Shown: positions 1-64,000 of the stretch, in pieces
How the letters are laid out: the number at the start of each line of letters is the position of its first letter
Numbering within the stretch: position 1 is the stretch's first letter
Assembly: GCF_024749165.1 (NCBI RefSeq)
Contig: NZ_CP087190.1
Location: forward strand, 1,634,001 to 1,698,000
Length of the DNA stretch: 64,000 nucleotides
DNA from: Pseudomonas sp. B21-023
GTDB lineage: Bacteria; Pseudomonadota; Gammaproteobacteria; Pseudomonadales; Pseudomonadaceae
Direction: 5' to 3'
Position numbers and translations under genes: made by a program
Notes under the pieces: model-generated
Seen by the model: only the letters and a program-made list of their open reading frames with translations
The model's database searches: none
Told to the model about the DNA's origin: nothing

Positions 1-440
1 CTGCTGGAGCCGGTGGCCAGCAGCAGGTGTTCGCACTGGATGCGCTGGCCGTCGACTTCGATGCTCTTGCCGTCGAGGATCTTCGCCCAGCCATGGATCA
101 CCTTCACACCGTGCTTTTTCAGCAGCGCGGCGACGCCGCTGGTGAGGCGGTCGACGATACCGTCCTTCCACTCGACGCTGCGGCTGATGTCCAGGCGTGG
201 CGAGGACACGCTGATGCCCAGCGGTGAGGGTTCGGTGTAGCGGCTGGCCTGGTGGAACTGCTCGGCCACATGGATCAGCGCCTTGGACGGAATGCAGCCG
301 ATGTTCAGGCAGGTGCCGCCCAGGGCCTGGCCTTCGACCAGCACGGTGGGGATGCCCAGTTGCCCGGCGCGGATGGCAGCCACATAGCCGCCGGGGCCGC
401 CACCGATGATCAGCAGGGTGGTGTTGATGAGCTCTTGCAT
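1..440 (-). CDS. lpdV: Dihydrolipoyl dehydrogenase (E3) of the branched-chain 2-oxoacid dehydrogenase complex, partial
   Basis: N-terminal 146 residues of the flavoprotein that reoxidises the lipoyl group of BkdB with NAD+. The frame begins at the ATG at 440 and is still open at the window edge, so the 3' part is missing. The start [20 protein letters not shown] is the FAD-binding Rossmann motif GxGxx[14 protein letters not shown] at residues 41-53 is the redox-active disulfide motif, with Cys44 and Cys49. It is the last gene of the bkd operon, two bases beyond the bkdB stop. Position in the operon identifies it as the valine-pathway E3 rather than the pyruvate or 2-oxoglutarate dehydrogenase E3. 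Confidence 0.95.
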
Positions 441-442
441 GA

Positions 443-1711
443 TCACTCCACGAACAGGCAGGCGGGCTGTTCCAGCAGGCCGCGCACGGCCTGGATGAAC
501 AGTGCGGCATCCATGCCATCGACCACGCGGTGGTCGAACGAGCTGGACAGGTTCATCATCTTGCGCACGACGATCTGGCCGTCGATCACCACCGGCCGTT
601 CGACCATGCGGTTGACGCCGACGATCGCGACTTCCGGGGTGTTGACCACCGGTGTGCTGACGATGCCGCCAAGGGCGCCGAGGCTGGTCAGGGTGATTGT
701 CGAGCCGGACAGCTCTTCACGGCTGGCCTTGTTGTTGCGCGCCGCGTGAGCGACACGAGCGATCTCGCTGGCGTTGCTCCACAGGCTGCCGGCTTCGGCG
801 TGGCGCAGCACGGGCACCATCAGGCCGTTGTCACCCTGGGTGGCGATGCCGACGTGCACCGCGCCGTGGCGGGTGATGACCTGGGCTTCGTCGTCGTAGG
901 TGGCATTGATCTGCGGGAAGTCGCGCAGGGCGACGACCATGGCGCGCACCAGGAACGGCAGCAGGGTCAGCTTGCCGCGGCTGTCGCCATGCTTGGCGTT
1001 GAGCTGCTGGCGCAGGGCCTCGAGGGCGGTGACGTCGATTTCCTCGACGTAGCTGAAGTGGGCGACGCGACGCTTGGCGTCCTGCATGCGCTGGGCGATC
1101 TTGCGGCGCAGGCCGATCACCGGTACCTGCTCGCTGTCGGTGCGCTTGCCATAGCCCCCTGGCGCCTGGCCAGTGCTGCTCTGCGGCTTGCTGATGAAGG
1201 CGTCGAGGTCTTCATGCAGGATGCGCCCGGCCGGGCCGCTACCGTGCACGTAGCGCAGCTCGATACCGGCATCCAGGGCGCGCTTGCGCACCGCCGGGGA
1301 GGCCAGTGGCTTGTCGTGGGCCTCGCGCGGCACGATGGGCGCGGTTGCGTGGGTTGCGGCAACCTGCGGCTGGGACTCGACGCGTGGCTCGGGGCGGGCC
1401 GCGGCCTGTACCGCTGCCGGTGCCGGCTCGGCCGGCTTGGCCTGGGGCGTGTCGACATGGTTGCCGCTGCCTTCGACCTCGATGCGGATCAGCTCGCTGC
1501 CGACCGCCATCACCTCACCGGGCTGGCCGCCCAGGGCCAGCACCTTGCCGCTGACTGGCGAAGGGATTTCCACGGTGGCCTTGTCGGTCATGACATCGGC
1601 CACCACTTGATCTTCGGCGATCACATCGCCGACCTTGACGAACCATTCCACCAACTCGACTTGCGCGATGCCTTCGCCAATGTCCGGCATCTTGATGACG
1701 TGCGTGCCCAT
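443..1711 (-). CDS. bkdB: Lipoamide acyltransferase (E2) of the branched-chain 2-oxoacid dehydrogenase complex
   Basis: 422 residues, usual length for BkdB. Three parts are visible. The N-terminal lipoyl domain has the lipoylated lysine at Lys44 in MTDKATVE. A small E3/E1-binding domain lies near residues 135-170 ([13 protein letters not shown]). The C-terminal acyltransferase domain ends with the catalytic motif DHRVVDG (His394, Asp398). Ala/Pro-rich flexible linkers separate the parts. It transfers the branched acyl group from the E1-bound thiamine intermediate to CoA. Its ATG abuts the bkdA2 stop with no gap, which suggests translational coupling in a bkdA1-A2-B-lpdV operon for valine, leucine and isoleucine breakdown. 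Confidence 0.97.
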
Positions 1712-2770
<1,059 letters not shown>

Positions 2771-2771
2771 C

Positions 2772-4202
<1,431 letters not shown>

Positions 4203-4691
4203 ATGCGTAAACTGGATCGAACGGATATCGGCATCCTCAACAGCCTGCAGGAAAACGCCCGCATCACCAACGCGGAGCTGGCGCGTTCGGTCAACCTGTC
4301 GCCCACGCCGTGCTTCAACCGGGTCAAGGCCATGGAGGAGCTGGGGGTGATTCGCCAGCAGGTGACGTTGTTGTCACCCGAGGCGCTGGGGCTGGATGTG
4401 AATGTGTTCATCCATGTCAGCCTGGAAAAGCAGGTGGAGCAGTCGCTGCACCGCTTCGAGGAAGAAATTGCCGAGCGCCCTGAGGTGATGGAGTGTTACC
4501 TGATGACCGGCGACCCCGACTACCTGCTGCGGGTCCTGCTGCCAAGCATCCAGGCACTGGAGCGCTTTCTCGATTACCTGACACGCTTGCCCGGGGTGGC
4601 GAACATTCGCTCCAGCTTTGCCTTGAAGCAGGTGCGCTACAAGACCGCGTTGCCGCTGCCGGCCAATGGCATGACGTTGCGCGAGCAATGA
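4203..4691 (+). CDS. bkdR: Lrp/AsnC-family activator of the bkd operon
   Basis: 162 residues, typical Lrp length. The N-terminal winged helix-turn-helix starts [20 protein letters not shown] and continues [25 protein letters not shown]. The C-terminal RAM ligand-binding domain includes [17 protein letters not shown]. It should sense branched-chain amino acids and switch on bkdA1-lpdV, which is divergent from it. The assignment rests on family and on its position next to bkdA1. Confidence 0.94.
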
Positions 4692-4793
4692 TCCGGGCGC
4701 GGTGCCTGGGGCGCTTGATATTTTAAACACCCCCGGCCTATGTTGTGGGCGTCGCCATTCCCGGCATGCGAACACAACAAGAAGGACAGCGTC

Positions 4794-6137
4794 ATGACGA
4801 CCGAAGGCCCGCGCAACCAGGCAGTGCTCCTGGAGGGCATCGATGAAATCGAGTGCGTCACCCCCGACCTCAACGGCGTGCCCCGCGGCAAGGTGATGAC
4901 CGCCGAGGGCTTCCTCGAGGGGCGCCGCCTGCAGATGGCCCGTGGCGTGCTGCTGCAGTGCATCATGGGCGGTTACCCGGCGGCAAAATACTATGGCAGC
5001 GACGATGGCGACCTCGCGCTGGTGGCCGAACCCTCGCAGATCCATCGCCTGCCCTGGAGCGACGAACCTCGGGCGTTGACGATCTGCGATGCGGTGGAAC
5101 TCGATGGTAGCCCTTCAGGGTTGTCCAGCCGTGGCCAGCTCAAGGCGGTGATCGCCCGATATGCGCAGCGCGGGCTGGCCCCGGTGGTGGCGACGGAGCT
5201 GGAATTCTTTGTCTTTGCCGCCAACGCCGATCCGGCCCAGCCGTTCCAGCCGCCGCTGGGCAAGGACGGACGCCGGGAAATGGGCCACTCGGCCTTCAGT
5301 GTCAGCTCCAACAACGGTCTGCGCCCGTTCTTCAACGAGGTATACCGCTGCATGGCGGCGCTGGGCCTGCCACGCGACACCTTCATGCACGAGATGGGTG
5401 TCAGCCAGTTCGAGATCAACCTGCTGCACGGCGATCCTTTGCTGCTGGCCGACCAGACCTTCCTGTTCAAGCACCTGCTCAAGGAGGTCGCGCTCAAGCA
5501 TGGCCTGACCGTGGTGTGCATGGCCAAGCCACTGGCACACACACCCGGCAGTTCGATGCACATTCACCAGAGCCTGGTGGAGGTCGGCAGTGGGCGCAAC
5601 GTGTTCAGCGACGAGCAGGGCAGGGCGACCGACACCTTCCACCATTTCATCGGTGGCCTGCAGGCCTGCCTGGCCGACTTCACCGCGCTGTTCGCGCCGA
5701 ACGTCAATTCCTACCAGCGCCTGTGCCACCCCTATGCGTCACCGAACAACGCCTGCTGGTCCGAGGACAACCGTGCCGCGGGCCTGCGCATTCCGGCCAG
5801 CTCGCCTGTGGCGCGGCGGGTGGAAAACCGCCTGCCGGGCGCCGATGCCAACCCCTACCTGGCCATTGCCGCGAGCCTTGCCGCTGGCCTGCACGGCATT
5901 GAGCGGCAGATCGCGCCGACGCCGGCCATCCAGGGCGAGTTCGAGGTGCCGGAACACCTCAGCCTGCCTTGCACCCTGCATGCTGCGCTTGAGCGGCTCA
6001 AGCGCAGCGACCTGGCGCGGGAACTGTTCGGCAAGGAGCTCATCGAAGGCTACATCGCCACCAAGACCCTGGAGCTGAGCGATTTCTTCGATGAAATCAC
6101 CCCCTGGGAGCGTCGCGTGCTGGCCGCGCAGGCCTGA
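4794..6137 (+). CDS. Glutamine synthetase-like gamma-glutamylpolyamine synthetase (PuuA/SpuI/PauA type)
   Basis: 447 residues from the ATG at 4794, which is preceded by AGAAGGA. The frame extends further upstream, but without a convincing start. It has the catalytic fold of the type I glutamine synthetase superfamily: the metal-binding segment ATELEFFVF, the His-containing GSSMHIHQSL, NSYQRLCHPYASPNNACWS and a C-terminal ENRLPGADANPYLAIAA. The AAA/adenylylation features of GlnA are absent. Members of this size in Pseudomonas usually ligate glutamate to a mono- or polyamine for catabolism. The actual amine substrate cannot be read from the sequence. An MFS transporter gene follows. Confidence 0.85.
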   Translation: MTTEGPRNQAVLLEGIDEIECVTPDLNGVPRGKVMTAEGFLEGRRLQMARGVLLQCIMGGYPAAKYYGSDDGDLALVAEPSQIHRLPWSDEPRALTICDAVELDGSPSGLSSRGQLKAVIARYAQRGLAPVVATELEFFVFAANADPAQPFQPPLGKDGRREMGHSAFSVSSNNGLRPFFNEVYRCMAALGLPRDTFMHEMGVSQFEINLLHGDPLLLADQTFLFKHLLKEVALKHGLTVVCMAKPLAHTPGSSMHIHQSLVEVGSGRNVFSDEQGRATDTFHHFIGGLQACLADFTALFAPNVNSYQRLCHPYASPNNACWSEDNRAAGLRIPASSPVARRVENRLPGADANPYLAIAASLAAGLHGIERQIAPTPAIQGEFEVPEHLSLPCTLHAALERLKRSDLARELFGKELIEGYIATKTLELSDFFDEITPWERRVLAAQA

Positions 6138-6267
6138 GCGCGACACGACTGCTACTGGATGCGCCCCCATGGCTCTTTTTGCTGCCTGGGGGCCTGTGCC
6201 AAGATGGATTTGCTTTTATGCTTGCCTGCAACCCAACGCCACCTGGTCAAGGAGCTTGACGGGACGT

Positions 6268-7596
6268 ATGCGAAATATCTGGAAGCCGTTTCAGTCGCTG
6301 TACTTCGCCGCCTTGATGATGCTGATCGGCTCGGGCCTGCTGAGTACCTACCTGGCCTTGCGCCTGGCCGCCGATCATGTCGACAGCCTTTGGATCGGTG
6401 CGCTGATGGCGGCCAACTACTTCGGCCTGGCGGTGGGGGGCAAGGTAGGGCACCGCTTGATCGGCCGGGTCGGGCATATCCGTGCCTATGCCACTTGTGC
6501 CGGCATTGTCGGCGCCGCGGTGCTCGGGCATGGGCTGACCAACTGGCTGCCAGCCTGGGTCGGGCTGCGTATGATCGTCGGCCTGGGCATGATGTGCCAG
6601 TACATGGTTATCGAGAGCTGGCTCAACGAACAGGCCGACGCCAAGCACCGTGGCGCGGTGTTCAGCGGCTACATGATTGCCTCCTACCTGGGGCTGGTGC
6701 TCGGCCAGTTGATCCTGGTGGTGCACCCGCAACTGGGGCCGGAACTGCTGATGCTGGTGGCGATGTGTTTTGCCTTGTGCCTGGTGCCGGTGGCGATGAC
6801 CCGGCGCATTCACCCCGCACCGTTGCGCCCGGCGCCGATGGAGCCGAAGTTCTTCATCAAGCGCGTGCCGCAATCGCTGTCAACTGTGCTTGGTTCGGGC
6901 CTGATCGTCGGCTCCTTCTATGGCCTGGCGCCGCTGTATGCGTCCAGCCAGGGTCTGAGCACCGAGCAGATCGGCCTGTTCATGGGCTGCTGCATCTTTG
7001 CCGGGCTGCTGGTGCAGTGGCCGCTGGGCTGGCTTTCCGATCGCTATGATCGCGCCGTGCTGATCCGCAGCGTGGCCATCGGCCTGGCCCTGGCCGCCGC
7101 GCCGCTGGCGATCCTGCCGGGGGTTCCGCTCGAGCTGCTGTTCGCCATGGGCTTTGTCATTTCGCTGTTGCAGTTCTGCCTGTATCCCTTGGCGGTGGCG
7201 TTCTCCAATGACCACGTGGAGAGTGAGCGGCGGGTCTCGCTGACCGCGATGCTGCTGGTCACTTATGGTGTGGGCGCCTGTATCGGACCGTTGGCGGCCG
7301 GGGTGCTGATGAAGCTGCTGGGCGCGCAGATGCTCTACGCCTTCTTCGTGTTCTTCGCGTTGGTGCTGGTGTGGCGCATTCGGCCCAAGGCAGTCACTGG
7401 GCTGCACCAGGTCCAGGATGCGCCGCTGGGGCACGTGGCGATGCCAGCGGCGGGCTCGCCCTTGTCGGCGGCCCTCGACCCGCGGGTGGATGAGCAGACG
7501 GTGCAGGATGTGATGCAGGCGCCGGTGGCGGCGGAAGATACCGAGGAGGATGCCGGTGCGCAGGCGCAAGGCGAGGTGGGCAAATCGATGTCCTAG
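6268..7596 (+). CDS. Major facilitator superfamily transporter (YcaD/UMF1-like)
   Basis: 442 residues from the ATG at 6268. The frame is open further upstream, but AAGGAG at 6249-6254 and the hydrophobic start RNIWKPFQSLYFAALMMLIG favour this ATG. About twelve hydrophobic segments are visible. The MFS loop motifs GGKVGHRLIGRVGHIR and GWLSDRYDR follow helices 2 and 8, as in this superfamily. The last 60 residues are polar and acidic (AAEDTEEDAGAQAQGE), probably a cytoplasmic tail. Substrate unknown. A bidirectional terminator separates it from the convergent flgZ. Confidence 0.85.
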   Translation: MRNIWKPFQSLYFAALMMLIGSGLLSTYLALRLAADHVDSLWIGALMAANYFGLAVGGKVGHRLIGRVGHIRAYATCAGIVGAAVLGHGLTNWLPAWVGLRMIVGLGMMCQYMVIESWLNEQADAKHRGAVFSGYMIASYLGLVLGQLILVVHPQLGPELLMLVAMCFALCLVPVAMTRRIHPAPLRPAPMEPKFFIKRVPQSLSTVLGSGLIVGSFYGLAPLYASSQGLSTEQIGLFMGCCIFAGLLVQWPLGWLSDRYDRAVLIRSVAIGLALAAAPLAILPGVPLELLFAMGFVISLLQFCLYPLAVAFSNDHVESERRVSLTAMLLVTYGVGACIGPLAAGVLMKLLGAQMLYAFFVFFALVLVWRIRPKAVTGLHQVQDAPLGHVAMPAAGSPLSAALDPRVDEQTVQDVMQAPVAAEDTEEDAGAQAQGEVGKSMS

Positions 7597-7618
7597 GCGG
7601 CCTGCCCGGGCACCAATG

Positions 7619-7647
7619 AAAACGCCACCCGAGGGGTGGCGTTTTTC
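7619..7647. terminator. Bidirectional rho-independent terminator
   Basis: The sequence AAAACGCCACC-CGA-GGGGTGGCGTTTTT forms a strong hairpin flanked by A and T tracts. It lies between the convergent MFS transporter and flgZ genes and can end transcription from both. Confidence 0.9.
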
Positions 7648-7662
7648 ATGGGCTGGCGACGA

Positions 7663-8406
7663 TCAATAGTCGTCCTTGTCGAACCGCCGCGCTTCACGCT
7701 GCAACTGATAGACGAAGCTCTCGATCTTGCGCTGGGCCTGGCCGTTGAGGTTGTGGAAGCGCACCCCGGCGAAGGTGGTGTTGATGCGCTCTTCGAAGTG
7801 CAGGTGGCGCAGTTCGACCAGGGTGTCGGTCAACCCCAGTGGGGTGCCGGCCTTGAAGCGCTCATAGACCTGGCCTAGTTGCAGGCGGTCCTCGACGTTG
7901 CCGTCGAAGCGCAGTTTGCAGCCGGTGGCCGAGATATCCAGCAGTTTGCCGCGCAACGCGCCATTGCCCTTGAGGTGGGTGCCGTCAAGGGTCACGTCGA
8001 CCAGTTGCGACAGCTTCAGCGCGGCGCGGAAGGCATTGCGGCGTTGGTGATAGGTCACTTCCTCGGGCAGCGGGCCACGGTAGCAACGGTGGCCGTCGAT
8101 CTCGGTGATGGTCAGCGGTATGTTGCTTTCCCAGGCGATGCGCACGCCGTCGTGGAAGCCTTCGACGCGGAAGGGTTCGCCGCTCTCGATGTACTTCTCG
8201 CCGTCGCGAGGGATCATCTCATCCAGTGCCAGGACACCGCTTTCCCGGTCGACATGCACCACATAGCTCTGGAACCGCTGGCTGCGCTCATGGAAGCTGA
8301 TGATCAGTGGGTCGTGGCTATCCAGCAGCTGGCGCAAGTTGGCCGCGATCTCCAAAGGGGTGGTCAGCACCTTTGGGGGCTGGGGAGCATCGGATTCATT
8401 GAACAC
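7663..8406 (-). CDS. flgZ: c-di-GMP-binding flagellar brake protein (YcgR family, PilZ domain)
   Basis: 247 residues with a GTG start at 8406 ([11 protein letters not shown]). GGAG lies about 11 bases upstream. The N-terminal half (about residues 15-115) is the YcgR-type split-barrel domain. The C-terminal PilZ domain carries the c-di-GMP signature: RRNAFR near residue 125, and DISATGCKL about 35 residues later (D/NxSxxG). When c-di-GMP is bound, such proteins slow the flagellar motor by contact with motor proteins. It sits directly beyond flgN, the usual place in Pseudomonas. Confidence 0.93.
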
Positions 8407-8485
8407 GGGTTATCAATCTCCAGGCAAAACGGCACACGCAAGTTACGGCATTTTGCCAGTATGTTCCGTGCCTTGAAACAAATAA

Positions 8486-8953
8486 TCAAACCTGGCTGAT
8501 TGCCCGGGGCTTGTCCATGGGCGATGTGGCGCCACGGCTGTCATAGAGCGACGGGGAGTCGCCGCCCATGAGGATTCTGATCTGATTGGTCGTGGCGTGT
8601 TGCTGCGCCTGGATGATCCGCCCATTGGTCTCGTTGACCTGCTGGCAGTTGTCCATCAGTTGGGTCAGCACATCGAGCTGCTGCATGATGATCTCGCCAT
8701 TGGGCGACAGCTCGGCGACGGCTTTCACGCCTGCACGGTCGGCGCTGAGGCCGAGCCCAGTGAGCAGGTTGTTGCGCCGCAGCCCCTGCTGCTCAAGCAG
8801 GACGATCAGGGATTGCTTGCGGGCAAGGATCTGCTCCAGCTTGGCCATATCCCGACCGTGCAGGGCCACTGCCTCCTTTTGTAGAAGGTCGAGCAGTTCC
8901 TGCGTCGGTGCTAAATCGTCTTCGATCAGTTGCAGCAGAGTGATGTCGTGCAT
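8486..8953 (-). CDS. flgN: Flagellar export chaperone for hook-filament junction proteins
   Basis: 155 residues, mostly helical with heptad-like spacing (QLIEDDLAPTQELLDLLQKE, then repeated LLEQQ/QLDVLTQLMDN) and a polar, probably disordered tail. FlgN binds FlgK and FlgL in the cytoplasm and delivers them to the export gate. AAGAG precedes the ATG. It lies 47 bp beyond flgM in a probable flgA-flgM-flgN transcript. Confidence 0.92.
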   Translation of the reverse strand: MHDITLLQLIEDDLAPTQELLDLLQKEAVALHGRDMAKLEQILARKQSLIVLLEQQGLRRNNLLTGLGLSADRAGVKAVAELSPNGEIIMQQLDVLTQLMDNCQQVNETNGRIIQAQQHATTNQIRILMGGDSPSLYDSRGATSPMDKPRAISQV

Positions 8954-9000
8954 GGCTAACTCTTGGCGTGGTGCGTCCTTGAAGTCAGCGCGCCTGGTGG

Positions 9001-9315
9001 TTAGCGCTGAGCTTCGAAATCAAGCAGTTTGCTAGCGACCCGGTCGGCATCGACCTTGTAGCTGCCGTCTGCGATGGCCTGTTTCAACTCGGCCACACGG
9101 GCACTGTTGACGGTGGGCTGATCGCGCAGCTTGTCGCTGATCTTCTGCAATTGCTGGGCCTCTGGGCTCAGATGTACTGTTTCTCCGCTGGCACCGGTGT
9201 GCTTGGGCGCTTCGTTGGCCTCGCCGGCTTTAGCGGCGTTGCCGGACGCGGTGTTGCCGCGAACGCCGCCCGTGACGGACGGAGAGTTATTCAAACGACT
9301 GAAGTCGATGACCAT
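9001..9315 (-). CDS. flgM: Anti-sigma-28 (FliA) factor
   Basis: 104 residues from the ATG at 9315 ([12 protein letters not shown]). A TTG two codons upstream is also in frame. The N-terminal half is Gly/Ala/Thr-rich and disordered. The C-terminal sigma-binding part contains [17 protein letters not shown] and [20 protein letters not shown], the conserved FlgM pattern. It holds FliA inactive until it is secreted through the completed hook-basal body. It has its own sigma-28-type promoter upstream, so it is probably under feedback from FliA. Confidence 0.95.
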
Positions 9316-9350
9316 GATCAAAACCCCTGGGAATTAGGACGCATGCCTTG

Positions 9351-9377
9351 TTTTCGACCAAACCGAAAAAAACTTTA
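9351..9377 (-). promoter_or_regulatory. Sigma-28 (FliA) promoter of flgM
   Basis: On the minus strand, TAAAGTTT, an 11-base spacer and GTCGAAAA match the FliA consensus TAAAGTTT-N11-GCCGATAA: a perfect -35 and 6 of 8 in the -10. It ends 36 bases before the flgM ATG. Confidence 0.85.
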
Positions 9378-9490
9378 GGCACGAATGCAACACGGCCTGA
9401 AGCTGGCTTGCGTATCCCGATATCTGACAGAGTTTAGGGGCCGAGGTTGCACACCGCCACCCCTCTGTCGAAATCCTGACGCAGGGTAGG

Positions 9491-10240
9491 TTACATGGCG
9501 ACCTCGACTTGCCCGGCACCGGTTACCCGGGCCTTGATCACCCGTTTGGAATTGAGGTTGCGCACGCGGATCTGCGCTTGCATCCCGCCCTTGTCGAGGG
9601 CTTCGCCCGGCATGCGCACACTCAGGTTGCCACTGCGGGCGATGATCACTACGTGGTCGCCTTTGCGCACCACTTCGGCCTGTTCCAGGTGCTGTTGGGT
9701 CAAAACCTGGTCAAGTACCGTGGGGCGCAGCAGTTTCATGCCCACGGCCTGCTCCAGCAGGGTCAGGTAGCCGGGGCCCAGGGTGCCTACATCGCGCTCG
9801 CGCAGGGCCACATCGCTTTCATCGATGATGCTTTCGCGTTTCAGTGGCCGGGTCATTACCACGACATCGCGCAGCAGGCGCACCTGGGCGGGGACGAATA
9901 CGGTCCAGGGCGCGGCACCGTCGCAACGCACCCTCACTGTTACCCGGCCCAGCGGGGTCGAGCCTTCCAGTGAGGCATCCAACTGTTGGCTGCAAAGCGG
10001 CATGCGCAGGCGCGGGTCAAGCTTGTTGACTTCGATCTCGTAGCGGCCCTGAGTCTGGGTGGTTGCCAGATAATCTTCGACGGTGAATTCAAGAAAGCCT
10101 TGAGTGACACCGATAAGCTGTTCAGGCAAGGTAAAAGAGTCCGCCAGCGTACGCGCGCCGGGTGCTACCAGGCACAGCACAGCCAGGGGGCCGGTCAGCA
10201 GGCGCGTCAGTCGTCGGAAAAATGTCGTTTTCGTATACAT
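9491..10240 (-). CDS. flgA: P-ring assembly chaperone FlgA
   Basis: 249 residues from the ATG at 10240. A longer reading frame exists upstream but begins in non-homologous sequence. An N-terminal signal peptide is visible (RRLTRLLTGPLAVLCLVAPGA, then ADS). The C-terminal SAF-like domain includes VVMTRPLKRESIIDESDVAL and ends MQAQIRVRNLNSKRVIKARV, typical of FlgA. The protein is periplasmic and assists FlgI polymerisation into the P ring. It is divergent from cheV, with only 64 bp between the two starts. Confidence 0.95.
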   Translation of the reverse strand: MYTKTTFFRRLTRLLTGPLAVLCLVAPGARTLADSFTLPEQLIGVTQGFLEFTVEDYLATTQTQGRYEIEVNKLDPRLRMPLCSQQLDASLEGSTPLGRVTVRVRCDGAAPWTVFVPAQVRLLRDVVVMTRPLKRESIIDESDVALRERDVGTLGPGYLTLLEQAVGMKLLRPTVLDQVLTQQHLEQAEVVRKGDHVVIIARSGNLSVRMPGEALDKGGMQAQIRVRNLNSKRVIKARVTGAGQVEVAM

Positions 10241-10245
10241 GACGC

Positions 10246-10272
10246 TCAAAAAAGCAAAGCCCGTGCCGACTT
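10246..10272 (+). promoter_or_regulatory. Probable sigma-28 promoter of cheV
   Basis: TCAAAAAA, 11 bases, then GCCGACTT. The -10 matches six of eight positions of GCCGATAA and the -35 is weaker. It ends 32 bases before the cheV ATG, a suitable distance for a sigma-28-dependent chemotaxis gene. Confidence 0.6.
10253..10269 (-). promoter_or_regulatory. Candidate sigma-54 promoter of flgA
   Basis: The minus strand reads TCGGCACGGGCTTTGCT, which matches the sigma-54 consensus with exactly ten bases between the -24 GG and the -12 GC. Transcription would begin near 10243, leaving almost no leader before the flgA ATG at 10240. The element therefore either yields a nearly leaderless mRNA or is not used. 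It lies wholly inside the probable cheV sigma-28 element. Confidence 0.55.
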
Positions 10273-10304
10273 GCTGCACAGGGTAATCGTTGAAGGAGTC
10301 CGGC

Positions 10305-11234
10305 ATGGCTGGAGTGATGGATTCGGTCAACCAGCGTACGCAGCTGGTGGGGCAGAATCGCCTGGAGCTACTGTTGTTTCGCCTCAATGGCGACCAGCTC
10401 TACGGCATCAATGTTTTCAAGGTCCGGGAAGTGCTGCAGTGCCCCGACCTGACGCTGCTGCCTAAATCCCATCCGGTGGTGCGCGGCGTGGCCAACATAC
10501 GCGGGGCGACGATCCCGATCCTCGACCTGTCGATGGCGACCGGTCTGCCAGGGCTGAAGGAAGAAACACGCAAGAGTTTCGTCATCATCACCGAGTACAA
10601 CACCAAGACCCAGGGCTTCCTGGTGCACTCGGTCGAGCGCATCGTCAACATGAACTGGGAAGAGATCCATCCGCCACCCAAGGGTACCGGGCGCGATCAC
10701 TACCTGACTGCCGTGACCCGCGTCGACAACCGCATGGTCGAGATCATCGATGTGGAGAAGGTGCTGGCCGAGGTGGCGCCATCTTCCGAGTCGGTGTCGG
10801 AAGGTGTGATCGATGCCGAGGTACAGGACAAGGCGGTGATGCTGCGGGTATTGACCGTCGATGATTCGTCGGTGGCGCGCAAGCAGGTGAGTCGATGCCT
10901 GCAGACCGTGGGGGTCGAGGTGGTGGCGCTCAACGATGGTCGCCAGGCCCTGGATTACCTGCGCAAGCTGGTGGAAGAGGGCAAGCGTCCGGAGGAGGAG
11001 TTCCTCATGATGATCTCGGATATTGAAATGCCGGAAATGGACGGCTATACCCTCACGGCGGAGATCCGCAGCGATCCGCGCATGCAAAAACTGCACATCT
11101 GCCTGCATACTTCGTTGTCCGGGGTATTCAACCAGGCGATGGTCAAGAAGGTCGGTGCCGATGACTTCCTGGCCAAGTTCAGGCCGGATGACCTCGCCCA
11201 GCGCGTGGTCGATCGGATCAAGGCGAGTCATTGA
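10305..11234 (+). CDS. cheV: Chemotaxis coupling protein CheV (CheW domain plus receiver)
   Basis: 309 residues from the ATG at 10305, with AAGGAG at 10293-10298. The N-terminal CheW-like domain (about residues 20-165) contains LLLFRLNGDQLYGINVFKVR and VRGVANIRGATIPILDL. The C-terminal receiver (about 180-309) has the acidic pocket VDDSS and the phospho-acceptor in MMISDIEMPEMDG. CheV couples receptors to the CheA kinase and buffers signalling by its own phosphorylation. It precedes cheR. Confidence 0.95.
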   Translation: MAGVMDSVNQRTQLVGQNRLELLLFRLNGDQLYGINVFKVREVLQCPDLTLLPKSHPVVRGVANIRGATIPILDLSMATGLPGLKEETRKSFVIITEYNTKTQGFLVHSVERIVNMNWEEIHPPPKGTGRDHYLTAVTRVDNRMVEIIDVEKVLAEVAPSSESVSEGVIDAEVQDKAVMLRVLTVDDSSVARKQVSRCLQTVGVEVVALNDGRQALDYLRKLVEEGKRPEEEFLMMISDIEMPEMDGYTLTAEIRSDPRMQKLHICLHTSLSGVFNQAMVKKVGADDFLAKFRPDDLAQRVVDRIKASH

Positions 11235-11285
11235 AACGGCCGGGGTTCGCCCCCGGCGCTAGCGATTTAAGAAGAGGCGGCAGCA

Positions 11286-12113
11286 TTGTCTACGGGTAAT
11301 TTGGATTTCGAACAGTTCCGGGTATTCCTGGAGAAAGCCTGTGGCATCCTGCTGGGCGAGAATAAGCAGTACCTGGTCTCCAGCCGTCTCAACAAGCTGA
11401 TGGAGCAACAGGGCATCAAGTCGCTGGGCGAGCTGGTGCAGCGCATCCAGACCCAGCCACGCGGTGGCTTGCGCGAGCAGGTGGTCGATGCCATGACCAC
11501 CAACGAAACGCTGTGGTTTCGCGATACCTACCCGTTCGAGGTGCTCAAGAACAAGGTGATTCCGGAGTTCATCAAGAACAACCCGGGCCAGCGCCTGCGC
11601 ATCTGGTCGGCGGCCTGTTCATCGGGGCAGGAGCCGTACTCGCTGTCGATGGCCATCGACGAGTTCGAGCGGACCAACCTGGGTCAGTTGAAGATGGGCG
11701 CGCAGATCGTTGCCACCGACCTGTCCGGTGCCATGCTCAACAACTGCAAGACCGGTGAGTACGACAGCCTGGCTATTGCCCGTGGCCTGTCGCAGGAGCG
11801 CCTGCAGCGCTACTTCGACACCAAGGGGCCGGGGCGCTGGGCGATCAAGCCGCCGATCCGCAGTCGCGTCGAGTTCCGTTCCTACAACCTGCTCGACAGC
11901 TATGCGCCGCTGGGCAAGTTCGACATCGTGTTCTGCCGCAACGTGCTGATCTACTTCTCGGCCCAGGTCAAGAAGGACATCCTCATGCGTATTCACGCCA
12001 CGCTCAAGCCCGGGGGGTACCTGTTCCTCGGGGCGTCCGAGGCGCTCAACGGGCTGCCGGACCACTACCAGATGGTGCAGTGCAGCCCGGGGATCATCTA
12101 CCAGGCCAAATGA
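11286..12113 (+). CDS. cheR: Chemotaxis protein methyltransferase CheR
   Basis: 275 residues with a TTG start at 11286 (MSTGNLDFEQFRVFLEK), preceded by AAGAAGAGG. The N-terminal helical domain is followed by the SAM-binding domain with LRIWSAACSSGQEPYSLSMA (motif I) and FDIVFCRNVLIYFS (motif II region). It methylates glutamates of chemoreceptors during adaptation. The 51-bp gap to cheV has no terminator, so the two are probably cotranscribed. Confidence 0.95.
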   Translation: MSTGNLDFEQFRVFLEKACGILLGENKQYLVSSRLNKLMEQQGIKSLGELVQRIQTQPRGGLREQVVDAMTTNETLWFRDTYPFEVLKNKVIPEFIKNNPGQRLRIWSAACSSGQEPYSLSMAIDEFERTNLGQLKMGAQIVATDLSGAMLNNCKTGEYDSLAIARGLSQERLQRYFDTKGPGRWAIKPPIRSRVEFRSYNLLDSYAPLGKFDIVFCRNVLIYFSAQVKKDILMRIHATLKPGGYLFLGASEALNGLPDHYQMVQCSPGIIYQAK

Positions 12114-12121
12114 GGCTCGAC

Positions 12122-12156
12122 AAAAAGGCCGGTATCGCGAGATGCCGGCCTTTTTT
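12122..12156 (+). terminator. Rho-independent terminator after cheR
   Basis: AAAAAGGCCGGTATC, loop GCGA, GATGCCGGCCTTTTTT: a long G/C-rich stem with one mismatch and a T run, 9 bases after the cheR stop. Confidence 0.92.
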
Positions 12157-12165
12157 CGTGCGTTC

Positions 12166-12960
12166 TGGCCGAATTCGGCGATACCGCTGACCTTGAGCAC
12201 AGCGGTGGACGGGTCGGTGCTGGCTGCCAGCCACATGCCCAATGCCGAGTTGTCGGCTACCCGCAGGTTGCCGTCGAGGGTGGCGTGGAGGCTCTGCAGG
12301 CTGAATGTGGTCGGCGGCTCGCTGCGGTCGCCGACGTCGAGCCAGCCGTTGTTCGCCAGGCGGATGCTGTTGCTGCCGCGCCCGCCATAGGCAACCCCGT
12401 AGGCGCTGTCACCTTCGACTTCGATGTTGGCCAGGCCAAGGAGGTCGCCTGGGATCAGGCTGCCTTTGCGCATGATCAACTCGACAGGGTGATTGCTGCC
12501 GGTGGCATTGATGGCGACGTTGCCCAGATCTCGCCGCTGTTGAAGATGTTCAGGTCGCCGTTGGCCTTCTGCCAGGGCGGCACGCCAGGGCCATCATGGG
12601 TGGTGTTGCCAATGCGGATGGCAGTGTCGGCCGCTACGAACCTGCCACTGTTGTCGATGTGGCGCCCCAGGCTGTCGAAGATGCTCGCGCCATCCAGCAC
12701 GATGCCTTGCGCGCCTTGGTTGCCGGCGAAGATCTGTCCCTGGTTGTCGATGCCGGCCAGCACCGCCGGTCGGTTGCTGGCGTCCGTGATGGCGTGGATG
12801 GCGATGGCGCGCGGGACGCGGATGCTACCCGATTGGTGGCCAATTGACATGTTTGTTTTGACGTCAATTTTTTGGTTTGCCGCTTTTGCCGCCTGCCGAT
12901 TGCCGCCTGGGTAGCTCAAGGCGGAAGCACATTGCCGCTTTTCTGGCATAAGGCGCGGCA
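12166..12960 (-). pseudogene. Remnant of an autotransporter-like surface protein passenger gene
   Basis: Two adjoining minus-strand reading frames make one coherent passenger-like sequence. The upstream part, in about 12850-12530, contains AIAIHAITDASNRPAVLAGI, GQIFAGNQGAQGIVLDGASI and LGRHIDNSGRF. The frame then runs into a stop at 12476. In the next frame it continues from about 12525 as GNVAINATGSNHPVELIMRK, then SLIPGDLLGLANIEVEGDSA and SNSIRLANNGWLDVGDR, up to the cheR terminator. Restoring one base near 12527 joins NSGEI to GNVAINATG. There is no signal peptide, beta-barrel or plausible start. The Gly/Asn/Asp-rich N-S-G pattern suggests a beta-helical autotransporter passenger, but the exact family is uncertain. 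It fills the cheR-flgB gap. Confidence 0.65.
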
Positions 12961-13001
12961 TGAGACAGGCAAAACCCCCGTACTCATGGGGTTCAAGATG
13001 G

Positions 13002-13018
13002 TTGGCACAGGGCTTGCT
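13002..13018 (+). promoter_or_regulatory. Sigma-54 promoter of the flgB operon
   Basis: TTGGCACAGGGCTTGCT has both sigma-54 boxes with ten bases between GG and GC, 46 bp before the flgB ATG. It should be FleQ-dependent and should drive flgBCDE. Confidence 0.9.
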
Positions 13019-13063
13019 AAAGCCATAGCAAACGAACTCTGGTCACCTTCAAAGGTCCCCGAC

Positions 13064-13471
13064 ATGAGCATCAGCTTCGACAAGGCGCTTGGCATTCACG
13101 AAAAGGCACTGGGCTTTCGCGCTCAGCGTGCCGAAGTGCTGGCCAACAACATCGCCAACGCCGACACGCCCAACTACAAGGCGCGTGACATGGACTTCTC
13201 GTCCGTGCTCGCTGCCGAGTCCGACAAGCAGCAGAAGGGACGCATCGCCCTGGAGCGTACCGACAGCCGTCATATCGAGGCCGAAGGCCTGGCCATGATG
13301 GACGATACGCTGAAGTACCGCACGCCGATGCAGCCGTCGATCGACCAGAACACCGTGGACGCGCACCTGGAACAATCGAACTACGCGGAAAACGCCGTTG
13401 GCTTCCAGGCCAGCTTCACCCTGCTCAACAGTAAATTCAAAGGGCTGGTATCGGCCCTGCGTGGAGAGTGA
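13064..13471 (+). CDS. flgB: Flagellar proximal rod protein FlgB
   Basis: 135 residues from the ATG at 13064; the frame upstream has no homologous content. The rod-family N-terminal motif is visible (LGFRAQRAEVLANNIANADT), as is the C-terminal helix FQASFTLLNSKFKGLVSALR. FlgB forms the cell-proximal rod and is exported through the flagellar type III gate. The stop lies two bases before the flgC start. Confidence 0.97.
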   Translation: MSISFDKALGIHEKALGFRAQRAEVLANNIANADTPNYKARDMDFSSVLAAESDKQQKGRIALERTDSRHIEAEGLAMMDDTLKYRTPMQPSIDQNTVDAHLEQSNYAENAVGFQASFTLLNSKFKGLVSALRGE

Positions 13472-13473
13472 CC

Positions 13474-13917
13474 ATGTCTCTTGCCAGTGTCTTCAATATT
13501 GCCGGTAGCGGCATGAGCGCGCAGAACACGCGCCTGAACACCGTTGCGTCGAACATCGCCAACGCCGAGACCGTGTCGTCGAGCATCGACCAGACCTACC
13601 GTGCGCGCCACCCGGTATTCGCCACCACCTTCCAGCAGGCCCAGGCCGGCGCCGGCCAATCGCTGTTCGAAGATCAGGGCCAGGCCGGGCAGGGGGTCGA
13701 GGTCAAGGGCATCATCGAGGATCAGAGCAATCTCGAAGCCCGCTACGAGCCAAGCCACCCGGCGGCGAACAAGGATGGCTATGTCTACTACCCGAACGTC
13801 AACGTGGTTGAGGAGATGGCTGACATGATCTCTGCCAGCCGCGCGTTCCAGACCAACGCCGAGCTGATGAATACCGCCAAGACCATGATGCAGAAAGTAC
13901 TGACCCTGGGTCAGTGA
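13474..13917 (+). CDS. flgC: Flagellar proximal rod protein FlgC
   Basis: 147 residues. The ATG at 13474 has GGAGAG five bases upstream and is preferred to the in-frame GTG at 13468. The N-terminal flagella basal body rod motif (SGMSAQNTRLNTVASNIANA) and the C-terminal MISASRAFQTNAELMNTAK are typical. It is a rod subunit next to FlgB. Confidence 0.97.
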   Translation: MSLASVFNIAGSGMSAQNTRLNTVASNIANAETVSSSIDQTYRARHPVFATTFQQAQAGAGQSLFEDQGQAGQGVEVKGIIEDQSNLEARYEPSHPAANKDGYVYYPNVNVVEEMADMISASRAFQTNAELMNTAKTMMQKVLTLGQ

Positions 13918-13932
13918 TAAGGAATCCGGACC

Positions 13933-14637
13933 ATGGCAGTGACCAACACCAACAATGGCGTGAACCTGAACGACGTACTCAACGCGTCCGGGGTCAGCAC
14001 TGGTACCAAGAAAACCACCACCGAGCCCGTCGACAAGAACGCGCTGGGCAAGGATGCGTTCCTCAAGCTGCTGGTTACCCAGATGCAGCACCAGAACCCG
14101 CTGGATCCGCAGGATAACGGCGAATTCATTGCGCAGCTGGCCCAGTTCAGCAGCCTGGAAGGTATCCAGACCCTGAACGGCTCGGTCAACAATATCATTG
14201 GCGGCATAGCGTCGAGTCAGGCGCTGCAGGCCACCACGCTGGTGGGGCGCTCGGTGATCCTGGACACCGACAAGGCGATGGTCGACACCACCGCCAGCTT
14301 CACCGGTCAAGTTGTCGTGCCGCAGAACATCACCGACGGCAAGGTCGAGATCAAGGACAAGGACGGCAAGGTGGTCAAGACCATCAGCCTGGGCGAGCAG
14401 GCCAAAGGCACCGCCGACTTCATCTGGGACGGCACCAACGAGAAGGGTGAGAAGGTCGACCCTGGCCAGTACACCTTCACCGCCACCACGACGGTCGATG
14501 GCAAGGCGCAGACCATGTACACCCTGCTGCCGGCCAAGATCACCAGCGTCAGCTTCCAGGGCGGTAGCGAGATGATGCTCACCGTGGCAGGCGGCCAGAA
14601 GATCGGCGTCTCGAAAGTACAATCTATTGGAATCTAA
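13933..14637 (+). CDS. flgD: Hook assembly scaffold (hook cap) FlgD
   Basis: 234 residues. The N-terminal export and capping part holds ALGKDAFLKLLVTQMQHQNP and EFIAQLAQFSSLEGIQTLN. The C-terminal half is the FlgD Ig-like/tudor part, with FIWDGTNEKGEKVDPGQYTF. FlgD caps the growing hook and is lost when the hook is complete. The gap to flgC is 15 bp. Confidence 0.97.
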   Translation: MAVTNTNNGVNLNDVLNASGVSTGTKKTTTEPVDKNALGKDAFLKLLVTQMQHQNPLDPQDNGEFIAQLAQFSSLEGIQTLNGSVNNIIGGIASSQALQATTLVGRSVILDTDKAMVDTTASFTGQVVVPQNITDGKVEIKDKDGKVVKTISLGEQAKGTADFIWDGTNEKGEKVDPGQYTFTATTTVDGKAQTMYTLLPAKITSVSFQGGSEMMLTVAGGQKIGVSKVQSIGI

Positions 14638-14667
14638 GGCCGCTAGATCGGCAGAAGGAGTGAATGC

Positions 14668-16041
14668 ATGTCTTTCAATATCGGCCTTAGCGGTCTTTAC
14701 GCAGCCAACAAGCAACTGGACGTTACCGGCAACAACATTGCCAACGTCAACACCGTCGGCTTCAAGTCGTCGCGTGCCGAGTTCGCCGACGTTTATGCAG
14801 GCTCCAACCGCCTGGGCGTGGGCAAGAACCAGATCGGCAACGGCGTGCGCCTGGCCTCGGTTTCCCAGCAGTTTGGCCAGGGTGATGTCAACAACACCGG
14901 CAACGTCCTGGACATGGGTATCCAGGGGCAGGGTTACTTCGTGCTGTCCGACAACGGCTCGATGACCTACACCCGGGCAGGTGCGTTCCAGACCAACAAG
15001 GATGGCTATGTGGTCACCTCCGATGGCCTGAACCTGCGCGGTTACAGCACCGATGAGAACGGCAAGATCGTCAAGGGTGTGCTGACCGACCTGCGGATCG
15101 ACACTTCGGCACTGGCGCCGAAGGCCACCACGCTGATCGAGCAGGGCATCAACCTGAACTCCTCGGCCCCCGATATTCCGCTGGAAATCGATGATGGTTC
15201 CGGCACGATGATCCCGAACAAGCCGTTCAACCCGACCGATCAGAGCACCTACACCAAATCGTTCCCTACCAAGGTCTATGACAGCCAGGGTAACGAGCAC
15301 GTCATGGAGCAGTTCTACCGCAAGACAGGTCAGAACGAATGGACCATGTACACCCTGGTCCAGGGCCGAAACCCGCTCGATCCGTCCAGCACCCAGCCGT
15401 TGACCGCCACCATGTCGTTCAATCCCGATGGTTCGGTGAAGTCCATGGCGGCCCAGAACGATGGGAGCACGCCTCCAGTACCTGGCGTGCCGGCGGGCGA
15501 TTGGAGCGTGGTCAACAACACCTTCACCCTGAAGAACTGGATTCCTGCCGCCAAGGATGCGGCGGGCAACTGGGCGCCCAATGGTTCCCAGGGTAATGCT
15601 GACGGCATGCAGCTTTCGATGAAGAGCACCACGTCCTATAACACTGAAACTGCTCGTATGTCGCAGTCCCAGGACGGCTACGCCACCGGTATCCTGTCGA
15701 GCCTGTCGATCGACTCCTCCGGCGTGATGTTTGCCAGCTTCAGTAACCAGCAGTCCCGCGCCATTGGCCAGGTGGCAATCGCCAGCTTCGCCAACGAGCA
15801 GGGCCTGCAGCAGACGGGCGGCACCCGCTGGAAGGAAACCTTCTCCTCGGGCATTCCGGGTATCGACGCGCCGAAAACCGGTACGCTGGGCGAGATCGAG
15901 TCCAACTCGCTGGAAGCCTCCAACGTCAACCTGACCCAGGAACTGGTCGAGCTGATCAAGGCCCAGAGCTACTACCAGGCCAACGCCAAGACCATCTCCA
16001 CCGAAAGCACCATCATGCAGACCATCATCCAGATGACCTGA
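14668..16041 (+). CDS. flgE: Flagellar hook protein FlgE
   Basis: 457 residues. The N-terminal rod/hook motif is LSGLYAANKQLDVTGNNIAN. The variable middle (about residues 150-340) forms the outer hook domains. The C-terminus VNLTQELVELIKAQSYYQAN is the conserved axial-protein helix. AGAAGGAG precedes the ATG. A hairpin terminator follows, ending the flgBCDE unit. Confidence 0.97.
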   Translation: MSFNIGLSGLYAANKQLDVTGNNIANVNTVGFKSSRAEFADVYAGSNRLGVGKNQIGNGVRLASVSQQFGQGDVNNTGNVLDMGIQGQGYFVLSDNGSMTYTRAGAFQTNKDGYVVTSDGLNLRGYSTDENGKIVKGVLTDLRIDTSALAPKATTLIEQGINLNSSAPDIPLEIDDGSGTMIPNKPFNPTDQSTYTKSFPTKVYDSQGNEHVMEQFYRKTGQNEWTMYTLVQGRNPLDPSSTQPLTATMSFNPDGSVKSMAAQNDGSTPPVPGVPAGDWSVVNNTFTLKNWIPAAKDAAGNWAPNGSQGNADGMQLSMKSTTSYNTETARMSQSQDGYATGILSSLSIDSSGVMFASFSNQQSRAIGQVAIASFANEQGLQQTGGTRWKETFSSGIPGIDAPKTGTLGEIESNSLEASNVNLTQELVELIKAQSYYQANAKTISTESTIMQTIIQMT

Positions 16042-16066
16042 TGGTCGCTGGCTGATCGCTTGTCAA

Positions 16067-16092
16067 CGAACCCCTTTGCAAGAAGGGGTTCG
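16067..16092 (+). terminator. Terminator after flgE
   Basis: CGAACCCCTT, loop TGCAAG, AAGGGGTTCG: a perfect 10-bp stem followed by TCGTTTT. It lies between flgE and the small secreted-protein gene. Confidence 0.8.
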
Positions 16093-16113
16093 TCGTTTTC
16101 AAGGAGAGTCCCC

Positions 16114-16299
16114 ATGAAAAAGCTGCTGGCTGCTGCTGTCGCGGCGTTCTGCCTGCTACAGGCACAGGCCGCGATGGCCCCTTGGTGGCGTTGGGAAAGT
16201 CAGGCCGACGGGCGTCTGGTGTGTTCGCAATGGTCACCCGGTGATGGTTGGAAGCGCTTTGCCGGACCGTTCGACAATGCCGCTTGCAGATCCCTTTGA
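16114..16299 (+). CDS. Small exported protein of unknown function
   Basis: 61 residues from the ATG at 16114, with AAGGAG at 16101-16106. A clear signal peptide (MKKLLAAAVAAFCLLQAQA) leaves a mature peptide of about 40 residues. That peptide is rich in aromatic residues (PWWRWES, QWSPGDGW) and has two cysteines that could pair. I do not recognise the family. It lies immediately after the flgE terminator and before a decayed RTX gene, so it is probably not part of the flagellum. A short inverted repeat (TGATGG/CCATCA, 16314-16332) follows the stop. Confidence 0.6.
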   Translation: MKKLLAAAVAAFCLLQAQAAMAPWWRWESQADGRLVCSQWSPGDGWKRFAGPFDNAACRSL

Positions 16300-16417
16300 T
16301 GCAGGGCAAAAAATGATGGTTTGAGGCCATCAATTGGCGGATTTCCTTCAGGTATTATCCGTGCCACCTCACTCGTTCGAGTGTCTGGCAAGCGTCTTGT
16401 TCCAAGGATCGGAGCTC

Positions 16418-17572
16418 GTGAAAAGCACTAAGGATACTGGTGCCAACGTGCTGCCGGCAGCGCTTGGCGTGGCCTTGAAAAAAGGCCTGATCGGCGTGGC
16501 CCTGTTTTCGGGCTCAGTGTCATCGGTAGTAGCCAGGACGACACCGTCATCATGCAGGCGACAGGTTTGAGCAAGAGCTTTGCCGGTGGTGCCGGTAACG
16601 ACGTCTACTACCTGTACAACACCGCTGGCGTGTTCGAGCAGGCTGGCGGTGGCATCGACGAAGTGCGCACGACCCTGGCCAACTACACGCTGACCAGCGA
16701 GGTGGAGAACCTGACCTTCATCGGTACCGGCAACTTCACCGGCTATGGCAATGCCAGTACCAATGTGATTGTCGGTGGTGCTGGCGATGACACCTTGTTT
16801 GGTGGCGCTGGTGCCGACCGATTCGTCGGTGGGGTGGGTATCGACACCGTTTCGTATGGCGACAGCAGTTAAGGCATCCTCCTGAATCTCAAGACCGGCC
16901 AGCACGGTGGCATCGCCGAAGGCGATACCTTCGAGGGCATCGAGAAGTTCGTCGGATCATCCTTGGGTGATGTCTTCGTGGCCAACGACCAGGCTAATGA
17001 CTTCAATGGCGCTGGCAGCGTCGATCTGTTGACGTTCGCGGGTGGGGGGTGGCATCACGCTCGATCTGAACGCAACCGGCAATGACCTGTTCACCAGTAT
17101 CGAGAGCTTCGAGGGCTCTGCCTTCAATGACGCGTTCATCGGGACTGCCGCGAGCGAGAACTTCATCGGCGGCGCTGGGGCGGATGTGATCAATGGCGGT
17201 GCCGGGCGGGATTCGGCCTGGTACATCTCGAGCAATGCCGGTGTGATCCAGACCGCCAATGGCAAGGCGTACGGTGATGACGGCAACGATCGCCTCGTTG
17301 GCAATGGCTACGCCTATGAGCTGCATGGTGGTGCCGGTGCCGACCGCCTTGACATGATGAGCGCCGGTATCGATGTGGTCGTGCTGAAGAGCATCCAGAC
17401 ATTCCAGGATGTCGTGGTACAGAACGATGGCGTCAATGCCTGCATCTTCTCCAGGGCGGACTGGAATGCCGGCAACCTGGATTCCGGTGTGATGCTCAGT
17501 AACTGGGGCGCCGGCTCGAACACTATCGAGTCGTTCCGGACCAACAACGGAGATACCTTCACCATCACCTGA
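16418..17572 (+). pseudogene. Broken gene for an RTX-type calcium-binding repeat protein
   Basis: A GTG with GGAG before it (16418) opens a frame reading KKGLIGVALFSGS. From about 16505 the coherent sequence moves to another frame, with VIGSSQDDTVIMQATGLSKS, then the nonapeptide-like repeats FAGGAGNDVYYL and VGGAGDDTLFGGAGADRFVG. A TAA at 16870-16872 interrupts it, and the same frame goes on as GILLNLKTGQHGGIAEGDTF. At the G6 run at 17044-17049 the frame shifts again to GGGITLDLNATGNDLF and IGGAGADVINGGAGRD. It ends with a 17-codon tail after NWGAGSNTIESF, stopping at 17572. Two frameshifts and one stop mark a decayed gene. GGxGxD repeats are the calcium-binding RTX signature of type I-secreted proteins. 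It separates flgE from flgF. Confidence 0.8.
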
Positions 17573-17670
17573 CAGCCAAGTGTCGCCCGTAGCGTCGAGG
17601 GCGGCCAGCCCTTGCCGCTGCCGGCCGCCCGCCGCCGAGATTTTGTCTCGCGCGCGCCGGGCTTTTCAGC

Positions 17671-17702
17671 AAAGGCCCCGTAAACCGGGGTCTTTGCCGT
17701 TT
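17671..17702 (+). terminator. Terminator-like hairpin before flgF
   Basis: AAAGGCCCCG, TAAAC, CGGGGTCTTT, followed after GCCG by a short T run. It ends any transcript from the RTX remnant just before the flgF promoter. Confidence 0.75.
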
Positions 17703-17711
17703 TTATGGTAG

Positions 17712-17728
17712 TTGGCGCGAAACTTGCT
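17712..17728 (+). promoter_or_regulatory. Sigma-54 promoter of the flgF operon
   Basis: TTGGCGCGAAACTTGCT matches the -24/-12 consensus with exact ten-base spacing, 60 bp before the flgF start. It should drive flgFGHIJKL under FleQ control. Confidence 0.9.
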
Positions 17729-17787
17729 CAACGCTTGCCACAGCCACGGCGACCGGCAATCGATCGCCAGTGCAGCGGAGGATGACT

Positions 17788-18528
17788 GTGGACAAGATGC
17801 TTTACGTGGCCATGACCGGCGCCAGCCAGAACGCACTGGCGCAGAAGGCCCATGCCAACAACCTGGCGAACGTTTCCACAAACGGTTTCCAGCGCGACCT
17901 GGAGCAGGCGCGCTCGATGCCGGTATTCGGTGACAGCTTTCCGGCGCGTGCTTTCGCCATGAGCGAGCGCCCGGCCACCGATTTCAGTGCCGGCCCGTTG
18001 GTTGAAACCGGTCGTGAACTGGATGTGGCGGTTACCGGTGATGGTTTCATCGCCGTGCAGGCACCCGACGGCAGCGAAGCGTATGTGCGTACCGGCAGCC
18101 TGAACATTGACGCGCTCGGCGTGCTGCGGGCCGGCAATGGCATGGCGGTCATCGGTAACGGCGGCCCTATCGCCATTCCACCAGAGCAGAAGGTCGAGGT
18201 CGGTGACGACGGCACCATCAGCATCCGCGCCATGGGCGAAGACCCGCGGGTAATGGCCGAAGTGGACCGTATCAAGCTGGTCAACCCGGACACCAAGGGC
18301 ATGACCAAGGGGCTGGATGGTCTGATCCATACCGCCAGCGGCCAACCCGCAGACGCCGATGTGAATGTGCGTGTGGTGTCGGGTTTCCTCGAGGGCAGCA
18401 ACGTCAATGCCGTCGGCGAGATGACTTCGATGCTGGCGCTGTCCCGTCAATTCGAACTGCACGTCAAGATGATGAGCGCGGCCAAGGAAGGCGACGAAGC
18501 CATGGCGCGTGTTTTGCAAATCGGCTAA
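17788..18528 (+). CDS. flgF: Flagellar rod protein FlgF
   Basis: 246 residues with a GTG start at 17788 (MDKMLYVAMTGASQNALAQK). GGAGG ends seven bases before this GTG. It directly abuts the in-frame ATG at 17782, so the GTG is the better start. The rod-protein motif [20 protein letters not shown] and the C-terminal MTSMLALSRQFELHVKMMS are typical. It is part of the proximal rod. Confidence 0.95.
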   Translation: MDKMLYVAMTGASQNALAQKAHANNLANVSTNGFQRDLEQARSMPVFGDSFPARAFAMSERPATDFSAGPLVETGRELDVAVTGDGFIAVQAPDGSEAYVRTGSLNIDALGVLRAGNGMAVIGNGGPIAIPPEQKVEVGDDGTISIRAMGEDPRVMAEVDRIKLVNPDTKGMTKGLDGLIHTASGQPADADVNVRVVSGFLEGSNVNAVGEMTSMLALSRQFELHVKMMSAAKEGDEAMARVLQIG

Positions 18529-18576
18529 TCACATTTGAACGAGTGCCGTAAAACAGGCGCACGAGGAGAACACTAA

Positions 18577-19362
18577 ATGCTTCCGGCTCTTTGGGTCGCT
18601 AAAACCGGCCTGTCCGCCCAGGACACCAACCTGACGGTCATCTCCAACAACCTGGCCAACGTTTCGACCACCGGCTTCAAGCGTGATCGCGCCGAGTTCC
18701 AGGATCTGCTGTACCAGATCAAGCGCCAGCCTGGCGCGCAGTCCACCCAGGACAGCGAGCTGCCTTCGGGCCTGCAGGTCGGTACCGGTGTGCGTGTGGT
18801 CGGCACTCAGAAGAACTTCCAGACTGGCGGGTTGCAGAACACCGAGAACCCGCTGGACATGGCAATCAATGGCCGCGGTTTCTTCCAGGTGCTCCAGCCT
18901 GATGGCACCGTGTCGTACACCCGTGACGGCACCTTCCACCTGAACTCCGATGGCCAGGTGGTCACCGCCAACGGTTTCGCGCTGGAACCTGCCATTGTCG
19001 TGCCGCCGGATGCCCAGACCTTCACCGTGGGCCAGGACGGCACCGTGTCGATCACCACCCAGGGCAACCCGGCTGCGCAGATCATCGGCAACATCCAGAC
19101 CGCCGACTTCATCAACCCGGCCGGCCTGCAGGCCATGGGCAACAACCTGTTCCTCGAAACCGCCGCCAGCGGTGCGCCACAGGTCGGTACCCCGGGGCTG
19201 AACGGCTTCGGTCTCACGTTGCAGCAGACCCTGGAAAACTCCAACGTCAGCACGGTCGAGGAGATGGTGAACATGATCACCACCCAGCGCGCCTACGAGA
19301 TGAACTCCAAGGTCATCTCCGCCGCAGACAAGATGCTGTCGTTCGTCACTCAGCAACTGTAA
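18577..19362 (+). CDS. flgG: Distal rod protein FlgG
   Basis: 261 residues, the normal length. The N-terminal motif is [20 protein letters not shown]. The C-terminus has [20 protein letters not shown], highly conserved in FlgG. It builds the distal rod that crosses the peptidoglycan. ACGAGGAGA precedes the ATG. Confidence 0.98.
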
Positions 19363-19435
19363 GTCCTGGCGGCCCAGCCACTTCGGGCCGCCGATAAACC
19401 GCACGCTGCTACAGCGCCTGCCAGAGGTAAGAGTC

Positions 19436-20132
19436 ATGTATCGTCTGTTGTCCGTTTTCGCCCTGGGGGGGGCGGTGTTGCTGGCTGGTTGCGTCGCGCC
19501 GACGCCCAAGCCCAACGACCCGTACTACGCGCCGGTTCTGCCGCGCACCCCGCTGCCGGCAGCGGCCAATAACGGCTCGATCTACCAGGCCGGTTTCGAA
19601 CAAGGCTTGTATACCGACCGCAAGGCGTTCCGGGTGGGTGACATCATCACCATCACCCTCAACGAGCGTACTTCGGCGAGCAAGAACGCAGGTTCCCAGA
19701 TCCAGAAGAACAGCAAGGCCAATATTGGCCTCACCTCGCTGTTCGGTACCGTGCCCAACACCAACAACCCGCTGGGCAGCGGGGACCTCAGCCTTGACGC
19801 AGGCTACAGCGGCGATCGCAGCACCAAGGGCGACAGCAAGGCCACCCAGGGCAACACGCTCACCGGTTCGATCACCGTTACCGTGGCCGAAGTGCTGCCC
19901 AACGGCATCATTGCCGTGCGTGGCGAAAAATGGATGACCCTGAACACCGGCGAAGAGCTGGTGCGCATTGCAGGCCTGGTACGTGCCGATGACATCGCCA
20001 CCGACAAACACCGTGCCGTCCACCCGTGTGGCCGATGCGCGCATCACCTATTCGGGCACCGGCTCCTTCGCCGATGCCAGCCAGCCCGGTTGGCTGGACC
20101 GTTTCTTCATCAGCCCGCTCTGGCCCTTTTGA
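19436..20132 (+). pseudogene. flgH: Flagellar L-ring lipoprotein FlgH, one-base frameshift near the C-terminus
   Basis: It starts with a lipoprotein signal peptide, lipobox LLAGC (Cys20). The L-ring sequence is normal through residue 189 ([11 protein letters not shown]). There AAA at 20006-20008 shifts the frame to a non-homologous tail ([14 protein letters not shown]) that ends at 20158 inside flgI. Removing one A restores [20 protein letters not shown] and [17 protein letters not shown] with a stop at 20130-20132, giving the usual 231 residues. FlgH forms the outer-membrane L ring around the rod. This is either a genuine mutation or a one-base sequence error. Confidence 0.9.
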
Positions 20133-20144
20133 GTACGGATGACC

Positions 20145-21254
20145 ATGTTCAACGCTAGGCGGTTGATTGCCGCGACACTTCTTTTGTCCTGCGCGTTCGG
20201 CGCTCACGCCGAGCGCCTGAAAGACATCGCCAGCATTTCCGGCGTGCGTGCCAACCAGTTGATTGGCTACGGCCTGGTGGTCGGCTTGAATGGCACCGGT
20301 GACCAGACGACGCAAACGCCGTTCACCCTGCAGACGTTCAACAACATGCTGTCGCAGTTCGGCATCAAGGTGCCGCCTGGGTCTGGCAACGTGCAGCTGA
20401 AAAACGTGGCGGCGGTATCGGTGCATGCCGACCTGCCGGCCTTCGCCAAACCTGGCCAGGTGGTCGACATTACCGTGTCGTCGATCGGTAACTCCAAGAG
20501 TCTGCGTGGCGGTAGCCTGTTGATGACCCCGTTGAAGGGGATTGATGGCAATGTCTACGCCATCGCCCAGGGCAACCTGGTTGTAGGTGGTTTCGATGCT
20601 GAGGGCCGTGACGGCTCGAAGATCACCGTCAATGTTCCGTCGGCGGGCCGCATCCCGGGTGGTGCGTCCGTCGAACGTGCCGTACCCAGCGGTTTCAACC
20701 AGGGCAACAGCCTTACCCTCAACCTCAACCGCCCAGACTTCACCACGGCCAAGCGGATCGTCGACAAGGTCAATGAGCTGCTCGGCCCTGGCGTGGCCCA
20801 GGCCCTTGATGGCGGTTCGGTACGGGTGACAGCGCCCATGGATCCAAGCCAGCGCGTCGACTACCTGTCGATCCTGGAGAACCTCGAAATCGATCCGGGC
20901 CAGGCAGTGGCCAAGGTCATCATCAATTCGCGTACCGGTACCATCGTCATCGGCCAGAATGTCAAGGTTTCGCCGGCGGCCGTCACCCACGGCAGCCTGA
21001 CCGTGACCATCACCGAAGACCCTATCGTCAGCCAGCCCGGGCCATTCTCCAATGGCCAGACTGCGGTCGTGCCGCGTTCGCGGGTCAATGCCCAGCAGGA
21101 AGCCAAGCCGATGTTCAAGTTCGGCCCCGGTACCACGCTGGATGAAATCGTCCGTGCAGTGAACCAGGTGGGTGCGGCGCCAGGCGACCTGATGGCGATC
21201 CTCGAAGCCTTGAAGCAGGCCGGCGCATTGCAAGCCGACCTGATCGTGATCTAA
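20145..21254 (+). CDS. flgI: Flagellar P-ring protein FlgI
   Basis: 369 residues from the ATG at 20145 ([14 protein letters not shown]). Another in-frame ATG lies at 20139. The signal peptide is cleaved after AFGAHA. The mature start [20 protein letters not shown] and [13 protein letters not shown] are strongly conserved, and the end [20 protein letters not shown] is typical. It polymerises in the periplasm with FlgA's help. Confidence 0.97.
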
Positions 21255-21265
21255 GGGGGCGTCTG

Positions 21266-22465
21266 ATGAATCCAAAAACTCAGGTGTCCAGCCAGATCGA
21301 CAGCGGCGCCTACACCGACCTCAATCGCCTGAGTGCGCTCAAGCATGGTGATCGGGATAGCGAGGGCAATGTTCGCAAGGTAGCCCAGGAATTCGAGTCG
21401 ATGTTCATCAGCGAGCTGCTCAAGGCATCGCGCAAGGCCACCGATGTCATGGCCGATGAAGACAGCCCGATGAACAGCGACACGGTCAAGCAGTACCGAG
21501 ACATGTACGACCAGCAGCTGGCTGTGAGCATGTCCCGCGAGGGTGGCGGTATTGGCCTGCAGGACGTGCTGGTGCGCCAGTTGTCGAAGAACAAGGCCGC
21601 TTCTGTGAACACCAGCCCGTTCCCACGTATCGAAGGGCATGCCCCGGCGTTGTGGGCGTCGAAAGTCGCCGCGCCAGTGCATGCCGAGGCAGGCGCGGGT
21701 GTGCGCAATGACGTGGCGGCGCTCAATTCGCGGCGCCTGGCGCTGCCGGGCAAGCTCACCGATCGCCTGCTGGCCGGCATCGTGCCGTCTGCCGGCAGCC
21801 CGGCCGCAGCGACCAACACGGCGGCGTTGCCGCGCCGTGGCGACATCCCGGTCGGTGGCGTTGCAACTGGCGACTGGGAGCCGGCCAGGGCGTTCGCGGC
21901 TCCGAGCGGCAACCTGCAGATTCTCGGGCGCGCTGTGGCTCAGCCCCCGCTGGCACCGAAAAAGGCTTTCGCCGACAGCGACGCCTTCGTCGAGACCATG
22001 CTGCCGATGGCCGAACAGGCTGCCAAGCGCATTGGCATCGACCCGCGCTACCTGGTGGCGCAGGCAGCGCTGGAAACCGGCTGGGGCAAATCGGTCATGC
22101 GTAATGCCGATGGCAGCAGCAGCCACAACCTGTTTGGCATCAAGGCTACTGGCAGTTGGCAGGGTGGTGAGGCGCGTGCGATCACCAGCGAGTTCCGCAA
22201 TGGTGCGTTCGTCAAGGAGACGGCTGCGTTCCGTTCCTACGACAGCTATCAGGAAAGTTTTCACGACCTGGTAACTTTGCTGCAGAGCAATTCACGCTAT
22301 CAAGATGCTGTGAGCGCCGCCGATAAACCAGAACAGTTTGTGCGAGAGCTGCAAAAGGCCGGTTACGCCACCGACCCCAATTACGCCAGCAAGATCTCGC
22401 AGATCGCGAAGCAGATGAAGTCGCAGCAGAGCTACGCAATGCTCGGTACCAGTACACAACTTTAA
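21266..22465 (+). CDS. flgJ: Rod-cap and peptidoglycan hydrolase FlgJ
   Basis: 399 residues. The N-terminal rod-binding domain (about 15-110) has EFESMFISELLKASRKATDV. A low-complexity linker follows (about 115-235). The C-terminal glucosaminidase-type domain (about 240-395) has AAKRIGIDPRYLVAQAALET-GWGKSV and FRSYDSYQESFHDLVTLLQ. It opens the peptidoglycan for rod growth. The gap to flgI is 11 bp. Confidence 0.96.
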   Translation: MNPKTQVSSQIDSGAYTDLNRLSALKHGDRDSEGNVRKVAQEFESMFISELLKASRKATDVMADEDSPMNSDTVKQYRDMYDQQLAVSMSREGGGIGLQDVLVRQLSKNKAASVNTSPFPRIEGHAPALWASKVAAPVHAEAGAGVRNDVAALNSRRLALPGKLTDRLLAGIVPSAGSPAAATNTAALPRRGDIPVGGVATGDWEPARAFAAPSGNLQILGRAVAQPPLAPKKAFADSDAFVETMLPMAEQAAKRIGIDPRYLVAQAALETGWGKSVMRNADGSSSHNLFGIKATGSWQGGEARAITSEFRNGAFVKETAAFRSYDSYQESFHDLVTLLQSNSRYQDAVSAADKPEQFVRELQKAGYATDPNYASKISQIAKQMKSQQSYAMLGTSTQL

Positions 22466-22477
22466 GGGCAGGGAACC

Positions 22478-24526
22478 ATGGCGAGTTTGATCAATATCGG
22501 TATGTCGGGGCTGGGTGCCGCCCAGTCCGGGATGTACGTCCTGGGTAACAACATCGCCAACGCCGATGTTGAAAGTTACTCTCGCCAACAAATGGTGCAA
22601 AAGACCAAGGGTGCCCAGCAGGTTGGCCAGGTATTCATGGGGACCGGCACCACCCTGGCCGATGTGCGACGGGTGTACAACGCCTTCATCGAGAACCAGT
22701 TGCGTACCACCACGTCGCTCTCCAGTGACGCCAACACTTATCTTAATCAGATCGGCCCGCTCAACACTGCCCTGTCGGGCGCCGACACCGGTATCACTGC
22801 CGCACTCAAGAGCTTCTTCAGCGCCATGCAGGATGCTTCGGCCAAGCCCACCGAAGATGCCTCGCGCCAGTTGCTGCTGACCAGCGCACAATCACTTGCC
22901 AAGCGCTTCAATACGCTGTCGGCGCAGTTCACCCAGCAGAACGCCAACATCAACGGCAGTCTGGGGTCGATGGCCGAACAGGTGAACAACATCACCAAGA
23001 CCATCGCCGACCTCAACCAGCAGATCGCCAAGCTCGGTGTTGTCAATGGTCAGCCCAATGACTTGCTTGACCAGCGTGATGGCGCGGTGCGCGAGCTGAA
23101 CAAGCTTGTCGGCGTGGACGTGGTGGAGCGCGAAGGCAGCTACGACATCTATCTGAAAAATGGCCAGTCCCTGGTGCTGGGCAACTCCACCCAGACGCTG
23201 GGTGTGGAACCCGCCCCGACCGACCCGACGCGCATGAACCTGGTGCTCAACCGCGGTTCGACCAAAATGGACATCACCGACAACACTACCGGTGGCGAAA
23301 TCGGTGGCTTGTTGCGCTACCGCAAGGACACCCTCGACCCTGCGCTCAACGAACTGGGTCGTGTGGCACTGGTGGTCGCCGATGCGATCAACAGCCAGCT
23401 GGCCCAGGGTATCGACAAGAATGGCCAGTTCGGTGCGACCCTCTTTGGCGATATCAACAGTGCAGCGGCCGTTGCCGGGCGCAGCATCCCCAAGCTGGGC
23501 AACAGTGCCGGTTCCGGCAACCTCGATGTGCACATCAAGGACAGCGGCAAGCTCACTACCAACGACTATCAAGTCGTCTTCACCAGCGCCACCGAGTATT
23601 CCGTGCGCCGGCTGCCCGATAATTCCGAGATGGGTACCTTCGATATTACGGCCGACCCACCTCCTGTGATCGACGGTTTCACCCTGAACCTCAATGGTGG
23701 CACCCCGGTTGCCGGCGACAGCTTCAAGATCACCCCGACCCGCAACGCGGCGGCCAGCATGGAAACCGTGCTGACCGACCCGAGCCGCCTGGCCATGGCC
23801 AGCCCGCTGACCGCCACCAGTGGTTCGGGCAACAAGGGGACCGGGCAGATCACCCAGCCCACGTTGACGTCCAAGCTGGATATCTACGACGCCAAGCAAC
23901 GCTCGGACATGCAGACGGGACTGAAGTATTCGACCCCGGTCAAGCTGGTGTTTGGCGACGATTCCGTATCGCCTCAGGCGTACACCATGTACGACTCCAA
24001 AGGTAACCCGCTTGGCAGCGGTACGGTCATCCCTGGCCAGGAAAACAAGCTGCAGCTGTCTGTGCCAATGGTCGATGGCAGCGGCAACCCGATCAATGAC
24101 GCCAGTGGCGCTCAAATGAACTTCTCGTTCGAGATGAGCATCTCCGGTGCGCCCAAGAATGGTGACAACTACACCGTATCGCTGACCAAGGCCGGTTCTG
24201 CAGACAACCGCAATGCACAGTCGGTGATCGACCTGCAAACCAAACCCACGGTCAATACCGGCGATGGCAGCAAGGGCATCAGCTTCACCGATGCCTACGC
24301 CAAGCTGGTATCCAATGTCGGCGGCAAGACCAACCAGGCATCAATGGACAGCGACGCCACCATGGCGCTGCATGGTTCCGCGCTGACCAGCCGCAACTCC
24401 AGCTCGGGGGTGTCGGTGGATGAAGAGGTCGGCAACCTGGTCAAGTTCCAGCAGTACTACACCGCGTCGTCGCAGATCATCAAGGCGGCCCAGGAAACCT
24501 TCGCAACCTTGATCAACAGCCTTTAA
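22478..24526 (+). CDS. flgK: Hook-filament junction protein FlgK (HAP1)
   Basis: 682 residues. The N-terminus INIGMSGLGAAQSGMYVLGN and the C-terminal EVGNLVKFQQYYTASSQIIK, ending FATLINSL, are the conserved coiled axial segments. The long Gly/Asn/Asp-rich middle is the exposed variable part. It is exported with FlgN. RBS CAGGGA lies upstream and the gap to flgJ is 12 bp. Confidence 0.97.
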   Translation: MASLINIGMSGLGAAQSGMYVLGNNIANADVESYSRQQMVQKTKGAQQVGQVFMGTGTTLADVRRVYNAFIENQLRTTTSLSSDANTYLNQIGPLNTALSGADTGITAALKSFFSAMQDASAKPTEDASRQLLLTSAQSLAKRFNTLSAQFTQQNANINGSLGSMAEQVNNITKTIADLNQQIAKLGVVNGQPNDLLDQRDGAVRELNKLVGVDVVEREGSYDIYLKNGQSLVLGNSTQTLGVEPAPTDPTRMNLVLNRGSTKMDITDNTTGGEIGGLLRYRKDTLDPALNELGRVALVVADAINSQLAQGIDKNGQFGATLFGDINSAAAVAGRSIPKLGNSAGSGNLDVHIKDSGKLTTNDYQVVFTSATEYSVRRLPDNSEMGTFDITADPPPVIDGFTLNLNGGTPVAGDSFKITPTRNAAASMETVLTDPSRLAMASPLTATSGSGNKGTGQITQPTLTSKLDIYDAKQRSDMQTGLKYSTPVKLVFGDDSVSPQAYTMYDSKGNPLGSGTVIPGQENKLQLSVPMVDGSGNPINDASGAQMNFSFEMSISGAPKNGDNYTVSLTKAGSADNRNAQSVIDLQTKPTVNTGDGSKGISFTDAYAKLVSNVGGKTNQASMDSDATMALHGSALTSRNSSSGVSVDEEVGNLVKFQQYYTASSQIIKAAQETFATLINSL

Positions 24527-24539
24527 GGAGCCGTAGACC

Positions 24540-26108
24540 ATGCGCATCTCCACTCCGCAGTTCTACTCCAGCAGCAGCGCCAACTACGAGCGTACTTTTG
24601 GCAATGTAAACAAGACCCAGCAAGAAGCCAGCGACTTCATCCGCGTGCGCACCGCCGCCGATGATCCGGTTGGCTATGCGCGTCTGTTGCAGCTCGAACA
24701 GCAGCAGAACATGCTCGACCAGTTCAAGGGCAACATCACCAACGTGCGCAATGCGCTGGGCTCCAGCGAAAGCACGCTCAATGCCATTGGCGCGGTGCTG
24801 CAGCGGGTCAACGAGCTGGCCATGGGCTCCGGCAATGCCGGCTTCACCGATGCCGACCGCAAGGCCAACGCCTCTGAGCTTGCCTCCCTGGAAGACCAAC
24901 TGTTCTCGCTGATGAACAGTCGGGACGAGAATGGCAAGTACCTGTTCTCGGGCTCCAAGGGCGACACTCCGCCTTACGTGCGCAACTCCGACGGCACCTA
25001 CAGCTATCAGGGCGACCAGAGCCAACTCATGCTGCAGGTGGGCGACATGCTCAGCCTGGCCGCCAACGAGACGGGCTACAGCGCGTTCGAGCAGGCGCTC
25101 AATACCAGCCGCAGCGAGACCAAGCAGACGGCCCCGCTGCCTGATGACGGGCGTGTCAGCCTGTCCAATGGCCAGGTCTCCGGCAGTGCCACCTACAACG
25201 ACCGTTTCCGCAGCGGCGAGCCCTACAGCATCGAGTTCACCAGCAGCACCGAATACAAGATCCTCGATGCCGGGGGCAACGATGTCACTCTCGAAGCCAG
25301 CCAGGGCGGCAAGTTCGACCCCAAAGGCGATAACATCAGCATCAATTTCCGCGGTGTAGACCTGCGCCTGAAGATCGATTTCAAGCCAGGTGACGAAGGC
25401 AACCCGGACGCGGCCATCGCCGGCCATGCGTTCAGCCTGAGTTCCAAGGCCGACTCGATTGCCGGTACCCGCAGTCCAGGCAACACATCGTCGGAGCAGA
25501 TCACCGACGCCAAGATTACCGACCCGACCGCCTACAAGGCCGCATTCCCGGGTGGTGGTGCTGTACTCAAGTTCACCAGTGCCACCGACTTCGAACTGTA
25601 TGCAGCACCAATGACCGCCGACAGCCGCCCGATTTCCTCGGGAACCCTCAGCGGCAACACGGCCACCGCCGCAGGTGTGAGCTTCGAATTGTCCGGCCCG
25701 CCAAGCGCCGGGGATTCGTTCGGCGTCAAGGTCGATACTCATCAGAACCAGAATATTCTCAACACCATCGGCCAGTTGCGCGGCGCGCTGAACACCCCGC
25801 AGGACCATGACCCGGCTGCTCGCCAGGCCTTCCTTGCTTCGCTGGACTCGGCGATCGGCAACATTGCCAGTGCCACCAACCAGGTGTCGTCTTCCATCTC
25901 TGCAATTGGCGGTCGCGGTCAGGCCCTCGATGTACAGGCTGAAACCAACGAGGCCCTGGGTATCGAGAATACCAAGACCCAGGGTTCGATCCGCGACAGT
26001 GATATCGGCGAAGTGATGATGCGCCTGGAGATGCAGAAGAACCAACTGACAGCCTCGATGCAATCATTCGCAAAGATTTCCAGCCTGTCGCTGGTCAACT
26101 ACATCTGA
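24540..26108 (+). CDS. flgL: Hook-filament junction protein FlgL (HAP3)
   Basis: 522 residues, similar to other Pseudomonas FlgL but longer than the enterobacterial form because of an expanded middle. The N-terminus is RISTPQFYSSSSANYERTFG. The flagellin-like C-terminus includes NQVSSSISAIGGRGQALDVQ and LQMK-like helices (RLEMQKNQLTASMQSFAKIS). It connects FlgK to the filament. It is the last gene of the flgF operon; a hairpin without a T run (26151-26172) follows. Confidence 0.96.
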   Translation: MRISTPQFYSSSSANYERTFGNVNKTQQEASDFIRVRTAADDPVGYARLLQLEQQQNMLDQFKGNITNVRNALGSSESTLNAIGAVLQRVNELAMGSGNAGFTDADRKANASELASLEDQLFSLMNSRDENGKYLFSGSKGDTPPYVRNSDGTYSYQGDQSQLMLQVGDMLSLAANETGYSAFEQALNTSRSETKQTAPLPDDGRVSLSNGQVSGSATYNDRFRSGEPYSIEFTSSTEYKILDAGGNDVTLEASQGGKFDPKGDNISINFRGVDLRLKIDFKPGDEGNPDAAIAGHAFSLSSKADSIAGTRSPGNTSSEQITDAKITDPTAYKAAFPGGGAVLKFTSATDFELYAAPMTADSRPISSGTLSGNTATAAGVSFELSGPPSAGDSFGVKVDTHQNQNILNTIGQLRGALNTPQDHDPAARQAFLASLDSAIGNIASATNQVSSSISAIGGRGQALDVQAETNEALGIENTKTQGSIRDSDIGEVMMRLEMQKNQLTASMQSFAKISSLSLVNYI

Positions 26109-26118
26109 GCCATGTTCC

Positions 26119-26172
26119 TGCGCGCAGTGGGTCAACTACGCGCAGCCCTGCCTCACCCTTTCCGGGGTGAGG
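26119..26172 (+). repeat. Two stem-loops between flgL and the glycosylation island
   Basis: CTGCGCG/CGCGCAG (26119-26125 with 26139-26145) and CCTCACCC/GGGTGAGG (26151-26158 with 26165-26172). Neither is followed by a T run, so efficient termination is doubtful. Readthrough from flgL into the first glycosyltransferase gene is possible. Confidence 0.5.
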
Positions 26173-26259
26173 CCACTGTGCGACGGTGCCAGAGGCCTTC
26201 GGGTGCTGAGCGGGGCAGGGTGTCGTCCTGTAGCGAATTTCTGTTTTGAGTGAGTACCT

Positions 26260-29200
26260 GTGAACGCACAACCCCTTGTCACCATCGCCATCCCTGCGTT
26301 CAACCCTGAGTTCTTCCGTGCCACACTGGCCAGCGCAATCGCCCAGGATTACCCGAATCTGGAGATTGTCGTGTGTGACGACAGCCCCGGGGGCGAGATC
26401 GAGGCGATCTGTGATGAGCTGCGTGTCACTTCGCCCGCTCCCTTGCGCTATGTGCGCAACCCGGTGCGCCTTGGTTTCGCCCGCAACCTGCTGGCTTGCC
26501 TGACGCACACCTCGGGCGAGCTGATCAAGTTCCTCTGTGACGACGACACGCTGTTTGCCGGCTGTATCAGCCAGCAGTCCAGTGTGCTCGGCGAGTCGCA
26601 GCAGATCAGCATGGTCATTTGCCAGCGCCTGTTGTGCGCCGCCGATGACGTGCTGTTGCCTTCACGCGCGCTGAACTTCGTTATTTCCATGCACAGTGCA
26701 GTGCTGCATGGCACCGACCTGCTGGAAAGCGTCGCCGATGATGCACCCAACCTGTTCGGTGGCTTGAGCCATGCCTTGCTGCGCCGTGCCCAGGTCGAAG
26801 CGTATCTGCCCACCCTGGTGCAGGATGGGCAGGGTTTTTCCGCTCGCCTGGACCTGGCGCTCTACGCTTGCGTTCTGCGCCGGGGACAGCTGGCCAGCCT
26901 GGAGCAGGTGCTGAGCATGGAGCGGGTGCATCCGGGGCGTCTTAGCCATCAAGGCACCATGGTCGAGGCCTACAAGAGCGAAACCCAGTGGCTGCTGCAA
27001 ATGCTTGCTGAACGCAATGCCGAGCCGGCGCCTGCCCACGGTTGGGTGCGCTACATGCCGTTGGCGGACTACCTGGAAAACCCGCAGCAGAAGTGGGACG
27101 AGCTCGACTTGCGGCGCTTCTTCGGGGCGCAGATGGCCAACTTCAACCAGCAGATCGGTACCCACAGCCTGAGTTTTGCCGAGCTGTACGCTGAATGGCT
27201 CGAGTATCGCCGGCTGTCCGCCGGGCAGGAGCGGCTCTTGCCCAAGCGTGTGGAGCAATGGCCAAGCCAGCCGGGAATCGCGGTGGTGGTGTTCTGTGAG
27301 GCAGGCGACGAAAAGGTGCTGCGTGCGACGCTGGACAGTCTCTGGAAGCAATCCTACCCGGCCCGACAAGTTCTGGTAGTGACGCCTGAGGGTTTCGAGC
27401 GGCCGGTGGAAGAGCGTGTTCGTTACCTGGTGCGCGGCGATGCCGAGTTCATCTCGCTCAACCATTGGCTGGCGGACGGTCCGGCACTTGACTGGTTGTT
27501 CCTGCTGCGTGCTGGCGACTGCCTGCATACCCATGCGCTGGTGATCATGGCCGAGCGCATGGCGCTGCGTGGTGACAGCCTGTGCCTGTACATCGATGAG
27601 GGGGCCAACGACAGCCTCGCCGCGTCGGCACCAATCTTCAAGCCGGACTTCAACCTCGACCTGATGCGCAGCCTGCCCTACGTCGGGCGCCTGTTGGCAT
27701 TCGATACTGCGGCGGTGCGTGAGCTTGGGGGATTTGACGCCAGATTCGAAGGCCTGGCGCCTCACGACCTGCTGTGGCGAATGATCGAGGCCCATGGCCT
27801 GCAGGTGGTAGAGCATATCCCTGAAGTGCTGGTGCAGTGCCGACACGGCTATGCCGAATGGCTGGCTGATCGTGCGGGCCATGTCCAGGCGCCGCGGGTT
27901 CTGGAGGCGCACCTGCGGCGCCTGGGTGTGGAGGCGCAGGTGCAGGGTATTGCTGGCAGCCTGATGACTCGGGTCACCTACCTGCACCCCCAGGTTGCGA
28001 GCGTTTCGATCATCATTCCTGCCGTTGGCGACCTGGCGGTACTGGTGCGTTGCGTCGAGTCTGTGCTGGCCAGTACCGAGCATCCCGATTTCGAGGTGGT
28101 GCTGGTCGCCAGCGCCGGGACGTCGGACGATGTACTTACCTGGCTCGACAGTTTGCGGAATCTGGGGAGCGAGCAATTGCGGGTGCTCGAGAGTGCCGCC
28201 CATGGCCGAGCGCAGAGCTTCAACGAAGGCAGTGTGCACGCTCGGGGCGACTATCTGCTACTGCTGGATGCCGGCTGCGTGCTGTTCGAGCCGCAGTGGT
28301 TGTCCGAGCTCTTGCAGCTTGGCCAGCGTCCCGAAGTCGGGATGGTCGGGCCCAAGTTGTTCGACAACAGTGGGACCGTGGTCTCGGCAGGCCTGGTCCT
28401 GGGGATGCAGGCCACGGCGGCCAGTCCATTCCTGGGCTGCCCGGTGAACGAAGGCGGCTACATGAATAGGCTGAGCCTGGTACAGAACTGGAGCGCGCTG
28501 AGTCTGGACTGCCTGTTGGTGCGGCGTGAGCTGTTCGCCGAGCTGGGAGGGCTGGATACGGCCGCGCTGCAGGTATCGCTGCACGACGCCGACCTGTGCC
28601 TGCGGGCACGGGCCGCGGGTTATCTGTCGGTGTGGACGCCGTTCGCGCGGGTGGCCAAGCTGGGCGCCCAGGCGGTCGAGGAAAGCTCGCCACGAAGCTG
28701 GCAGGATGATCGCGATGCCTTGTATGCGCGCTGGCTGGCCTGGGTGGCGAATGATCCGGCCTACAACCGCAACCTCAGCCTCAAGTTGCCGAACTTCAAC
28801 TTCGACCCCGGATTGCGGGGTGGGTGGGATCCGTTCATCGCGCGGGCCATGCCGTCTGTCCTGGCGCTGCCGAGCAGTACCTCGGCGATCGGACACTATC
28901 GGGTGGTCCAACCGTTCAATGAGCTGGAGCAGTCTGGCTGGATCCAGGGACGTATCGACTACAGCGCGCCGGGGCTGATCGACCTCGAGCGGGAAAAGCC
29001 CGATGTGGTGATCCTGCAGTGCCGCTACCTGCCGGCGAATGTCCGGGATATCGAACAGTACAAGCGCTTTTCCAGTGCGCGGCGGATCTACGAGCTGGAC
29101 GACTACATCATTGATCCACCGAAGAAGAACGACCATGCGCGCAACATGCCGAGCAACATGCGCGAGCTGGTCAGCAAGGCGATTTCCCTGTGCGACCGGG

Positions 29201-29835
29201 TGGTGGTCTCCACCGAACCATTGGCCGATGCGCTGTCCAGCATGCACCAGGACATCCGTGTCGTCCCCAACATGCTCGCCGCATCGCTGTGGAGCGAGCT
29301 GACCAGTCAGCGCCAGACCAGCGTGCGGCCGCGTGTGGGGTGGGCAGGGGGTACCAGTCACCGCGGTGATCTGGAATTGATGCTGGATGTAATCAAGACC
29401 TTGGCCAGCGAAGTCGACTGGGTGTTCTTCGGCATGTGTCCAGAGGCGCTGCTGCCCTACGTCAAGGAGTTTCACCCGGGGATCTCTTTCGCGGACTATC
29501 CGCGCAAGCTGGCCAGTCTCAACCTGGACCTGGCGGTGGCGCCGTTGGAGCAGAACCTGTTCAACGACTGCAAGAGCAACCTGCGCCTGTTGGAGTATGG
29601 CGCGTGCGGTTTTCCGGTCATCTGCACCGATACCAAGGCATACGCAGGCTACCTTCCCTGCACGAGGGTCCGCGAGAACACCACCGAGCAGTGGCTGGAC
29701 GCGATCCGCATGCACCTTGCCGACCCGATGGCCAGCTACCGCCAGGGCGATGCGTTGCGCGAGGCGGTCCTGCGAGACTACGTACTGAACGAACACCATC
29801 TGCAGCACTGGGCCAACGCCTGGCTGGCTGACTGA
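26260..29835 (+). CDS. Large multidomain glycosyltransferase, flagellin glycosylation type (Fgt-like)
   Basis: 1191 residues with a GTG start at 26260. Four modules are visible. (1) A GT2 domain, about residues 3-230 (LVTIAIPAFNPEFFRATLAS), with an intact DDD at 94-96. (2) A GT2-like module, about 340-560, where the DxD region reads RAGD. (3) A GT2 domain, about 580-830 (VSIIIPAVGDLAVLV), where the DxD position reads DAG at 669-671. (4) A GT-B-like domain, about 865-1190, with CKSNLRLLEYGACGFPVICT around Glu1112. Size, domains and position between flgL and fliC match the Fgt proteins that glycosylate flagellin in P. syringae. It probably acts on flagellin in the cytoplasm. Sugar specificity is unknown. 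Confidence 0.85.
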   Translation: MNAQPLVTIAIPAFNPEFFRATLASAIAQDYPNLEIVVCDDSPGGEIEAICDELRVTSPAPLRYVRNPVRLGFARNLLACLTHTSGELIKFLCDDDTLFAGCISQQSSVLGESQQISMVICQRLLCAADDVLLPSRALNFVISMHSAVLHGTDLLESVADDAPNLFGGLSHALLRRAQVEAYLPTLVQDGQGFSARLDLALYACVLRRGQLASLEQVLSMERVHPGRLSHQGTMVEAYKSETQWLLQMLAERNAEPAPAHGWVRYMPLADYLENPQQKWDELDLRRFFGAQMANFNQQIGTHSLSFAELYAEWLEYRRLSAGQERLLPKRVEQWPSQPGIAVVVFCEAGDEKVLRATLDSLWKQSYPARQVLVVTPEGFERPVEERVRYLVRGDAEFISLNHWLADGPALDWLFLLRAGDCLHTHALVIMAERMALRGDSLCLYIDEGANDSLAASAPIFKPDFNLDLMRSLPYVGRLLAFDTAAVRELGGFDARFEGLAPHDLLWRMIEAHGLQVVEHIPEVLVQCRHGYAEWLADRAGHVQAPRVLEAHLRRLGVEAQVQGIAGSLMTRVTYLHPQVASVSIIIPAVGDLAVLVRCVESVLASTEHPDFEVVLVASAGTSDDVLTWLDSLRNLGSEQLRVLESAAHGRAQSFNEGSVHARGDYLLLLDAGCVLFEPQWLSELLQLGQRPEVGMVGPKLFDNSGTVVSAGLVLGMQATAASPFLGCPVNEGGYMNRLSLVQNWSALSLDCLLVRRELFAELGGLDTAALQVSLHDADLCLRARAAGYLSVWTPFARVAKLGAQAVEESSPRSWQDDRDALYARWLAWVANDPAYNRNLSLKLPNFNFDPGLRGGWDPFIARAMPSVLALPSSTSAIGHYRVVQPFNELEQSGWIQGRIDYSAPGLIDLEREKPDVVILQCRYLPANVRDIEQYKRFSSARRIYELDDYIIDPPKKNDHARNMPSNMRELVSKAISLCDRVVVSTEPLADALSSMHQDIRVVPNMLAASLWSELTSQRQTSVRPRVGWAGGTSHRGDLELMLDVIKTLASEVDWVFFGMCPEALLPYVKEFHPGISFADYPRKLASLNLDLAVAPLEQNLFNDCKSNLRLLEYGACGFPVICTDTKAYAGYLPCTRVRENTTEQWLDAIRMHLADPMASYRQGDALREAVLRDYVLNEHHLQHWANAWLAD

Positions 29836-29885
29836 ATCCTGGCGCCTGGCCAAGCCAGGTGCCGAACCCCTTGAACAGGTGCCCT

Positions 29886-32624
29886 ATGAACGAAACAACA
29901 CTCGGATCGCGTGATGAAGTGACCGTCGTCCTGCTCGGGCATGAGCAGGCGGATCACCGTGCTCGTGCGGCGCACTACTATCAGCGGGCTGGCGTGCCGT
30001 GCCAGGGCCTGACGCCGGCAGCGGTGGTCGATGCTGCCGCCCTGGGAGAATTGCTGGCACAGGTGGCGACGCCGTTCGTTTGCCTGGCGCTGGATGCCGA
30101 TTTCGTCCTGGGTGCCGCGCTGGACAATGCGGTGCGGTACCTACGTGCCCAGCCGGAGGTAATGGCCGTGCAAGGCCACGCCCTGGCCTATGCGCCTGGT
30201 AATAGCCAGCTGACCTACCACAAGGTGGGGGAAGCTTTCGCTGCACATCCCGGGGAGAGTGTGCTGGATCGCTTGCGACACTACGCGGACGCCGAACAGC
30301 AAGCCTGGCGTGCGGTAATTCGTACGCAGGCGCTACGGGCCGCACTGGTGTCGCTGCCGGAAGGGCTCGATGCTGCAGGCTGGCGGGTGGCTTTGTCCTG
30401 CGCAATCCTGCTGCTCGGGGCAGTCGCGCATCTGGAGCAGACCGATGTGATCTGCGAATCGCAGCCTGAGAAACTGTCCTCTGCCGTGCGCGAGGAGCGT
30501 ATGGTCCAGACTGTGCGGGCTTTGCGTCAGTGGGGCGGCGGGCATGATGCGAGCGTCCTGTCCGCTGATGACGGCTTCGAGGCGCTCAATCGTTTCGTGC
30601 GCAAAACCTGGTGCCAGGGCGAGCAGCCGCTTCTCTTCACCTCGCGCTGGACCAGCGTGATCGATGACCCGGCGCGTTCGTTCGAGCCCGAGCAGCATGT
30701 GGAACTGCCTTATTACAATCGCCCGTTGTTCGATCGGTTGACCGAGGTGGAGTTCCTCTGTCATGCCTGGCCGACCGGCAAGCGTCATCGGCATGCCCTC
30801 GAGGGGGCCTGGGTCCGTCAGCGCGACCTGCTGGTGACGCACCCCAATGACACCCGTGAGAGCCTTCAGGAGCGTTACTGGAAGGCGCTGGGCCTGGGCC
30901 TTTTCAATGTCCAGGTGTGCCGCTCCCTCAACCAGGTGCTGACCGGTGAGGACAACACGCACCATGCCCGTGAGATGGGGGACTGGATGGCGCGGCTGCT
31001 CGGGGTGCCGGACAGCGAGACACGCCATTCCCTGCTCGACACGCCATCGGGGCAGGTGCTCGCGGCGATCGATGCGGCCACCCCGGATGAAGCTGCGCGC
31101 AAGCGGGTGCTGGCCCACCTGGCAAAACACCCGGCGCCGCAGATCGCCTTCGTCGTGCTTGACCTGAACAACGATGATCTGGCCTTGCAGGCAACCTTCG
31201 ACAGCCTGTTGGCCAGCGGCGTGCGCAATTTCAAGCTGGTGGTGCTCAAGGCCGGCAAGCCGCCAGCGATTACTACCGCGCGGGACACCTTGCACTTCAT
31301 CCAGGTCGCAGAGGGCAACTGGGTCTCGCATCTGAACCAATTGGTGCGCCAGTTGCCCAGCGAGTGGCTGCTGTTGCTCGAGGCCGGCGATGTGCTTCTT
31401 GCTGGCGGGCTCATGCGCCTGGCGGTAGAGCTTGCCCAGGCCCCGGCTTGCCATGCCATCGCCGCCGACGAAGTCCAGCGTGACAGTGATGGGCGCCTGT
31501 TCGCCGTGCGCCGGCCTGGCAGCGATCTGGACCTATTGCGTAGCCAACCGGGGCTCATGGCGCGGCACTGGCTGGTTCGTCGTCAGGCCGTGCTCGACCT
31601 GGACGGCTACAACGGTACCGACCCGCAGACCCTGGATTATGACTTGCTGTTGCGCCTGGTCGAGCATCACGGTGCAGCCAGCCTGGCGCACATGGATGAC
31701 TACCTGGTGGTCAGCCAGCAACCTTCCTCGGCATCCACCGAGGAGGCACGCAAGATCCTCAATCGCCACCTCACCCAGCTGGGCTATCGCCCGCAGATCA
31801 GTGAGCAAGGGGCAGGAGGGTTGGCGATCGAGTTCCGCCATAGCGCCACACCGCTGGTCAGCATCGTGCTGGCGGGCGAGGTCGAGCCTGCGTGGCTGGC
31901 CGGCATTTTCCAGCGAACCCGCTACCCGCGCTACGAAGTGGTGCTGGCGCTTCCCGGGCAACCTTCAGCGGCCCAGGTCGAAGCGTTCCAGGCATTGGGT
32001 GGCCGACTGCGGGTCGTAACCGGCGAAGTCGGGGCAACGCATCGGCAACTGCTCGGCCTGGCGGCCGGCGAGGCTCGTGGCGATTACCTGGTGTTGCTGT
32101 CGCCGCATTGCCAGGTCATTACCCCGGCCTGGATCGAATCGCTGTTGAACGAGGCGCAGAGGCCTGAAGTAGGGGTTGTCGGTGCGAGCTTGTGGGCGGC
32201 TGACGGTACGTTGGCGCACGCAGGCTATCAGCTGCTGGCCGGCCCCAGAGTGCATGCCCCCTGGCGGCAACTGTCGCTCGAGGGTGCCGCAAAGGCCCGC
32301 TGGCCGCTGTCGGTGCGCAGTTGTTCCGCGGTCTCGGATGGTTGCCTGATGGTGGACCGTGAAGCCTTCGTGCACTGCGGTGGCCTGCCGCTCGCAGGGG
32401 ATATCGGTGTCGGCTTGAGCCTGATGGTCGCCCAGGCTGGGTTGATGGTGGTCTGGACGCCTCGCGCGCAGTTGCTTGCCACGGCCCTGCCGGTCCTGGG
32501 TGATGAGGCGTCTTCGCAATTGGCGGCGCATTGGCCTGAGGCTTTCCAGGGGGATGGTCAACTGGACTCCCTTGGCGCGGGTGAAGCGTCACCGTCCAGC
32601 AACTGGATCGCTCAGTTGGGATAA
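29886..32624 (+). CDS. Second large glycosyltransferase-like protein (Fgt paralogue without the C-terminal GT-B module)
   Basis: 912 residues from the ATG at 29886, preceded by CAGGTG. The N-terminal glycosyltransferase-like part has LALDADFVLG with DAD at residues 70-72. A central module (about 415-600) repeats the island pattern SDLDLLRSQPGLMARHWLV, but its DxD position reads LLEAGDVLL near 499. The last module (about 655-890) is GT2-like (YEVVLALPG, AQRPEVGVVGASLW), but DxD is replaced by SPH at 739-741. It stops before the GT-B module of its two relatives. Only the first module keeps a normal metal-binding motif, so one activity is likely and the others may be structural. It follows the first gene after 50 bp. 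Confidence 0.75.
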   Translation: MNETTLGSRDEVTVVLLGHEQADHRARAAHYYQRAGVPCQGLTPAAVVDAAALGELLAQVATPFVCLALDADFVLGAALDNAVRYLRAQPEVMAVQGHALAYAPGNSQLTYHKVGEAFAAHPGESVLDRLRHYADAEQQAWRAVIRTQALRAALVSLPEGLDAAGWRVALSCAILLLGAVAHLEQTDVICESQPEKLSSAVREERMVQTVRALRQWGGGHDASVLSADDGFEALNRFVRKTWCQGEQPLLFTSRWTSVIDDPARSFEPEQHVELPYYNRPLFDRLTEVEFLCHAWPTGKRHRHALEGAWVRQRDLLVTHPNDTRESLQERYWKALGLGLFNVQVCRSLNQVLTGEDNTHHAREMGDWMARLLGVPDSETRHSLLDTPSGQVLAAIDAATPDEAARKRVLAHLAKHPAPQIAFVVLDLNNDDLALQATFDSLLASGVRNFKLVVLKAGKPPAITTARDTLHFIQVAEGNWVSHLNQLVRQLPSEWLLLLEAGDVLLAGGLMRLAVELAQAPACHAIAADEVQRDSDGRLFAVRRPGSDLDLLRSQPGLMARHWLVRRQAVLDLDGYNGTDPQTLDYDLLLRLVEHHGAASLAHMDDYLVVSQQPSSASTEEARKILNRHLTQLGYRPQISEQGAGGLAIEFRHSATPLVSIVLAGEVEPAWLAGIFQRTRYPRYEVVLALPGQPSAAQVEAFQALGGRLRVVTGEVGATHRQLLGLAAGEARGDYLVLLSPHCQVITPAWIESLLNEAQRPEVGVVGASLWAADGTLAHAGYQLLAGPRVHAPWRQLSLEGAAKARWPLSVRSCSAVSDGCLMVDREAFVHCGGLPLAGDIGVGLSLMVAQAGLMVVWTPRAQLLATALPVLGDEASSQLAAHWPEAFQGDGQLDSLGAGEASPSSNWIAQLG

Positions 32625-32973
32625 TTCAACGCTATTGCGTCTAGTGGTAGATGCATGGTTGTGGACTGTTTCTGACAACCGACTCTTCAAGCATGGCCGT
32701 CTACGGGGAATCCGGGTCTCCGGGGCGGCCATTTGTCGTTGCGTGGGGTGGCGGAGCGTCTTGAGTCCGTGCCCATTGCACAAATTACAGATAACAGGAG
32801 TTGGGGGGGGGCATACCCAAGAAATAGTGCGCTGGAATAAAATTGCATAAACGCATTGTTTGTTAATGCGCAAATGCATGTGGTTTCCTGGTTGGCGCCT
32901 ACTGGTGTCGAGGCGCGATCAATCATCTGTGATTGGCACGGAGCTCGCGCAGAAAACTTAAGGAAATTAAACG
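32625..32973. other. A/T-richer intergenic spacer before a small secreted-protein gene
   Basis: About 350 bp without a convincing gene. It holds a run of nine G at 32803-32811 and a perfect inverted repeat CGCATT-N7-AATGCG at 32852-32870, about 100 bp before the next start. The inverted repeat could be an operator. No clear -35/-10 pair was found. Base composition is more A/T-rich than the glycosyltransferase genes on both sides. Confidence 0.5.
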
Positions 32974-33399
32974 ATGAAAAAAATGTTGAGCCGGATTTCG
33001 ATCTTGGCCATTGCTTTTGGTGCGGCCCTCACCGTGCAGGCAGGCGAAGCTCCATTGGGATACTGGAAGCTGACCACATATCATGTGTCCAGCGGTGCTG
33101 TTGCCACTATTCAAATGGTCTGTTTCAAGCCCGACAAGACCTGGTATTCCACTACTGAAGCCAAATGGAATGGTGCATGGTTTGCAAACGGCAGTGATAT
33201 CCAGTGGTATGGCAATGTGCCGCTCGCTCATTACGGCAATGTTGCGACTATTGGTATCGGTGAGATGTCGACGCCAACCAGCATGTCGGGGAAGTATGCC
33301 GAGTGGTCGGCACCGGGGGCGACACCGTACAGTTTTGACAGGCATTACACCTATGCGCTGATTTATCAGCAGGCTGACTGCCCGCCGCCAAAACTGTAA
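32974..33399 (+). CDS. Small secreted protein of unknown function in the glycosylation island
   Basis: 141 residues. TTAAGGAAATTAAACG before the ATG supplies a ribosome binding site. The signal peptide is MKKMLSRISILAIAFGAALT, cleaved near VQA-GEA. The mature part is rich in Trp and Tyr (GYWKLTTYH, FANGSDIQWYGNVPLAHYGN) and has two Cys, one near the middle and one in the C-terminal ADCPPPKL. This looks like a small beta-rich exported domain. I do not recognise a family. Its codons use more A/T than its neighbours, so it may be a later arrival in the island. No obvious link to glycan synthesis. Confidence 0.7.
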   Translation: MKKMLSRISILAIAFGAALTVQAGEAPLGYWKLTTYHVSSGAVATIQMVCFKPDKTWYSTTEAKWNGAWFANGSDIQWYGNVPLAHYGNVATIGIGEMSTPTSMSGKYAEWSAPGATPYSFDRHYTYALIYQQADCPPPKL

Positions 33400-33772
33400 A
33401 TCGAAATCCGCCAAGGCCAGGTGCTATCAAGAAAGCGCGCCAACCAGTATCGCGGGTTTCAGTGCTTGGCGCATTGGGTGCGTCTGGTCATGCCTGGCAT
33501 CCCGGGGCTGGCCGGCGGGGGCTTCGCTATCCGTCCAAAACCGCTTTGATAGCTGTCGGGCAAGGCCGGGAGGGCTGCGGCCCCTGTCGAAATCCATTCC
33601 GCGACTGTCTCCATGAACGCCATCAAGGGAACAAGGGGCTACGTGTTATTAGCCGGGCGCGAGCTGGCGCGGGATTTGCAAAAGCCGGGTTACAAGCCCG
33701 GCTTTTTCTTGCCTGGTGGCGGTTTATTGACAGGCAGAATGCAGTGCCTGTGCTGTGCCTATGAGGTTCGGG
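33400..33772. other. Intergenic region with a terminator; no gene seen
   Basis: 373 bp between the secreted-protein gene and the WbqC-like gene. Short open frames here (for example 33613-33867) run through the terminator hairpin and have no recognisable content. A TTGACA at 33727-33732 has no matching -10 at the usual distance. Confidence 0.6.
33681..33709 (+). terminator. Rho-independent terminator upstream of the WbqC-like gene
   Basis: AAAGCCGGG, TTACAAG, CCCGGCTTT, then TT and CTT. This strong hairpin isolates the following sugar-modification genes from upstream transcription, so they need a promoter between 33710 and 33773 or readthrough. Confidence 0.88.
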
Positions 33773-34474
33773 ATGCAAAAGAAAGTGGCGGTGGTGCAAT
33801 CGAACTACATCCCGTGGAAGGGGTATTTCGACCTGATTCGCAGTGTCGATGCGTTCGTTTTATATGACGATGTCCAGTACACGCGTCGCGACTGGCGTAA
33901 TCGCAATAAGATCAAGACCGCCCAAGGTGAGCACTGGCTTAGTGTTCCGGTAAAAAACCGCGGTCGATACGAGCAACTGATCAATGAAGTCGAGGTCAGC
34001 GAGGCGGATTGGGCGGCCAAGCACTGGAAGACAATCGAGATGAACTATCGGCGAGCCGCCTGCTTCAATCAGATGGAGCTCCCCGTTCGCACGCTTTACG
34101 AGCAAGCCTCCGAGGTCGCTCGTCTTTCCTCCATCAACCAGCTTTTCATCACCGGCCTGTGTGCTCTGCTCGGTATCGATACACCGCTGTATCGCTCCGA
34201 GGAACTCGGGCGTAGCAGTGAAGGTAAAAACCAACGGTTGATACATCTTTGTCAGGCCCTTGGGGCGACCGAATACCTATCGGGACCGGCAGCCAGCAGC
34301 TATCTGGACGAGGCTGCGTTCGCCGCTGGCGGCCTTGAAGTCTCGTACATGAGCTATGCCGGCTATCCGGAGTATCCGCAGTTGTTCGGTGGGTTTGAGC
34401 ATGCGGTCAGTGTCCTCGACCTGCTGTTCAATACCGGTAGTGAAGCATCGAACTTTCTGGAGCGTCATCCATGA
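33773..34474 (+). CDS. WbqC-like family protein
   Basis: 233 residues from the ATG at 33773, with TGAGG six bases upstream. The N-terminus VAVVQSNYIPWKGYFDLIRS and VLYDDVQYTRRDWRNRNKIK are diagnostic for the WbqC-like family, found in O-antigen and sugar-modification loci. The later segments KNQRLIHLCQALGATEYLSG and YPEYPQLFGGFEHAVSVLDL also fit. Its biochemical role is not firmly established. In loci with amino-sugar genes it is suspected to act in N-acylation. It overlaps the next gene by four bases (ATGA), so the two are translationally coupled. Confidence 0.85.
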   Translation: MQKKVAVVQSNYIPWKGYFDLIRSVDAFVLYDDVQYTRRDWRNRNKIKTAQGEHWLSVPVKNRGRYEQLINEVEVSEADWAAKHWKTIEMNYRRAACFNQMELPVRTLYEQASEVARLSSINQLFITGLCALLGIDTPLYRSEELGRSSEGKNQRLIHLCQALGATEYLSGPAASSYLDEAAFAAGGLEVSYMSYAGYPEYPQLFGGFEHAVSVLDLLFNTGSEASNFLERHP

Positions 34475-35106
34475 GCAAAGATATCTTGCAGGGTGTGGCG
34501 GATTACTATTCGTCGCGTATTCGTACGCACGGCGCAACTCCAGAGGGGGTCGACTGGAATGGCAGCGCTTCCCAGCAACAGCGTTTTGCCCAGTTGCTTA
34601 AACTGGTGCCCGTCGAAGAGCAACGTGCGGGCTTCAGTCTTATCGATGTCGGGTGCGGTTACGGCGCGTTGCTGACCTGGATGCGTGAGCAGGGACTGCC
34701 TGTGGACTATCACGGTTATGACCTGTCCGAGCAGATGATTGCCGCAGCCAGGCAGCAGCATCCGGCTGATGACGCAGTGCGCTTCGAAGTGGCCGAAAGT
34801 GCGTCGCGACAGGCGGATTATGCGGTGGCCAGTGGCATCTTCAACGTTTGTCAGAACACCGCTCGCGACACGTGGGAGAGGTACATCGCCGACGTATTGC
34901 GTGCGATGGATGCCTGCAGCCGCAAAGGCTTTGCCTTCAATTGCCTTACCTCGTACTCGGACCCGCCCTTCATGCGTGATTATCTGTATTACGGGGATCC
35001 TTGTTTCTATTTTGATCTGTGCAAAAGAACCTACTCCAGAGAGGTGGCACTCTTGCATGACTACGGCTTGTACGAGTTTACCTTGCTTGTGCGCAAGTCT
35101 TCCTGA
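34471..35106 (+). CDS. Class I SAM-dependent methyltransferase
   Basis: 211 residues. SAM-binding motif I is FSLIDVGCGYGALLTWM near residues 54-70, followed by the acidic loop VDYHGYDLSEQMIAAARQQH. The post-motif segment YAVASGIFNVCQNT is consistent with a small-molecule methyltransferase. Given its neighbours, a nucleotide sugar or an acyl substituent on the sugar is a reasonable substrate, but this is inference. The start overlaps the WbqC-like stop. Confidence 0.8.
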   Translation: MSKDILQGVADYYSSRIRTHGATPEGVDWNGSASQQQRFAQLLKLVPVEEQRAGFSLIDVGCGYGALLTWMREQGLPVDYHGYDLSEQMIAAARQQHPADDAVRFEVAESASRQADYAVASGIFNVCQNTARDTWERYIADVLRAMDACSRKGFAFNCLTSYSDPPFMRDYLYYGDPCFYFDLCKRTYSREVALLHDYGLYEFTLLVRKSS

Positions 35107-35142
35107 CGCGCCGTCCTTATCCCTCTTTGCCTGGAGAACATC

Positions 35143-35910
35143 ATGCTCAAAAGCGGTTCCACTTCTGTCACCCAATCCAGCGATAGCCAGCTCGACGCGC
35201 GCGAGCAACTTTGGCAGGCGTTCGCGAACGCACCTCTTGATGATGCTGAGAAAGAGCGAAATCTTGGTTTGTTCATTCGTTCTGCGTCCTTGGCGCGAAT
35301 GCTGGCAATTTCCGATCTGTACCGGGACATCGTTCGCTTGCCTGGCTCGGTGCTCGACTTCGGCACCTGGCGTGGGCAGAACGCCGTACTCTGCGAAAAC
35401 CTGCGCGCCATCTTCGAGCCCTTCAACAAGCAGCGACGTATTGCCGCGTTCGACACTTTTGCGGGTTACCAATCCCATGCCGGCGATGGCAAGGTCGCCA
35501 ACGTCAATTTCCAGGATGGGTGCTATGCCACCGGCAATGGATACGCCGACTATCTGCGGCACTTGCTGAGCCTGCATGAAGGCATTAACGCGCTGCCGCA
35601 GGTACCAGGCGGTCATCAGGTCGTAGAGGGTGATATCAAGGATACCTTGCCGCAGTTCATCGAAGAACAGCGGAACTTGCTGGTGGCGCTGGCCTTCTTC
35701 GATATGAACCTTGAAGGGCCGACGCGCTTTGCCCTCGAGCAGATCCTGCCGCGTTGCCTGCCGGGCTCGCTGCTGGTGTTCTTCCAGTTGCAGCGCGATT
35801 TCCTGCCGGGTGAAGGCTATGCCTATGTAGCCGAAGTACTGGGGAAAGTGCGTCACGAGATCAAGCGATCGGAAACCTATCCGTCGCTGTGCATCGTCAA
35901 GCTTCTGTAA
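35143..35910 (+). CDS. TylF/MycF-type sugar O-methyltransferase homologue
   Basis: 255 residues. Motif I is VLDFGTWRGQNAVLCENLRA. Later segments are AAFDTFAGYQSHAGDGKV and LVALAFFDMNLEGPTRFALE, with the acidic metal/substrate region seen in macrocin-type O-methyltransferases that act on deoxysugars. In the modified viosamine of P. syringae flagellin a sugar hydroxyl is O-methylated, so a similar step here is plausible. It lies 36 bp after the preceding methyltransferase. The two belong to different subfamilies. Confidence 0.7.
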   Translation: MLKSGSTSVTQSSDSQLDAREQLWQAFANAPLDDAEKERNLGLFIRSASLARMLAISDLYRDIVRLPGSVLDFGTWRGQNAVLCENLRAIFEPFNKQRRIAAFDTFAGYQSHAGDGKVANVNFQDGCYATGNGYADYLRHLLSLHEGINALPQVPGGHQVVEGDIKDTLPQFIEEQRNLLVALAFFDMNLEGPTRFALEQILPRCLPGSLLVFFQLQRDFLPGEGYAYVAEVLGKVRHEIKRSETYPSLCIVKLL

Positions 35911-35920
35911 GGGGGTCACC

Positions 35921-37300
35921 ATGTTTCTGATTGTTGGTAATGGCATGGTCGCCCTGGCTATCGCCGCAGGTTTGTCGCGTAGTGTTCCGGGCGAGTGCAT
36001 TCAGGTTGTGGGCCCGGCAGCACGCCCTTACAGCGCCTCCATGGCGGCTGCGGCAATGCTCAACTCTTTCGCCGAGCTCGAGCCTGGCGCACTCGATCAG
36101 CCGCGTGATCGTCTGAAGTTCGAGTTAAGCCAGGCATCTGCTCGTCTGTGGGGAGATTTCGTAAAAGAATTCGATATTCCTGCTGAACACTACCGTCTGG
36201 GCACCGTGCTGATAAACAACAACGCATCCAACCGTTTCGAGGATGCCGCATTCGATGCCATCGCCGGTTATCTTGACGAGTTCGACGAGCCTTATGAACG
36301 CGTCGATCCGCAGCTGGAACCCGCCTATGTGCCGGGTGAGAGCTATCGTACGCGCCAGGCTTTGTTCCTGCCGCGCGAGGGCGTACTCAATCCGGATGGT
36401 GTGATCCATGCGCTGCAGGCCACGCTGGAAAGGCGTGGTGTGCGCTTTGTCGATGGCGTGGTGAAGTCGCTCGACAAGGTCAGCGGTCGTACCCGTGGCG
36501 TAACCCTCGAAGACGGGCGCGTGCTCAGCGCCGAGCGGATTGTGTTGGCCAACGGCAGCATGGCCACGCGCCTCTGGGAGGAGGAAGGCTGCATTCGGGT
36601 GATCAATGGCGTCGGCGCCACGGTGGTGTTGAAGAACCCAGGAATACAGGGGCGCTATGTCCTGCGCACGCCAAATCGTGGCGGTGCTTGCGGAATCTAC
36701 CACGCGCCCTACCAGGGTGATCAGTTCGTCGTCGGTGCCACCAATCTGGTGACCACCGCCGACGAGCACTTCCCTCGCGCAGAGTCGGTGGCCGCGCTGA
36801 TAAACGGTGCGATCAACCAGGTCAACCATCTGCACCGTACCAGTGGTTTCATTCGTTACAACTTTGGCTATCGTCCGCTGAGTCTCGATGGCTACCCGGT
36901 CATCGGCCAGCTTAACGACAACACCTTCATTGCTTCCGGCACTCGCCGTGATGGTTACCATTTTGCGCCATGGTTGGCCGACAATCTGGTGGCCTTGCTG
37001 CTGGACAAGTCGATTTCCTCGCAGGCCGGCAGCTACTTCGAATTCACCCGGCCGCAGCGTAGCGCATGGCTCGACCAGTCGGTGGAGGCATGCTGTCGCA
37101 AGTACGCGGCAGTCAAGTGCTCGGCACTGTCGCAGCACGGTTTGGATGCGGGGCATACCGACGCCGATCAGGTGCTGGAGCAGTATTACTACCAGCGGGC
37201 GCGCGCCTTCTTCGATAAGCATGAGCTCGAGCGAACAGTTCAGGTCGACTTCCTGGATGCCCTGCTGGGTGGCTACCTTTCCCTGTCGGACTTTGCCTGA
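35921..37300 (+). CDS. FAD-dependent oxidoreductase of the DAO (glycine/D-amino-acid oxidase) family
   Basis: 459 residues. The N-terminal dinucleotide-binding motif is FLIVGNGMVALAIAAGLSR (GxGxxA variant). The C-terminal FAD-contact region of the DAO family reads FGYRPLSLDGYPVIGQLNDN and ASGTRRDGYHFAPWLADNLV. The last 100 residues are extra and unassigned. DAO-family enzymes oxidise amines, usually amino acids. The substrate here could be an aminoacyl group or an amino sugar intermediate, but the sequence does not decide. GGGGG lies 6-10 bases before the ATG, and the gene is 10 bp after the TylF-like gene. Confidence 0.8.
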   Translation: MFLIVGNGMVALAIAAGLSRSVPGECIQVVGPAARPYSASMAAAAMLNSFAELEPGALDQPRDRLKFELSQASARLWGDFVKEFDIPAEHYRLGTVLINNNASNRFEDAAFDAIAGYLDEFDEPYERVDPQLEPAYVPGESYRTRQALFLPREGVLNPDGVIHALQATLERRGVRFVDGVVKSLDKVSGRTRGVTLEDGRVLSAERIVLANGSMATRLWEEEGCIRVINGVGATVVLKNPGIQGRYVLRTPNRGGACGIYHAPYQGDQFVVGATNLVTTADEHFPRAESVAALINGAINQVNHLHRTSGFIRYNFGYRPLSLDGYPVIGQLNDNTFIASGTRRDGYHFAPWLADNLVALLLDKSISSQAGSYFEFTRPQRSAWLDQSVEACCRKYAAVKCSALSQHGLDAGHTDADQVLEQYYYQRARAFFDKHELERTVQVDFLDALLGGYLSLSDFA

Positions 37301-37318
37301 AGCGTGAATACCGGAGAC

Positions 37319-38479
37319 ATGAACGTGAACAAGCAGATCATTCCTTTCAATAAGCCATTTGTGGTTGGCAAAGAGCTGTTCTATATCGCCCAGGCGGTGA
37401 TGAATGGTGGTATCGCCGGCGATGGACAGTTCACGCGCTTATGCCAGGAATGGCTCGAGGTCAGCCTGGGGTGTCCCAGGGCGCTGCTGACGCATTCGTG
37501 CACGGCGGCCCTCGAGATGGCGGCGATCCTGGCGGATATCGGGCCGGGAGATGAAGTCATCATGCCGTCGTTCACTTTCGTGTCCACTGCCAACGCTTTC
37601 GTTCTTCGCGGCGCGGTGCCGGTTTTCGTGGATGTGCGCGAGGATACCCTCAACCTGGACGAGCGCCTTATCGAGGCCGCCATCACCGAGAAGACCAAGG
37701 CGATTGTCGCGGTGCATTATGCGGGGCAGCCTTGCGATATGGCTGCCTTGCTGCACCTGTGCGACAAGCACGGTCTGATTCTCATTGAAGATGCCGCCCA
37801 GGCGATCCTCGCCCGGGAAAAGGATCGCGCACTGGGGACCTTTGGGCATCTGGGATGCCTGAGTTTTCATGAAACGAAGAATGTGATCAGCGGTGAAGGA
37901 GGGGCGCTACTCATCAACGATCCCAAGTTGATTGAGCGGGCTGAAATCATCTGGCAGAAAGGTACCAATCGCAAAGCGTTTTCCCGAGGCGAGGTGAGCA
38001 AGTACACCTGGGTGGATGTGGGGTCGTCTTTTCTTCCCAGCGAGCTGACGGCTGCTTTCCTCTATGCCCAACTAGAGCAGGGGGAGAGCATCAATGTACA
38101 TCGTCGCGCTTTGTACAAGTCCTATTACCACCAACTAGAGCCTCTCGAAGCGGACGGTTGCTTGACCTTGCCTTGCGCGCCGGGTGGCAAGCCGGCCAAC
38201 GCACATATCTTCTATATATTGATGCGTAGCAACGAGGCGCGTGGAGAGTTGATCGCGTTTCTTCGTGAGCGGGGTATCTATGCTGTGTTCCACTACGTGC
38301 CCTTGCATGATTCCCCGGCAGGCCTGCGTTACGCGCGCAGTGTCGGTCAGTTGCCTGTCACTCAGGAAGTTTCTGCAAGCTTGCTGCGCCTGCCGCTTTA
38401 TTCTGACATGACCATCGAGCAGGTCACCGAGGTGTGCGAGGCGATCTTCCAATTCTTCGCAGGTACGCAGAAGGCGTAA
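37319..38479 (+). CDS. dTDP-4-keto-6-deoxyhexose 4-aminotransferase (WecE/RffA type, DegT family)
   Basis: 386 residues. Its closest match by eye is E. coli WecE: IPFNKPFVVGKELFYIAQAV at the N-terminus, LLTHSCTAALEMAAILADIG, EVIMPSFTFVSTANAFVLRG, the PLP lysine in SFHETKN, and IERAEIIWQKGTNR followed by KYTWVDVGSSFL. WecE makes dTDP-4-amino-4,6-dideoxygalactose (Fuc4N). A close relative could instead make the gluco epimer (viosamine). Start: the ATG at 37319 is only two bases after GGAG, so the GTG at 37325 may be the real initiator; the GTG at 37304 is less likely. It supplies the amino sugar donor for this island. Confidence 0.88.
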   Translation: MNVNKQIIPFNKPFVVGKELFYIAQAVMNGGIAGDGQFTRLCQEWLEVSLGCPRALLTHSCTAALEMAAILADIGPGDEVIMPSFTFVSTANAFVLRGAVPVFVDVREDTLNLDERLIEAAITEKTKAIVAVHYAGQPCDMAALLHLCDKHGLILIEDAAQAILAREKDRALGTFGHLGCLSFHETKNVISGEGGALLINDPKLIERAEIIWQKGTNRKAFSRGEVSKYTWVDVGSSFLPSELTAAFLYAQLEQGESINVHRRALYKSYYHQLEPLEADGCLTLPCAPGGKPANAHIFYILMRSNEARGELIAFLRERGIYAVFHYVPLHDSPAGLRYARSVGQLPVTQEVSASLLRLPLYSDMTIEQVTEVCEAIFQFFAGTQKA

Positions 38480-38525
38480 CGGCCTTGGTTCGGCGATTGT
38501 TCAGCTGATTTCTGGAGTTTTTCCC

Positions 38526-41500
38526 ATGTCGAATTCCGTGCAGGTGGGCGCGGGCCTTGAGCAGGCCATGAAGCGTCTTCGGTTGATGTATGCCCGGCCG
38601 GAGCACCCGTACTACATCATGGCGCCGGACTACCGGGAAACCTCATCGGGGATTGCCTCGCTTCATTACCTCTGTCACCTGCTCAACCTCAACGGGCGAG
38701 AGGCCTACATCCTGGGCGGCAAAGTGGTGAACCCCGAGCTTAAGACGCCGTTGCTCGATGATGAGGCCAGCGAGCGTCACAGGCTTGCTGGTCGGGTGCC
38801 AATCGCAGTCTACCCCGAGGTCACGGTGGGCAACCCCTTCCATTGTTCGGTCGTGGCACGCTTTCTGTTGAACTTCGAAGGTTTCATCAGTGGGCGAGGA
38901 ATGGAGGCGGCTCCCAGTGACCTGTGTTTTTACTCAGGCAAGCTGATCGCGCAAGACCACGGTCGTCCGGATGGTGACCTGTTGTGCCTGCCTACCATCG
39001 ATGTGGACCTGTTCTGTGCCGGAGAGCCAGTTGATCGGCGTGAAGGCCGGTATCTGTATCAGAATCGCCATCCGCTCGATGCCATTGACTATTCGATACT
39101 GCCAGAGGATATCCGCCTACTGAGCATGGCGAACGCTCTGACGTTGTCGGAGCTGGCGCAGCTGCTTCGCCGGGCGGAGGTGATGTATACCCATGAATGG
39201 TCGATGACCTGCGTAATCGCGGTGCTTTGCGGGTGTCCGGTCATTTTCATACCTGGGCATGGCATCGACCAGGCCTTCCTCGATGCCAGCTTTGTCGGCA
39301 GTGCCGGCTTCGCCATGCTGGATCGCGAAGATGCGTTGGCACATGCCCGTGGAGGTCTGGATGGCGCTTTGCAGCGTTATGTCGAGCGAACGGCGCCGTT
39401 CTGGAATCAGCTTGAAGTGTTCATCGCCAAGACGCAGGCGGCCGCCCGTCGTGAAGCCGTGGGTGATCGGCTAGGAGGGCGTGGCTGGTTGCGTCAGCGT
39501 TATCCCCGGCCGCGGCAGATGCAGGTGATTGATGAGCATCTGGCCAGTGCTACTGCTGTGCGCTTTGTCGTGCTGGTAAAGGACCATGGTGACGATGCAG
39601 CGCTGGCGGTTACCTTGGATAGCCTGGCTCGCGGCCTGTATCGGGGGGTGCAGACCTGTGTGCTTGATAGGGATGGTTCCCGGGTGGGGGCGGTCACGGC
39701 AATTGATGCCTGCCTGCAGGGGGGCTCCGATGAATGGTTCATGCTGGTCGATGCGGGCACCGAGTTTACCGCCAGTGGTCTGCTGATGACGGCGCTCGAG
39801 CTGGTTCGGGCCTCGTCGGACTGCTTGGCTGTCTACGCTGACGAGGCCTTGTGTCAGGCGCAGGGCGTAGTCGAGACCGCATTACGGCCTGATCTGAATC
39901 TGGATATGTTGCTGGCTTTCCCGGAGAGCCTGTCGCGACATTGGCTGTACCGATGCGATGCTTGGCGTCAGCTAGGCGCTTTCAGCGAGGCTGCTGGTCG
40001 TGCGCTCGAGCTGGATTATCAGTTGCGTTTGATCAGTGAGCGCGGGTTGGGATGCGTTGGTCATGTCAGTGAGCCGTTGCTGATTGGCAATGCGTTGCTG
40101 CTACAGCCGTGTGAAGACGTTTGCGCGGTCATCGAGGCGCACCTGCAGGGGCGAGGATATCTCGGCGCTCGGGCGTTGCCATTGCCCACTGCTCCTGGTC
40201 GCTATCGAATCGAGTACGCGCATCAACAGTCGGCCTCGGTCAGCATCATCATTTTCCTTGAAGGGCAGTTGGTGAACTTCCAGCGTTGTCTGGAGGGCTT
40301 GCTGGCGCAGACGGCTCATGTCGGGTACGAAGTATTGCTGGTTGAGCCGGGCAGCGACGATGAGGTGCTACTGGACTGGTTGGCGATGGTCGGGCAAATG
40401 GGGGAGGGGCGCTTCAAGGTCCTTCGCTTCGAGCCCGGCCATGCACGCGCGGCCATGTGCAATGCGGCAGCCGAGCAGGCTCGTGGCGATTATCTGCTAT
40501 GGCTGGATGCTGATAGCGTGGTGCTTGATGATGATTGGCTGCCCACGTTGCTCAATCATGCCCAGCGTCCGGAGGTGGGGGCGGTTGGTTGCAAGCTGTT
40601 GTCCCGCGATGGTGCTATCCATCAGGCAGCCCTGGTGCTGGGGCTGGGGGGCGGGGTTGGGCGTGCCTTCGAGGGGCGGTCGGTGCAGGATCCGGGTTAC
40701 ATGGGGCGCCTTGGGCTGGAGCAGGATTGTTCGGCTGTCGGTGGTGAGTGTCTCATGGTGCGCCGCTCGCTGTTTGTCGAGCTTGGTGGCTTCGATACCG
40801 ATCCGTTGTATTCCCGCTGGGCGGCTGTGGACCTGTGCCTGCGGTTGGCTCAGGCGGGTTATCTGAATGTCTGGACGCCTCACGCCAGGGTGTTGCTGGA
40901 TGCTCCGCCGCCTGCGCCGGCCAGTGCCGAGCAGGAGGAAGCGCTATATGCGCGCTGGTTGCCGCAGTTGGCGCATGATGCGGCGTACAACGTCAACTTT
41001 TCGCTGAGTACCGGCGAGGAGTTCGCCGTTCAGGGCTATGAAATGAGTTGGCGACCGTTGCAGGGGGTGGTGCCAAGCGTGCTGGCCTTTGTGGTCGATC
41101 AGGAGCAGGCAGTACCCTCGCGGCTGCTGGAACCCATGGAGTCCTTGCGTGAGGCAGGTCGTCTGGAGGGTGCGGTGGTCGCCGGGACATTGTCAGCCGT
41201 GGAAATAGAACGCTTCAATCCCTCAAGTGTTGTCCTGCAGGGGGCGCTGGATGAGGCTGGGTTATTGACCTTGCGTAGGCTGCGAGCTTTCTCGCAGGCG
41301 TTCAAGGTCTACGATCTGGATCGTTATCCGCAGGACCTGGGCGGTGCGCAGTTGCTTCATGCCGAAGATCTGGAGCGGCGTATCCGGCCCGCAGTGATGC
41401 AGGCTGACAGGGTGCTGGTTGCAACAGCTGCCGCAGCCGAGAGGCTGCAGGGTTGGCATGACGATGTCCAGGTGCTCGAAAATGTGCTGCCAGCTTCGTG

Positions 41501-42035
41501 GGGACGCTTGCAAGGGGGGCGGCGCGCAGGAGAGAAACCCCGCGTGGGATGGCTCGGGTGTCGTGATGCGTACCTGCTCGCCGAAGTAGTGCCGGTGCTG
41601 GTGGGCGAGGTCGACTGGGTTGTGCTGGGGGATTGTCCTGCCAGCTTGTTGCCCTATCTCAAAGAGCATCATCATGCTGTGGATGCGCAATCCCTTGGTG
41701 TCACCCTGGCTGCCTTGGACCTGGACATCGCCCTTGTGCCGATGGGCGAGTCTGAGGTGAACGCATTTTCCGGTGACGTGCGTGTGCTCCAGCATGCGGC
41801 GTGCGGTCAGTCGGTAATCTGTAGTCGGGTGGCTGGCTTCGCAGGTGGCGATACCTTGCCATTGTCGAGGGTGAGCAATCAGGCCTGTGACTGGATTCGG
41901 GCGATACGTCTGCATCTTGATGATCGTGATGCATCTGCGGCCCTTGGCAGCGCCCAGCAGGCGATGGTGCGCAGTGATTGGTTGCTTGAGGGACAGAGGC
42001 TGGACGCCTGGCGACGCGCCGTGCTCGCGGGTTGA
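38526..42035 (+). CDS. Third large multidomain glycosyltransferase (Fgt-like) with an N-terminal GT-B-like module
   Basis: 1169 residues. (1) Residues 15-330 form a GT-B-like N-terminal module (YYIMAPDYRETSSGIASLHY, YTHEWSMTCVIAVLCGCPVI) that the other two lack. (2) A GT2-like module, about 345-540, has degenerate DxD (DAG at 409-411). (3) A GT2 domain, about 570-800 (VSIIIFLEGQLVNFQRCLEG), has intact DAD at 661-663. (4) A C-terminal module, about 870-1165, is homologous to that of the 26260 gene, but Glu is replaced by Gln1089 in VRVLQHAACGQSVI and the nearby lysine is lost. Modules 1 and 3 are therefore the likely active ones. It is the last plus-strand gene before a terminator. Confidence 0.82.
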   Translation: MSNSVQVGAGLEQAMKRLRLMYARPEHPYYIMAPDYRETSSGIASLHYLCHLLNLNGREAYILGGKVVNPELKTPLLDDEASERHRLAGRVPIAVYPEVTVGNPFHCSVVARFLLNFEGFISGRGMEAAPSDLCFYSGKLIAQDHGRPDGDLLCLPTIDVDLFCAGEPVDRREGRYLYQNRHPLDAIDYSILPEDIRLLSMANALTLSELAQLLRRAEVMYTHEWSMTCVIAVLCGCPVIFIPGHGIDQAFLDASFVGSAGFAMLDREDALAHARGGLDGALQRYVERTAPFWNQLEVFIAKTQAAARREAVGDRLGGRGWLRQRYPRPRQMQVIDEHLASATAVRFVVLVKDHGDDAALAVTLDSLARGLYRGVQTCVLDRDGSRVGAVTAIDACLQGGSDEWFMLVDAGTEFTASGLLMTALELVRASSDCLAVYADEALCQAQGVVETALRPDLNLDMLLAFPESLSRHWLYRCDAWRQLGAFSEAAGRALELDYQLRLISERGLGCVGHVSEPLLIGNALLLQPCEDVCAVIEAHLQGRGYLGARALPLPTAPGRYRIEYAHQQSASVSIIIFLEGQLVNFQRCLEGLLAQTAHVGYEVLLVEPGSDDEVLLDWLAMVGQMGEGRFKVLRFEPGHARAAMCNAAAEQARGDYLLWLDADSVVLDDDWLPTLLNHAQRPEVGAVGCKLLSRDGAIHQAALVLGLGGGVGRAFEGRSVQDPGYMGRLGLEQDCSAVGGECLMVRRSLFVELGGFDTDPLYSRWAAVDLCLRLAQAGYLNVWTPHARVLLDAPPPAPASAEQEEALYARWLPQLAHDAAYNVNFSLSTGEEFAVQGYEMSWRPLQGVVPSVLAFVVDQEQAVPSRLLEPMESLREAGRLEGAVVAGTLSAVEIERFNPSSVVLQGALDEAGLLTLRRLRAFSQAFKVYDLDRYPQDLGGAQLLHAEDLERRIRPAVMQADRVLVATAAAAERLQGWHDDVQVLENVLPASWGRLQGGRRAGEKPRVGWLGCRDAYLLAEVVPVLVGEVDWVVLGDCPASLLPYLKEHHHAVDAQSLGVTLAALDLDIALVPMGESEVNAFSGDVRVLQHAACGQSVICSRVAGFAGGDTLPLSRVSNQACDWIRAIRLHLDDRDASAALGSAQQAMVRSDWLLEGQRLDAWRRAVLAG

Positions 42036-42055
42036 TCAGTAGGTGAATTGACAAC

Positions 42056-42086
42056 AAGGGCGCCAGGAGTGGCGCCCTTATTGTTT
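42056..42086. terminator. Bidirectional terminator between the third Fgt gene and a convergent methyltransferase gene
   Basis: AAGGGCGCC, AGGAGT, GGCGCCCTT: a perfect 9-bp stem followed by ATTGTTT on the plus strand and by GTTGT on the minus strand. It sits 20 bases after one stop and 43 before the other. Confidence 0.85.
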
Positions 42087-42128
42087 GCATTGGCTTGCAT
42101 GGGGTGGAGTGACCCATGCGGGGCAGTA

Positions 42129-42908
42129 TCAGCAGAAGCTGATATTGTGCTGCTGGCTTCCGTAGACCACACGCGCTGCGGTGATCAGCTGGTAGGGGAT
42201 TTCGACGTAGGGGACGTCCGAGTTGGTCAGGGCCATGTCCATCAACTGAACGAGCATGGAGTTCTTCCTGACCAGGATTACATCCGACCAGTCGGTATTG
42301 GTCATGGCGACCGGGATGAAATCAGAGCGTTTGATGAAGCTGCCCAGTGCTTCGAGCACGCCCAGGTTCTGTTTGGTGCCATTCGGGCTGTGGCAGCAGT
42401 CATTGAGCATGATGAAGCCGTCTTCGGCGACCAGGTCCTGGTAGTACATCAGGTCGCGCAGGATATATTCGTACTGGTGGTTGGCATCGATGTACACCAG
42501 GTCGAACTTGCTGATGTCGGTTTCCTGTCGGATTTTTTCGATGGCGCCGATGGTCTCGGAACGGATAATTGTCACTTCCGGCAGGTGGGTGAAGCGTTCC
42601 CGGCATTCTTCGTACAGTTTGTCCCAGGTCTGCTGGTCGTGAAGCGAGCCCCCGTAGTAATAGGCGTAGGTATCGACGGGAGCGACCCAGGGCGGCAGTT
42701 GATCGAAAGGGCTGTACGCATCGTTGGCCGCCTTGCTCCAGCTGTCGATGAGCACCATCTTTTCCGGCGACAGCGCCGAGTGAATTTTCAGTGCGTTTTC
42801 TCCGCGCAGAACCCCAAGCTCGGCGACGATCGGACGCTTTTCCATTATTTGGAAAAGTGCGCCCAGCAGCGTGTACAGATTTTCCCGATGGGTGTGGCAG
42901 ACCTTCAT
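42129..42908 (-). CDS. Class I SAM-dependent methyltransferase (Methyltransf_24-like), opposite strand
   Basis: 259 residues from the ATG at 42908, with AAAGGA seven to twelve bases before it. The SAM motif is PIVAELGVLRGENALKIHSA. The motif FDLVYIDANHQYEYILRDLM, with its Asp-Ala-Asn-His, is characteristic of the Methyltransf_24/cephalosporin hydroxylase-like group. LNDCCHSPNGTKQNLGVLEA follows. It is the only minus-strand gene between flgL and fliC. Its family suggests methylation of a small polar substrate, probably a sugar. Confidence 0.78.
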   Translation of the reverse strand: MKVCHTHRENLYTLLGALFQIMEKRPIVAELGVLRGENALKIHSALSPEKMVLIDSWSKAANDAYSPFDQLPPWVAPVDTYAYYYGGSLHDQQTWDKLYEECRERFTHLPEVTIIRSETIGAIEKIRQETDISKFDLVYIDANHQYEYILRDLMYYQDLVAEDGFIMLNDCCHSPNGTKQNLGVLEALGSFIKRSDFIPVAMTNTDWSDVILVRKNSMLVQLMDMALTNSDVPYVEIPYQLITAARVVYGSQQHNISFC

Positions 42909-43207
42909 TGCGCTGTCCTTTATCGTTGGGTGGTCTTGCTTGCAGAGGCCGAATCCGCACAGGTTCAATTCGCTTCGGTTCGGCCCGGTATTCTGGATCT
43001 GGGTTAGCTAACGCAAGATATGTGCCGCTGGCGTGCCTTGCATGTGGCTGTATAGGTGGGAGAAATGCATCATTGCGTGACTTGGCAGTCGAAACGTGCA
43101 TCTTTAATCTATTGAGTCAGCGGGCAGCCTCGTCGATGCGGTAGGCAGGGTGCATGATCTTGGTCGCGAAGCCCGCGAATTTTCGCCATTTCCATCGGGA
43201 AGCCACA
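42909..43207. promoter_or_regulatory. Divergent intergenic region between methyltransferase and KAS III-like genes
   Basis: The 299 bp between the starts must hold promoters for both genes. A perfect palindrome GTTAGCTAAC lies at 43003-43012 and could be a binding site. No sigma-54 or sigma-28 element with proper spacing was found. Confidence 0.45.
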
Positions 43208-44143
43208 ATGATTGGCATCAAAAGCATCGCCAGTTACGTACCTGCAGAGGGTGTCGACAATTACGCCCAGGGTGCGAAATTCGGCAAGGATCAGGATTTT
43301 ATCTTCGGCAAGATCGGTTCGACCTTCCTGCCGCGCAAGGGTGTCGATCAGGAAACCTCCGACCTGTGCGTCGAGGCCGCTCGGGCACTGTTTGCTGGCA
43401 ACCCGGAGCTAGATCCGGCGTCCATCGATGTGGTGATCGTCGTTACCCAGAACGGCGATGCCGAAGGCCTGCCGCATACCGCGGCGATCGTCCAGAACAA
43501 GCTGGGCTTGTCTACCGCCATCGCTGCCTTCGATATCTCGCTGGGCTGCTCCGGCTATGTCTATGGCCTGTATGCCATGAAGGGGTTCATGGATGCCGCG
43601 GGGCTGAAGAATGGCTTGTTGATCACCGCAGATCCCTATTCGAAGATTGTCGACCCTGAGGACCGCAACACCACCATGCTGTTCGGCGATGCTGCAACGG
43701 CCACCTGGATGGGAGAGGGCGCTGCCTGGCGGCTGGGCAAGTCGCTGTTTGGCAGTGATGGGGCGGGTGCCGAGCACTTGCGCACCACCGAAGGCACGTT
43801 CTTCATGAATGGTCGTCAGGTCTATAATTTTGCCCTGGTCAAGGTGCCGGCGCACCTGCAGCAGTTGCTCGAGACCAGTCACTTGAAGGCCGAGGATATT
43901 GACCTTTACTGCCTGCATCAGGGGAGCGCGGCGATCGTCGATGCGGTCTCGCAGCGTTTCGACGAGGGGCGTCAGCGCGAGAAGTTCGTCAAGGACATGG
44001 TCGAGACTGGCAATACCGTGTCTTCGAGCATTCCGCTGCTATTGGAAAAGCATGTGATCGGCTCGCAGTGCAGGCGTGTCGCGCTCAGTGGTTTCGGCGT
44101 CGGTCTGTCGTGGGGCTCGGCAATCATCGAGCGCAATGGCTAA
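43208..44143 (+). CDS. 3-oxoacyl-ACP synthase III (KAS III/FabH-like) of the flagellin glycosylation locus
   Basis: 311 residues from the ATG at 43208; the frame upstream has no homologous content. The thiolase-fold triad is present: Cys114 in DISLGCSGYVYG, His237 in LYCLHQGSAAIV and Asn269 in TGNTVSSSIP. A KAS III-like gene lies at the same place beside fliC in P. syringae (orf3) and P. putida. In P. syringae the viosamine carries a 3-hydroxybutanoyl group, so this enzyme probably primes a short 3-oxoacyl chain for the sugar rather than for membrane lipids. RBS GGAAG. Confidence 0.9.
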   Translation: MIGIKSIASYVPAEGVDNYAQGAKFGKDQDFIFGKIGSTFLPRKGVDQETSDLCVEAARALFAGNPELDPASIDVVIVVTQNGDAEGLPHTAAIVQNKLGLSTAIAAFDISLGCSGYVYGLYAMKGFMDAAGLKNGLLITADPYSKIVDPEDRNTTMLFGDAATATWMGEGAAWRLGKSLFGSDGAGAEHLRTTEGTFFMNGRQVYNFALVKVPAHLQQLLETSHLKAEDIDLYCLHQGSAAIVDAVSQRFDEGRQREKFVKDMVETGNTVSSSIPLLLEKHVIGSQCRRVALSGFGVGLSWGSAIIERNG

Positions 44144-44167
44144 GCTCCGCGTGTCTATATAGAAGAG

Positions 44168-44203
44168 GCGCTGCCCGTTATAGGTCAGCGCTTTTTTGTT
44201 TTT
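44168..44203 (+). terminator. Rho-independent terminator after the KAS III-like gene
   Basis: GCGCTG, 12-base loop, CAGCGC, then six T and GTTTTTT. It separates the glycosylation island from fliC. Confidence 0.9.
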
Positions 44204-44282
44204 TGGCTGTTGGTAATTTGGCGTCAAACCCCTGATTTCATTGGAGTGGCAGGATGCCAGTAAAAAAAATGGGAAATCGCCC

Positions 44283-44309
44283 TAAAGCAAACTGCACTGG
44301 CGACGATAA
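44283..44309 (+). promoter_or_regulatory. Sigma-28 (FliA) promoter of fliC
   Basis: TAAAGCAA, 11-base spacer, GACGATAA: 6/8 and 7/8 matches to the FliA consensus with exact spacing. It ends 84 bases before the fliC ATG. Confidence 0.9.
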
Positions 44310-44393
44310 ACATTACGAAGGTTCTCTAGGCCACCTACCCGGCGAATTGCCAAGGCCGGAAGCCGTAGTACCCAATCCAACGAGGAATTCGTC

Positions 44394-45254
44394 ATGGCTT
44401 TGACTGTAAACACTAACACCACCTCTCTGGGCGTTCAGAAGAACCTGAACCGTGCTTCCGACGCACTGAGCACTTCGATGACCCGTCTGTCCTCCGGCCT
44501 GAAAATCAACAGCGCCAAAGACGACGCCGCCGGCCTGCAGATCGCTACCCGCATGACCTCGCAGATCCGTGGTCAGACCATGGCCATCAAAAACGCCAAC
44601 GACGGTATCTCCATCGCCCAGACCGCTGAAGGCGCGATGCAAGAGCAGACCAACATCCTGCAGCGTATGCGCGAACTGGCACTGCAATCGCGTAACGACT
44701 CGAACAGCTCGCAAGACCGTGACGCACTGGACAAAGAGTTCCAGTCGATGCTGCAAGAGATCGACCGTATCGCTGACTCCACCCAGCTGAACGGCAAGAA
44801 CCTGCTGGACGGTACTGGCGGCCAGATGGTCTTCCAGGTTGGTTCGAACGTTGGTGCTGCCAACCAGATCACCATCAGCCTGAGCGCTGCGATGAAAACT
44901 ACTGGTGCTGGCGCAGCCCTGACTGCTCTGGCCGGCAAGAGCATCACTGGTGCCGATAGCACCGCCGCCCAGGCCACCTTCAGCGCCGCTGTCAGCGCTA
45001 TCGACTCCGCCCTGCAGGCAATCAACACCTCGCGTGCCGACCTGGGTGCTTCGCAGAACCGTCTGACCAGCACCATCAACAACCTGCAGAACATCAACGA
45101 GAACGCCGAAGCCGCCCGTGGCCGTGTACAGGACACCGACTTCGCTGCTGAAACTGCCCAGCTGACCAAGCAGCAGACCCTGCAGCAGGCTTCGACCTCG
45201 GTTCTGGCTCAGGCCAACCAGCTGCCATCGGCAGTCCTGAAGCTGCTGGGCTAA
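44394..45254 (+). CDS. fliC: Flagellin FliC (short type)
   Basis: 286 residues, close to the short flagellins of P. syringae and P. putida. The conserved D0/D1 ends are present: ALTVNTNTTSLGVQKNLNRA at the N-terminus, and SRADLGASQNRLTSTINNLQ with SVLAQANQLPSAVLKLLG at the C-terminus. The surface part (about residues 145-200) is only some 55 residues of Ala, Ser and Thr-rich sequence, suitable for O-glycosylation. The flg22 region spans residues 30-51, with core INSAKDDAAGLQIA intact. It forms the filament and is the likely acceptor of the glycan made by the upstream island. Confidence 0.98.
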   Translation: MALTVNTNTTSLGVQKNLNRASDALSTSMTRLSSGLKINSAKDDAAGLQIATRMTSQIRGQTMAIKNANDGISIAQTAEGAMQEQTNILQRMRELALQSRNDSNSSQDRDALDKEFQSMLQEIDRIADSTQLNGKNLLDGTGGQMVFQVGSNVGAANQITISLSAAMKTTGAGAALTALAGKSITGADSTAAQATFSAAVSAIDSALQAINTSRADLGASQNRLTSTINNLQNINENAEAARGRVQDTDFAAETAQLTKQQTLQQASTSVLAQANQLPSAVLKLLG

Positions 45255-45271
45255 TCTGCCTGATAGCTGAT

Positions 45272-45308
45272 GGCGGGGGAGTGCTCTCCAGGCGCTTCCC
45301 CGCCTTTT
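45272..45308 (+). terminator. Terminator after fliC
   Basis: GGCGGGGGA ... TCCCCGCC with an 18-base loop and TTTT. It lies just before the flaG ribosome site, so it probably attenuates rather than abolishes readthrough into flaG. Confidence 0.85.
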
Positions 45309-45326
45309 CATTGTGAGGTGCTGGAC

Positions 45327-45704
45327 ATGGACATGAGCGTCAAGCTGAACCTGTCTTACCCGGCTGCGCGCACGGCCGAGCAGGTTGCTGAAAAACCGGT
45401 TGCGCGGTCGACAGGCACTTCCGGTGACGGCGAGAAGCAGCAGGATCCGGGCAAGGTGCAGAGCGCCGACAAGGTACAGGCTGCAAATGATGTCAAAGGT
45501 GCTGTCTCGGAGATCGAGAAGTTCCTGAAGGAAACGCGACGCAATCTGGAGTTCGTCACAGACGAAGAGTCCGGTAAGATCGTGGTCAAGGTCATTGCCA
45601 GTGAAACTGGTGAGTTGATTCGTCAGTTGCCCTCGGAAGAGGCCCTGCGGATCGCTCATAGCCTGAGCGATGTCAAAAGTATTCTGTTCGACGCCAAGGT
45701 CTGA
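45327..45704 (+). CDS. flaG: FlaG family protein, filament length control
   Basis: 125 residues from the ATG at 45327, with GAGGTG six bases upstream. A second ATG is two codons further. The N-terminal half is polar and low-complexity. The C-terminal FlaG domain reads NLEFVTDEESGKIVVKVIAS and ETGELIRQLPSEEALRIAHS. FlaG proteins affect filament length and accompany fliC and fliD in polar flagellar systems. Confidence 0.94.
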   Translation: MDMSVKLNLSYPAARTAEQVAEKPVARSTGTSGDGEKQQDPGKVQSADKVQAANDVKGAVSEIEKFLKETRRNLEFVTDEESGKIVVKVIASETGELIRQLPSEEALRIAHSLSDVKSILFDAKV

Positions 45705-45782
45705 TTGGCGGCGAGCGCAAATATGTGATTCAAGTCAGTCTTGCAGGAGCGGGGCTGGCCCATCGAAGAGAGGAGCGACAGC

Positions 45783-47186
45783 ATGGCAAGCCCGATTACT
45801 ACCAACACGGGTGCGGGCTACGGGCTCGATATCAAGAACATCGTCAGCGTGTTGGTGAATGCCGACACCTCGGCCAAGGCCAACCAGATTGCTCGGCAGA
45901 CGAGCAACAACTCCGCGATGATCTCCGGTATCGGTTCCCTGCGCAGCGCCTTGACGGCGTTCCAGGACGCCATGAAGAAGCTCAACGACAAGAACGCGCC
46001 TTCGTTCAATGCCTTCGCAGGCACTTCCGCTGACGAGAAAGTGGTCAAGATCAAGTCGAGCAACTCGGCGGTCGCAGGGACCTACGATATCAAGGTCGAC
46101 AAGTTGGCTACCGCCTCCAAGGTTGCCAGCAAGCAGTTCGCAGGTGGTGCCAGCACGGCGATCGGCGCCGGTGAGCTGACCATCAGTCAGAACGGCAAGG
46201 ACTACAAGGTCAATGTCGCCAGCGGTGCCACGCTGCAGAGCGTGCGCGACCAGATCAACAAGGAAATGAGCGCCAACGGCATCACCGCCAACATCATCAA
46301 CGAGGCGGGCGGTTCGCGCCTGGTATTCAGCTCCACCACGACCGGCCAAGGCAGCGACATCTCTGTCGGTGGTATTCCGGAGTTGGCCATCAACGGTACT
46401 CAGCCCATCAGCGGAAGTGGTGCGGGTTACATCAGCGGGCTGGCCCAGGACGCGGAATTCTCCATCGACGGGCTGGCGCTGAAAAGCCCGAAGAATACCG
46501 TCGACCAGGCTATCAGTGGCCTGACGCTCGAGCTCACCGGTGTCTCCACGGGCGGTAATCCCACGAAGGCGACTGTTGCGCTGGACAACGAAGGCCTGAA
46601 GAAGTCCGTGCAGTCGTTCGTCGATGCCTATAACACCCTGCAGAAGGCTGTTACTGCGCTGGTCACGCCTGAGAAAGATGCCAACGGAAACGTCAAGAGC
46701 CTTGGTCCGCTGACCAACGACCCGACTACCCGGTCGTTGCTGGGCGATGTGCGCAAGGTGCTGACGGAAGTGGGGGCAGGGGACAAGCTGACCACGCTCA
46801 GTCAGTTGGGTATCAACACCCAGAAAGATGGCACCCTGGAGTTCAATAGCACCAAGTTCACCTCTGCATTGAACGACAAGAAGCTGGGTTCTGAGATCCA
46901 GGAACTGTTCACGGGGACCAATGGTCTGTTCGAGCGGATGAACAAGGCCATCGAACCATACAACTCGACCGGTGGCATGCTCGATTCCCGCAAGACGAAC
47001 CTCGACAAGGCGGCCAAGAATCTGGAAAACCAGCAGGCGGCGCTGGATCGTCGTACCGAGTTGCTGACCGCGTCGCTGACCAAGAAATTCTCCGCGCTCG
47101 ACACCGCCCTGGCCAAGATGAAGAAGCAGGGCGAGCAGATCACCTCGATCTTCGAGGCCATGAACGCCCAGGCCAAGAAGTCCTGA
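45783..47186 (+). CDS. fliD: Flagellar filament cap protein FliD (HAP2)
   Basis: 467 residues from the ATG at 45783 (MASPITTNTGAGYGLDIKNI), with GAGAGGAG upstream. The N-terminal FliD domain has the segment VSVLVNADTSAKANQIARQT. The C-terminal coiled region is NQQAALDRRTELLTASLTKK, followed by KFSALDTALAKMKKQGEQI. It forms the distal cap that folds flagellin subunits and also affects adhesion. FliT and FliS are its neighbours. Confidence 0.97.
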   Translation: MASPITTNTGAGYGLDIKNIVSVLVNADTSAKANQIARQTSNNSAMISGIGSLRSALTAFQDAMKKLNDKNAPSFNAFAGTSADEKVVKIKSSNSAVAGTYDIKVDKLATASKVASKQFAGGASTAIGAGELTISQNGKDYKVNVASGATLQSVRDQINKEMSANGITANIINEAGGSRLVFSSTTTGQGSDISVGGIPELAINGTQPISGSGAGYISGLAQDAEFSIDGLALKSPKNTVDQAISGLTLELTGVSTGGNPTKATVALDNEGLKKSVQSFVDAYNTLQKAVTALVTPEKDANGNVKSLGPLTNDPTTRSLLGDVRKVLTEVGAGDKLTTLSQLGINTQKDGTLEFNSTKFTSALNDKKLGSEIQELFTGTNGLFERMNKAIEPYNSTGGMLDSRKTNLDKAAKNLENQQAALDRRTELLTASLTKKFSALDTALAKMKKQGEQITSIFEAMNAQAKKS

Positions 47187-47202
47187 TCGATCGAGCATGA
47201 CA

Positions 47203-47240
47203 AAAGCCCGGCGGCGCCACACAGGCGTGCCGGGCTTTGT
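47203..47240 (+). terminator. Terminator after fliD
   Basis: AAAGCCCGGC ... GCCGGGCTTT with further pairing inside (GGCG/CGTGCC region), followed by GTCTTT. Eleven bases later the fliS promoter begins. Confidence 0.88.
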
Positions 47241-47250
47241 CTTTCCTGGC

Positions 47251-47277
47251 TAAAGTTTTTTGACGTGGCGGCGATAC
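47251..47277 (+). promoter_or_regulatory. Sigma-28 (FliA) promoter of fliS
   Basis: TAAAGTTT (perfect -35), 11 bases, GGCGATAC (6/8 of the -10). It starts just behind the fliD terminator and ends 40 bases before the fliS ATG, so fliS-fliT are expressed as a separate late unit. Confidence 0.88.
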
Positions 47278-47317
47278 AAGAGGTATATGCACCTTTTCGC
47301 TGCAACGAGGTAGATCC

Positions 47318-47713
47318 ATGAACCCGATGTTGGCCCTTCGGCAATACCAGAAAGTCAATGGCGCGGCACAGACTTCCGAGGCCAGTCCGCACCGTCTGGT
47401 GCAAATGCTCATGCAGGGCGGTCTAGATCGCCTGGCCCAGGCCAAGGGCGCCATTGCCCGCAAGGATATCGCCCAAAAGGGCATCCTGATCGGCAAGGCC
47501 ATCGATATTATCGGTGGCCTGCGCGAGGGTCTCGACCTGGAAAACCATGCCGACAGCCTGGCCGACCTGGACAACCTGTACACCTACATGAGCCGTCGCT
47601 TGGTCGAGGCGAACGTCAAGAACGACCCCGAGATCATCGATGAAGTCGCGCGGCTGCTGATCACGGTCAAGGAAGGCTGGGATGCGATCGGCGAGCAGCT
47701 GCCGACGCCCTGA
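47318..47713 (+). CDS. fliS: Flagellin export chaperone FliS
   Basis: 131 residues, all helical. The conserved start MLALRQYQKVNGAAQTSEA and SPHRLVQMLMQGGLDRLAQA are the FliS pattern. It binds the C-terminus of flagellin and prevents premature assembly in the cytoplasm. The gap to fliT is 14 bp. Confidence 0.96.
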   Translation: MNPMLALRQYQKVNGAAQTSEASPHRLVQMLMQGGLDRLAQAKGAIARKDIAQKGILIGKAIDIIGGLREGLDLENHADSLADLDNLYTYMSRRLVEANVKNDPEIIDEVARLLITVKEGWDAIGEQLPTP

Positions 47714-47727
47714 ACCAGGAGGTTGTC

Positions 47728-48024
47728 ATGAGTGAGGTAATCGATCGTATCGACCAGACCCGCGAGTTGCTGCTGGCCGCCTTGGCCAGCCGGGACTGGG
47801 ATGCGGTGGGCGAACTAGATCTTGAATGCCGTCTGTGTGTTGAAGACGTGCTGGCCGAGGCCTTGTCTAACGAGGATGAGGTTCGCGCAAGCCTGGAGCA
47901 GCTGCAGGGTGTCTATCGGCAGCTAATTGAAGTTGCAAGTGGCGAGCGTCAATCGGTAGTCGACGAGATGGCGAAGATCCGTCAGGCAGAAAACGCGACA
48001 AAGGTATACCATTTGTTCACCTGA
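47728..48024 (+). CDS. fliT: FliT-like flagellar chaperone
   Basis: 98 residues, helical and acidic (IDQTRELLLAALASRDWDAV, LDLECRLCVEDVLAEALSNE). It has the size and place of FliT, the FliD chaperone, although sequence conservation in this family is low. The assignment rests mainly on synteny directly after fliS. Confidence 0.85.
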   Translation: MSEVIDRIDQTRELLLAALASRDWDAVGELDLECRLCVEDVLAEALSNEDEVRASLEQLQGVYRQLIEVASGERQSVVDEMAKIRQAENATKVYHLFT

Positions 48025-48190
48025 CCACAGGTGACACAAAAATCAGCGCGCCATAAATTTGACTGTGTGCCGTTTTTTGACTTTACTAGTGGCTGTTTTC
48101 GAAATTCAGACGTCCGAACACTGACCATTCAGTCGGAATGATGTCGTGCACGCCTTCGGGCGCCGATATGACTAGGGAAGTTGCTATTGC

Positions 48191-49666
48191 ATGTGGCGTG
48201 AAACCAAGATTCTCCTGATCGATGACGACAGCGAACGCCGCCGCGATCTGGCGGTGGTCCTGAATTTTCTCGGCGAAGAAAACCTGTCCTGCTCCAGCGA
48301 TGACTGGCAGCAGGTGGTCGAGGGTTTGTCTTCCAGCCGTGAAGTGCTGTGTGTCCTCATCGGTACCGTAAATGCCCCGGCCAGCGTACTGGGGCTCCTT
48401 AAGACAGTGGCCGGGTGGGATGAGTTCCTTCCGGTTCTGCTTCTGGGGGAAATTTCTTCTGCGGACTTCCCCGAGGACCTGCGTCGTCGTGTGCTGTCCA
48501 ACCTCGAGATGCCGCCGAGCTACAGCCAGTTGCTCGATTCCCTGCACCGTGCCCAGGTCTATCGCGAGATGTACGACCAGGCCCGCGAGCGCGGTCGTCA
48601 GCGCGAGCCCAACCTGTTCCGCAGCCTGGTGGGTACCAGTCGTGCCATCCAGCATGTGCGGCAGATGATGCAGCAGGTCGCCGACACCGATGCCAGCGTG
48701 CTGATCCTCGGCGAGTCCGGCACCGGCAAGGAAGTGGTGGCGCGCAACCTGCACTACCACTCCAAGCGCCGCGAGGCACCGTTCGTGCCGGTCAACTGCG
48801 GGGCGATCCCGGCGGAGCTGCTCGAAAGCGAATTGTTCGGTCACGAGAAGGGCGCCTTCACCGGGGCCATCACCAGCCGTGCCGGGCGCTTCGAGCTGGC
48901 CAATGGTGGCACGTTGTTCCTCGACGAGATCGGCGACATGCCGCTGCCGATGCAGGTCAAGCTGCTGCGCGTACTGCAGGAGCGCACCTTCGAGCGGGTC
49001 GGCAGCAACAAGACCCAGAGCATCGACGTGCGCATCATCGCTGCGACGCACAAGAACCTCGAGACCATGATCGAGGATGGGACCTTCCGCGAAGATTTGT
49101 ATTACCGGCTGAACGTGTTCCCTATCGAGATGGCGCCGTTGCGTGAGCGGGTGGAAGATATCCCGCTGCTGATGAACGAGCTGATCTCGCGCATGGAGCA
49201 CGAGAAGCGTGGGTCGATCCGCTTCAACTCCGCTTCGATCATGTCGTTGTGCCGCCATGGTTGGCCGGGCAACGTCCGCGAGCTGGCCAACCTGGTGGAG
49301 CGCATGGCAATCATGCATCCGTATGGGGTGATCGGCGTTGCGGAGCTGCCGAAGAAGTTCCGCTACGTCGATGATGAAGACGAGCAGTTGGTGGACAGCC
49401 TGCGCTCCGACCTGGAAGAGCGCGTGGCGATCAACGGCCATGCGCCGAATTTCGCCAACCACGCCATGCTGCCGCCGGAAGGCTTGGACCTTAAGGACTA
49501 CCTCGGCAGCCTGGAGCAGGGCCTGATCCAGCAGGCACTGGATGATGCCAATGGCATCGTTGCGCGTGCTGCCGAGCGTCTGCGTATCCGTCGGACCACG
49601 CTGGTCGAGAAGATGCGCAAGTACGGCATGAGCCGGCAAGGTGGCGAAGACCAGGCCGACGAGTGA
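48191..49666 (+). CDS. fleQ: Flagellar master regulator FleQ (sigma-54 activator, c-di-GMP responsive)
   Basis: 491 residues. The N-terminal FleQ domain (about 1-130) is receiver-like ([20 protein letters not shown]). The AAA+ domain (about 145-380) has Walker A GESGTGKE, the sigma-54 contact loop GAFTGA in [20 protein letters not shown], and [20 protein letters not shown]. The C-terminal Fis-type HTH includes [20 protein letters not shown]. It activates class II flagellar promoters and, in Pseudomonas, also controls biofilm genes in response to c-di-GMP. It has its own upstream region (166 bp after fliT) and no sigma-54 element there, as expected for class I. Confidence 0.98.
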
Positions 49667-49674
49667 CGTTTGCT

Positions 49675-49703
49675 CGCCCGGGGTCGCGATGCGGCCCCGG
49701 GCG
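49675..49703 (+). terminator. Hairpin after fleQ
   Basis: Perfect 9-bp stem CGCCCGGGG/CCCCGGGCG with an 11-base loop, eight bases after the fleQ stop. There is no T run, so intrinsic termination would be weak. Confidence 0.55.
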
Positions 49704-49751
49704 TTGACGTCGATCAGCGTGCAATGCTGCCTGGTGTCATTGTCCCCATCT

Positions 49752-49768
49752 TCGGCACGGCTATTGCT
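49752..49768 (+). promoter_or_regulatory. Sigma-54 promoter of fleSR
   Basis: TCGGCACGGCTATTGCT (first base of the window T) matches the -24/-12 boxes with ten bases between GG and GC, 53 bp before the fleS start. FleQ-dependent expression of fleSR is known in Pseudomonas. Confidence 0.85.
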
Positions 49769-49821
49769 ACACCGCAGGCAACATACCGTTTTTATGACGG
49801 TCAGCCATGCGAGAGAGCACG

Positions 49822-51039
49822 ATGCCCCAGGCCGCCCACCGTTCCCCAGCCCCCGATTCGCGAGGGCACACCCCGCTTGAGCAGGAGAGCCGGCAGGGTC
49901 TTGAGCAGGCGTTCGCCCTGTTCGATCAGGTTTCCAGCCAGTTGAGCCACTCGTACAGCATGCTTGAGTCGCGGGTCAGCGAGCTCAAGGGCGAGTTGGC
50001 TGTGGTCAGTGCGCAGCGCATGGCCGAGCTGGACGAGAAAGAACGCCTGGCCAACCGTCTGCAGAATTTGCTCGATCTGCTGCCTGGCGGGGTGATCGTC
50101 ATCGATGGTGAGGGCTGTGTGCGCGAGGCGAATCCGGCGGCTTGCGAGCTGCTGGGTGAACCTTTGACCGGGCTGCTGTGGCGCCAGGTGATTGCGCGCA
50201 GTTTCGCGCCGCGCGAGGACGACGGTCATGAGGTTTCCTTGCGTGACGGGCGTCGTTTGTCCATTGCCACCCGCTCTCTGGATGCCGAACCTGGGCAGTT
50301 GGTGCTGCTCAATGACCTGACCGAAACGCGTCGCCTTCAAAGCCAGTTGGCGCGACACGAGCGTCTGTCTTCGTTGGGGCGCATGGTTGCCTCCCTTGCG
50401 CATCAGATTCGCACGCCCTTGTCGGCCGCGATGCTCTATGCCAGCCACCTGGCGGACCCGGAGCAGGCGTTGGCCTGCGACACGCGCCTGCGTTTTGCCG
50501 GCAATCTCAAGGAGCGCCTGCACGAACTGGAGCATCAGGTTCGCGACATGCTGGTGTTCGCCCGTGGCGAGCTGCCACTCAATGATCGAGTCAGCCCCAA
50601 GGGGTTGTTCCAGGCCTTGCAGCAAGCCGCTCACTCCCATGTGCAGGGGCATGCGGTGCGCTGGCAATGCGATACCCATCTGGGAGAACTGCTGTGCAAC
50701 CGCGATACGCTGGTGGGTGCATTGCTCAACCTGATCGAAAATGCCGTGCAGGCCGGTGGCGAGTCGGCGCGTTTGAAGATTCATCTGCTGCGCCGCGAAA
50801 ACGCTGTGCACCTGTGTGTCAGCGATGCAGGCAGTGGTATCGATAGCCAGTTGTTGACTCGCTTGGGGGAGCCGTTTTTGACCACCAAGTCCACGGGTAC
50901 CGGGCTGGGGGTGGCCGTGGTCCAGGCAGTGGTGCGAGCGCACCGCGGTACGCTGCGCCTGCGTTCCCGGGTGGGGCGCGGTACATGCGCCACCGTGGAG
51001 CTGCCATTGATCGGTATTCAGGAGGAGGCGGGGCAATGA
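49822..51039 (+). CDS. fleS: Flagellar sensor histidine kinase FleS
   Basis: 405 residues from the ATG at 49822, preceded by GAGAGAGC. An ATG five codons earlier (49807) is also possible. No membrane segments are visible. The PAS domain (about 75-170) contains LLDLLPGGVIVIDGEGCVRE. The H-box LGRMVASLAHQIRTPLSAAM follows at about 190, and the HATPase domain includes LLNLIENAVQAGGES and GTGLGVAVVQAVVRAHRG. It phosphorylates FleR for the class III hook-basal body genes. The stop overlaps the fleR start (ATGA). Confidence 0.96.
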   Translation: MPQAAHRSPAPDSRGHTPLEQESRQGLEQAFALFDQVSSQLSHSYSMLESRVSELKGELAVVSAQRMAELDEKERLANRLQNLLDLLPGGVIVIDGEGCVREANPAACELLGEPLTGLLWRQVIARSFAPREDDGHEVSLRDGRRLSIATRSLDAEPGQLVLLNDLTETRRLQSQLARHERLSSLGRMVASLAHQIRTPLSAAMLYASHLADPEQALACDTRLRFAGNLKERLHELEHQVRDMLVFARGELPLNDRVSPKGLFQALQQAAHSHVQGHAVRWQCDTHLGELLCNRDTLVGALLNLIENAVQAGGESARLKIHLLRRENAVHLCVSDAGSGIDSQLLTRLGEPFLTTKSTGTGLGVAVVQAVVRAHRGTLRLRSRVGRGTCATVELPLIGIQEEAGQ

Positions 51040-52412
51040 CGATGAAGGTGCTGCTGGTCGAGGATGACCGAGTCCTGCGCCAGGCGCTGGCCGACACCCT
51101 GGAGATCGGCGGCCTCGCTCACCGTGCAGTTGGTAGTGCTGAGGAAGCGTTGCGGGCGGTCTTAGAGGAATCCTTTGCGCTGGTAGTCAGTGATGTGAAC
51201 ATGCCGGGCATGGATGGCCACGAGCTGCTGGCACAGTTACGCCGTCACCACCCGCATTTGCCGGTGCTGCTGATGACGGCTCACGCGGCTGTGGAGCGTG
51301 CGGTGGAGGCCATGCGCCAGGGAGCGGTCGACTATCTGGTAAAACCATTCGAACCCAAGGCCTTGCTCGACCTGGTGGCACGCCATGCCGTGGGTGGCGG
51401 TGCCGTGGGTGACGAGGCGGGACCTGTTGCCTGTGAGCCTGCCAGTCGGCAACTGCTGGAGCTGGCTGTAAGGGTTGCGCAAAGCGACTCGACGGTGTTG
51501 ATTTCCGGTGAGTCCGGCACAGGCAAGGAAGTGCTGGCGCGTTTCATTCACCAACAGTCGCGCCGGGCCGGGCAGGCGTTCGTGGCGATCAACTGCGCCG
51601 CGATCCCTGACAACATGCTCGAAGCCACGCTTTTCGGCCATGAGAAGGGTGCCTTTACCGGGGCTATCGCCGCGCAGGCTGGCAAGTTCGAGCAGGCGGA
51701 CGGCGGTACCTTGCTGCTCGATGAGATCTCTGAAATGCCGTTGGGGCTGCAGGCCAAGTTGCTGCGTGTGCTGCAGGAGCGTGAAGTGGAGCGGGTGGGC
51801 GGGCGCAAGCCGGTGGTGCTGGATATTCGCGTGCTCGCTACCACCAACCGCGATCTGGCGGAGGAGGTTGCTGCCGGGCGCTTCCGGGAAGACCTGTACT
51901 ACCGCCTATCGGTATTCCCCATGGCTTGGCGTGCATTGCGTGATCGGCCGGCCGACATCGTGCCGCTCGCTGAGCGTTTGTTGGCACGTCATGTCAGCAA
52001 GATGCGCCACGCTCAGGTCAAGCTATCCGCTGAGGCGCGGGCCTGCCTGCAGGCTTATGCCTGGCCTGGCAACGTTCGCGAGCTGGATAATGCGCTGCAG
52101 CGGGCGTTGATCCTGCAGCAGGGCGGAGTGATCGAGGCGGCGGATTTTTGTCTGGCTGGCGCCATTCCATTGTCGGCATCCAAAGTGGCCACTATTGAGC
52201 CAGTATTTGCGGATTCTGCGGTTGAGCCCGGTGGCCTGGGTGATGACATGCGTCGCCACGAATACCAGATGATCATCGACACCTTGCGTGCCGAGCGCGG
52301 TCGTCGCAAGGAGGCGGCCGATCGTCTGGGGATCAGCCCTAGAACCTTGCGTTACAAGCTTGCGCAGATGCGTGACGCTGGGTTCGATGTCGAGGCCAGT
52401 CTGTTCGGCTGA
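51036..52412 (+). CDS. fleR: Sigma-54-dependent response regulator FleR
   Basis: 458 residues from the ATG at 51036, with GGAGGAGG seven bases upstream. The receiver domain (5-115) has phospho-acceptor Asp53 in VVSDVNMPGMDG. The AAA+ domain (about 130-355) has [14 protein letters not shown] and GAFTGA. The C-terminal HTH is RKEAADRLGISPRTLRYKLA. With FleS it activates class III genes such as the flgB and flgF operons. Confidence 0.97.
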   Translation: MTMKVLLVEDDRVLRQALADTLEIGGLAHRAVGSAEEALRAVLEESFALVVSDVNMPGMDGHELLAQLRRHHPHLPVLLMTAHAAVERAVEAMRQGAVDYLVKPFEPKALLDLVARHAVGGGAVGDEAGPVACEPASRQLLELAVRVAQSDSTVLISGESGTGKEVLARFIHQQSRRAGQAFVAINCAAIPDNMLEATLFGHEKGAFTGAIAAQAGKFEQADGGTLLLDEISEMPLGLQAKLLRVLQEREVERVGGRKPVVLDIRVLATTNRDLAEEVAAGRFREDLYYRLSVFPMAWRALRDRPADIVPLAERLLARHVSKMRHAQVKLSAEARACLQAYAWPGNVRELDNALQRALILQQGGVIEAADFCLAGAIPLSASKVATIEPVFADSAVEPGGLGDDMRRHEYQMIIDTLRAERGRRKEAADRLGISPRTLRYKLAQMRDAGFDVEASLFG

Positions 52413-52440
52413 TACGTCCTTTTGAATGTTTTCTGAATGG

Positions 52441-52457
52441 CTGGCACTTCTCTTGCT
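52441..52457 (+). promoter_or_regulatory. Sigma-54 promoter of the fliE operon
   Basis: CTGGCACTTCTCTTGCT is close to the sigma-54 consensus, with ten bases between GG and GC, 63 bp before fliE. Confidence 0.92.
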
Positions 52458-52519
52458 AGCTCCATCACTATTCGCTGCATGAGTGTCAAAAAAAGTGCGG
52501 CCGCCGGAGAGAGAAGTCC

Positions 52520-52852
52520 ATGACCCAAGGTGTTGAATTCAATCGTCTGATGTTGGACATGCGCGCCATGCAGGCCGATGCCATGTCCCTGCCCAAGGTT
52601 GGCGCCGCGCCTGAGCTCGCGCCCGGGCAGAGCAGCTTTGCCGATATGCTCGGCCAGGCCATTGGCAAGGTGAATGAGGTTCAGCAGGCATCCAGCCAAT
52701 TGTCCAGCGCCTTCGAAATTGGCAAGAGCGGTGTTGACCTGACTGACGTGATGATCGCCTCGCAAAAGGCTTCCGTGTCGTTCCAGGCACTTACCCAGGT
52801 TCGTAACAAGCTGGTGCAAGCGTACCAGGACATCATGCAGATGCCGGTATAA
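52520..52852 (+). CDS. fliE: Basal body protein FliE (MS ring-rod adapter)
   Basis: 110 residues, usual length. The C-terminal part is typical: [20 protein letters not shown] and [20 protein letters not shown]. It links the MS ring to the proximal rod and helps to activate the export gate. First gene of the fliEFGHIJ unit, with GAGAGAAG before the ATG. Confidence 0.97.
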
Positions 52853-52867
52853 GGGCGAGAGTGAGTC

Positions 52868-54646
52868 ATGGCCGAAGCAGTCGTCGATAACGCCCCCGCC
52901 AAGAGTGGCCCCCCAGTAGCCAAGCCGCCGCTGTTCGGCATGTCGTTCCTGGAAAACATTTCGCAGATGCCCATGCTGCGTCAGGTCGGCCTGCTGGTCG
53001 GGCTGGCGGCAAGCGTGGCCATCGGCTTCGCCGTGGTGCTCTGGTCGCAGCAACCGGACTACCGCCCGCTCTATGGCAGCCTGGCGGGCATGGACACCAA
53101 GCAGGTGATCGATACCCTGGCCACCTCCGACATCCCGTATCGCGTGGAGCCCAACTCCGGCGCGCTGCTGGTCAAGGCCGACGATCTCTCCCGTGCGCGT
53201 CTGAAACTCGCTGCGGCCGGCGTGGCGCCGAGCGATGGCAATGTCGGCTTCGAATTGCTCGATAAAGAGCAAGGGCTGGGTACCAGCCAGTTCATGGAAG
53301 CTACCCGTTACCGTCGCAGCCTTGAAGGCGAGCTGGCGCGTACGGTATCGAGCTTGAACAACGTCAAGGCTGCCCGTGTGCACCTGGCGATCCCGAAAAG
53401 TTCGGTGTTCGTGCGCGACGAGCGCAAGCCCAGCGCCTCGGTACTGGTCGAGCTGTATCCGGGGCGCGCTCTGGAAGCTGGCCAGGTGATGGCGATTGTC
53501 AATCTGGTGGCGACCAGTGTGCCGGAGCTGGACAAGTCCCAGGTGACCGTAGTCGACCAGAAGGGCAACCTGCTCTCCGACCAGTTGCAAGACACGGCCC
53601 TGACCATGGCCGGCAAGCAATTCGACTACAGCCGTCGCATGGAAAGCATGCTCACTCAGCGTGTGCACAATATTCTGCAGCCAGTGCTGGGTAACGACCG
53701 CTACAAGGCAGAGGTGTCTACTGACGTCGACTTCAGTGCTGTCGAGTCCACCTCCGAACAGTTCAACCCCGACCAACCGGCGCTGCGCAGCGAGCAATCG
53801 GTCAATGAGCAGCGTGCCAGCAGCCAAGGGCCGCAGGGTGTGCCGGGGGCGTTGAGCAACCAGCCGCCGGCTGGCGCCTCTGCCCCCGAAAACGCTACCG
53901 CTGGCGCGACACCTGCCGGCGCGATCCAGCCGGGCCAGCCGCTGGTGGATGCCAATGGCCAACAGATCATGGACCCGGCGACTGGCCAGCCGATGCTGGC
54001 GCCATACCCGAGCGACAAGCGCCAGCAAAGCACCAAGAACTTCGAACTGGACCGTTCCATCAGCCACACCCGCCAGCAGCAAGGTCGCCTGACCCGCCTG
54101 TCGGTAGCCGTGGTGGTGGACGACCAGGTCAAGCTCGATGCCGCTACCGGCGAAGCCACCCGCACCCCGTGGGGCGCCGAGGACCTGGCGCGCTTCACCC
54201 GCCTGGTACAGGACGCGGTGGGCTTCGATGCCAGCCGTGGTGACAGTGTCACCGTGATCAACGTGCCGTTCGCCGCCGACCGTGGCGACGAGCTGGTCGA
54301 TATTCCGTTCTACTCGCAGCCCTGGTTCTGGGACATCGTCAAGCAGGTGCTGGGTGTGTTGTTCATCCTGGTGCTGGTGTTCGGTGTGCTGCGTCCGGTG
54401 CTCAACAACATCACAGGTGGCGGCAAGCAGGCGGCCACGGACAGCGACATGGAGCTGGGCGGCATGATCGGTCTGGATGGCGAACTGGCCAACGACCGCG
54501 TCAGCCTGGGTGGCCCGACAAGCATTCTGTTGCCGAGCCCGAGCGAGGGTTACGAGGCACAGCTCAACGCAATCAAGGGCCTGGTGGCCGAAGACCCGGG
54601 CCGCGTGGCCCAGGTCGTGAAAGAGTGGATCAACGCCGATGAGTGA
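52868..54646 (+). CDS. fliF: Flagellar MS-ring protein FliF
   Basis: 592 residues. The first membrane helix is VGLLVGLAASVAIGFAVVLW (about 39-58). The periplasmic ring-building domains follow, with SGALLVKADDLSRARLKLAA and QFMEATRYRRSLEGELARTV. The second helix is VLGVLFILVLVFGVLRPVL (about 493-511). The C-terminal tail binds FliG. The stop overlaps the fliG start by eight bases. Confidence 0.97.
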   Translation: MAEAVVDNAPAKSGPPVAKPPLFGMSFLENISQMPMLRQVGLLVGLAASVAIGFAVVLWSQQPDYRPLYGSLAGMDTKQVIDTLATSDIPYRVEPNSGALLVKADDLSRARLKLAAAGVAPSDGNVGFELLDKEQGLGTSQFMEATRYRRSLEGELARTVSSLNNVKAARVHLAIPKSSVFVRDERKPSASVLVELYPGRALEAGQVMAIVNLVATSVPELDKSQVTVVDQKGNLLSDQLQDTALTMAGKQFDYSRRMESMLTQRVHNILQPVLGNDRYKAEVSTDVDFSAVESTSEQFNPDQPALRSEQSVNEQRASSQGPQGVPGALSNQPPAGASAPENATAGATPAGAIQPGQPLVDANGQQIMDPATGQPMLAPYPSDKRQQSTKNFELDRSISHTRQQQGRLTRLSVAVVVDDQVKLDAATGEATRTPWGAEDLARFTRLVQDAVGFDASRGDSVTVINVPFAADRGDELVDIPFYSQPWFWDIVKQVLGVLFILVLVFGVLRPVLNNITGGGKQAATDSDMELGGMIGLDGELANDRVSLGGPTSILLPSPSEGYEAQLNAIKGLVAEDPGRVAQVVKEWINADE

Positions 54647-55658
54647 CAATCGAGCCATTACCGCCAAGCTGAGCCGCGTCGACAAGGCGGCCATCCTCCT
54701 GCTCTCGCTTGGCGAGACCGATGCCGCGCAGGTCCTGCGCCACATGGGGCCCAAGGAAGTTCAGCGGGTCGGTGTGGCCATGGCGCAGATGGGCAACGTC
54801 CATCGCGAGCAGGTCGAGCAGGTGATGAGCGAGTTCGTCGAAATCGTCGGCGACCAGACCAGCCTGGGTGTCGGCTCCGACGGCTATATCCGCAAGATGC
54901 TCAACCAGGCCCTCGGCGAGGACAAGGCCAACGGCCTGATCGACCGCATCCTGCTCGGTGGCAACACCAGCGGCTTGGACAGCCTCAAGTGGATGGAGCC
55001 GCGTGCCGTGGCCGATGTCATCCGCTACGAGCACCCGCAGATCCAGGCCATTGTGGTCGCCTACCTCGACCCCGACCAGGCCGGCGAGGTGCTGAGCAAC
55101 TTCGACCACAAGGTGCGCCTGGACATCGTCCTGCGCGTATCGTCGCTCAACACCGTGCAGCCGGCGGCACTCAAGGAGCTCAACCAGATCCTCGAGAAGC
55201 AGTTCTCCGGCAACTCCAATGCCGCGCGTACCACCCTGGGTGGCATCAAGCGCGCCGCCGATATCATGAACTTCCTCGACAGCTCTGTGGAAGGTGCGCT
55301 GATGGACTCGATCCGCGAGATCGACAGTGACCTGTCGGAGCAGATCGAAGACTTGATGTTCGTCTTCAACAACCTGGCCGACGTCGACGATCGCGGCATC
55401 CAGGCGCTGTTGCGCGAAGTGTCGTCGGACGTGCTGGTGGTGTCGCTCAAGGGCGCCGACGAGCGGGTCAAGGACAAGATCTTCAAGAACATGTCCAAGC
55501 GTGCGTCCGAGCTGCTGCGCGACGACCTGGAGGCCAAGGGGCCGGTACGGGTCAGCGACGTGGAAACGGCGCAGAAGGAAATCCTCACCATCGCCCGCCG
55601 CATGGCCGAGGCCGGCGAGATCGTGCTTGGCGGCAAGGGCGCCGAGGAAATGATTTAA
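54639..55658 (+). CDS. fliG: Flagellar motor switch protein FliG
   Basis: 339 residues. The armadillo-type domains are visible: DKAAILLLSLGETDAAQVLR, then the EHPQ region IRYEHPQIQAIVVAYLDPDQ and the C-terminal torque helix DLMFVFNNLADVDDRGIQAL. Charged residues for MotA contact lie in the last domain (LKGADERVKDKIFKNMSKRA). It joins FliM and FliF and generates torque. Confidence 0.98.
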   Translation: MSDNRAITAKLSRVDKAAILLLSLGETDAAQVLRHMGPKEVQRVGVAMAQMGNVHREQVEQVMSEFVEIVGDQTSLGVGSDGYIRKMLNQALGEDKANGLIDRILLGGNTSGLDSLKWMEPRAVADVIRYEHPQIQAIVVAYLDPDQAGEVLSNFDHKVRLDIVLRVSSLNTVQPAALKELNQILEKQFSGNSNAARTTLGGIKRAADIMNFLDSSVEGALMDSIREIDSDLSEQIEDLMFVFNNLADVDDRGIQALLREVSSDVLVVSLKGADERVKDKIFKNMSKRASELLRDDLEAKGPVRVSDVETAQKEILTIARRMAEAGEIVLGGKGAEEMI

Positions 55659-55671
55659 GCGGCAGGTTTCA

Positions 55672-55747
55672 AGCTGCAAGCGACAAGAAACAGCGGGTCA
55701 AGCAAGGGCTGCCGTTTCTTGCTGCTTGAAGCGTGATGCTTGCAGCT
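55672..55747. repeat. Imperfect long inverted repeat between fliG and fliH
   Basis: AGCTGCAAGC (55672-55681) pairs perfectly with GCTTGCAGCT (55738-55747). Inside it AAGAAAC (55685-55691) pairs with GTTTCTT (55714-55720), so most of the 105-bp gap can fold into one hairpin. The sequence style is that of REP-like intergenic repeats in Pseudomonas genomes. It may modulate the fliG/fliH expression ratio within the operon. Confidence 0.7.
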
Positions 55748-55763
55748 AAAGAGGTTTTTGAGC

Positions 55764-56537
55764 ATGTCCACCACCGAACACCCCAGCGATCTGATCCGTG
55801 CCCGCGACCTTGAGGGCGTGGATGTATGGTCGTTGCCTAGCTTCGATCCGGAGCCTGAACCACAGCCTGAGCCTGAGCCGACCGTCGTCGAGGAAGAAGT
55901 CGAAGAGGTGCCGCTGGAGGAAGTCCAGCCCCTTACCCTCGAAGAGCTTGAGGCCATTCGCCAGGAGGCCTACAACGAAGGTTTCGCCACGGGCGAGCGG
56001 GAAGGCTTCCACAGTACCCAGCTCAAGGTTCGTCAGGAGGCCGAAGTGGCGCTGGCCGCCAAACTTGCGAACCTGGAGCAGGTCATGAATCACCTGCTGG
56101 AGCCGATCGCCGAGCAAGATACGCAGATCGAAAAGGCGCTGGTGCTGCTGGTAGCGAACATGGCCCGCCAGGTCATCGGCCGCGAGCTGCGCGCAGATTC
56201 CAGCCAGATCACCCATGTGCTTCGCGAGGCACTGAAGCTGCTGCCAATGGGCGCTGACAACATCCGTATCCATCTCAACCCCCAGGACTTCGAGCTGGCC
56301 AAGACCCTGCGCGAGCGCCATGAGGAAGATTGGAAGCTGCTTGAGGACGAAGCCCTGCTGCCTGGCGGTTGCCGGATCGAAACCGCCCACAGCCGCATCG
56401 ACGCGACCATGGAAACCCGTATCGAGAAGGCCGTGGCGCAGCTGTTCGACCAATCCCATGACCAGGCATTGCACCCCGCGGCGCCAGATATTCAGGTCGA
56501 ACTCGATGAGCCTGCAGGTGAAGCCGATGCGCCTTGA
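55764..56537 (+). CDS. fliH: Flagellar export ATPase regulator FliH
   Basis: 257 residues from the ATG at 55764. The Glu/Pro-rich N-terminus ([20 protein letters not shown]) is followed by a helical central part and a C-terminal domain with [20 protein letters not shown] and [20 protein letters not shown]. It holds FliI inactive and docks it to FliN and the export gate. The stop overlaps the fliI start. Confidence 0.95.
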
Positions 56538-57882
56538 ACGCACCAGTTTCGGCAAGCGCCTTGAAGGCTACGCCGATGCGGTGAGGCTGCCTGAGCAGCC
56601 AATCGTCGAGGGCCGCCTGCTGCGTATGGTCGGCCTCACGCTTGAGGCCGAAGGCCTGCGGGCAGCGGTGGGTAGCCGCTGCCTGGTGATCAACGACGAC
56701 AGCTATCACCCTGTGCAGGTCGAGGCCGAAGTCATGGGCTTTGCCGGTGGCAAGGTGTTCCTGATGCCGGTCGGCAGCATTGTCGGGCTGGCGCCCGGTG
56801 CCCGCGTGGTGCCGCTGGATGACAGCGGCCGCTTGCCGATGGGCATGAGCATGCTCGGGCGGGTGCTCGATGGCGCCGGCCGTGCGCTGGATGGCAAGGG
56901 CGGCATGAAGGCCGAGGATTGGGTGCCGATGGATGGCCCGGTCATCAACCCTCTGAACCGTGACCCGATCAGCCAGCCATTGGACGTGGGCATTCGCAGC
57001 ATCAATGGCCTGCTTACCGTGGGTCGCGGCCAGCGTCTGGGGCTGTTCGCCGGTACTGGTGTGGGCAAGTCGGTGCTGCTGGGCATGATGACGCGCTTTA
57101 CCGAGGCCGAAATCATCGTGGTGGGGCTGATCGGCGAACGGGGCCGCGAGGTGAAGGAGTTCATCGAGCACATTCTTGGTGAAGAGGGGCTCAAGCGTTC
57201 GGTGGTGGTGGCCTCGCCTGCGGATGATGCCCCGCTGATGCGCCTGCGGGCAGCCATGTATTGCACGCGAATCGCCGAATATTTCCGTGACAAGGGCAAG
57301 AACGTCCTGCTGTTGATGGACTCGTTGACCCGTTTCGCTCAGGCCCAGCGTGAGATCGCCCTGGCAATCGGCGAGCCGCCGGCCACGCGTGGGTATCCGC
57401 CGTCGGTATTCGCCAAGTTGCCCAAGCTGGTGGAGCGTGCCGGTAATGGCGAGCCGGGCGGTGGCTCGATCACCGCGTTCTATACCGTGCTCTCCGAGGG
57501 CGACGATCAGCAGGACCCGATCGCAGACTCGGCGCGGGGCGTGCTCGACGGACACTTTGTGTTGTCCCGGCGCCTGGCCGAAGAGGGGCACTACCCGGCC
57601 ATCGATATCGAGGCCTCGATCAGCCGGGTGATGCCTCAGGTGGTAGACCCTGATCACTTGCGCCAGGCGCAGAAATTCAAGCAGTTGTGGTCGCGCCTTT
57701 CGCAAAGCCGCGACCTGATCAGCGTCGGTGCGTATGTGGCTGGCGGTGATCCGGAAACCGACCTGGCCATTGCCTTGCAGCCCAAACTGGTGGACTTCCT
57801 GCGCCAGGGCCTGGATGAAAACGTTGGCATGGCCCAGGGCCGCGAGCAGTTGGGCGCAATCTTTGCGCCGCCGGGGAACTGA
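56527..57882 (+). CDS. fliI: Flagellar type III export ATPase FliI
   Basis: 451 residues from the ATG at 56527 ([20 protein letters not shown]), with AGGTGA upstream. An ATG seven codons earlier (56506) is the alternative. Walker A is [20 protein letters not shown], Walker [21 protein letters not shown], and [18 protein letters not shown] carries the catalytic Glu. It is an F1-beta-like hexameric ATPase of the export apparatus. Confidence 0.97.
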
Positions 57883-57888
57883 TAGGCC

Positions 57889-58341
57889 ATGGCCCAGCCC
57901 AGCCGTGCCGCACGCCTGGCTCCCGTGGTGACCATGGCCGAGGAGGCCGAGCGCAAGGCCGCTCAGCGGGTTGGGCACTTTCAGCGAATGTTGACCGATG
58001 CGCAGGCCAAGCAGGCCGAGCTTGAAAGTTTCCGCGAGGCCTACCAGCAGCAGTGGATCAGTCGTGGCTCCAAGGGAGTCGACGGCAACTGGTTGGTCAA
58101 TTACCAGCGTTTCCTCGGTCAGTTGGAAACGGCCATGACCCAGCAGCGCCAGAGCATGGCCTGGCACCAGAACAACCTCAACAACGCACGCAACGCCTGG
58201 CAGCAGACCTACGCACGGGTGGAGGGGTTGCGCAAGCTGGTGCAGCGCTACCTCGACGAGGCACGCAGGGCTGAAGACAAGCGCGAGCAGCGCCTGCTCG
58301 ACGAGTTGTCCCAGCGCTTGCCGCGGCAGGGGCATCTGTAG
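57889..58341 (+). CDS. fliJ: Flagellar export protein FliJ
   Basis: 150 residues, almost entirely coiled coil (TMAEEAERKAAQRVGHFQRM, QAELESFREAYQQQW). FliJ is the stalk of the FliI hexamer and recycles chaperones. It starts six bases after the fliI stop. Confidence 0.95.
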   Translation: MAQPSRAARLAPVVTMAEEAERKAAQRVGHFQRMLTDAQAKQAELESFREAYQQQWISRGSKGVDGNWLVNYQRFLGQLETAMTQQRQSMAWHQNNLNNARNAWQQTYARVEGLRKLVQRYLDEARRAEDKREQRLLDELSQRLPRQGHL

Positions 58342-58440
58342 GAAAGGGCTTGCCCGCCCGGCGTCAGCGCCTTGCACCAGCCCATGACGCCTGCTAAACC
58401 TTCAGGAGTTGCATTCGCCATCACCGAAGGAATCGCTCGT

Positions 58441-58746
58441 ATGGCAGTCGAAACTGATTTTTCACAGGACGGGAAAAAGCTGACGATCAAGGTCAAGGGT
58501 CGTTTCGATTTCGGCAAGCATCAGGAATTCCGGGATGCCTACGAGCGCCAGCGCCCGCGCCCGGATTCCGTGGTGGTCGACCTGAAGGAGGCCACTTATC
58601 TCGACAGCTCGGCGCTGGGCATGCTGTTGTTGCTGCGCGACCATGTCGGCGGTGAGGAGTCGGATATCCGCGTGGTCCATGCCAGCCCGGACGTGCGCAA
58701 GATCCTCGCCATCTCCAATTTCGAAAAACTGTTCGACATCAGTTGA
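58441..58746 (+). CDS. hsbA: STAS-domain anti-sigma factor antagonist HsbA
   Basis: 101 residues from the ATG at 58441, preceded by GAAGGAA; an upstream in-frame extension is not homologous. One STAS domain: LTIKVKGRFDFGKHQEFRDA and the phospho-site region ATYLDSSALGMLLLL, with Ser56. In P. aeruginosa HsbA moves between FlgM and the diguanylate cyclase HsbD according to its phosphorylation by HsbR. It therefore links motility and c-di-GMP. The gene order hsbA-hsbR-hptB is kept here. Confidence 0.9.
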   Translation: MAVETDFSQDGKKLTIKVKGRFDFGKHQEFRDAYERQRPRPDSVVVDLKEATYLDSSALGMLLLLRDHVGGEESDIRVVHASPDVRKILAISNFEKLFDIS

Positions 58747-58754
58747 GTGCCGTC

Positions 58755-60446
58755 ATGCCCGCCGAGCAGGCGTTGACCGTGCTGGTGGCCGAAGACGGCG
58801 CCGCAGATCGCCTCTTGCTGGCGCAGATTGTCCGCCGCCAAGGGCATGAGGTGTTCACCGCCGAGAACGGTGAACAGGCCGTGGCGATGTTCACCGAGCG
58901 ACAGCCGCAACTGGTTCTGCTCGACGCCTTGATGCCGGTGATGGACGGTTTTGAAGCTGCGCGGCGAATCAAGGCGTTGGCCGGCGAAGCCCTTGTGCCG
59001 ATCATCTTCCTGACCTCACTCAACGAAGAGGAGGGCCTGGTACGCTGCCTCGAGGCCGGGGGCGACGACTTCATGGCCAAACCTTACAGCGCCGTCATTC
59101 TTGCAGCGAAAATCCGCGCCATGGACCGTTTGCGCCGATTGCACGCCACGGTGCTTGAACAGCGTGACCAGATCACCCGTCACCATCACCACTTGCTCAA
59201 CGAGCAGCGCGTGGCCAAGGCGGTGTTCGACAAGATCGCCCATTCCGGCTGCCTGAAGGCGGCAAATATCCGTTACCTGCAATCGCCCTATGCACTGTTC
59301 AATGGCGACCTGCTGTTGGCAGCATTCACGCCGTCTGGCGACATGCATGTACTGCTGGGGGATTTTACCGGCCACGGTTTGCCGGCTGCAGTGGGGGCCA
59401 TGCCGCTGGCGGAGGTGTTCTATGGCATGACCGCCAAGGGCTATGGCCTGGCCGAGACGCTGCGGGAAATGAACGCCAAGCTCAAGCGTATTCTGCCGGT
59501 GGACATGTTCTGCTGCGCGCTGTTGCTCAGCCTGAGTTTTCAGCGCGGTACGGTTGAGGTCTGGAATGGCGGGATGCCGGATGGCTATCATCTTTCTGCC
59601 GAAGGTGAGGTGCTGGGCATGCTGTGTTCCCATCATCTGCCATTGGGGGTGCTGGCACCGGAGCAGTTCGACGACGCCACGCAGGTGTTGCCACTGGCGG
59701 TCGGCGAGCGGCTGTTCCTGCTGTCCGATGGTGTGGTGGATACCGGAGATGCCCAGGAATGCTTGTTCGGGGTCGATCGCTTGCGCGATGTGCTCGCCGG
59801 CAACCGTGACCCCGGTCTGTTGTTCGATGAGGTGATGCAGGCGCTGGCAGGTTTCGGCGGGCAGTCGCGTGATGACATCAGTTTGTGCGATATCCGCATG
59901 TCTGCCCCCGATGAGTTGGTGGCACAACCAGTGGTGTACTCCGACAGTGGTAGTTCGAGCCCTCTGGACTGGTCGCTGCGGTTCGAATTGCGGGGGCAGA
60001 GCCTGCGCCGCTTCAACCCCGTGCCTTACCTGGTGCAACTGTTGCAGGAAATTCACGGACTCAGGCCTAGCAGCGGGCGCCTGCACAGCGTACTGAGCGA
60101 GTTGTATTCCAATGCGCTGGAGCACGGTGTGCTGGCGATGGACTCCCGGCTCAAGCGGGACGCCCAGGGCTTTGCGCAGTATTATCGGCAGCGTGCCGAG
60201 CGCTTGATGCACGAGGTGGACGGGGTCGTGAGCATCGGACTGCAGGTTGAACCGCGGGGTGCTGGCGGGCGTCTGATGATCGAGGTGCGAGACAGTGGCG
60301 CAGGCTTCGACGTGGCGCGTGAGCTTGCCAGGACGCCTGAGCAGCAGGCTTTCAGTGGACGAGGCATGGGTCTGGTACAGCGCCTGGCAGGTCAGGCCCG
60401 CTGGCTGGAGGGTGGTCGCCTTGCCCAGGTGGATTTTGAATGGTGA
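58755..60446 (+). CDS. hsbR: Response regulator with PP2C phosphatase and kinase domains, HsbR
   Basis: 563 residues from the ATG at 58755. The receiver domain (about 5-120) has phospho-acceptor Asp in LVLLDALMPVMDGF. The SpoIIE/PP2C phosphatase domain (about 175-390) has LLLAAFTPSGDMHVLLGDFT, GHGLPAA and ERLFLLSDGVVDTGDAQE. The C-terminal HATPase (about 420-560) has VLSELYSNALEHGVLA and GMGLVQRLAGQARWLEGG. It phosphorylates or dephosphorylates HsbA under control of HptB. An in-frame TTG at 58743 overlaps the hsbA stop but is less likely as start. Confidence 0.92.
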   Translation: MPAEQALTVLVAEDGAADRLLLAQIVRRQGHEVFTAENGEQAVAMFTERQPQLVLLDALMPVMDGFEAARRIKALAGEALVPIIFLTSLNEEEGLVRCLEAGGDDFMAKPYSAVILAAKIRAMDRLRRLHATVLEQRDQITRHHHHLLNEQRVAKAVFDKIAHSGCLKAANIRYLQSPYALFNGDLLLAAFTPSGDMHVLLGDFTGHGLPAAVGAMPLAEVFYGMTAKGYGLAETLREMNAKLKRILPVDMFCCALLLSLSFQRGTVEVWNGGMPDGYHLSAEGEVLGMLCSHHLPLGVLAPEQFDDATQVLPLAVGERLFLLSDGVVDTGDAQECLFGVDRLRDVLAGNRDPGLLFDEVMQALAGFGGQSRDDISLCDIRMSAPDELVAQPVVYSDSGSSSPLDWSLRFELRGQSLRRFNPVPYLVQLLQEIHGLRPSSGRLHSVLSELYSNALEHGVLAMDSRLKRDAQGFAQYYRQRAERLMHEVDGVVSIGLQVEPRGAGGRLMIEVRDSGAGFDVARELARTPEQQAFSGRGMGLVQRLAGQARWLEGGRLAQVDFEW

Positions 60447-60502
60447 GCCTGCGGGATGCCCGCGGGGTCTGGCTAAGCGAGGCTTGATCAGGGAGTGAGC
60501 AA

Positions 60503-60847
60503 GTGGACGTTCACATCAATCAACAGGTGTTGAGTGACTTGCAGGAGGTCATGGAAGATGGCTACCTGCAGTTGCTGGAGACCTTTCTGGAAGACTCCGA
60601 GCGACGCCTGAACCAGTTGCACAAGGCCAGGGATGCCGATGAGCTGGGCATGGCAGCGCACAGCTTCAAGGGCAGTAGCAGCAATATGGGTGCCGTTGGC
60701 CTGGCCGCCTTGTGCCAGCAGCTTGAAGAACGTGTGCGCCAGCAGCCTTTGTATGGTATCGAGGACCTGATCAATCGCATCGATCAGGAATACCTGGTCG
60801 TCCAGCGTTACTATCGCAGTGAACGGCAACGAGTTTCCGCGCAATAG
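60503..60847 (+). CDS. hptB: Histidine phosphotransfer protein HptB
   Basis: 114 residues with a GTG start at 60503 and AGGGAG seven bases upstream. The Hpt helix carries His53 in AAHSFKGSSSNMGAVGLAAL. It relays phosphate from hybrid sensor kinases to the HsbR receiver. The trio is inserted between fliJ and fliK; in P. aeruginosa it lies beside cheR-cheV-flgA instead. Confidence 0.93.
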   Translation: MDVHINQQVLSDLQEVMEDGYLQLLETFLEDSERRLNQLHKARDADELGMAAHSFKGSSSNMGAVGLAALCQQLEERVRQQPLYGIEDLINRIDQEYLVVQRYYRSERQRVSAQ

Positions 60848-60853
60848 CCGAAC

Positions 60854-60870
60854 CTGGCGCGAGTTTTGCT
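60854..60870 (+). promoter_or_regulatory. Sigma-54 promoter of fliK
   Basis: CTGGCGCGAGTTTTGCT fits the consensus with exact spacing, 50 bp before fliK and only seven bases after the hptB stop. Confidence 0.82.
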
Positions 60871-60919
60871 TTTCCAGCCCCAGACGTATTTTTCCAGGTT
60901 CTGGAGCGGAGATTGTTCA

Positions 60920-62278
60920 ATGCCTGTCGCCCCCAATCAATTGTTGCAAGCCGGCCTCGCCAATCAGGCGCAACGCCAAGCTGCCAGTGCGGCGGAAAAG
61001 CCGCTGCAGGCCGCGAAGCAAGGCGCCGGCTTTGATCAGGTGATGGCCCGACAAGAGCGTGACGGCACCCCGGTCAAGAGTGCCCCGGCAAGGGATGAAA
61101 AGCCCGTCAGCCAAGTGCCGTCGGCGAAGAACAAGGCGCAGCCTGACCCAGCCGCGGGCGGCAAGCAGGCCGCGGGTAAGGCGCCGGCCGTTGCCGATGA
61201 CGGCAAGAGCTTGCCATCGACTGCATCTTCGCAGTCCGCCGACGACACTGATGAGGTCGCCGATGGCAGTGCAGTGCCCCCGCTCGATGCCAGCCTGGTC
61301 GCCGGCCAGGTGACCGTTGCCCAGGCCGGGGCGCAACTGCTCCAGGCTCAGGCGGAAGCGGTGGCGCCCGTGTTGCAGGCGGCGGTTCAAGCGCCGCTGC
61401 AGCCTGCACCAGCGCCGGTGCAGGTAGCGCAAGAGGCTGAGCAAACCACGGCGTTCGACCCCGAGGCCGATGCGCTTGCCGATATGCCGGCCTTGCGCCT
61501 GGCGCTTGAACAGGATGCGCAGTCCAAGGGCAAGACGTCGGCCCATGCCGTTGTCGATAACAACGGTCAGCAAACTGCCAGTCCTGCTGCTGCAGCCGTC
61601 AATACCTTGGCGACTTTGGCCGAGAAAGGGGAGTCGGAGCCGGGGCAGGGTGAGCGTGGTGACAAGGCCTTTGCCGGCCTGCTCGATGACGGCCTCAAGG
61701 ATATCAAGGGTGCCAGCAGTGATACCCGCGTCGACGATTTTGCCAACCGCCTGGCCAGCCTTACCCAGGCGGTGACGCCCAAGACCGCCAACACCATGCC
61801 CGTCACGCCTGGCCCGCTGCAGCAACCGTTGGCGATGAACCAGGGCGGCTGGACCGAGGGGTTGGTCAACCGGGTCATGTACCTTTCCAGCCAGAACCTC
61901 AAGTCTGCGGACATCCAGCTTGAACCGCGGGAGTTGGGACGCCTGGATATTCGCGTCAATGTGGCGACAGACCAGTCGACCCAGATCCACTTCGTCAGCG
62001 GCCATGCCGGTGTGCGCGACGCGCTCGACAGCCAGGTGCATCGCCTGCGAGAGCTGTTCGCCCAGCAGGGCTTGGCCCAGCCCGACGTCAGCGTGGCTGA
62101 TCAGTCCCGTGGCCAGCAGCACCAGCAAGAGGCGCAGCAGGGTGGGTCGGGCCTGTCCGGGGTGGCGGCGCGGCGTGGCAACGCAGCGGACGGGGACGAT
62201 GCCGATCCCGCTGAAGTCGCGCGCCCTGTCGAGCAGCAGGTGGTGGTAGGCGACAGTGTGGTCGATTATTACGCTTGA
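60920..62278 (+). CDS. fliK: Flagellar hook-length control protein FliK
   Basis: 452 residues from the ATG at 60920. About the first 300 residues are low-complexity (Ala, Gln, Pro, Asp), the molecular ruler. The conserved C-terminal domain contains LKSADIQLEPRELGRLDIRV and RDALDSQVHRLRELFAQQGL. It sets hook length and switches the export gate from hook to filament substrates. Confidence 0.93.
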   Translation: MPVAPNQLLQAGLANQAQRQAASAAEKPLQAAKQGAGFDQVMARQERDGTPVKSAPARDEKPVSQVPSAKNKAQPDPAAGGKQAAGKAPAVADDGKSLPSTASSQSADDTDEVADGSAVPPLDASLVAGQVTVAQAGAQLLQAQAEAVAPVLQAAVQAPLQPAPAPVQVAQEAEQTTAFDPEADALADMPALRLALEQDAQSKGKTSAHAVVDNNGQQTASPAAAAVNTLATLAEKGESEPGQGERGDKAFAGLLDDGLKDIKGASSDTRVDDFANRLASLTQAVTPKTANTMPVTPGPLQQPLAMNQGGWTEGLVNRVMYLSSQNLKSADIQLEPRELGRLDIRVNVATDQSTQIHFVSGHAGVRDALDSQVHRLRELFAQQGLAQPDVSVADQSRGQQHQQEAQQGGSGLSGVAARRGNAADGDDADPAEVARPVEQQVVVGDSVVDYYA

Positions 62279-62386
62279 TTGTTTGGGCTTGCCTGGCGTT
62301 GCCTGTGTGCAGCGACGCCAGGCGAAATTTTACAGATGCCGCATCTCGTAAAGTGGTTGCACCCCCAGAAGCTCGCAAAGGCAAAT

Positions 62387-62403
62387 CTGGCATAACACTT
62401 GCT
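62387..62403 (+). promoter_or_regulatory. Sigma-54 promoter of the fliL operon
   Basis: CTGGCATAACACTTGCT: ten bases between GG and GC, 50 bp before the fliL ATG. Likely start of fliLMNOPQR-flhB transcription. Confidence 0.88.
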
Positions 62404-62452
62404 CAGCCACGTCATCCTTCTTTGAAACCCCGATGGACGACGGATTATTGGC

Positions 62453-62950
62453 ATGGCGAAGAGCGACGCAGTGAAAGACCCCGCCACTAAAGGCAAACTC
62501 AAGCTGATCCTGCTGTTGGTGCTGGCGCTGCTTCTCGCAGTCGGCCTGTCGGTGGGTGCGACCTGGTTCTTCATGCACAAGAGCGAGTCGGCTCCGGCGC
62601 CTGAAGCAGCTCAGAGCAACATCAAGCCAGCGGCGATCTATGAGCCCCTGGCACCGGCCTTTGTCGTCAACTTCAACCAGAATGGCCGCCAGCGCTACAT
62701 GCAGGTGAGTATCACCATGCAGGGCCGCAGCCAAGCGGACCTGGAGGCGCTGAAAGTACACATGCCGGTGATCCGCAACAACCTGGTGATGATGTTCTCC
62801 GGGCAGGGTTTCGACACCCTCGCCGCGAGCCCGGTCGGCCAGGAAATGCTGCGCCAGAAGGCTACCGCGGTGGTCCAGGAAGTGGCGCAGAAGGAAGTCG
62901 GCAGGCCGGTCGTCGACCAGCTGCTGTTCACCAATTTCGTATTGCAGTAG
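62453..62950 (+). CDS. fliL: Flagellar basal body-associated protein FliL
   Basis: 165 residues. One membrane helix near the N-terminus (LKLILLLVLALLLAVGLSVG, about 15-35) and a periplasmic domain (about 50-165) with AFVVNFNQNGRQRYMQVSIT. FliL rings surround the stator units and help to keep them active under load. The gap to fliM is 10 bp. Confidence 0.96.
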   Translation: MAKSDAVKDPATKGKLKLILLLVLALLLAVGLSVGATWFFMHKSESAPAPEAAQSNIKPAAIYEPLAPAFVVNFNQNGRQRYMQVSITMQGRSQADLEALKVHMPVIRNNLVMMFSGQGFDTLAASPVGQEMLRQKATAVVQEVAQKEVGRPVVDQLLFTNFVLQ

Positions 62951-62960
62951 GAGCACATAG

Positions 62961-63929
62961 ATGGCCGTGCAGGACCTGCTGTCCCAGGATGAGATCGACG
63001 CCCTGCTGCATGGGGTGGACGATGGGCTGGTACAAACCGAGAGCACCGGCGAGCCCGGCAGCATCAAGAGCTACGACCTGACCAGTCAGGATCGTATCGT
63101 CCGGGGGCGCATGCCGACCCTGGAAATGATCAACGAGCGTTTCGCCCGTTACACCCGCATCAGCATGTTCAACCTGCTGCGCCGCTCCGCCGACGTGGCG
63201 GTGGGCGGCGTGCAGGTGATGAAATTCGGCGAGTACGTGCACTCGCTGTATGTGCCGACCAGCCTGAACCTGGTCAAGATCAAGCCGTTGCGCGGCACCG
63301 CGCTGTTCATCCTCGACGCCAAGCTGGTGTTCAAGCTGGTGGACAACTTCTTCGGTGGCGACGGCCGTCATGCCAAGATCGAGGGGCGTGAATTCACCCC
63401 GACCGAGCTGCGTGTAGTGCGCATGGTCCTGGACCAGTGCTTCGTCGACCTCAAGGAAGCCTGGCAGGCGATCATGCCGGTCAACTTCGAGTACATCAAC
63501 TCCGAGGTCAACCCGGCCATGGCCAACATCGTTGGCCCCAGCGAGGCCGTGGTGGTTTCGACCTTCCACATCGAACTCGATGGCGGTGGCGGCGACCTGC
63601 ACGTGACCATGCCGTACTCGATGATCGAGCCGGTGCGTGAAATGCTCGATGCCGGCTTCCAGTCCGACCTGGACGACCAGGACGAGCGCTGGGTCAAGGC
63701 GCTGCGTGAGGATGTTCTGGACGTCAATGTGCCGCTGTCGGCCACTGTTGCCCGCCGCCAGCTCAAACTGCGCGACATCCTGCACATGCAGCCAGGCGAC
63801 GTGATCCCGGTGGAACTGCCGGAGCACCTGGTATTGCGCGCCAATGGCGTGCCGTCGTTCAAGGCGCGGCTGGGATCGCACAAGGGCACCCTGTCGCTGC
63901 AGATCATCGACCCGATCGAGCGCCGCTGA
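62961..63929 (+). CDS. fliM: Flagellar motor switch protein FliM
   Basis: 322 residues. The N-terminal CheY-binding peptide is DLLSQDEIDALLHGV. The middle CheC-like domain contains FGEYVHSLYVPTSLNLVKIK. The C-terminal SpoA domain has LRDILHMQPGDVIPVELPEH. It forms the C ring with FliG and FliN. Confidence 0.98.
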   Translation: MAVQDLLSQDEIDALLHGVDDGLVQTESTGEPGSIKSYDLTSQDRIVRGRMPTLEMINERFARYTRISMFNLLRRSADVAVGGVQVMKFGEYVHSLYVPTSLNLVKIKPLRGTALFILDAKLVFKLVDNFFGGDGRHAKIEGREFTPTELRVVRMVLDQCFVDLKEAWQAIMPVNFEYINSEVNPAMANIVGPSEAVVVSTFHIELDGGGGDLHVTMPYSMIEPVREMLDAGFQSDLDDQDERWVKALREDVLDVNVPLSATVARRQLKLRDILHMQPGDVIPVELPEHLVLRANGVPSFKARLGSHKGTLSLQIIDPIERR

Positions 63930-63975
63930 CGGCGTGCCGGTCGCTTAAACGTATTGAATGCCTGTCGAGGAAATC

Positions 63976-64000
63976 ATGGCTAACGAAAACGAGATCAACT
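63976..64000 (+). CDS. fliN: Start of flagellar motor switch protein FliN, partial
   Basis: Only eight codons (MANENEIN) are in the window, starting at the ATG at 63976 with GAGGAAA upstream. The identity is inferred from its position right after fliM. Confidence 0.8.

Follow-up and report, generated by a model that had tools for sequence, protein, structure and literature searches.

A Pseudomonas putida-group flagellin glycosylation island with a cassette that may make an amino sugar bearing a glycine-derived amidine

Gene content and conservation of the island

The window analysed here is a stretch of 64,000 nucleotides from Pseudomonas sp. B21-023, whose genome is a single contig of 5.87 Mb. 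Pfam and NCBIfam domain matches confirmed that the interval between flgL and fliC is a flagellin glycosylation island, as the earlier note had proposed, with FlgK and FlgL encoded upstream and FliC, FlaG, FliD and FliS downstream (Table 1). The plus strand carries, in order, GT1, GT2, an orphan ORF of 141 aa, WbqC, MT1, MT24, DAO, WecE, GT3 and KAS III, and a single methyltransferase is encoded on the minus strand. The third giant transferase, the WecE/RffA-type aminotransferase, WbqC, DAO and KAS III that had been read from the letters of the sequence were all borne out by domain matches. Three methyltransferases are indeed present, although the third lies on the minus strand at 42129-42968 and, among the relatives compared, recurs in Pseudomonas peradeniyensis, P. 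soli, P. farsensis and the genome G156 only. A plus-strand ORF at 42048-43007 (319 aa) was rejected as a gene and regarded as the shadow of this methyltransferase. The 141-aa ORF occupies the gap between GT2 and WbqC, has no Pfam match and was found elsewhere only in P. peradeniyensis, which together with P. soli provides the nearest named loci. The Met codon at 33773 is a more likely start for wbqC than position 33755, and the gene overlaps MT1 by four bases. The G+C content falls from 60-66% in GT1 and GT2 to about 55-60% across the middle genes (33 kb to 39 kb).

Table 1. Genes of the island and its borders, with positions in the window
Feature	Position	Strand	Supporting match
flgL, upstream border	24540..26108	+	PF00669 E 7e-18
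GT1, giant glycosyltransferase, Fgt1 position, 1191 aa	26260..29835	+	PF00535 E 1e-34
GT2, giant glycosyltransferase, Fgt2 position, 921 aa	29859..32624	+	PF00535 E 8e-7
WbqC-like, candidate amino-sugar aminoacyl ligase	33755..34474	+	PF08889 E 1e-78
MT1, class I SAM methyltransferase	34471..35106	+	Methyltransf_12 E 2e-11
MT24, probable deoxysugar O-methyltransferase	35143..35910	+	nearest solved CalS11, E 6e-38
DAO flavoprotein, Orf1-like, probable glycine-dependent amidine-forming enzyme (formimidoyl or iminoacetyl)	35921..37300	+	PF01266 E 3e-38; phmmer Orf1 E 7e-42
WecE/RffA, dTDP-4-amino-4,6-dideoxygalactose transaminase	37304..38479	+	NCBIfam 585.5 and 546.9 bits
GT3, third giant glycosyltransferase, 1169 aa; candidate modified-amino-sugar transferase	38526..42035	+	PF00535 E 6e-17
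Accessory methyltransferase, Methyltransf_24, CmcI-like; outside conserved core	42129..42968	-	PF13578 E 7e-9
KAS III-like, adjoins fliC	43154..44143	+	PF08545/PF08541
fliC flagellin, downstream border, probable glycan acceptor	44394..45254	+	Flagellin_N E 4e-44

The island had been described as enlarged and of unusual composition. To place it among its counterparts, 118 Pseudomonas stretches, each covering as much as 19.9 kb at fliC and on its upstream side, were searched with the island proteins. The interval between flgL and fliC was shorter than 2.5 kb in 40 of these, mostly with KAS III alone, measured 2.5-12 kb in 18, typically with GT1, GT2 and KAS III in about 8.3 kb, and reached 12-19.5 kb in 17 and more than 19 kb in 28. 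Given this spread the size of the island is ordinary, and the term enlarged is not justified. Its gene content, by contrast with its size, is rare: a DAO gene was found in 6 of 399 Pseudomonas genomes (E<=1e-50), the description of its composition as unusual was upheld, and no homologue other than that of the window itself was detected in a sample of 398 Pseudomonadota genomes (E 1e-60).

Scanning named genomes turned up seven named Pseudomonas loci, from P. peradeniyensis, P. soli, P. alkylphenolica (two loci), P. farsensis, P. pudica and Pseudomonas sp. R28. All seven of these P. putida-group loci keep the order GT1-GT2-WbqC-MT1-MT24-DAO-WecE-GT3-KAS3-fliC and are flanked by flgL and fliC. 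Identities lie at 62-100% in almost every gene, GT2 going as low as 56%. Neither the 141-aa ORF nor the minus-strand methyltransferase occurs in all of these loci. Judged by this conservation of order and identity, the composition of the island is more than chance.

The DAO flavoprotein

The flavoprotein belongs to the DAO family in Pfam, and its best NCBIfam match is ThiO (TIGR02352), at 112.6 bits against a cut-off of 250.8; a separate, true ThiO scoring 260.7 bits is encoded elsewhere in the genome. Among solved proteins the best match was to Orf1, which carries the deposition name N-formimidoyl fortimicin A synthase; in a profile search Orf1 (E 3e-73) was followed by CmiS2 (E 3e-31). The AlphaFold model of DAO (pLDDT 76.6) superimposed on Orf1 with a Z score of 39.9 across 452 of 459 residues, the C-terminal helical domain included, and Foldseek aligned the two with TM scores of 0.86/0.83 over about 472 columns, whereas glycine oxidases matched the model at Z 32-35 over residues 1-381 or so only. 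The extra C-terminal domain, which forms the acceptor site of Orf1, is thus present in the DAO model. In a phylogenetic tree the island DAO and its distant kin branch as sister to the Orf1 group and separately from ThiO; support is moderate (91/93). Assignment of DAO as a plain ThiO was rejected on the grounds of the cut-off, the lack in ThiO of the cysteine discussed below and the extra C-terminal domain.

Orf1 oxidizes glycine at FAD, the product is taken up by Cys281 of a second site, at a distance of 13.5 Å, and from there a formimidoyl or iminoacetyl group is transferred to the acceptor amine of aminoglycosides; with 2-13C,15N-glycine, the formimidoyl product of Orf1 gains two mass units (PMC10156733). 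Cys281, the essential site of the covalent intermediate, corresponds to Cys257 of DAO; 13 of the 14 DAO/Orf1-type proteins compared have this relay cysteine, which all 18 ThiO proteins lack, and Cys257 and its surrounding motif are kept across phyla. The glycine-binding residues Arg342 and Arg368 of Orf1 correspond to Arg318 and Arg343, a pair common to ThiO, while T298 corresponds to T274 and E312 to E288, the latter in Pseudomonas only. Two features of Orf1 have no counterpart in DAO. The His284/Tyr294 pair near glycine, mutation of which impairs Orf1 only partially (PMC10156733), is replaced by Tyr260 and Val270, and Glu426, which is essential for transfer, is replaced by Gln405, followed in the island clade by an invariant His406. 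Because of this change at Glu426 we describe DAO as Orf1-like in its working, without counting it among the enzymes of the Orf1 type. From the key residues and the model, we infer that DAO works like Orf1.

A rather unlikely alternative is that DAO is a plain oxidase, acting on glycine, another amino acid or the N-glycyl or N-methyl group of a sugar, in which case no amidine would be transferred and the substituent would be an oxidized aminoacyl or alkyl group. The Pfam family and nearest NCBIfam model are in keeping with such an enzyme, as is the identity of Tyr260, Arg318 and Arg343 to the corresponding ThiO residues, and the E426Q mutant of Orf1, which has the glutamine found in DAO, retains glycine oxidation and yields no transfer product (PMC10156733). 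However, a plain oxidase would not account for the conservation across phyla of Cys257 and a motif that ThiO lacks, nor for the predicted Orf1-type acceptor-site domain, and we prefer the reading in which DAO transfers an amidine.

Partner enzymes and the swappable cassette

The aminotransferase passes both curated NCBIfam cut-offs, scoring 585.5 bits against 375 and 546.9 bits against 434.85. This supports the 4-amino-4,6-dideoxyhexose that had been predicted and, as the enzyme is of the WecE type, Fuc4N is expected and viosamine less so. The genome has a group of rmlB, rmlA and rmlC outside the island, the last two identified from ORFs. The prediction of methylation is also supported; the solved protein nearest to MT24, CalS11, is a TDP-rhamnose 3'-O-methyltransferase. 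GT1 has homologues between flgL and KAS III in many Pseudomonas, GT2 is likewise found at the same position in relatives, and kin of GT3 occur also in islands that have no aminotransferase.

A second alternative, which we consider improbable, is a viosamine-like pathway yielding an N-acylated, methylated 4-amino-4,6-dideoxyhexose, in which KAS III would be the source of the acyl group, leaving side roles to DAO and WbqC. A KAS III gene does lie within the island, and the P. syringae glycan carries a 3-hydroxybutanoyl group and a methyl group (PMC3927599). However, KAS III was found in 101 of the 118 Pseudomonas stretches, including islands without any other gene, and its occurrence beside fliC in such cases deprives it of value as a marker of acylation; as a sign of N-acylation it was rejected, being found also where neither transferase nor aminotransferase is present. 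Furthermore, no homologue of an acyltransferase, ACP, ketoreductase, VioB or VioR was found among the island proteins by Pfam and NCBIfam matches. The N-acylation anticipated in the earlier note, taken as one of the VioB type, finds no support within the island.

With regard to WbqC, no relatives were found by sequence among solved structures. Its AlphaFold model (pLDDT 92.9) gave BshC as the first match in VIA-align (Z 14.3, rmsd 3.2, 220 of 233 residues); the next rows scored 8.8 and below, with class I aminoacyl-tRNA synthetases and PPAT at Z < 9. A Foldseek search with the model returned no significant match, and hhalign gave WbqC and BshC a probability of 0.8%, no higher than that of the controls, from shallow alignments (Neff about 3.4). 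Since the profile comparison gave nothing, a likeness is claimed for the fold alone. BshC is thought to place cysteine on the amine of glucosaminyl-malate in bacillithiol synthesis, by a mechanism that is unsettled (PMC4360819). WbqC, whose model resembles BshC in fold, would likewise have an amino-sugar amine as its target, and may, to judge from the model, be an amino-sugar aminoacyl ligase joining an amino acid to the 4-amine. We found no paper in the open-licence literature linking WbqC to flagellin glycosylation. The earlier suggestion of an oxidized or aminoacyl-type substituent can thus be sharpened, in that DAO groups with glycine-using N-formimidoyl/iminoacetyl synthases and WbqC resembles BshC by fold.

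As judged by comparison of loci, WbqC-MT1-MT24-DAO-WecE is a swappable cassette, the variable part between GT2 and GT3. In the genome G127, GT3 directly follows GT2, leaving the slot empty. In G134 and G157, WbqC (72-78%) and WecE (56-59%) are kept, DAO, MT1 and MT24 are missing, and the gap between GT3 and KAS III contains other sugar-type genes, encoding a methyltransferase and epimerase-family, ATP-grasp and phosphoesterase proteins. A distant version of the cassette was found in three IMG/VR records (L140, L141 and L143) of about 70% G+C, with identities to the island of 49-50% for MT24, 35-37% for DAO, 48-50% for WbqC and 62-63% for WecE; MT1 (56%) occurs in one of the three, and a transferase with the N-terminal domain of GT3 follows WecE. 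These records are probably chromosome beside prophage, as they encode a TPR/GT41 protein and a chemotaxis receptor, and a further scan of viral records, queried with the L143 DAO, recovered the same three only. That these genes recur together in such distant loci is the strongest argument for DAO working with WecE, WbqC and MT24.

A role of the cassette in making some other surface polysaccharide (O-antigen or exopolysaccharide), with its place between flgL and fliC incidental, is highly improbable: WbqC and MT1, often with RffA, do recur without DAO in polysaccharide-type clusters on Rhizobium and Azospirillum plasmids, and the GC-rich records had no flagellin gene within the stretch examined, but all seven named loci have the cassette amid giant flagellin-type transferases adjoining fliC, and in other species the slot carries other sugar genes.

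A possible pathway and its relation to known systems

Gene content, gene order and their conservation, together with enzyme kinship and key residues, can be read from the sequence. Our explanation of the whole, to which we give slightly less than an even chance, is that this is a P. putida-group flagellin O-glycosylation island whose cassette makes an amino sugar with a glycine-derived amidine. RmlA and RmlB, whose genes lie outside the island, would supply dTDP-4-keto-6-deoxyglucose, which WecE would convert to dTDP-4-amino-4,6-dideoxy-D-galactose. DAO would then oxidize glycine at FAD and pass the amidine carbon, via Cys257, to the amine of the WecE-made sugar as an N-formimidoyl or N-iminoacetyl (carboxyformimidoyl) group. 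The acceptor could be the sugar's own 4-NH2, in line with the proposal for the kasugamycin pathway that KasN modifies the amino sugar kasugamine directly (PMC8869731). Alternatively, WbqC would first attach an amino acid, whose amine would receive the group, by analogy with BD-12, in which Orf1 formimidoylates a glycine already linked to the amino sugar (PMC10156733). MT24 and MT1 would methylate the deoxysugar or the side chain, GT1 and GT2 would build a short deoxyhexose stem, probably rhamnose, on FliC, and GT3 would cap it with the modified amino sugar. Every biochemical step we infer, and that a probable glycine-dependent amidine-forming enzyme acts here on an amino sugar is put at a little under evens. 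The proposal for the glycan itself, in which a flagellin-borne 4-amino-4,6-dideoxyhexose has a glycine-derived amidine on its amine or on that of a WbqC-attached amino acid, put there by a cysteine-relay flavoenzyme, is more tentative still.

Flagellin glycans have a part in motility and in host recognition, in plants as in animals, and the variety known so far in Pseudomonas consists mostly of acyl and methyl groups. The positive charge of an amidine would alter the filament surface. If the proposal is true, amidinylation becomes a protein-glycan modification, its cysteine-relay chemistry having so far been described for aminoglycoside antibiotics only. Glycine-based amidinylation, though thought special to a few antibiotics, would then find wider use on amino sugars: a matching gene set (flavoprotein 35-37%) exists in another, GC-rich bacterial lineage. 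The island also provides a handle on WbqC, a family common in polysaccharide clusters and without assigned activity; were the proposal correct, WbqC would be an assigned member of this widespread family.

Among the flagellin glycosylation islands of Pseudomonas this one is a variant, notable for a probable amidine-forming, glycine-dependent enzyme. In P. syringae, giant transferases and KAS III likewise lie between flgL and fliC, GT1 and GT2 having the positions of Fgt1 and Fgt2, and the viosamine island (vioA, vioM, vioT, vioS, vioB, vioR and acp) shares with the present one a 4-amino-4,6-dideoxyhexose, methylation and a transferase of about 1170 aa, VioT, equal in size to GT3 (PMC3927599). 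The B21-023 island differs in having an aminotransferase of the WecE type, in lacking VioB, VioR and ACP, in the addition of DAO and WbqC, and in the location of its sugar genes inside the flgL-fliC interval, unlike those of the viosamine island. The a-type island of P. aeruginosa PAK also has sugar genes and transferases near fliC, and viosamine is reported there; compared by description, it has a VioA-like OrfA and the acyl genes OrfB-OrfE, and the portion of the source available names neither DAO nor WbqC (PMC3927599).

An amidine on a flagellin sugar has a precedent in the acetamidino sugars of Campylobacter flagellin, Pse5Am7Ac and Leg5Am7Ac (PMC3958885). There the group is acetimidoyl and is borne by nonulosonic acids. 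To our knowledge, these groups are made by other enzymes, none of them a glycine-oxidizing flavoprotein. Among the matches listed in a search of the open-licence literature for formimidoyl groups and flagella, none is, judged by title and abstract, about flagellin sugars. Closer in proposed logic are KasC and KasN of kasugamycin, an aminotransferase followed by a glycine oxidase-like addition of a carboxyformimidoyl group (PMC8869731), although they act on a UDP-sugar in the synthesis of an antibiotic and KasN is likened to DAO by its described role, not by sequence. Orf1 of BD-12 biosynthesis, the deposited N-formimidoyl fortimicin A synthase, differs from DAO in sequence (25-27% identity), in Glu426 and His284, which are Gln and Tyr in DAO, and in its setting in an antibiotic cluster as against a flagellin sugar island, yet the two have in common the DAO/GR2 fold, the C-terminal helical domain, the relay cysteine and the arginine pair.

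Genes outside the cassette

The KAS III-like gene adjoins fliC in 101 of the 118 Pseudomonas flgL–fliC stretches fetched, and is also present where it is the sole island gene, without any transferase. The small island of G156 (L039) carries a 70% homologue of the window's minus-strand methyltransferase, in the opposite orientation, and lacks the WbqC-MT1-MT24-DAO-WecE cassette. The 141-aa ORF has a start resembling a signal peptide and gave no match in a Pfam search; among the relatives compared it was found elsewhere only in P. peradeniyensis, the other relatives having a GT2–WbqC spacing of about 100–420 bases, against 1.1 kb in the window.

Features located in the window and in other records
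Feature	Record	Position	Strand	Setting
Methyltransferase gene	window	42129–42968	-	between giant transferase GT3 and KAS III
141-aa ORF	window	32974–33399	+	1.1-kb gap separating giant transferase GT2 from WbqC
ATP-grasp protein in place of DAO	L053; L059	15244–16218; 15220–16197		flagellin islands of G157 and G134
Orf1-like FAD enzyme	L014 (NZ_LT985191.1)	5992–7440		P. syringae-group plasmids; relay Cys present
Orf1-like FAD enzyme	L013 (NZ_CP045703.1)	8956–10413		Streptomyces finlayi plasmid

Islands and cassettes of other composition

The flagellin islands of G157 and G134 retain WbqC and WecE without the flavoprotein DAO, and their ATP-grasp protein is perhaps an alternative route for loading the amino sugar. 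Distant copies of the cassette, in the order MT24-DAO-WbqC-[MT1]-WecE-transferase, occur within sequence of about 70% G+C in L140, L141 and L143 (IMGVR_UViG_2808606876, _2808606945 and _2886203185), which are labelled viral and are probably host chromosome adjoining prophage.

Orf1-like enzymes on plasmids

The P. syringae-group enzyme lies amid transposases beside an oxygenase of the 2-oxoglutarate/iron type and a peptide deformylase, and perhaps belongs to an unknown small-molecule pathway. The Streptomyces finlayi enzyme adjoins an NRPS, a methyltransferase and a RidA protein, a locus that possibly directs synthesis of an amidine-bearing natural product.
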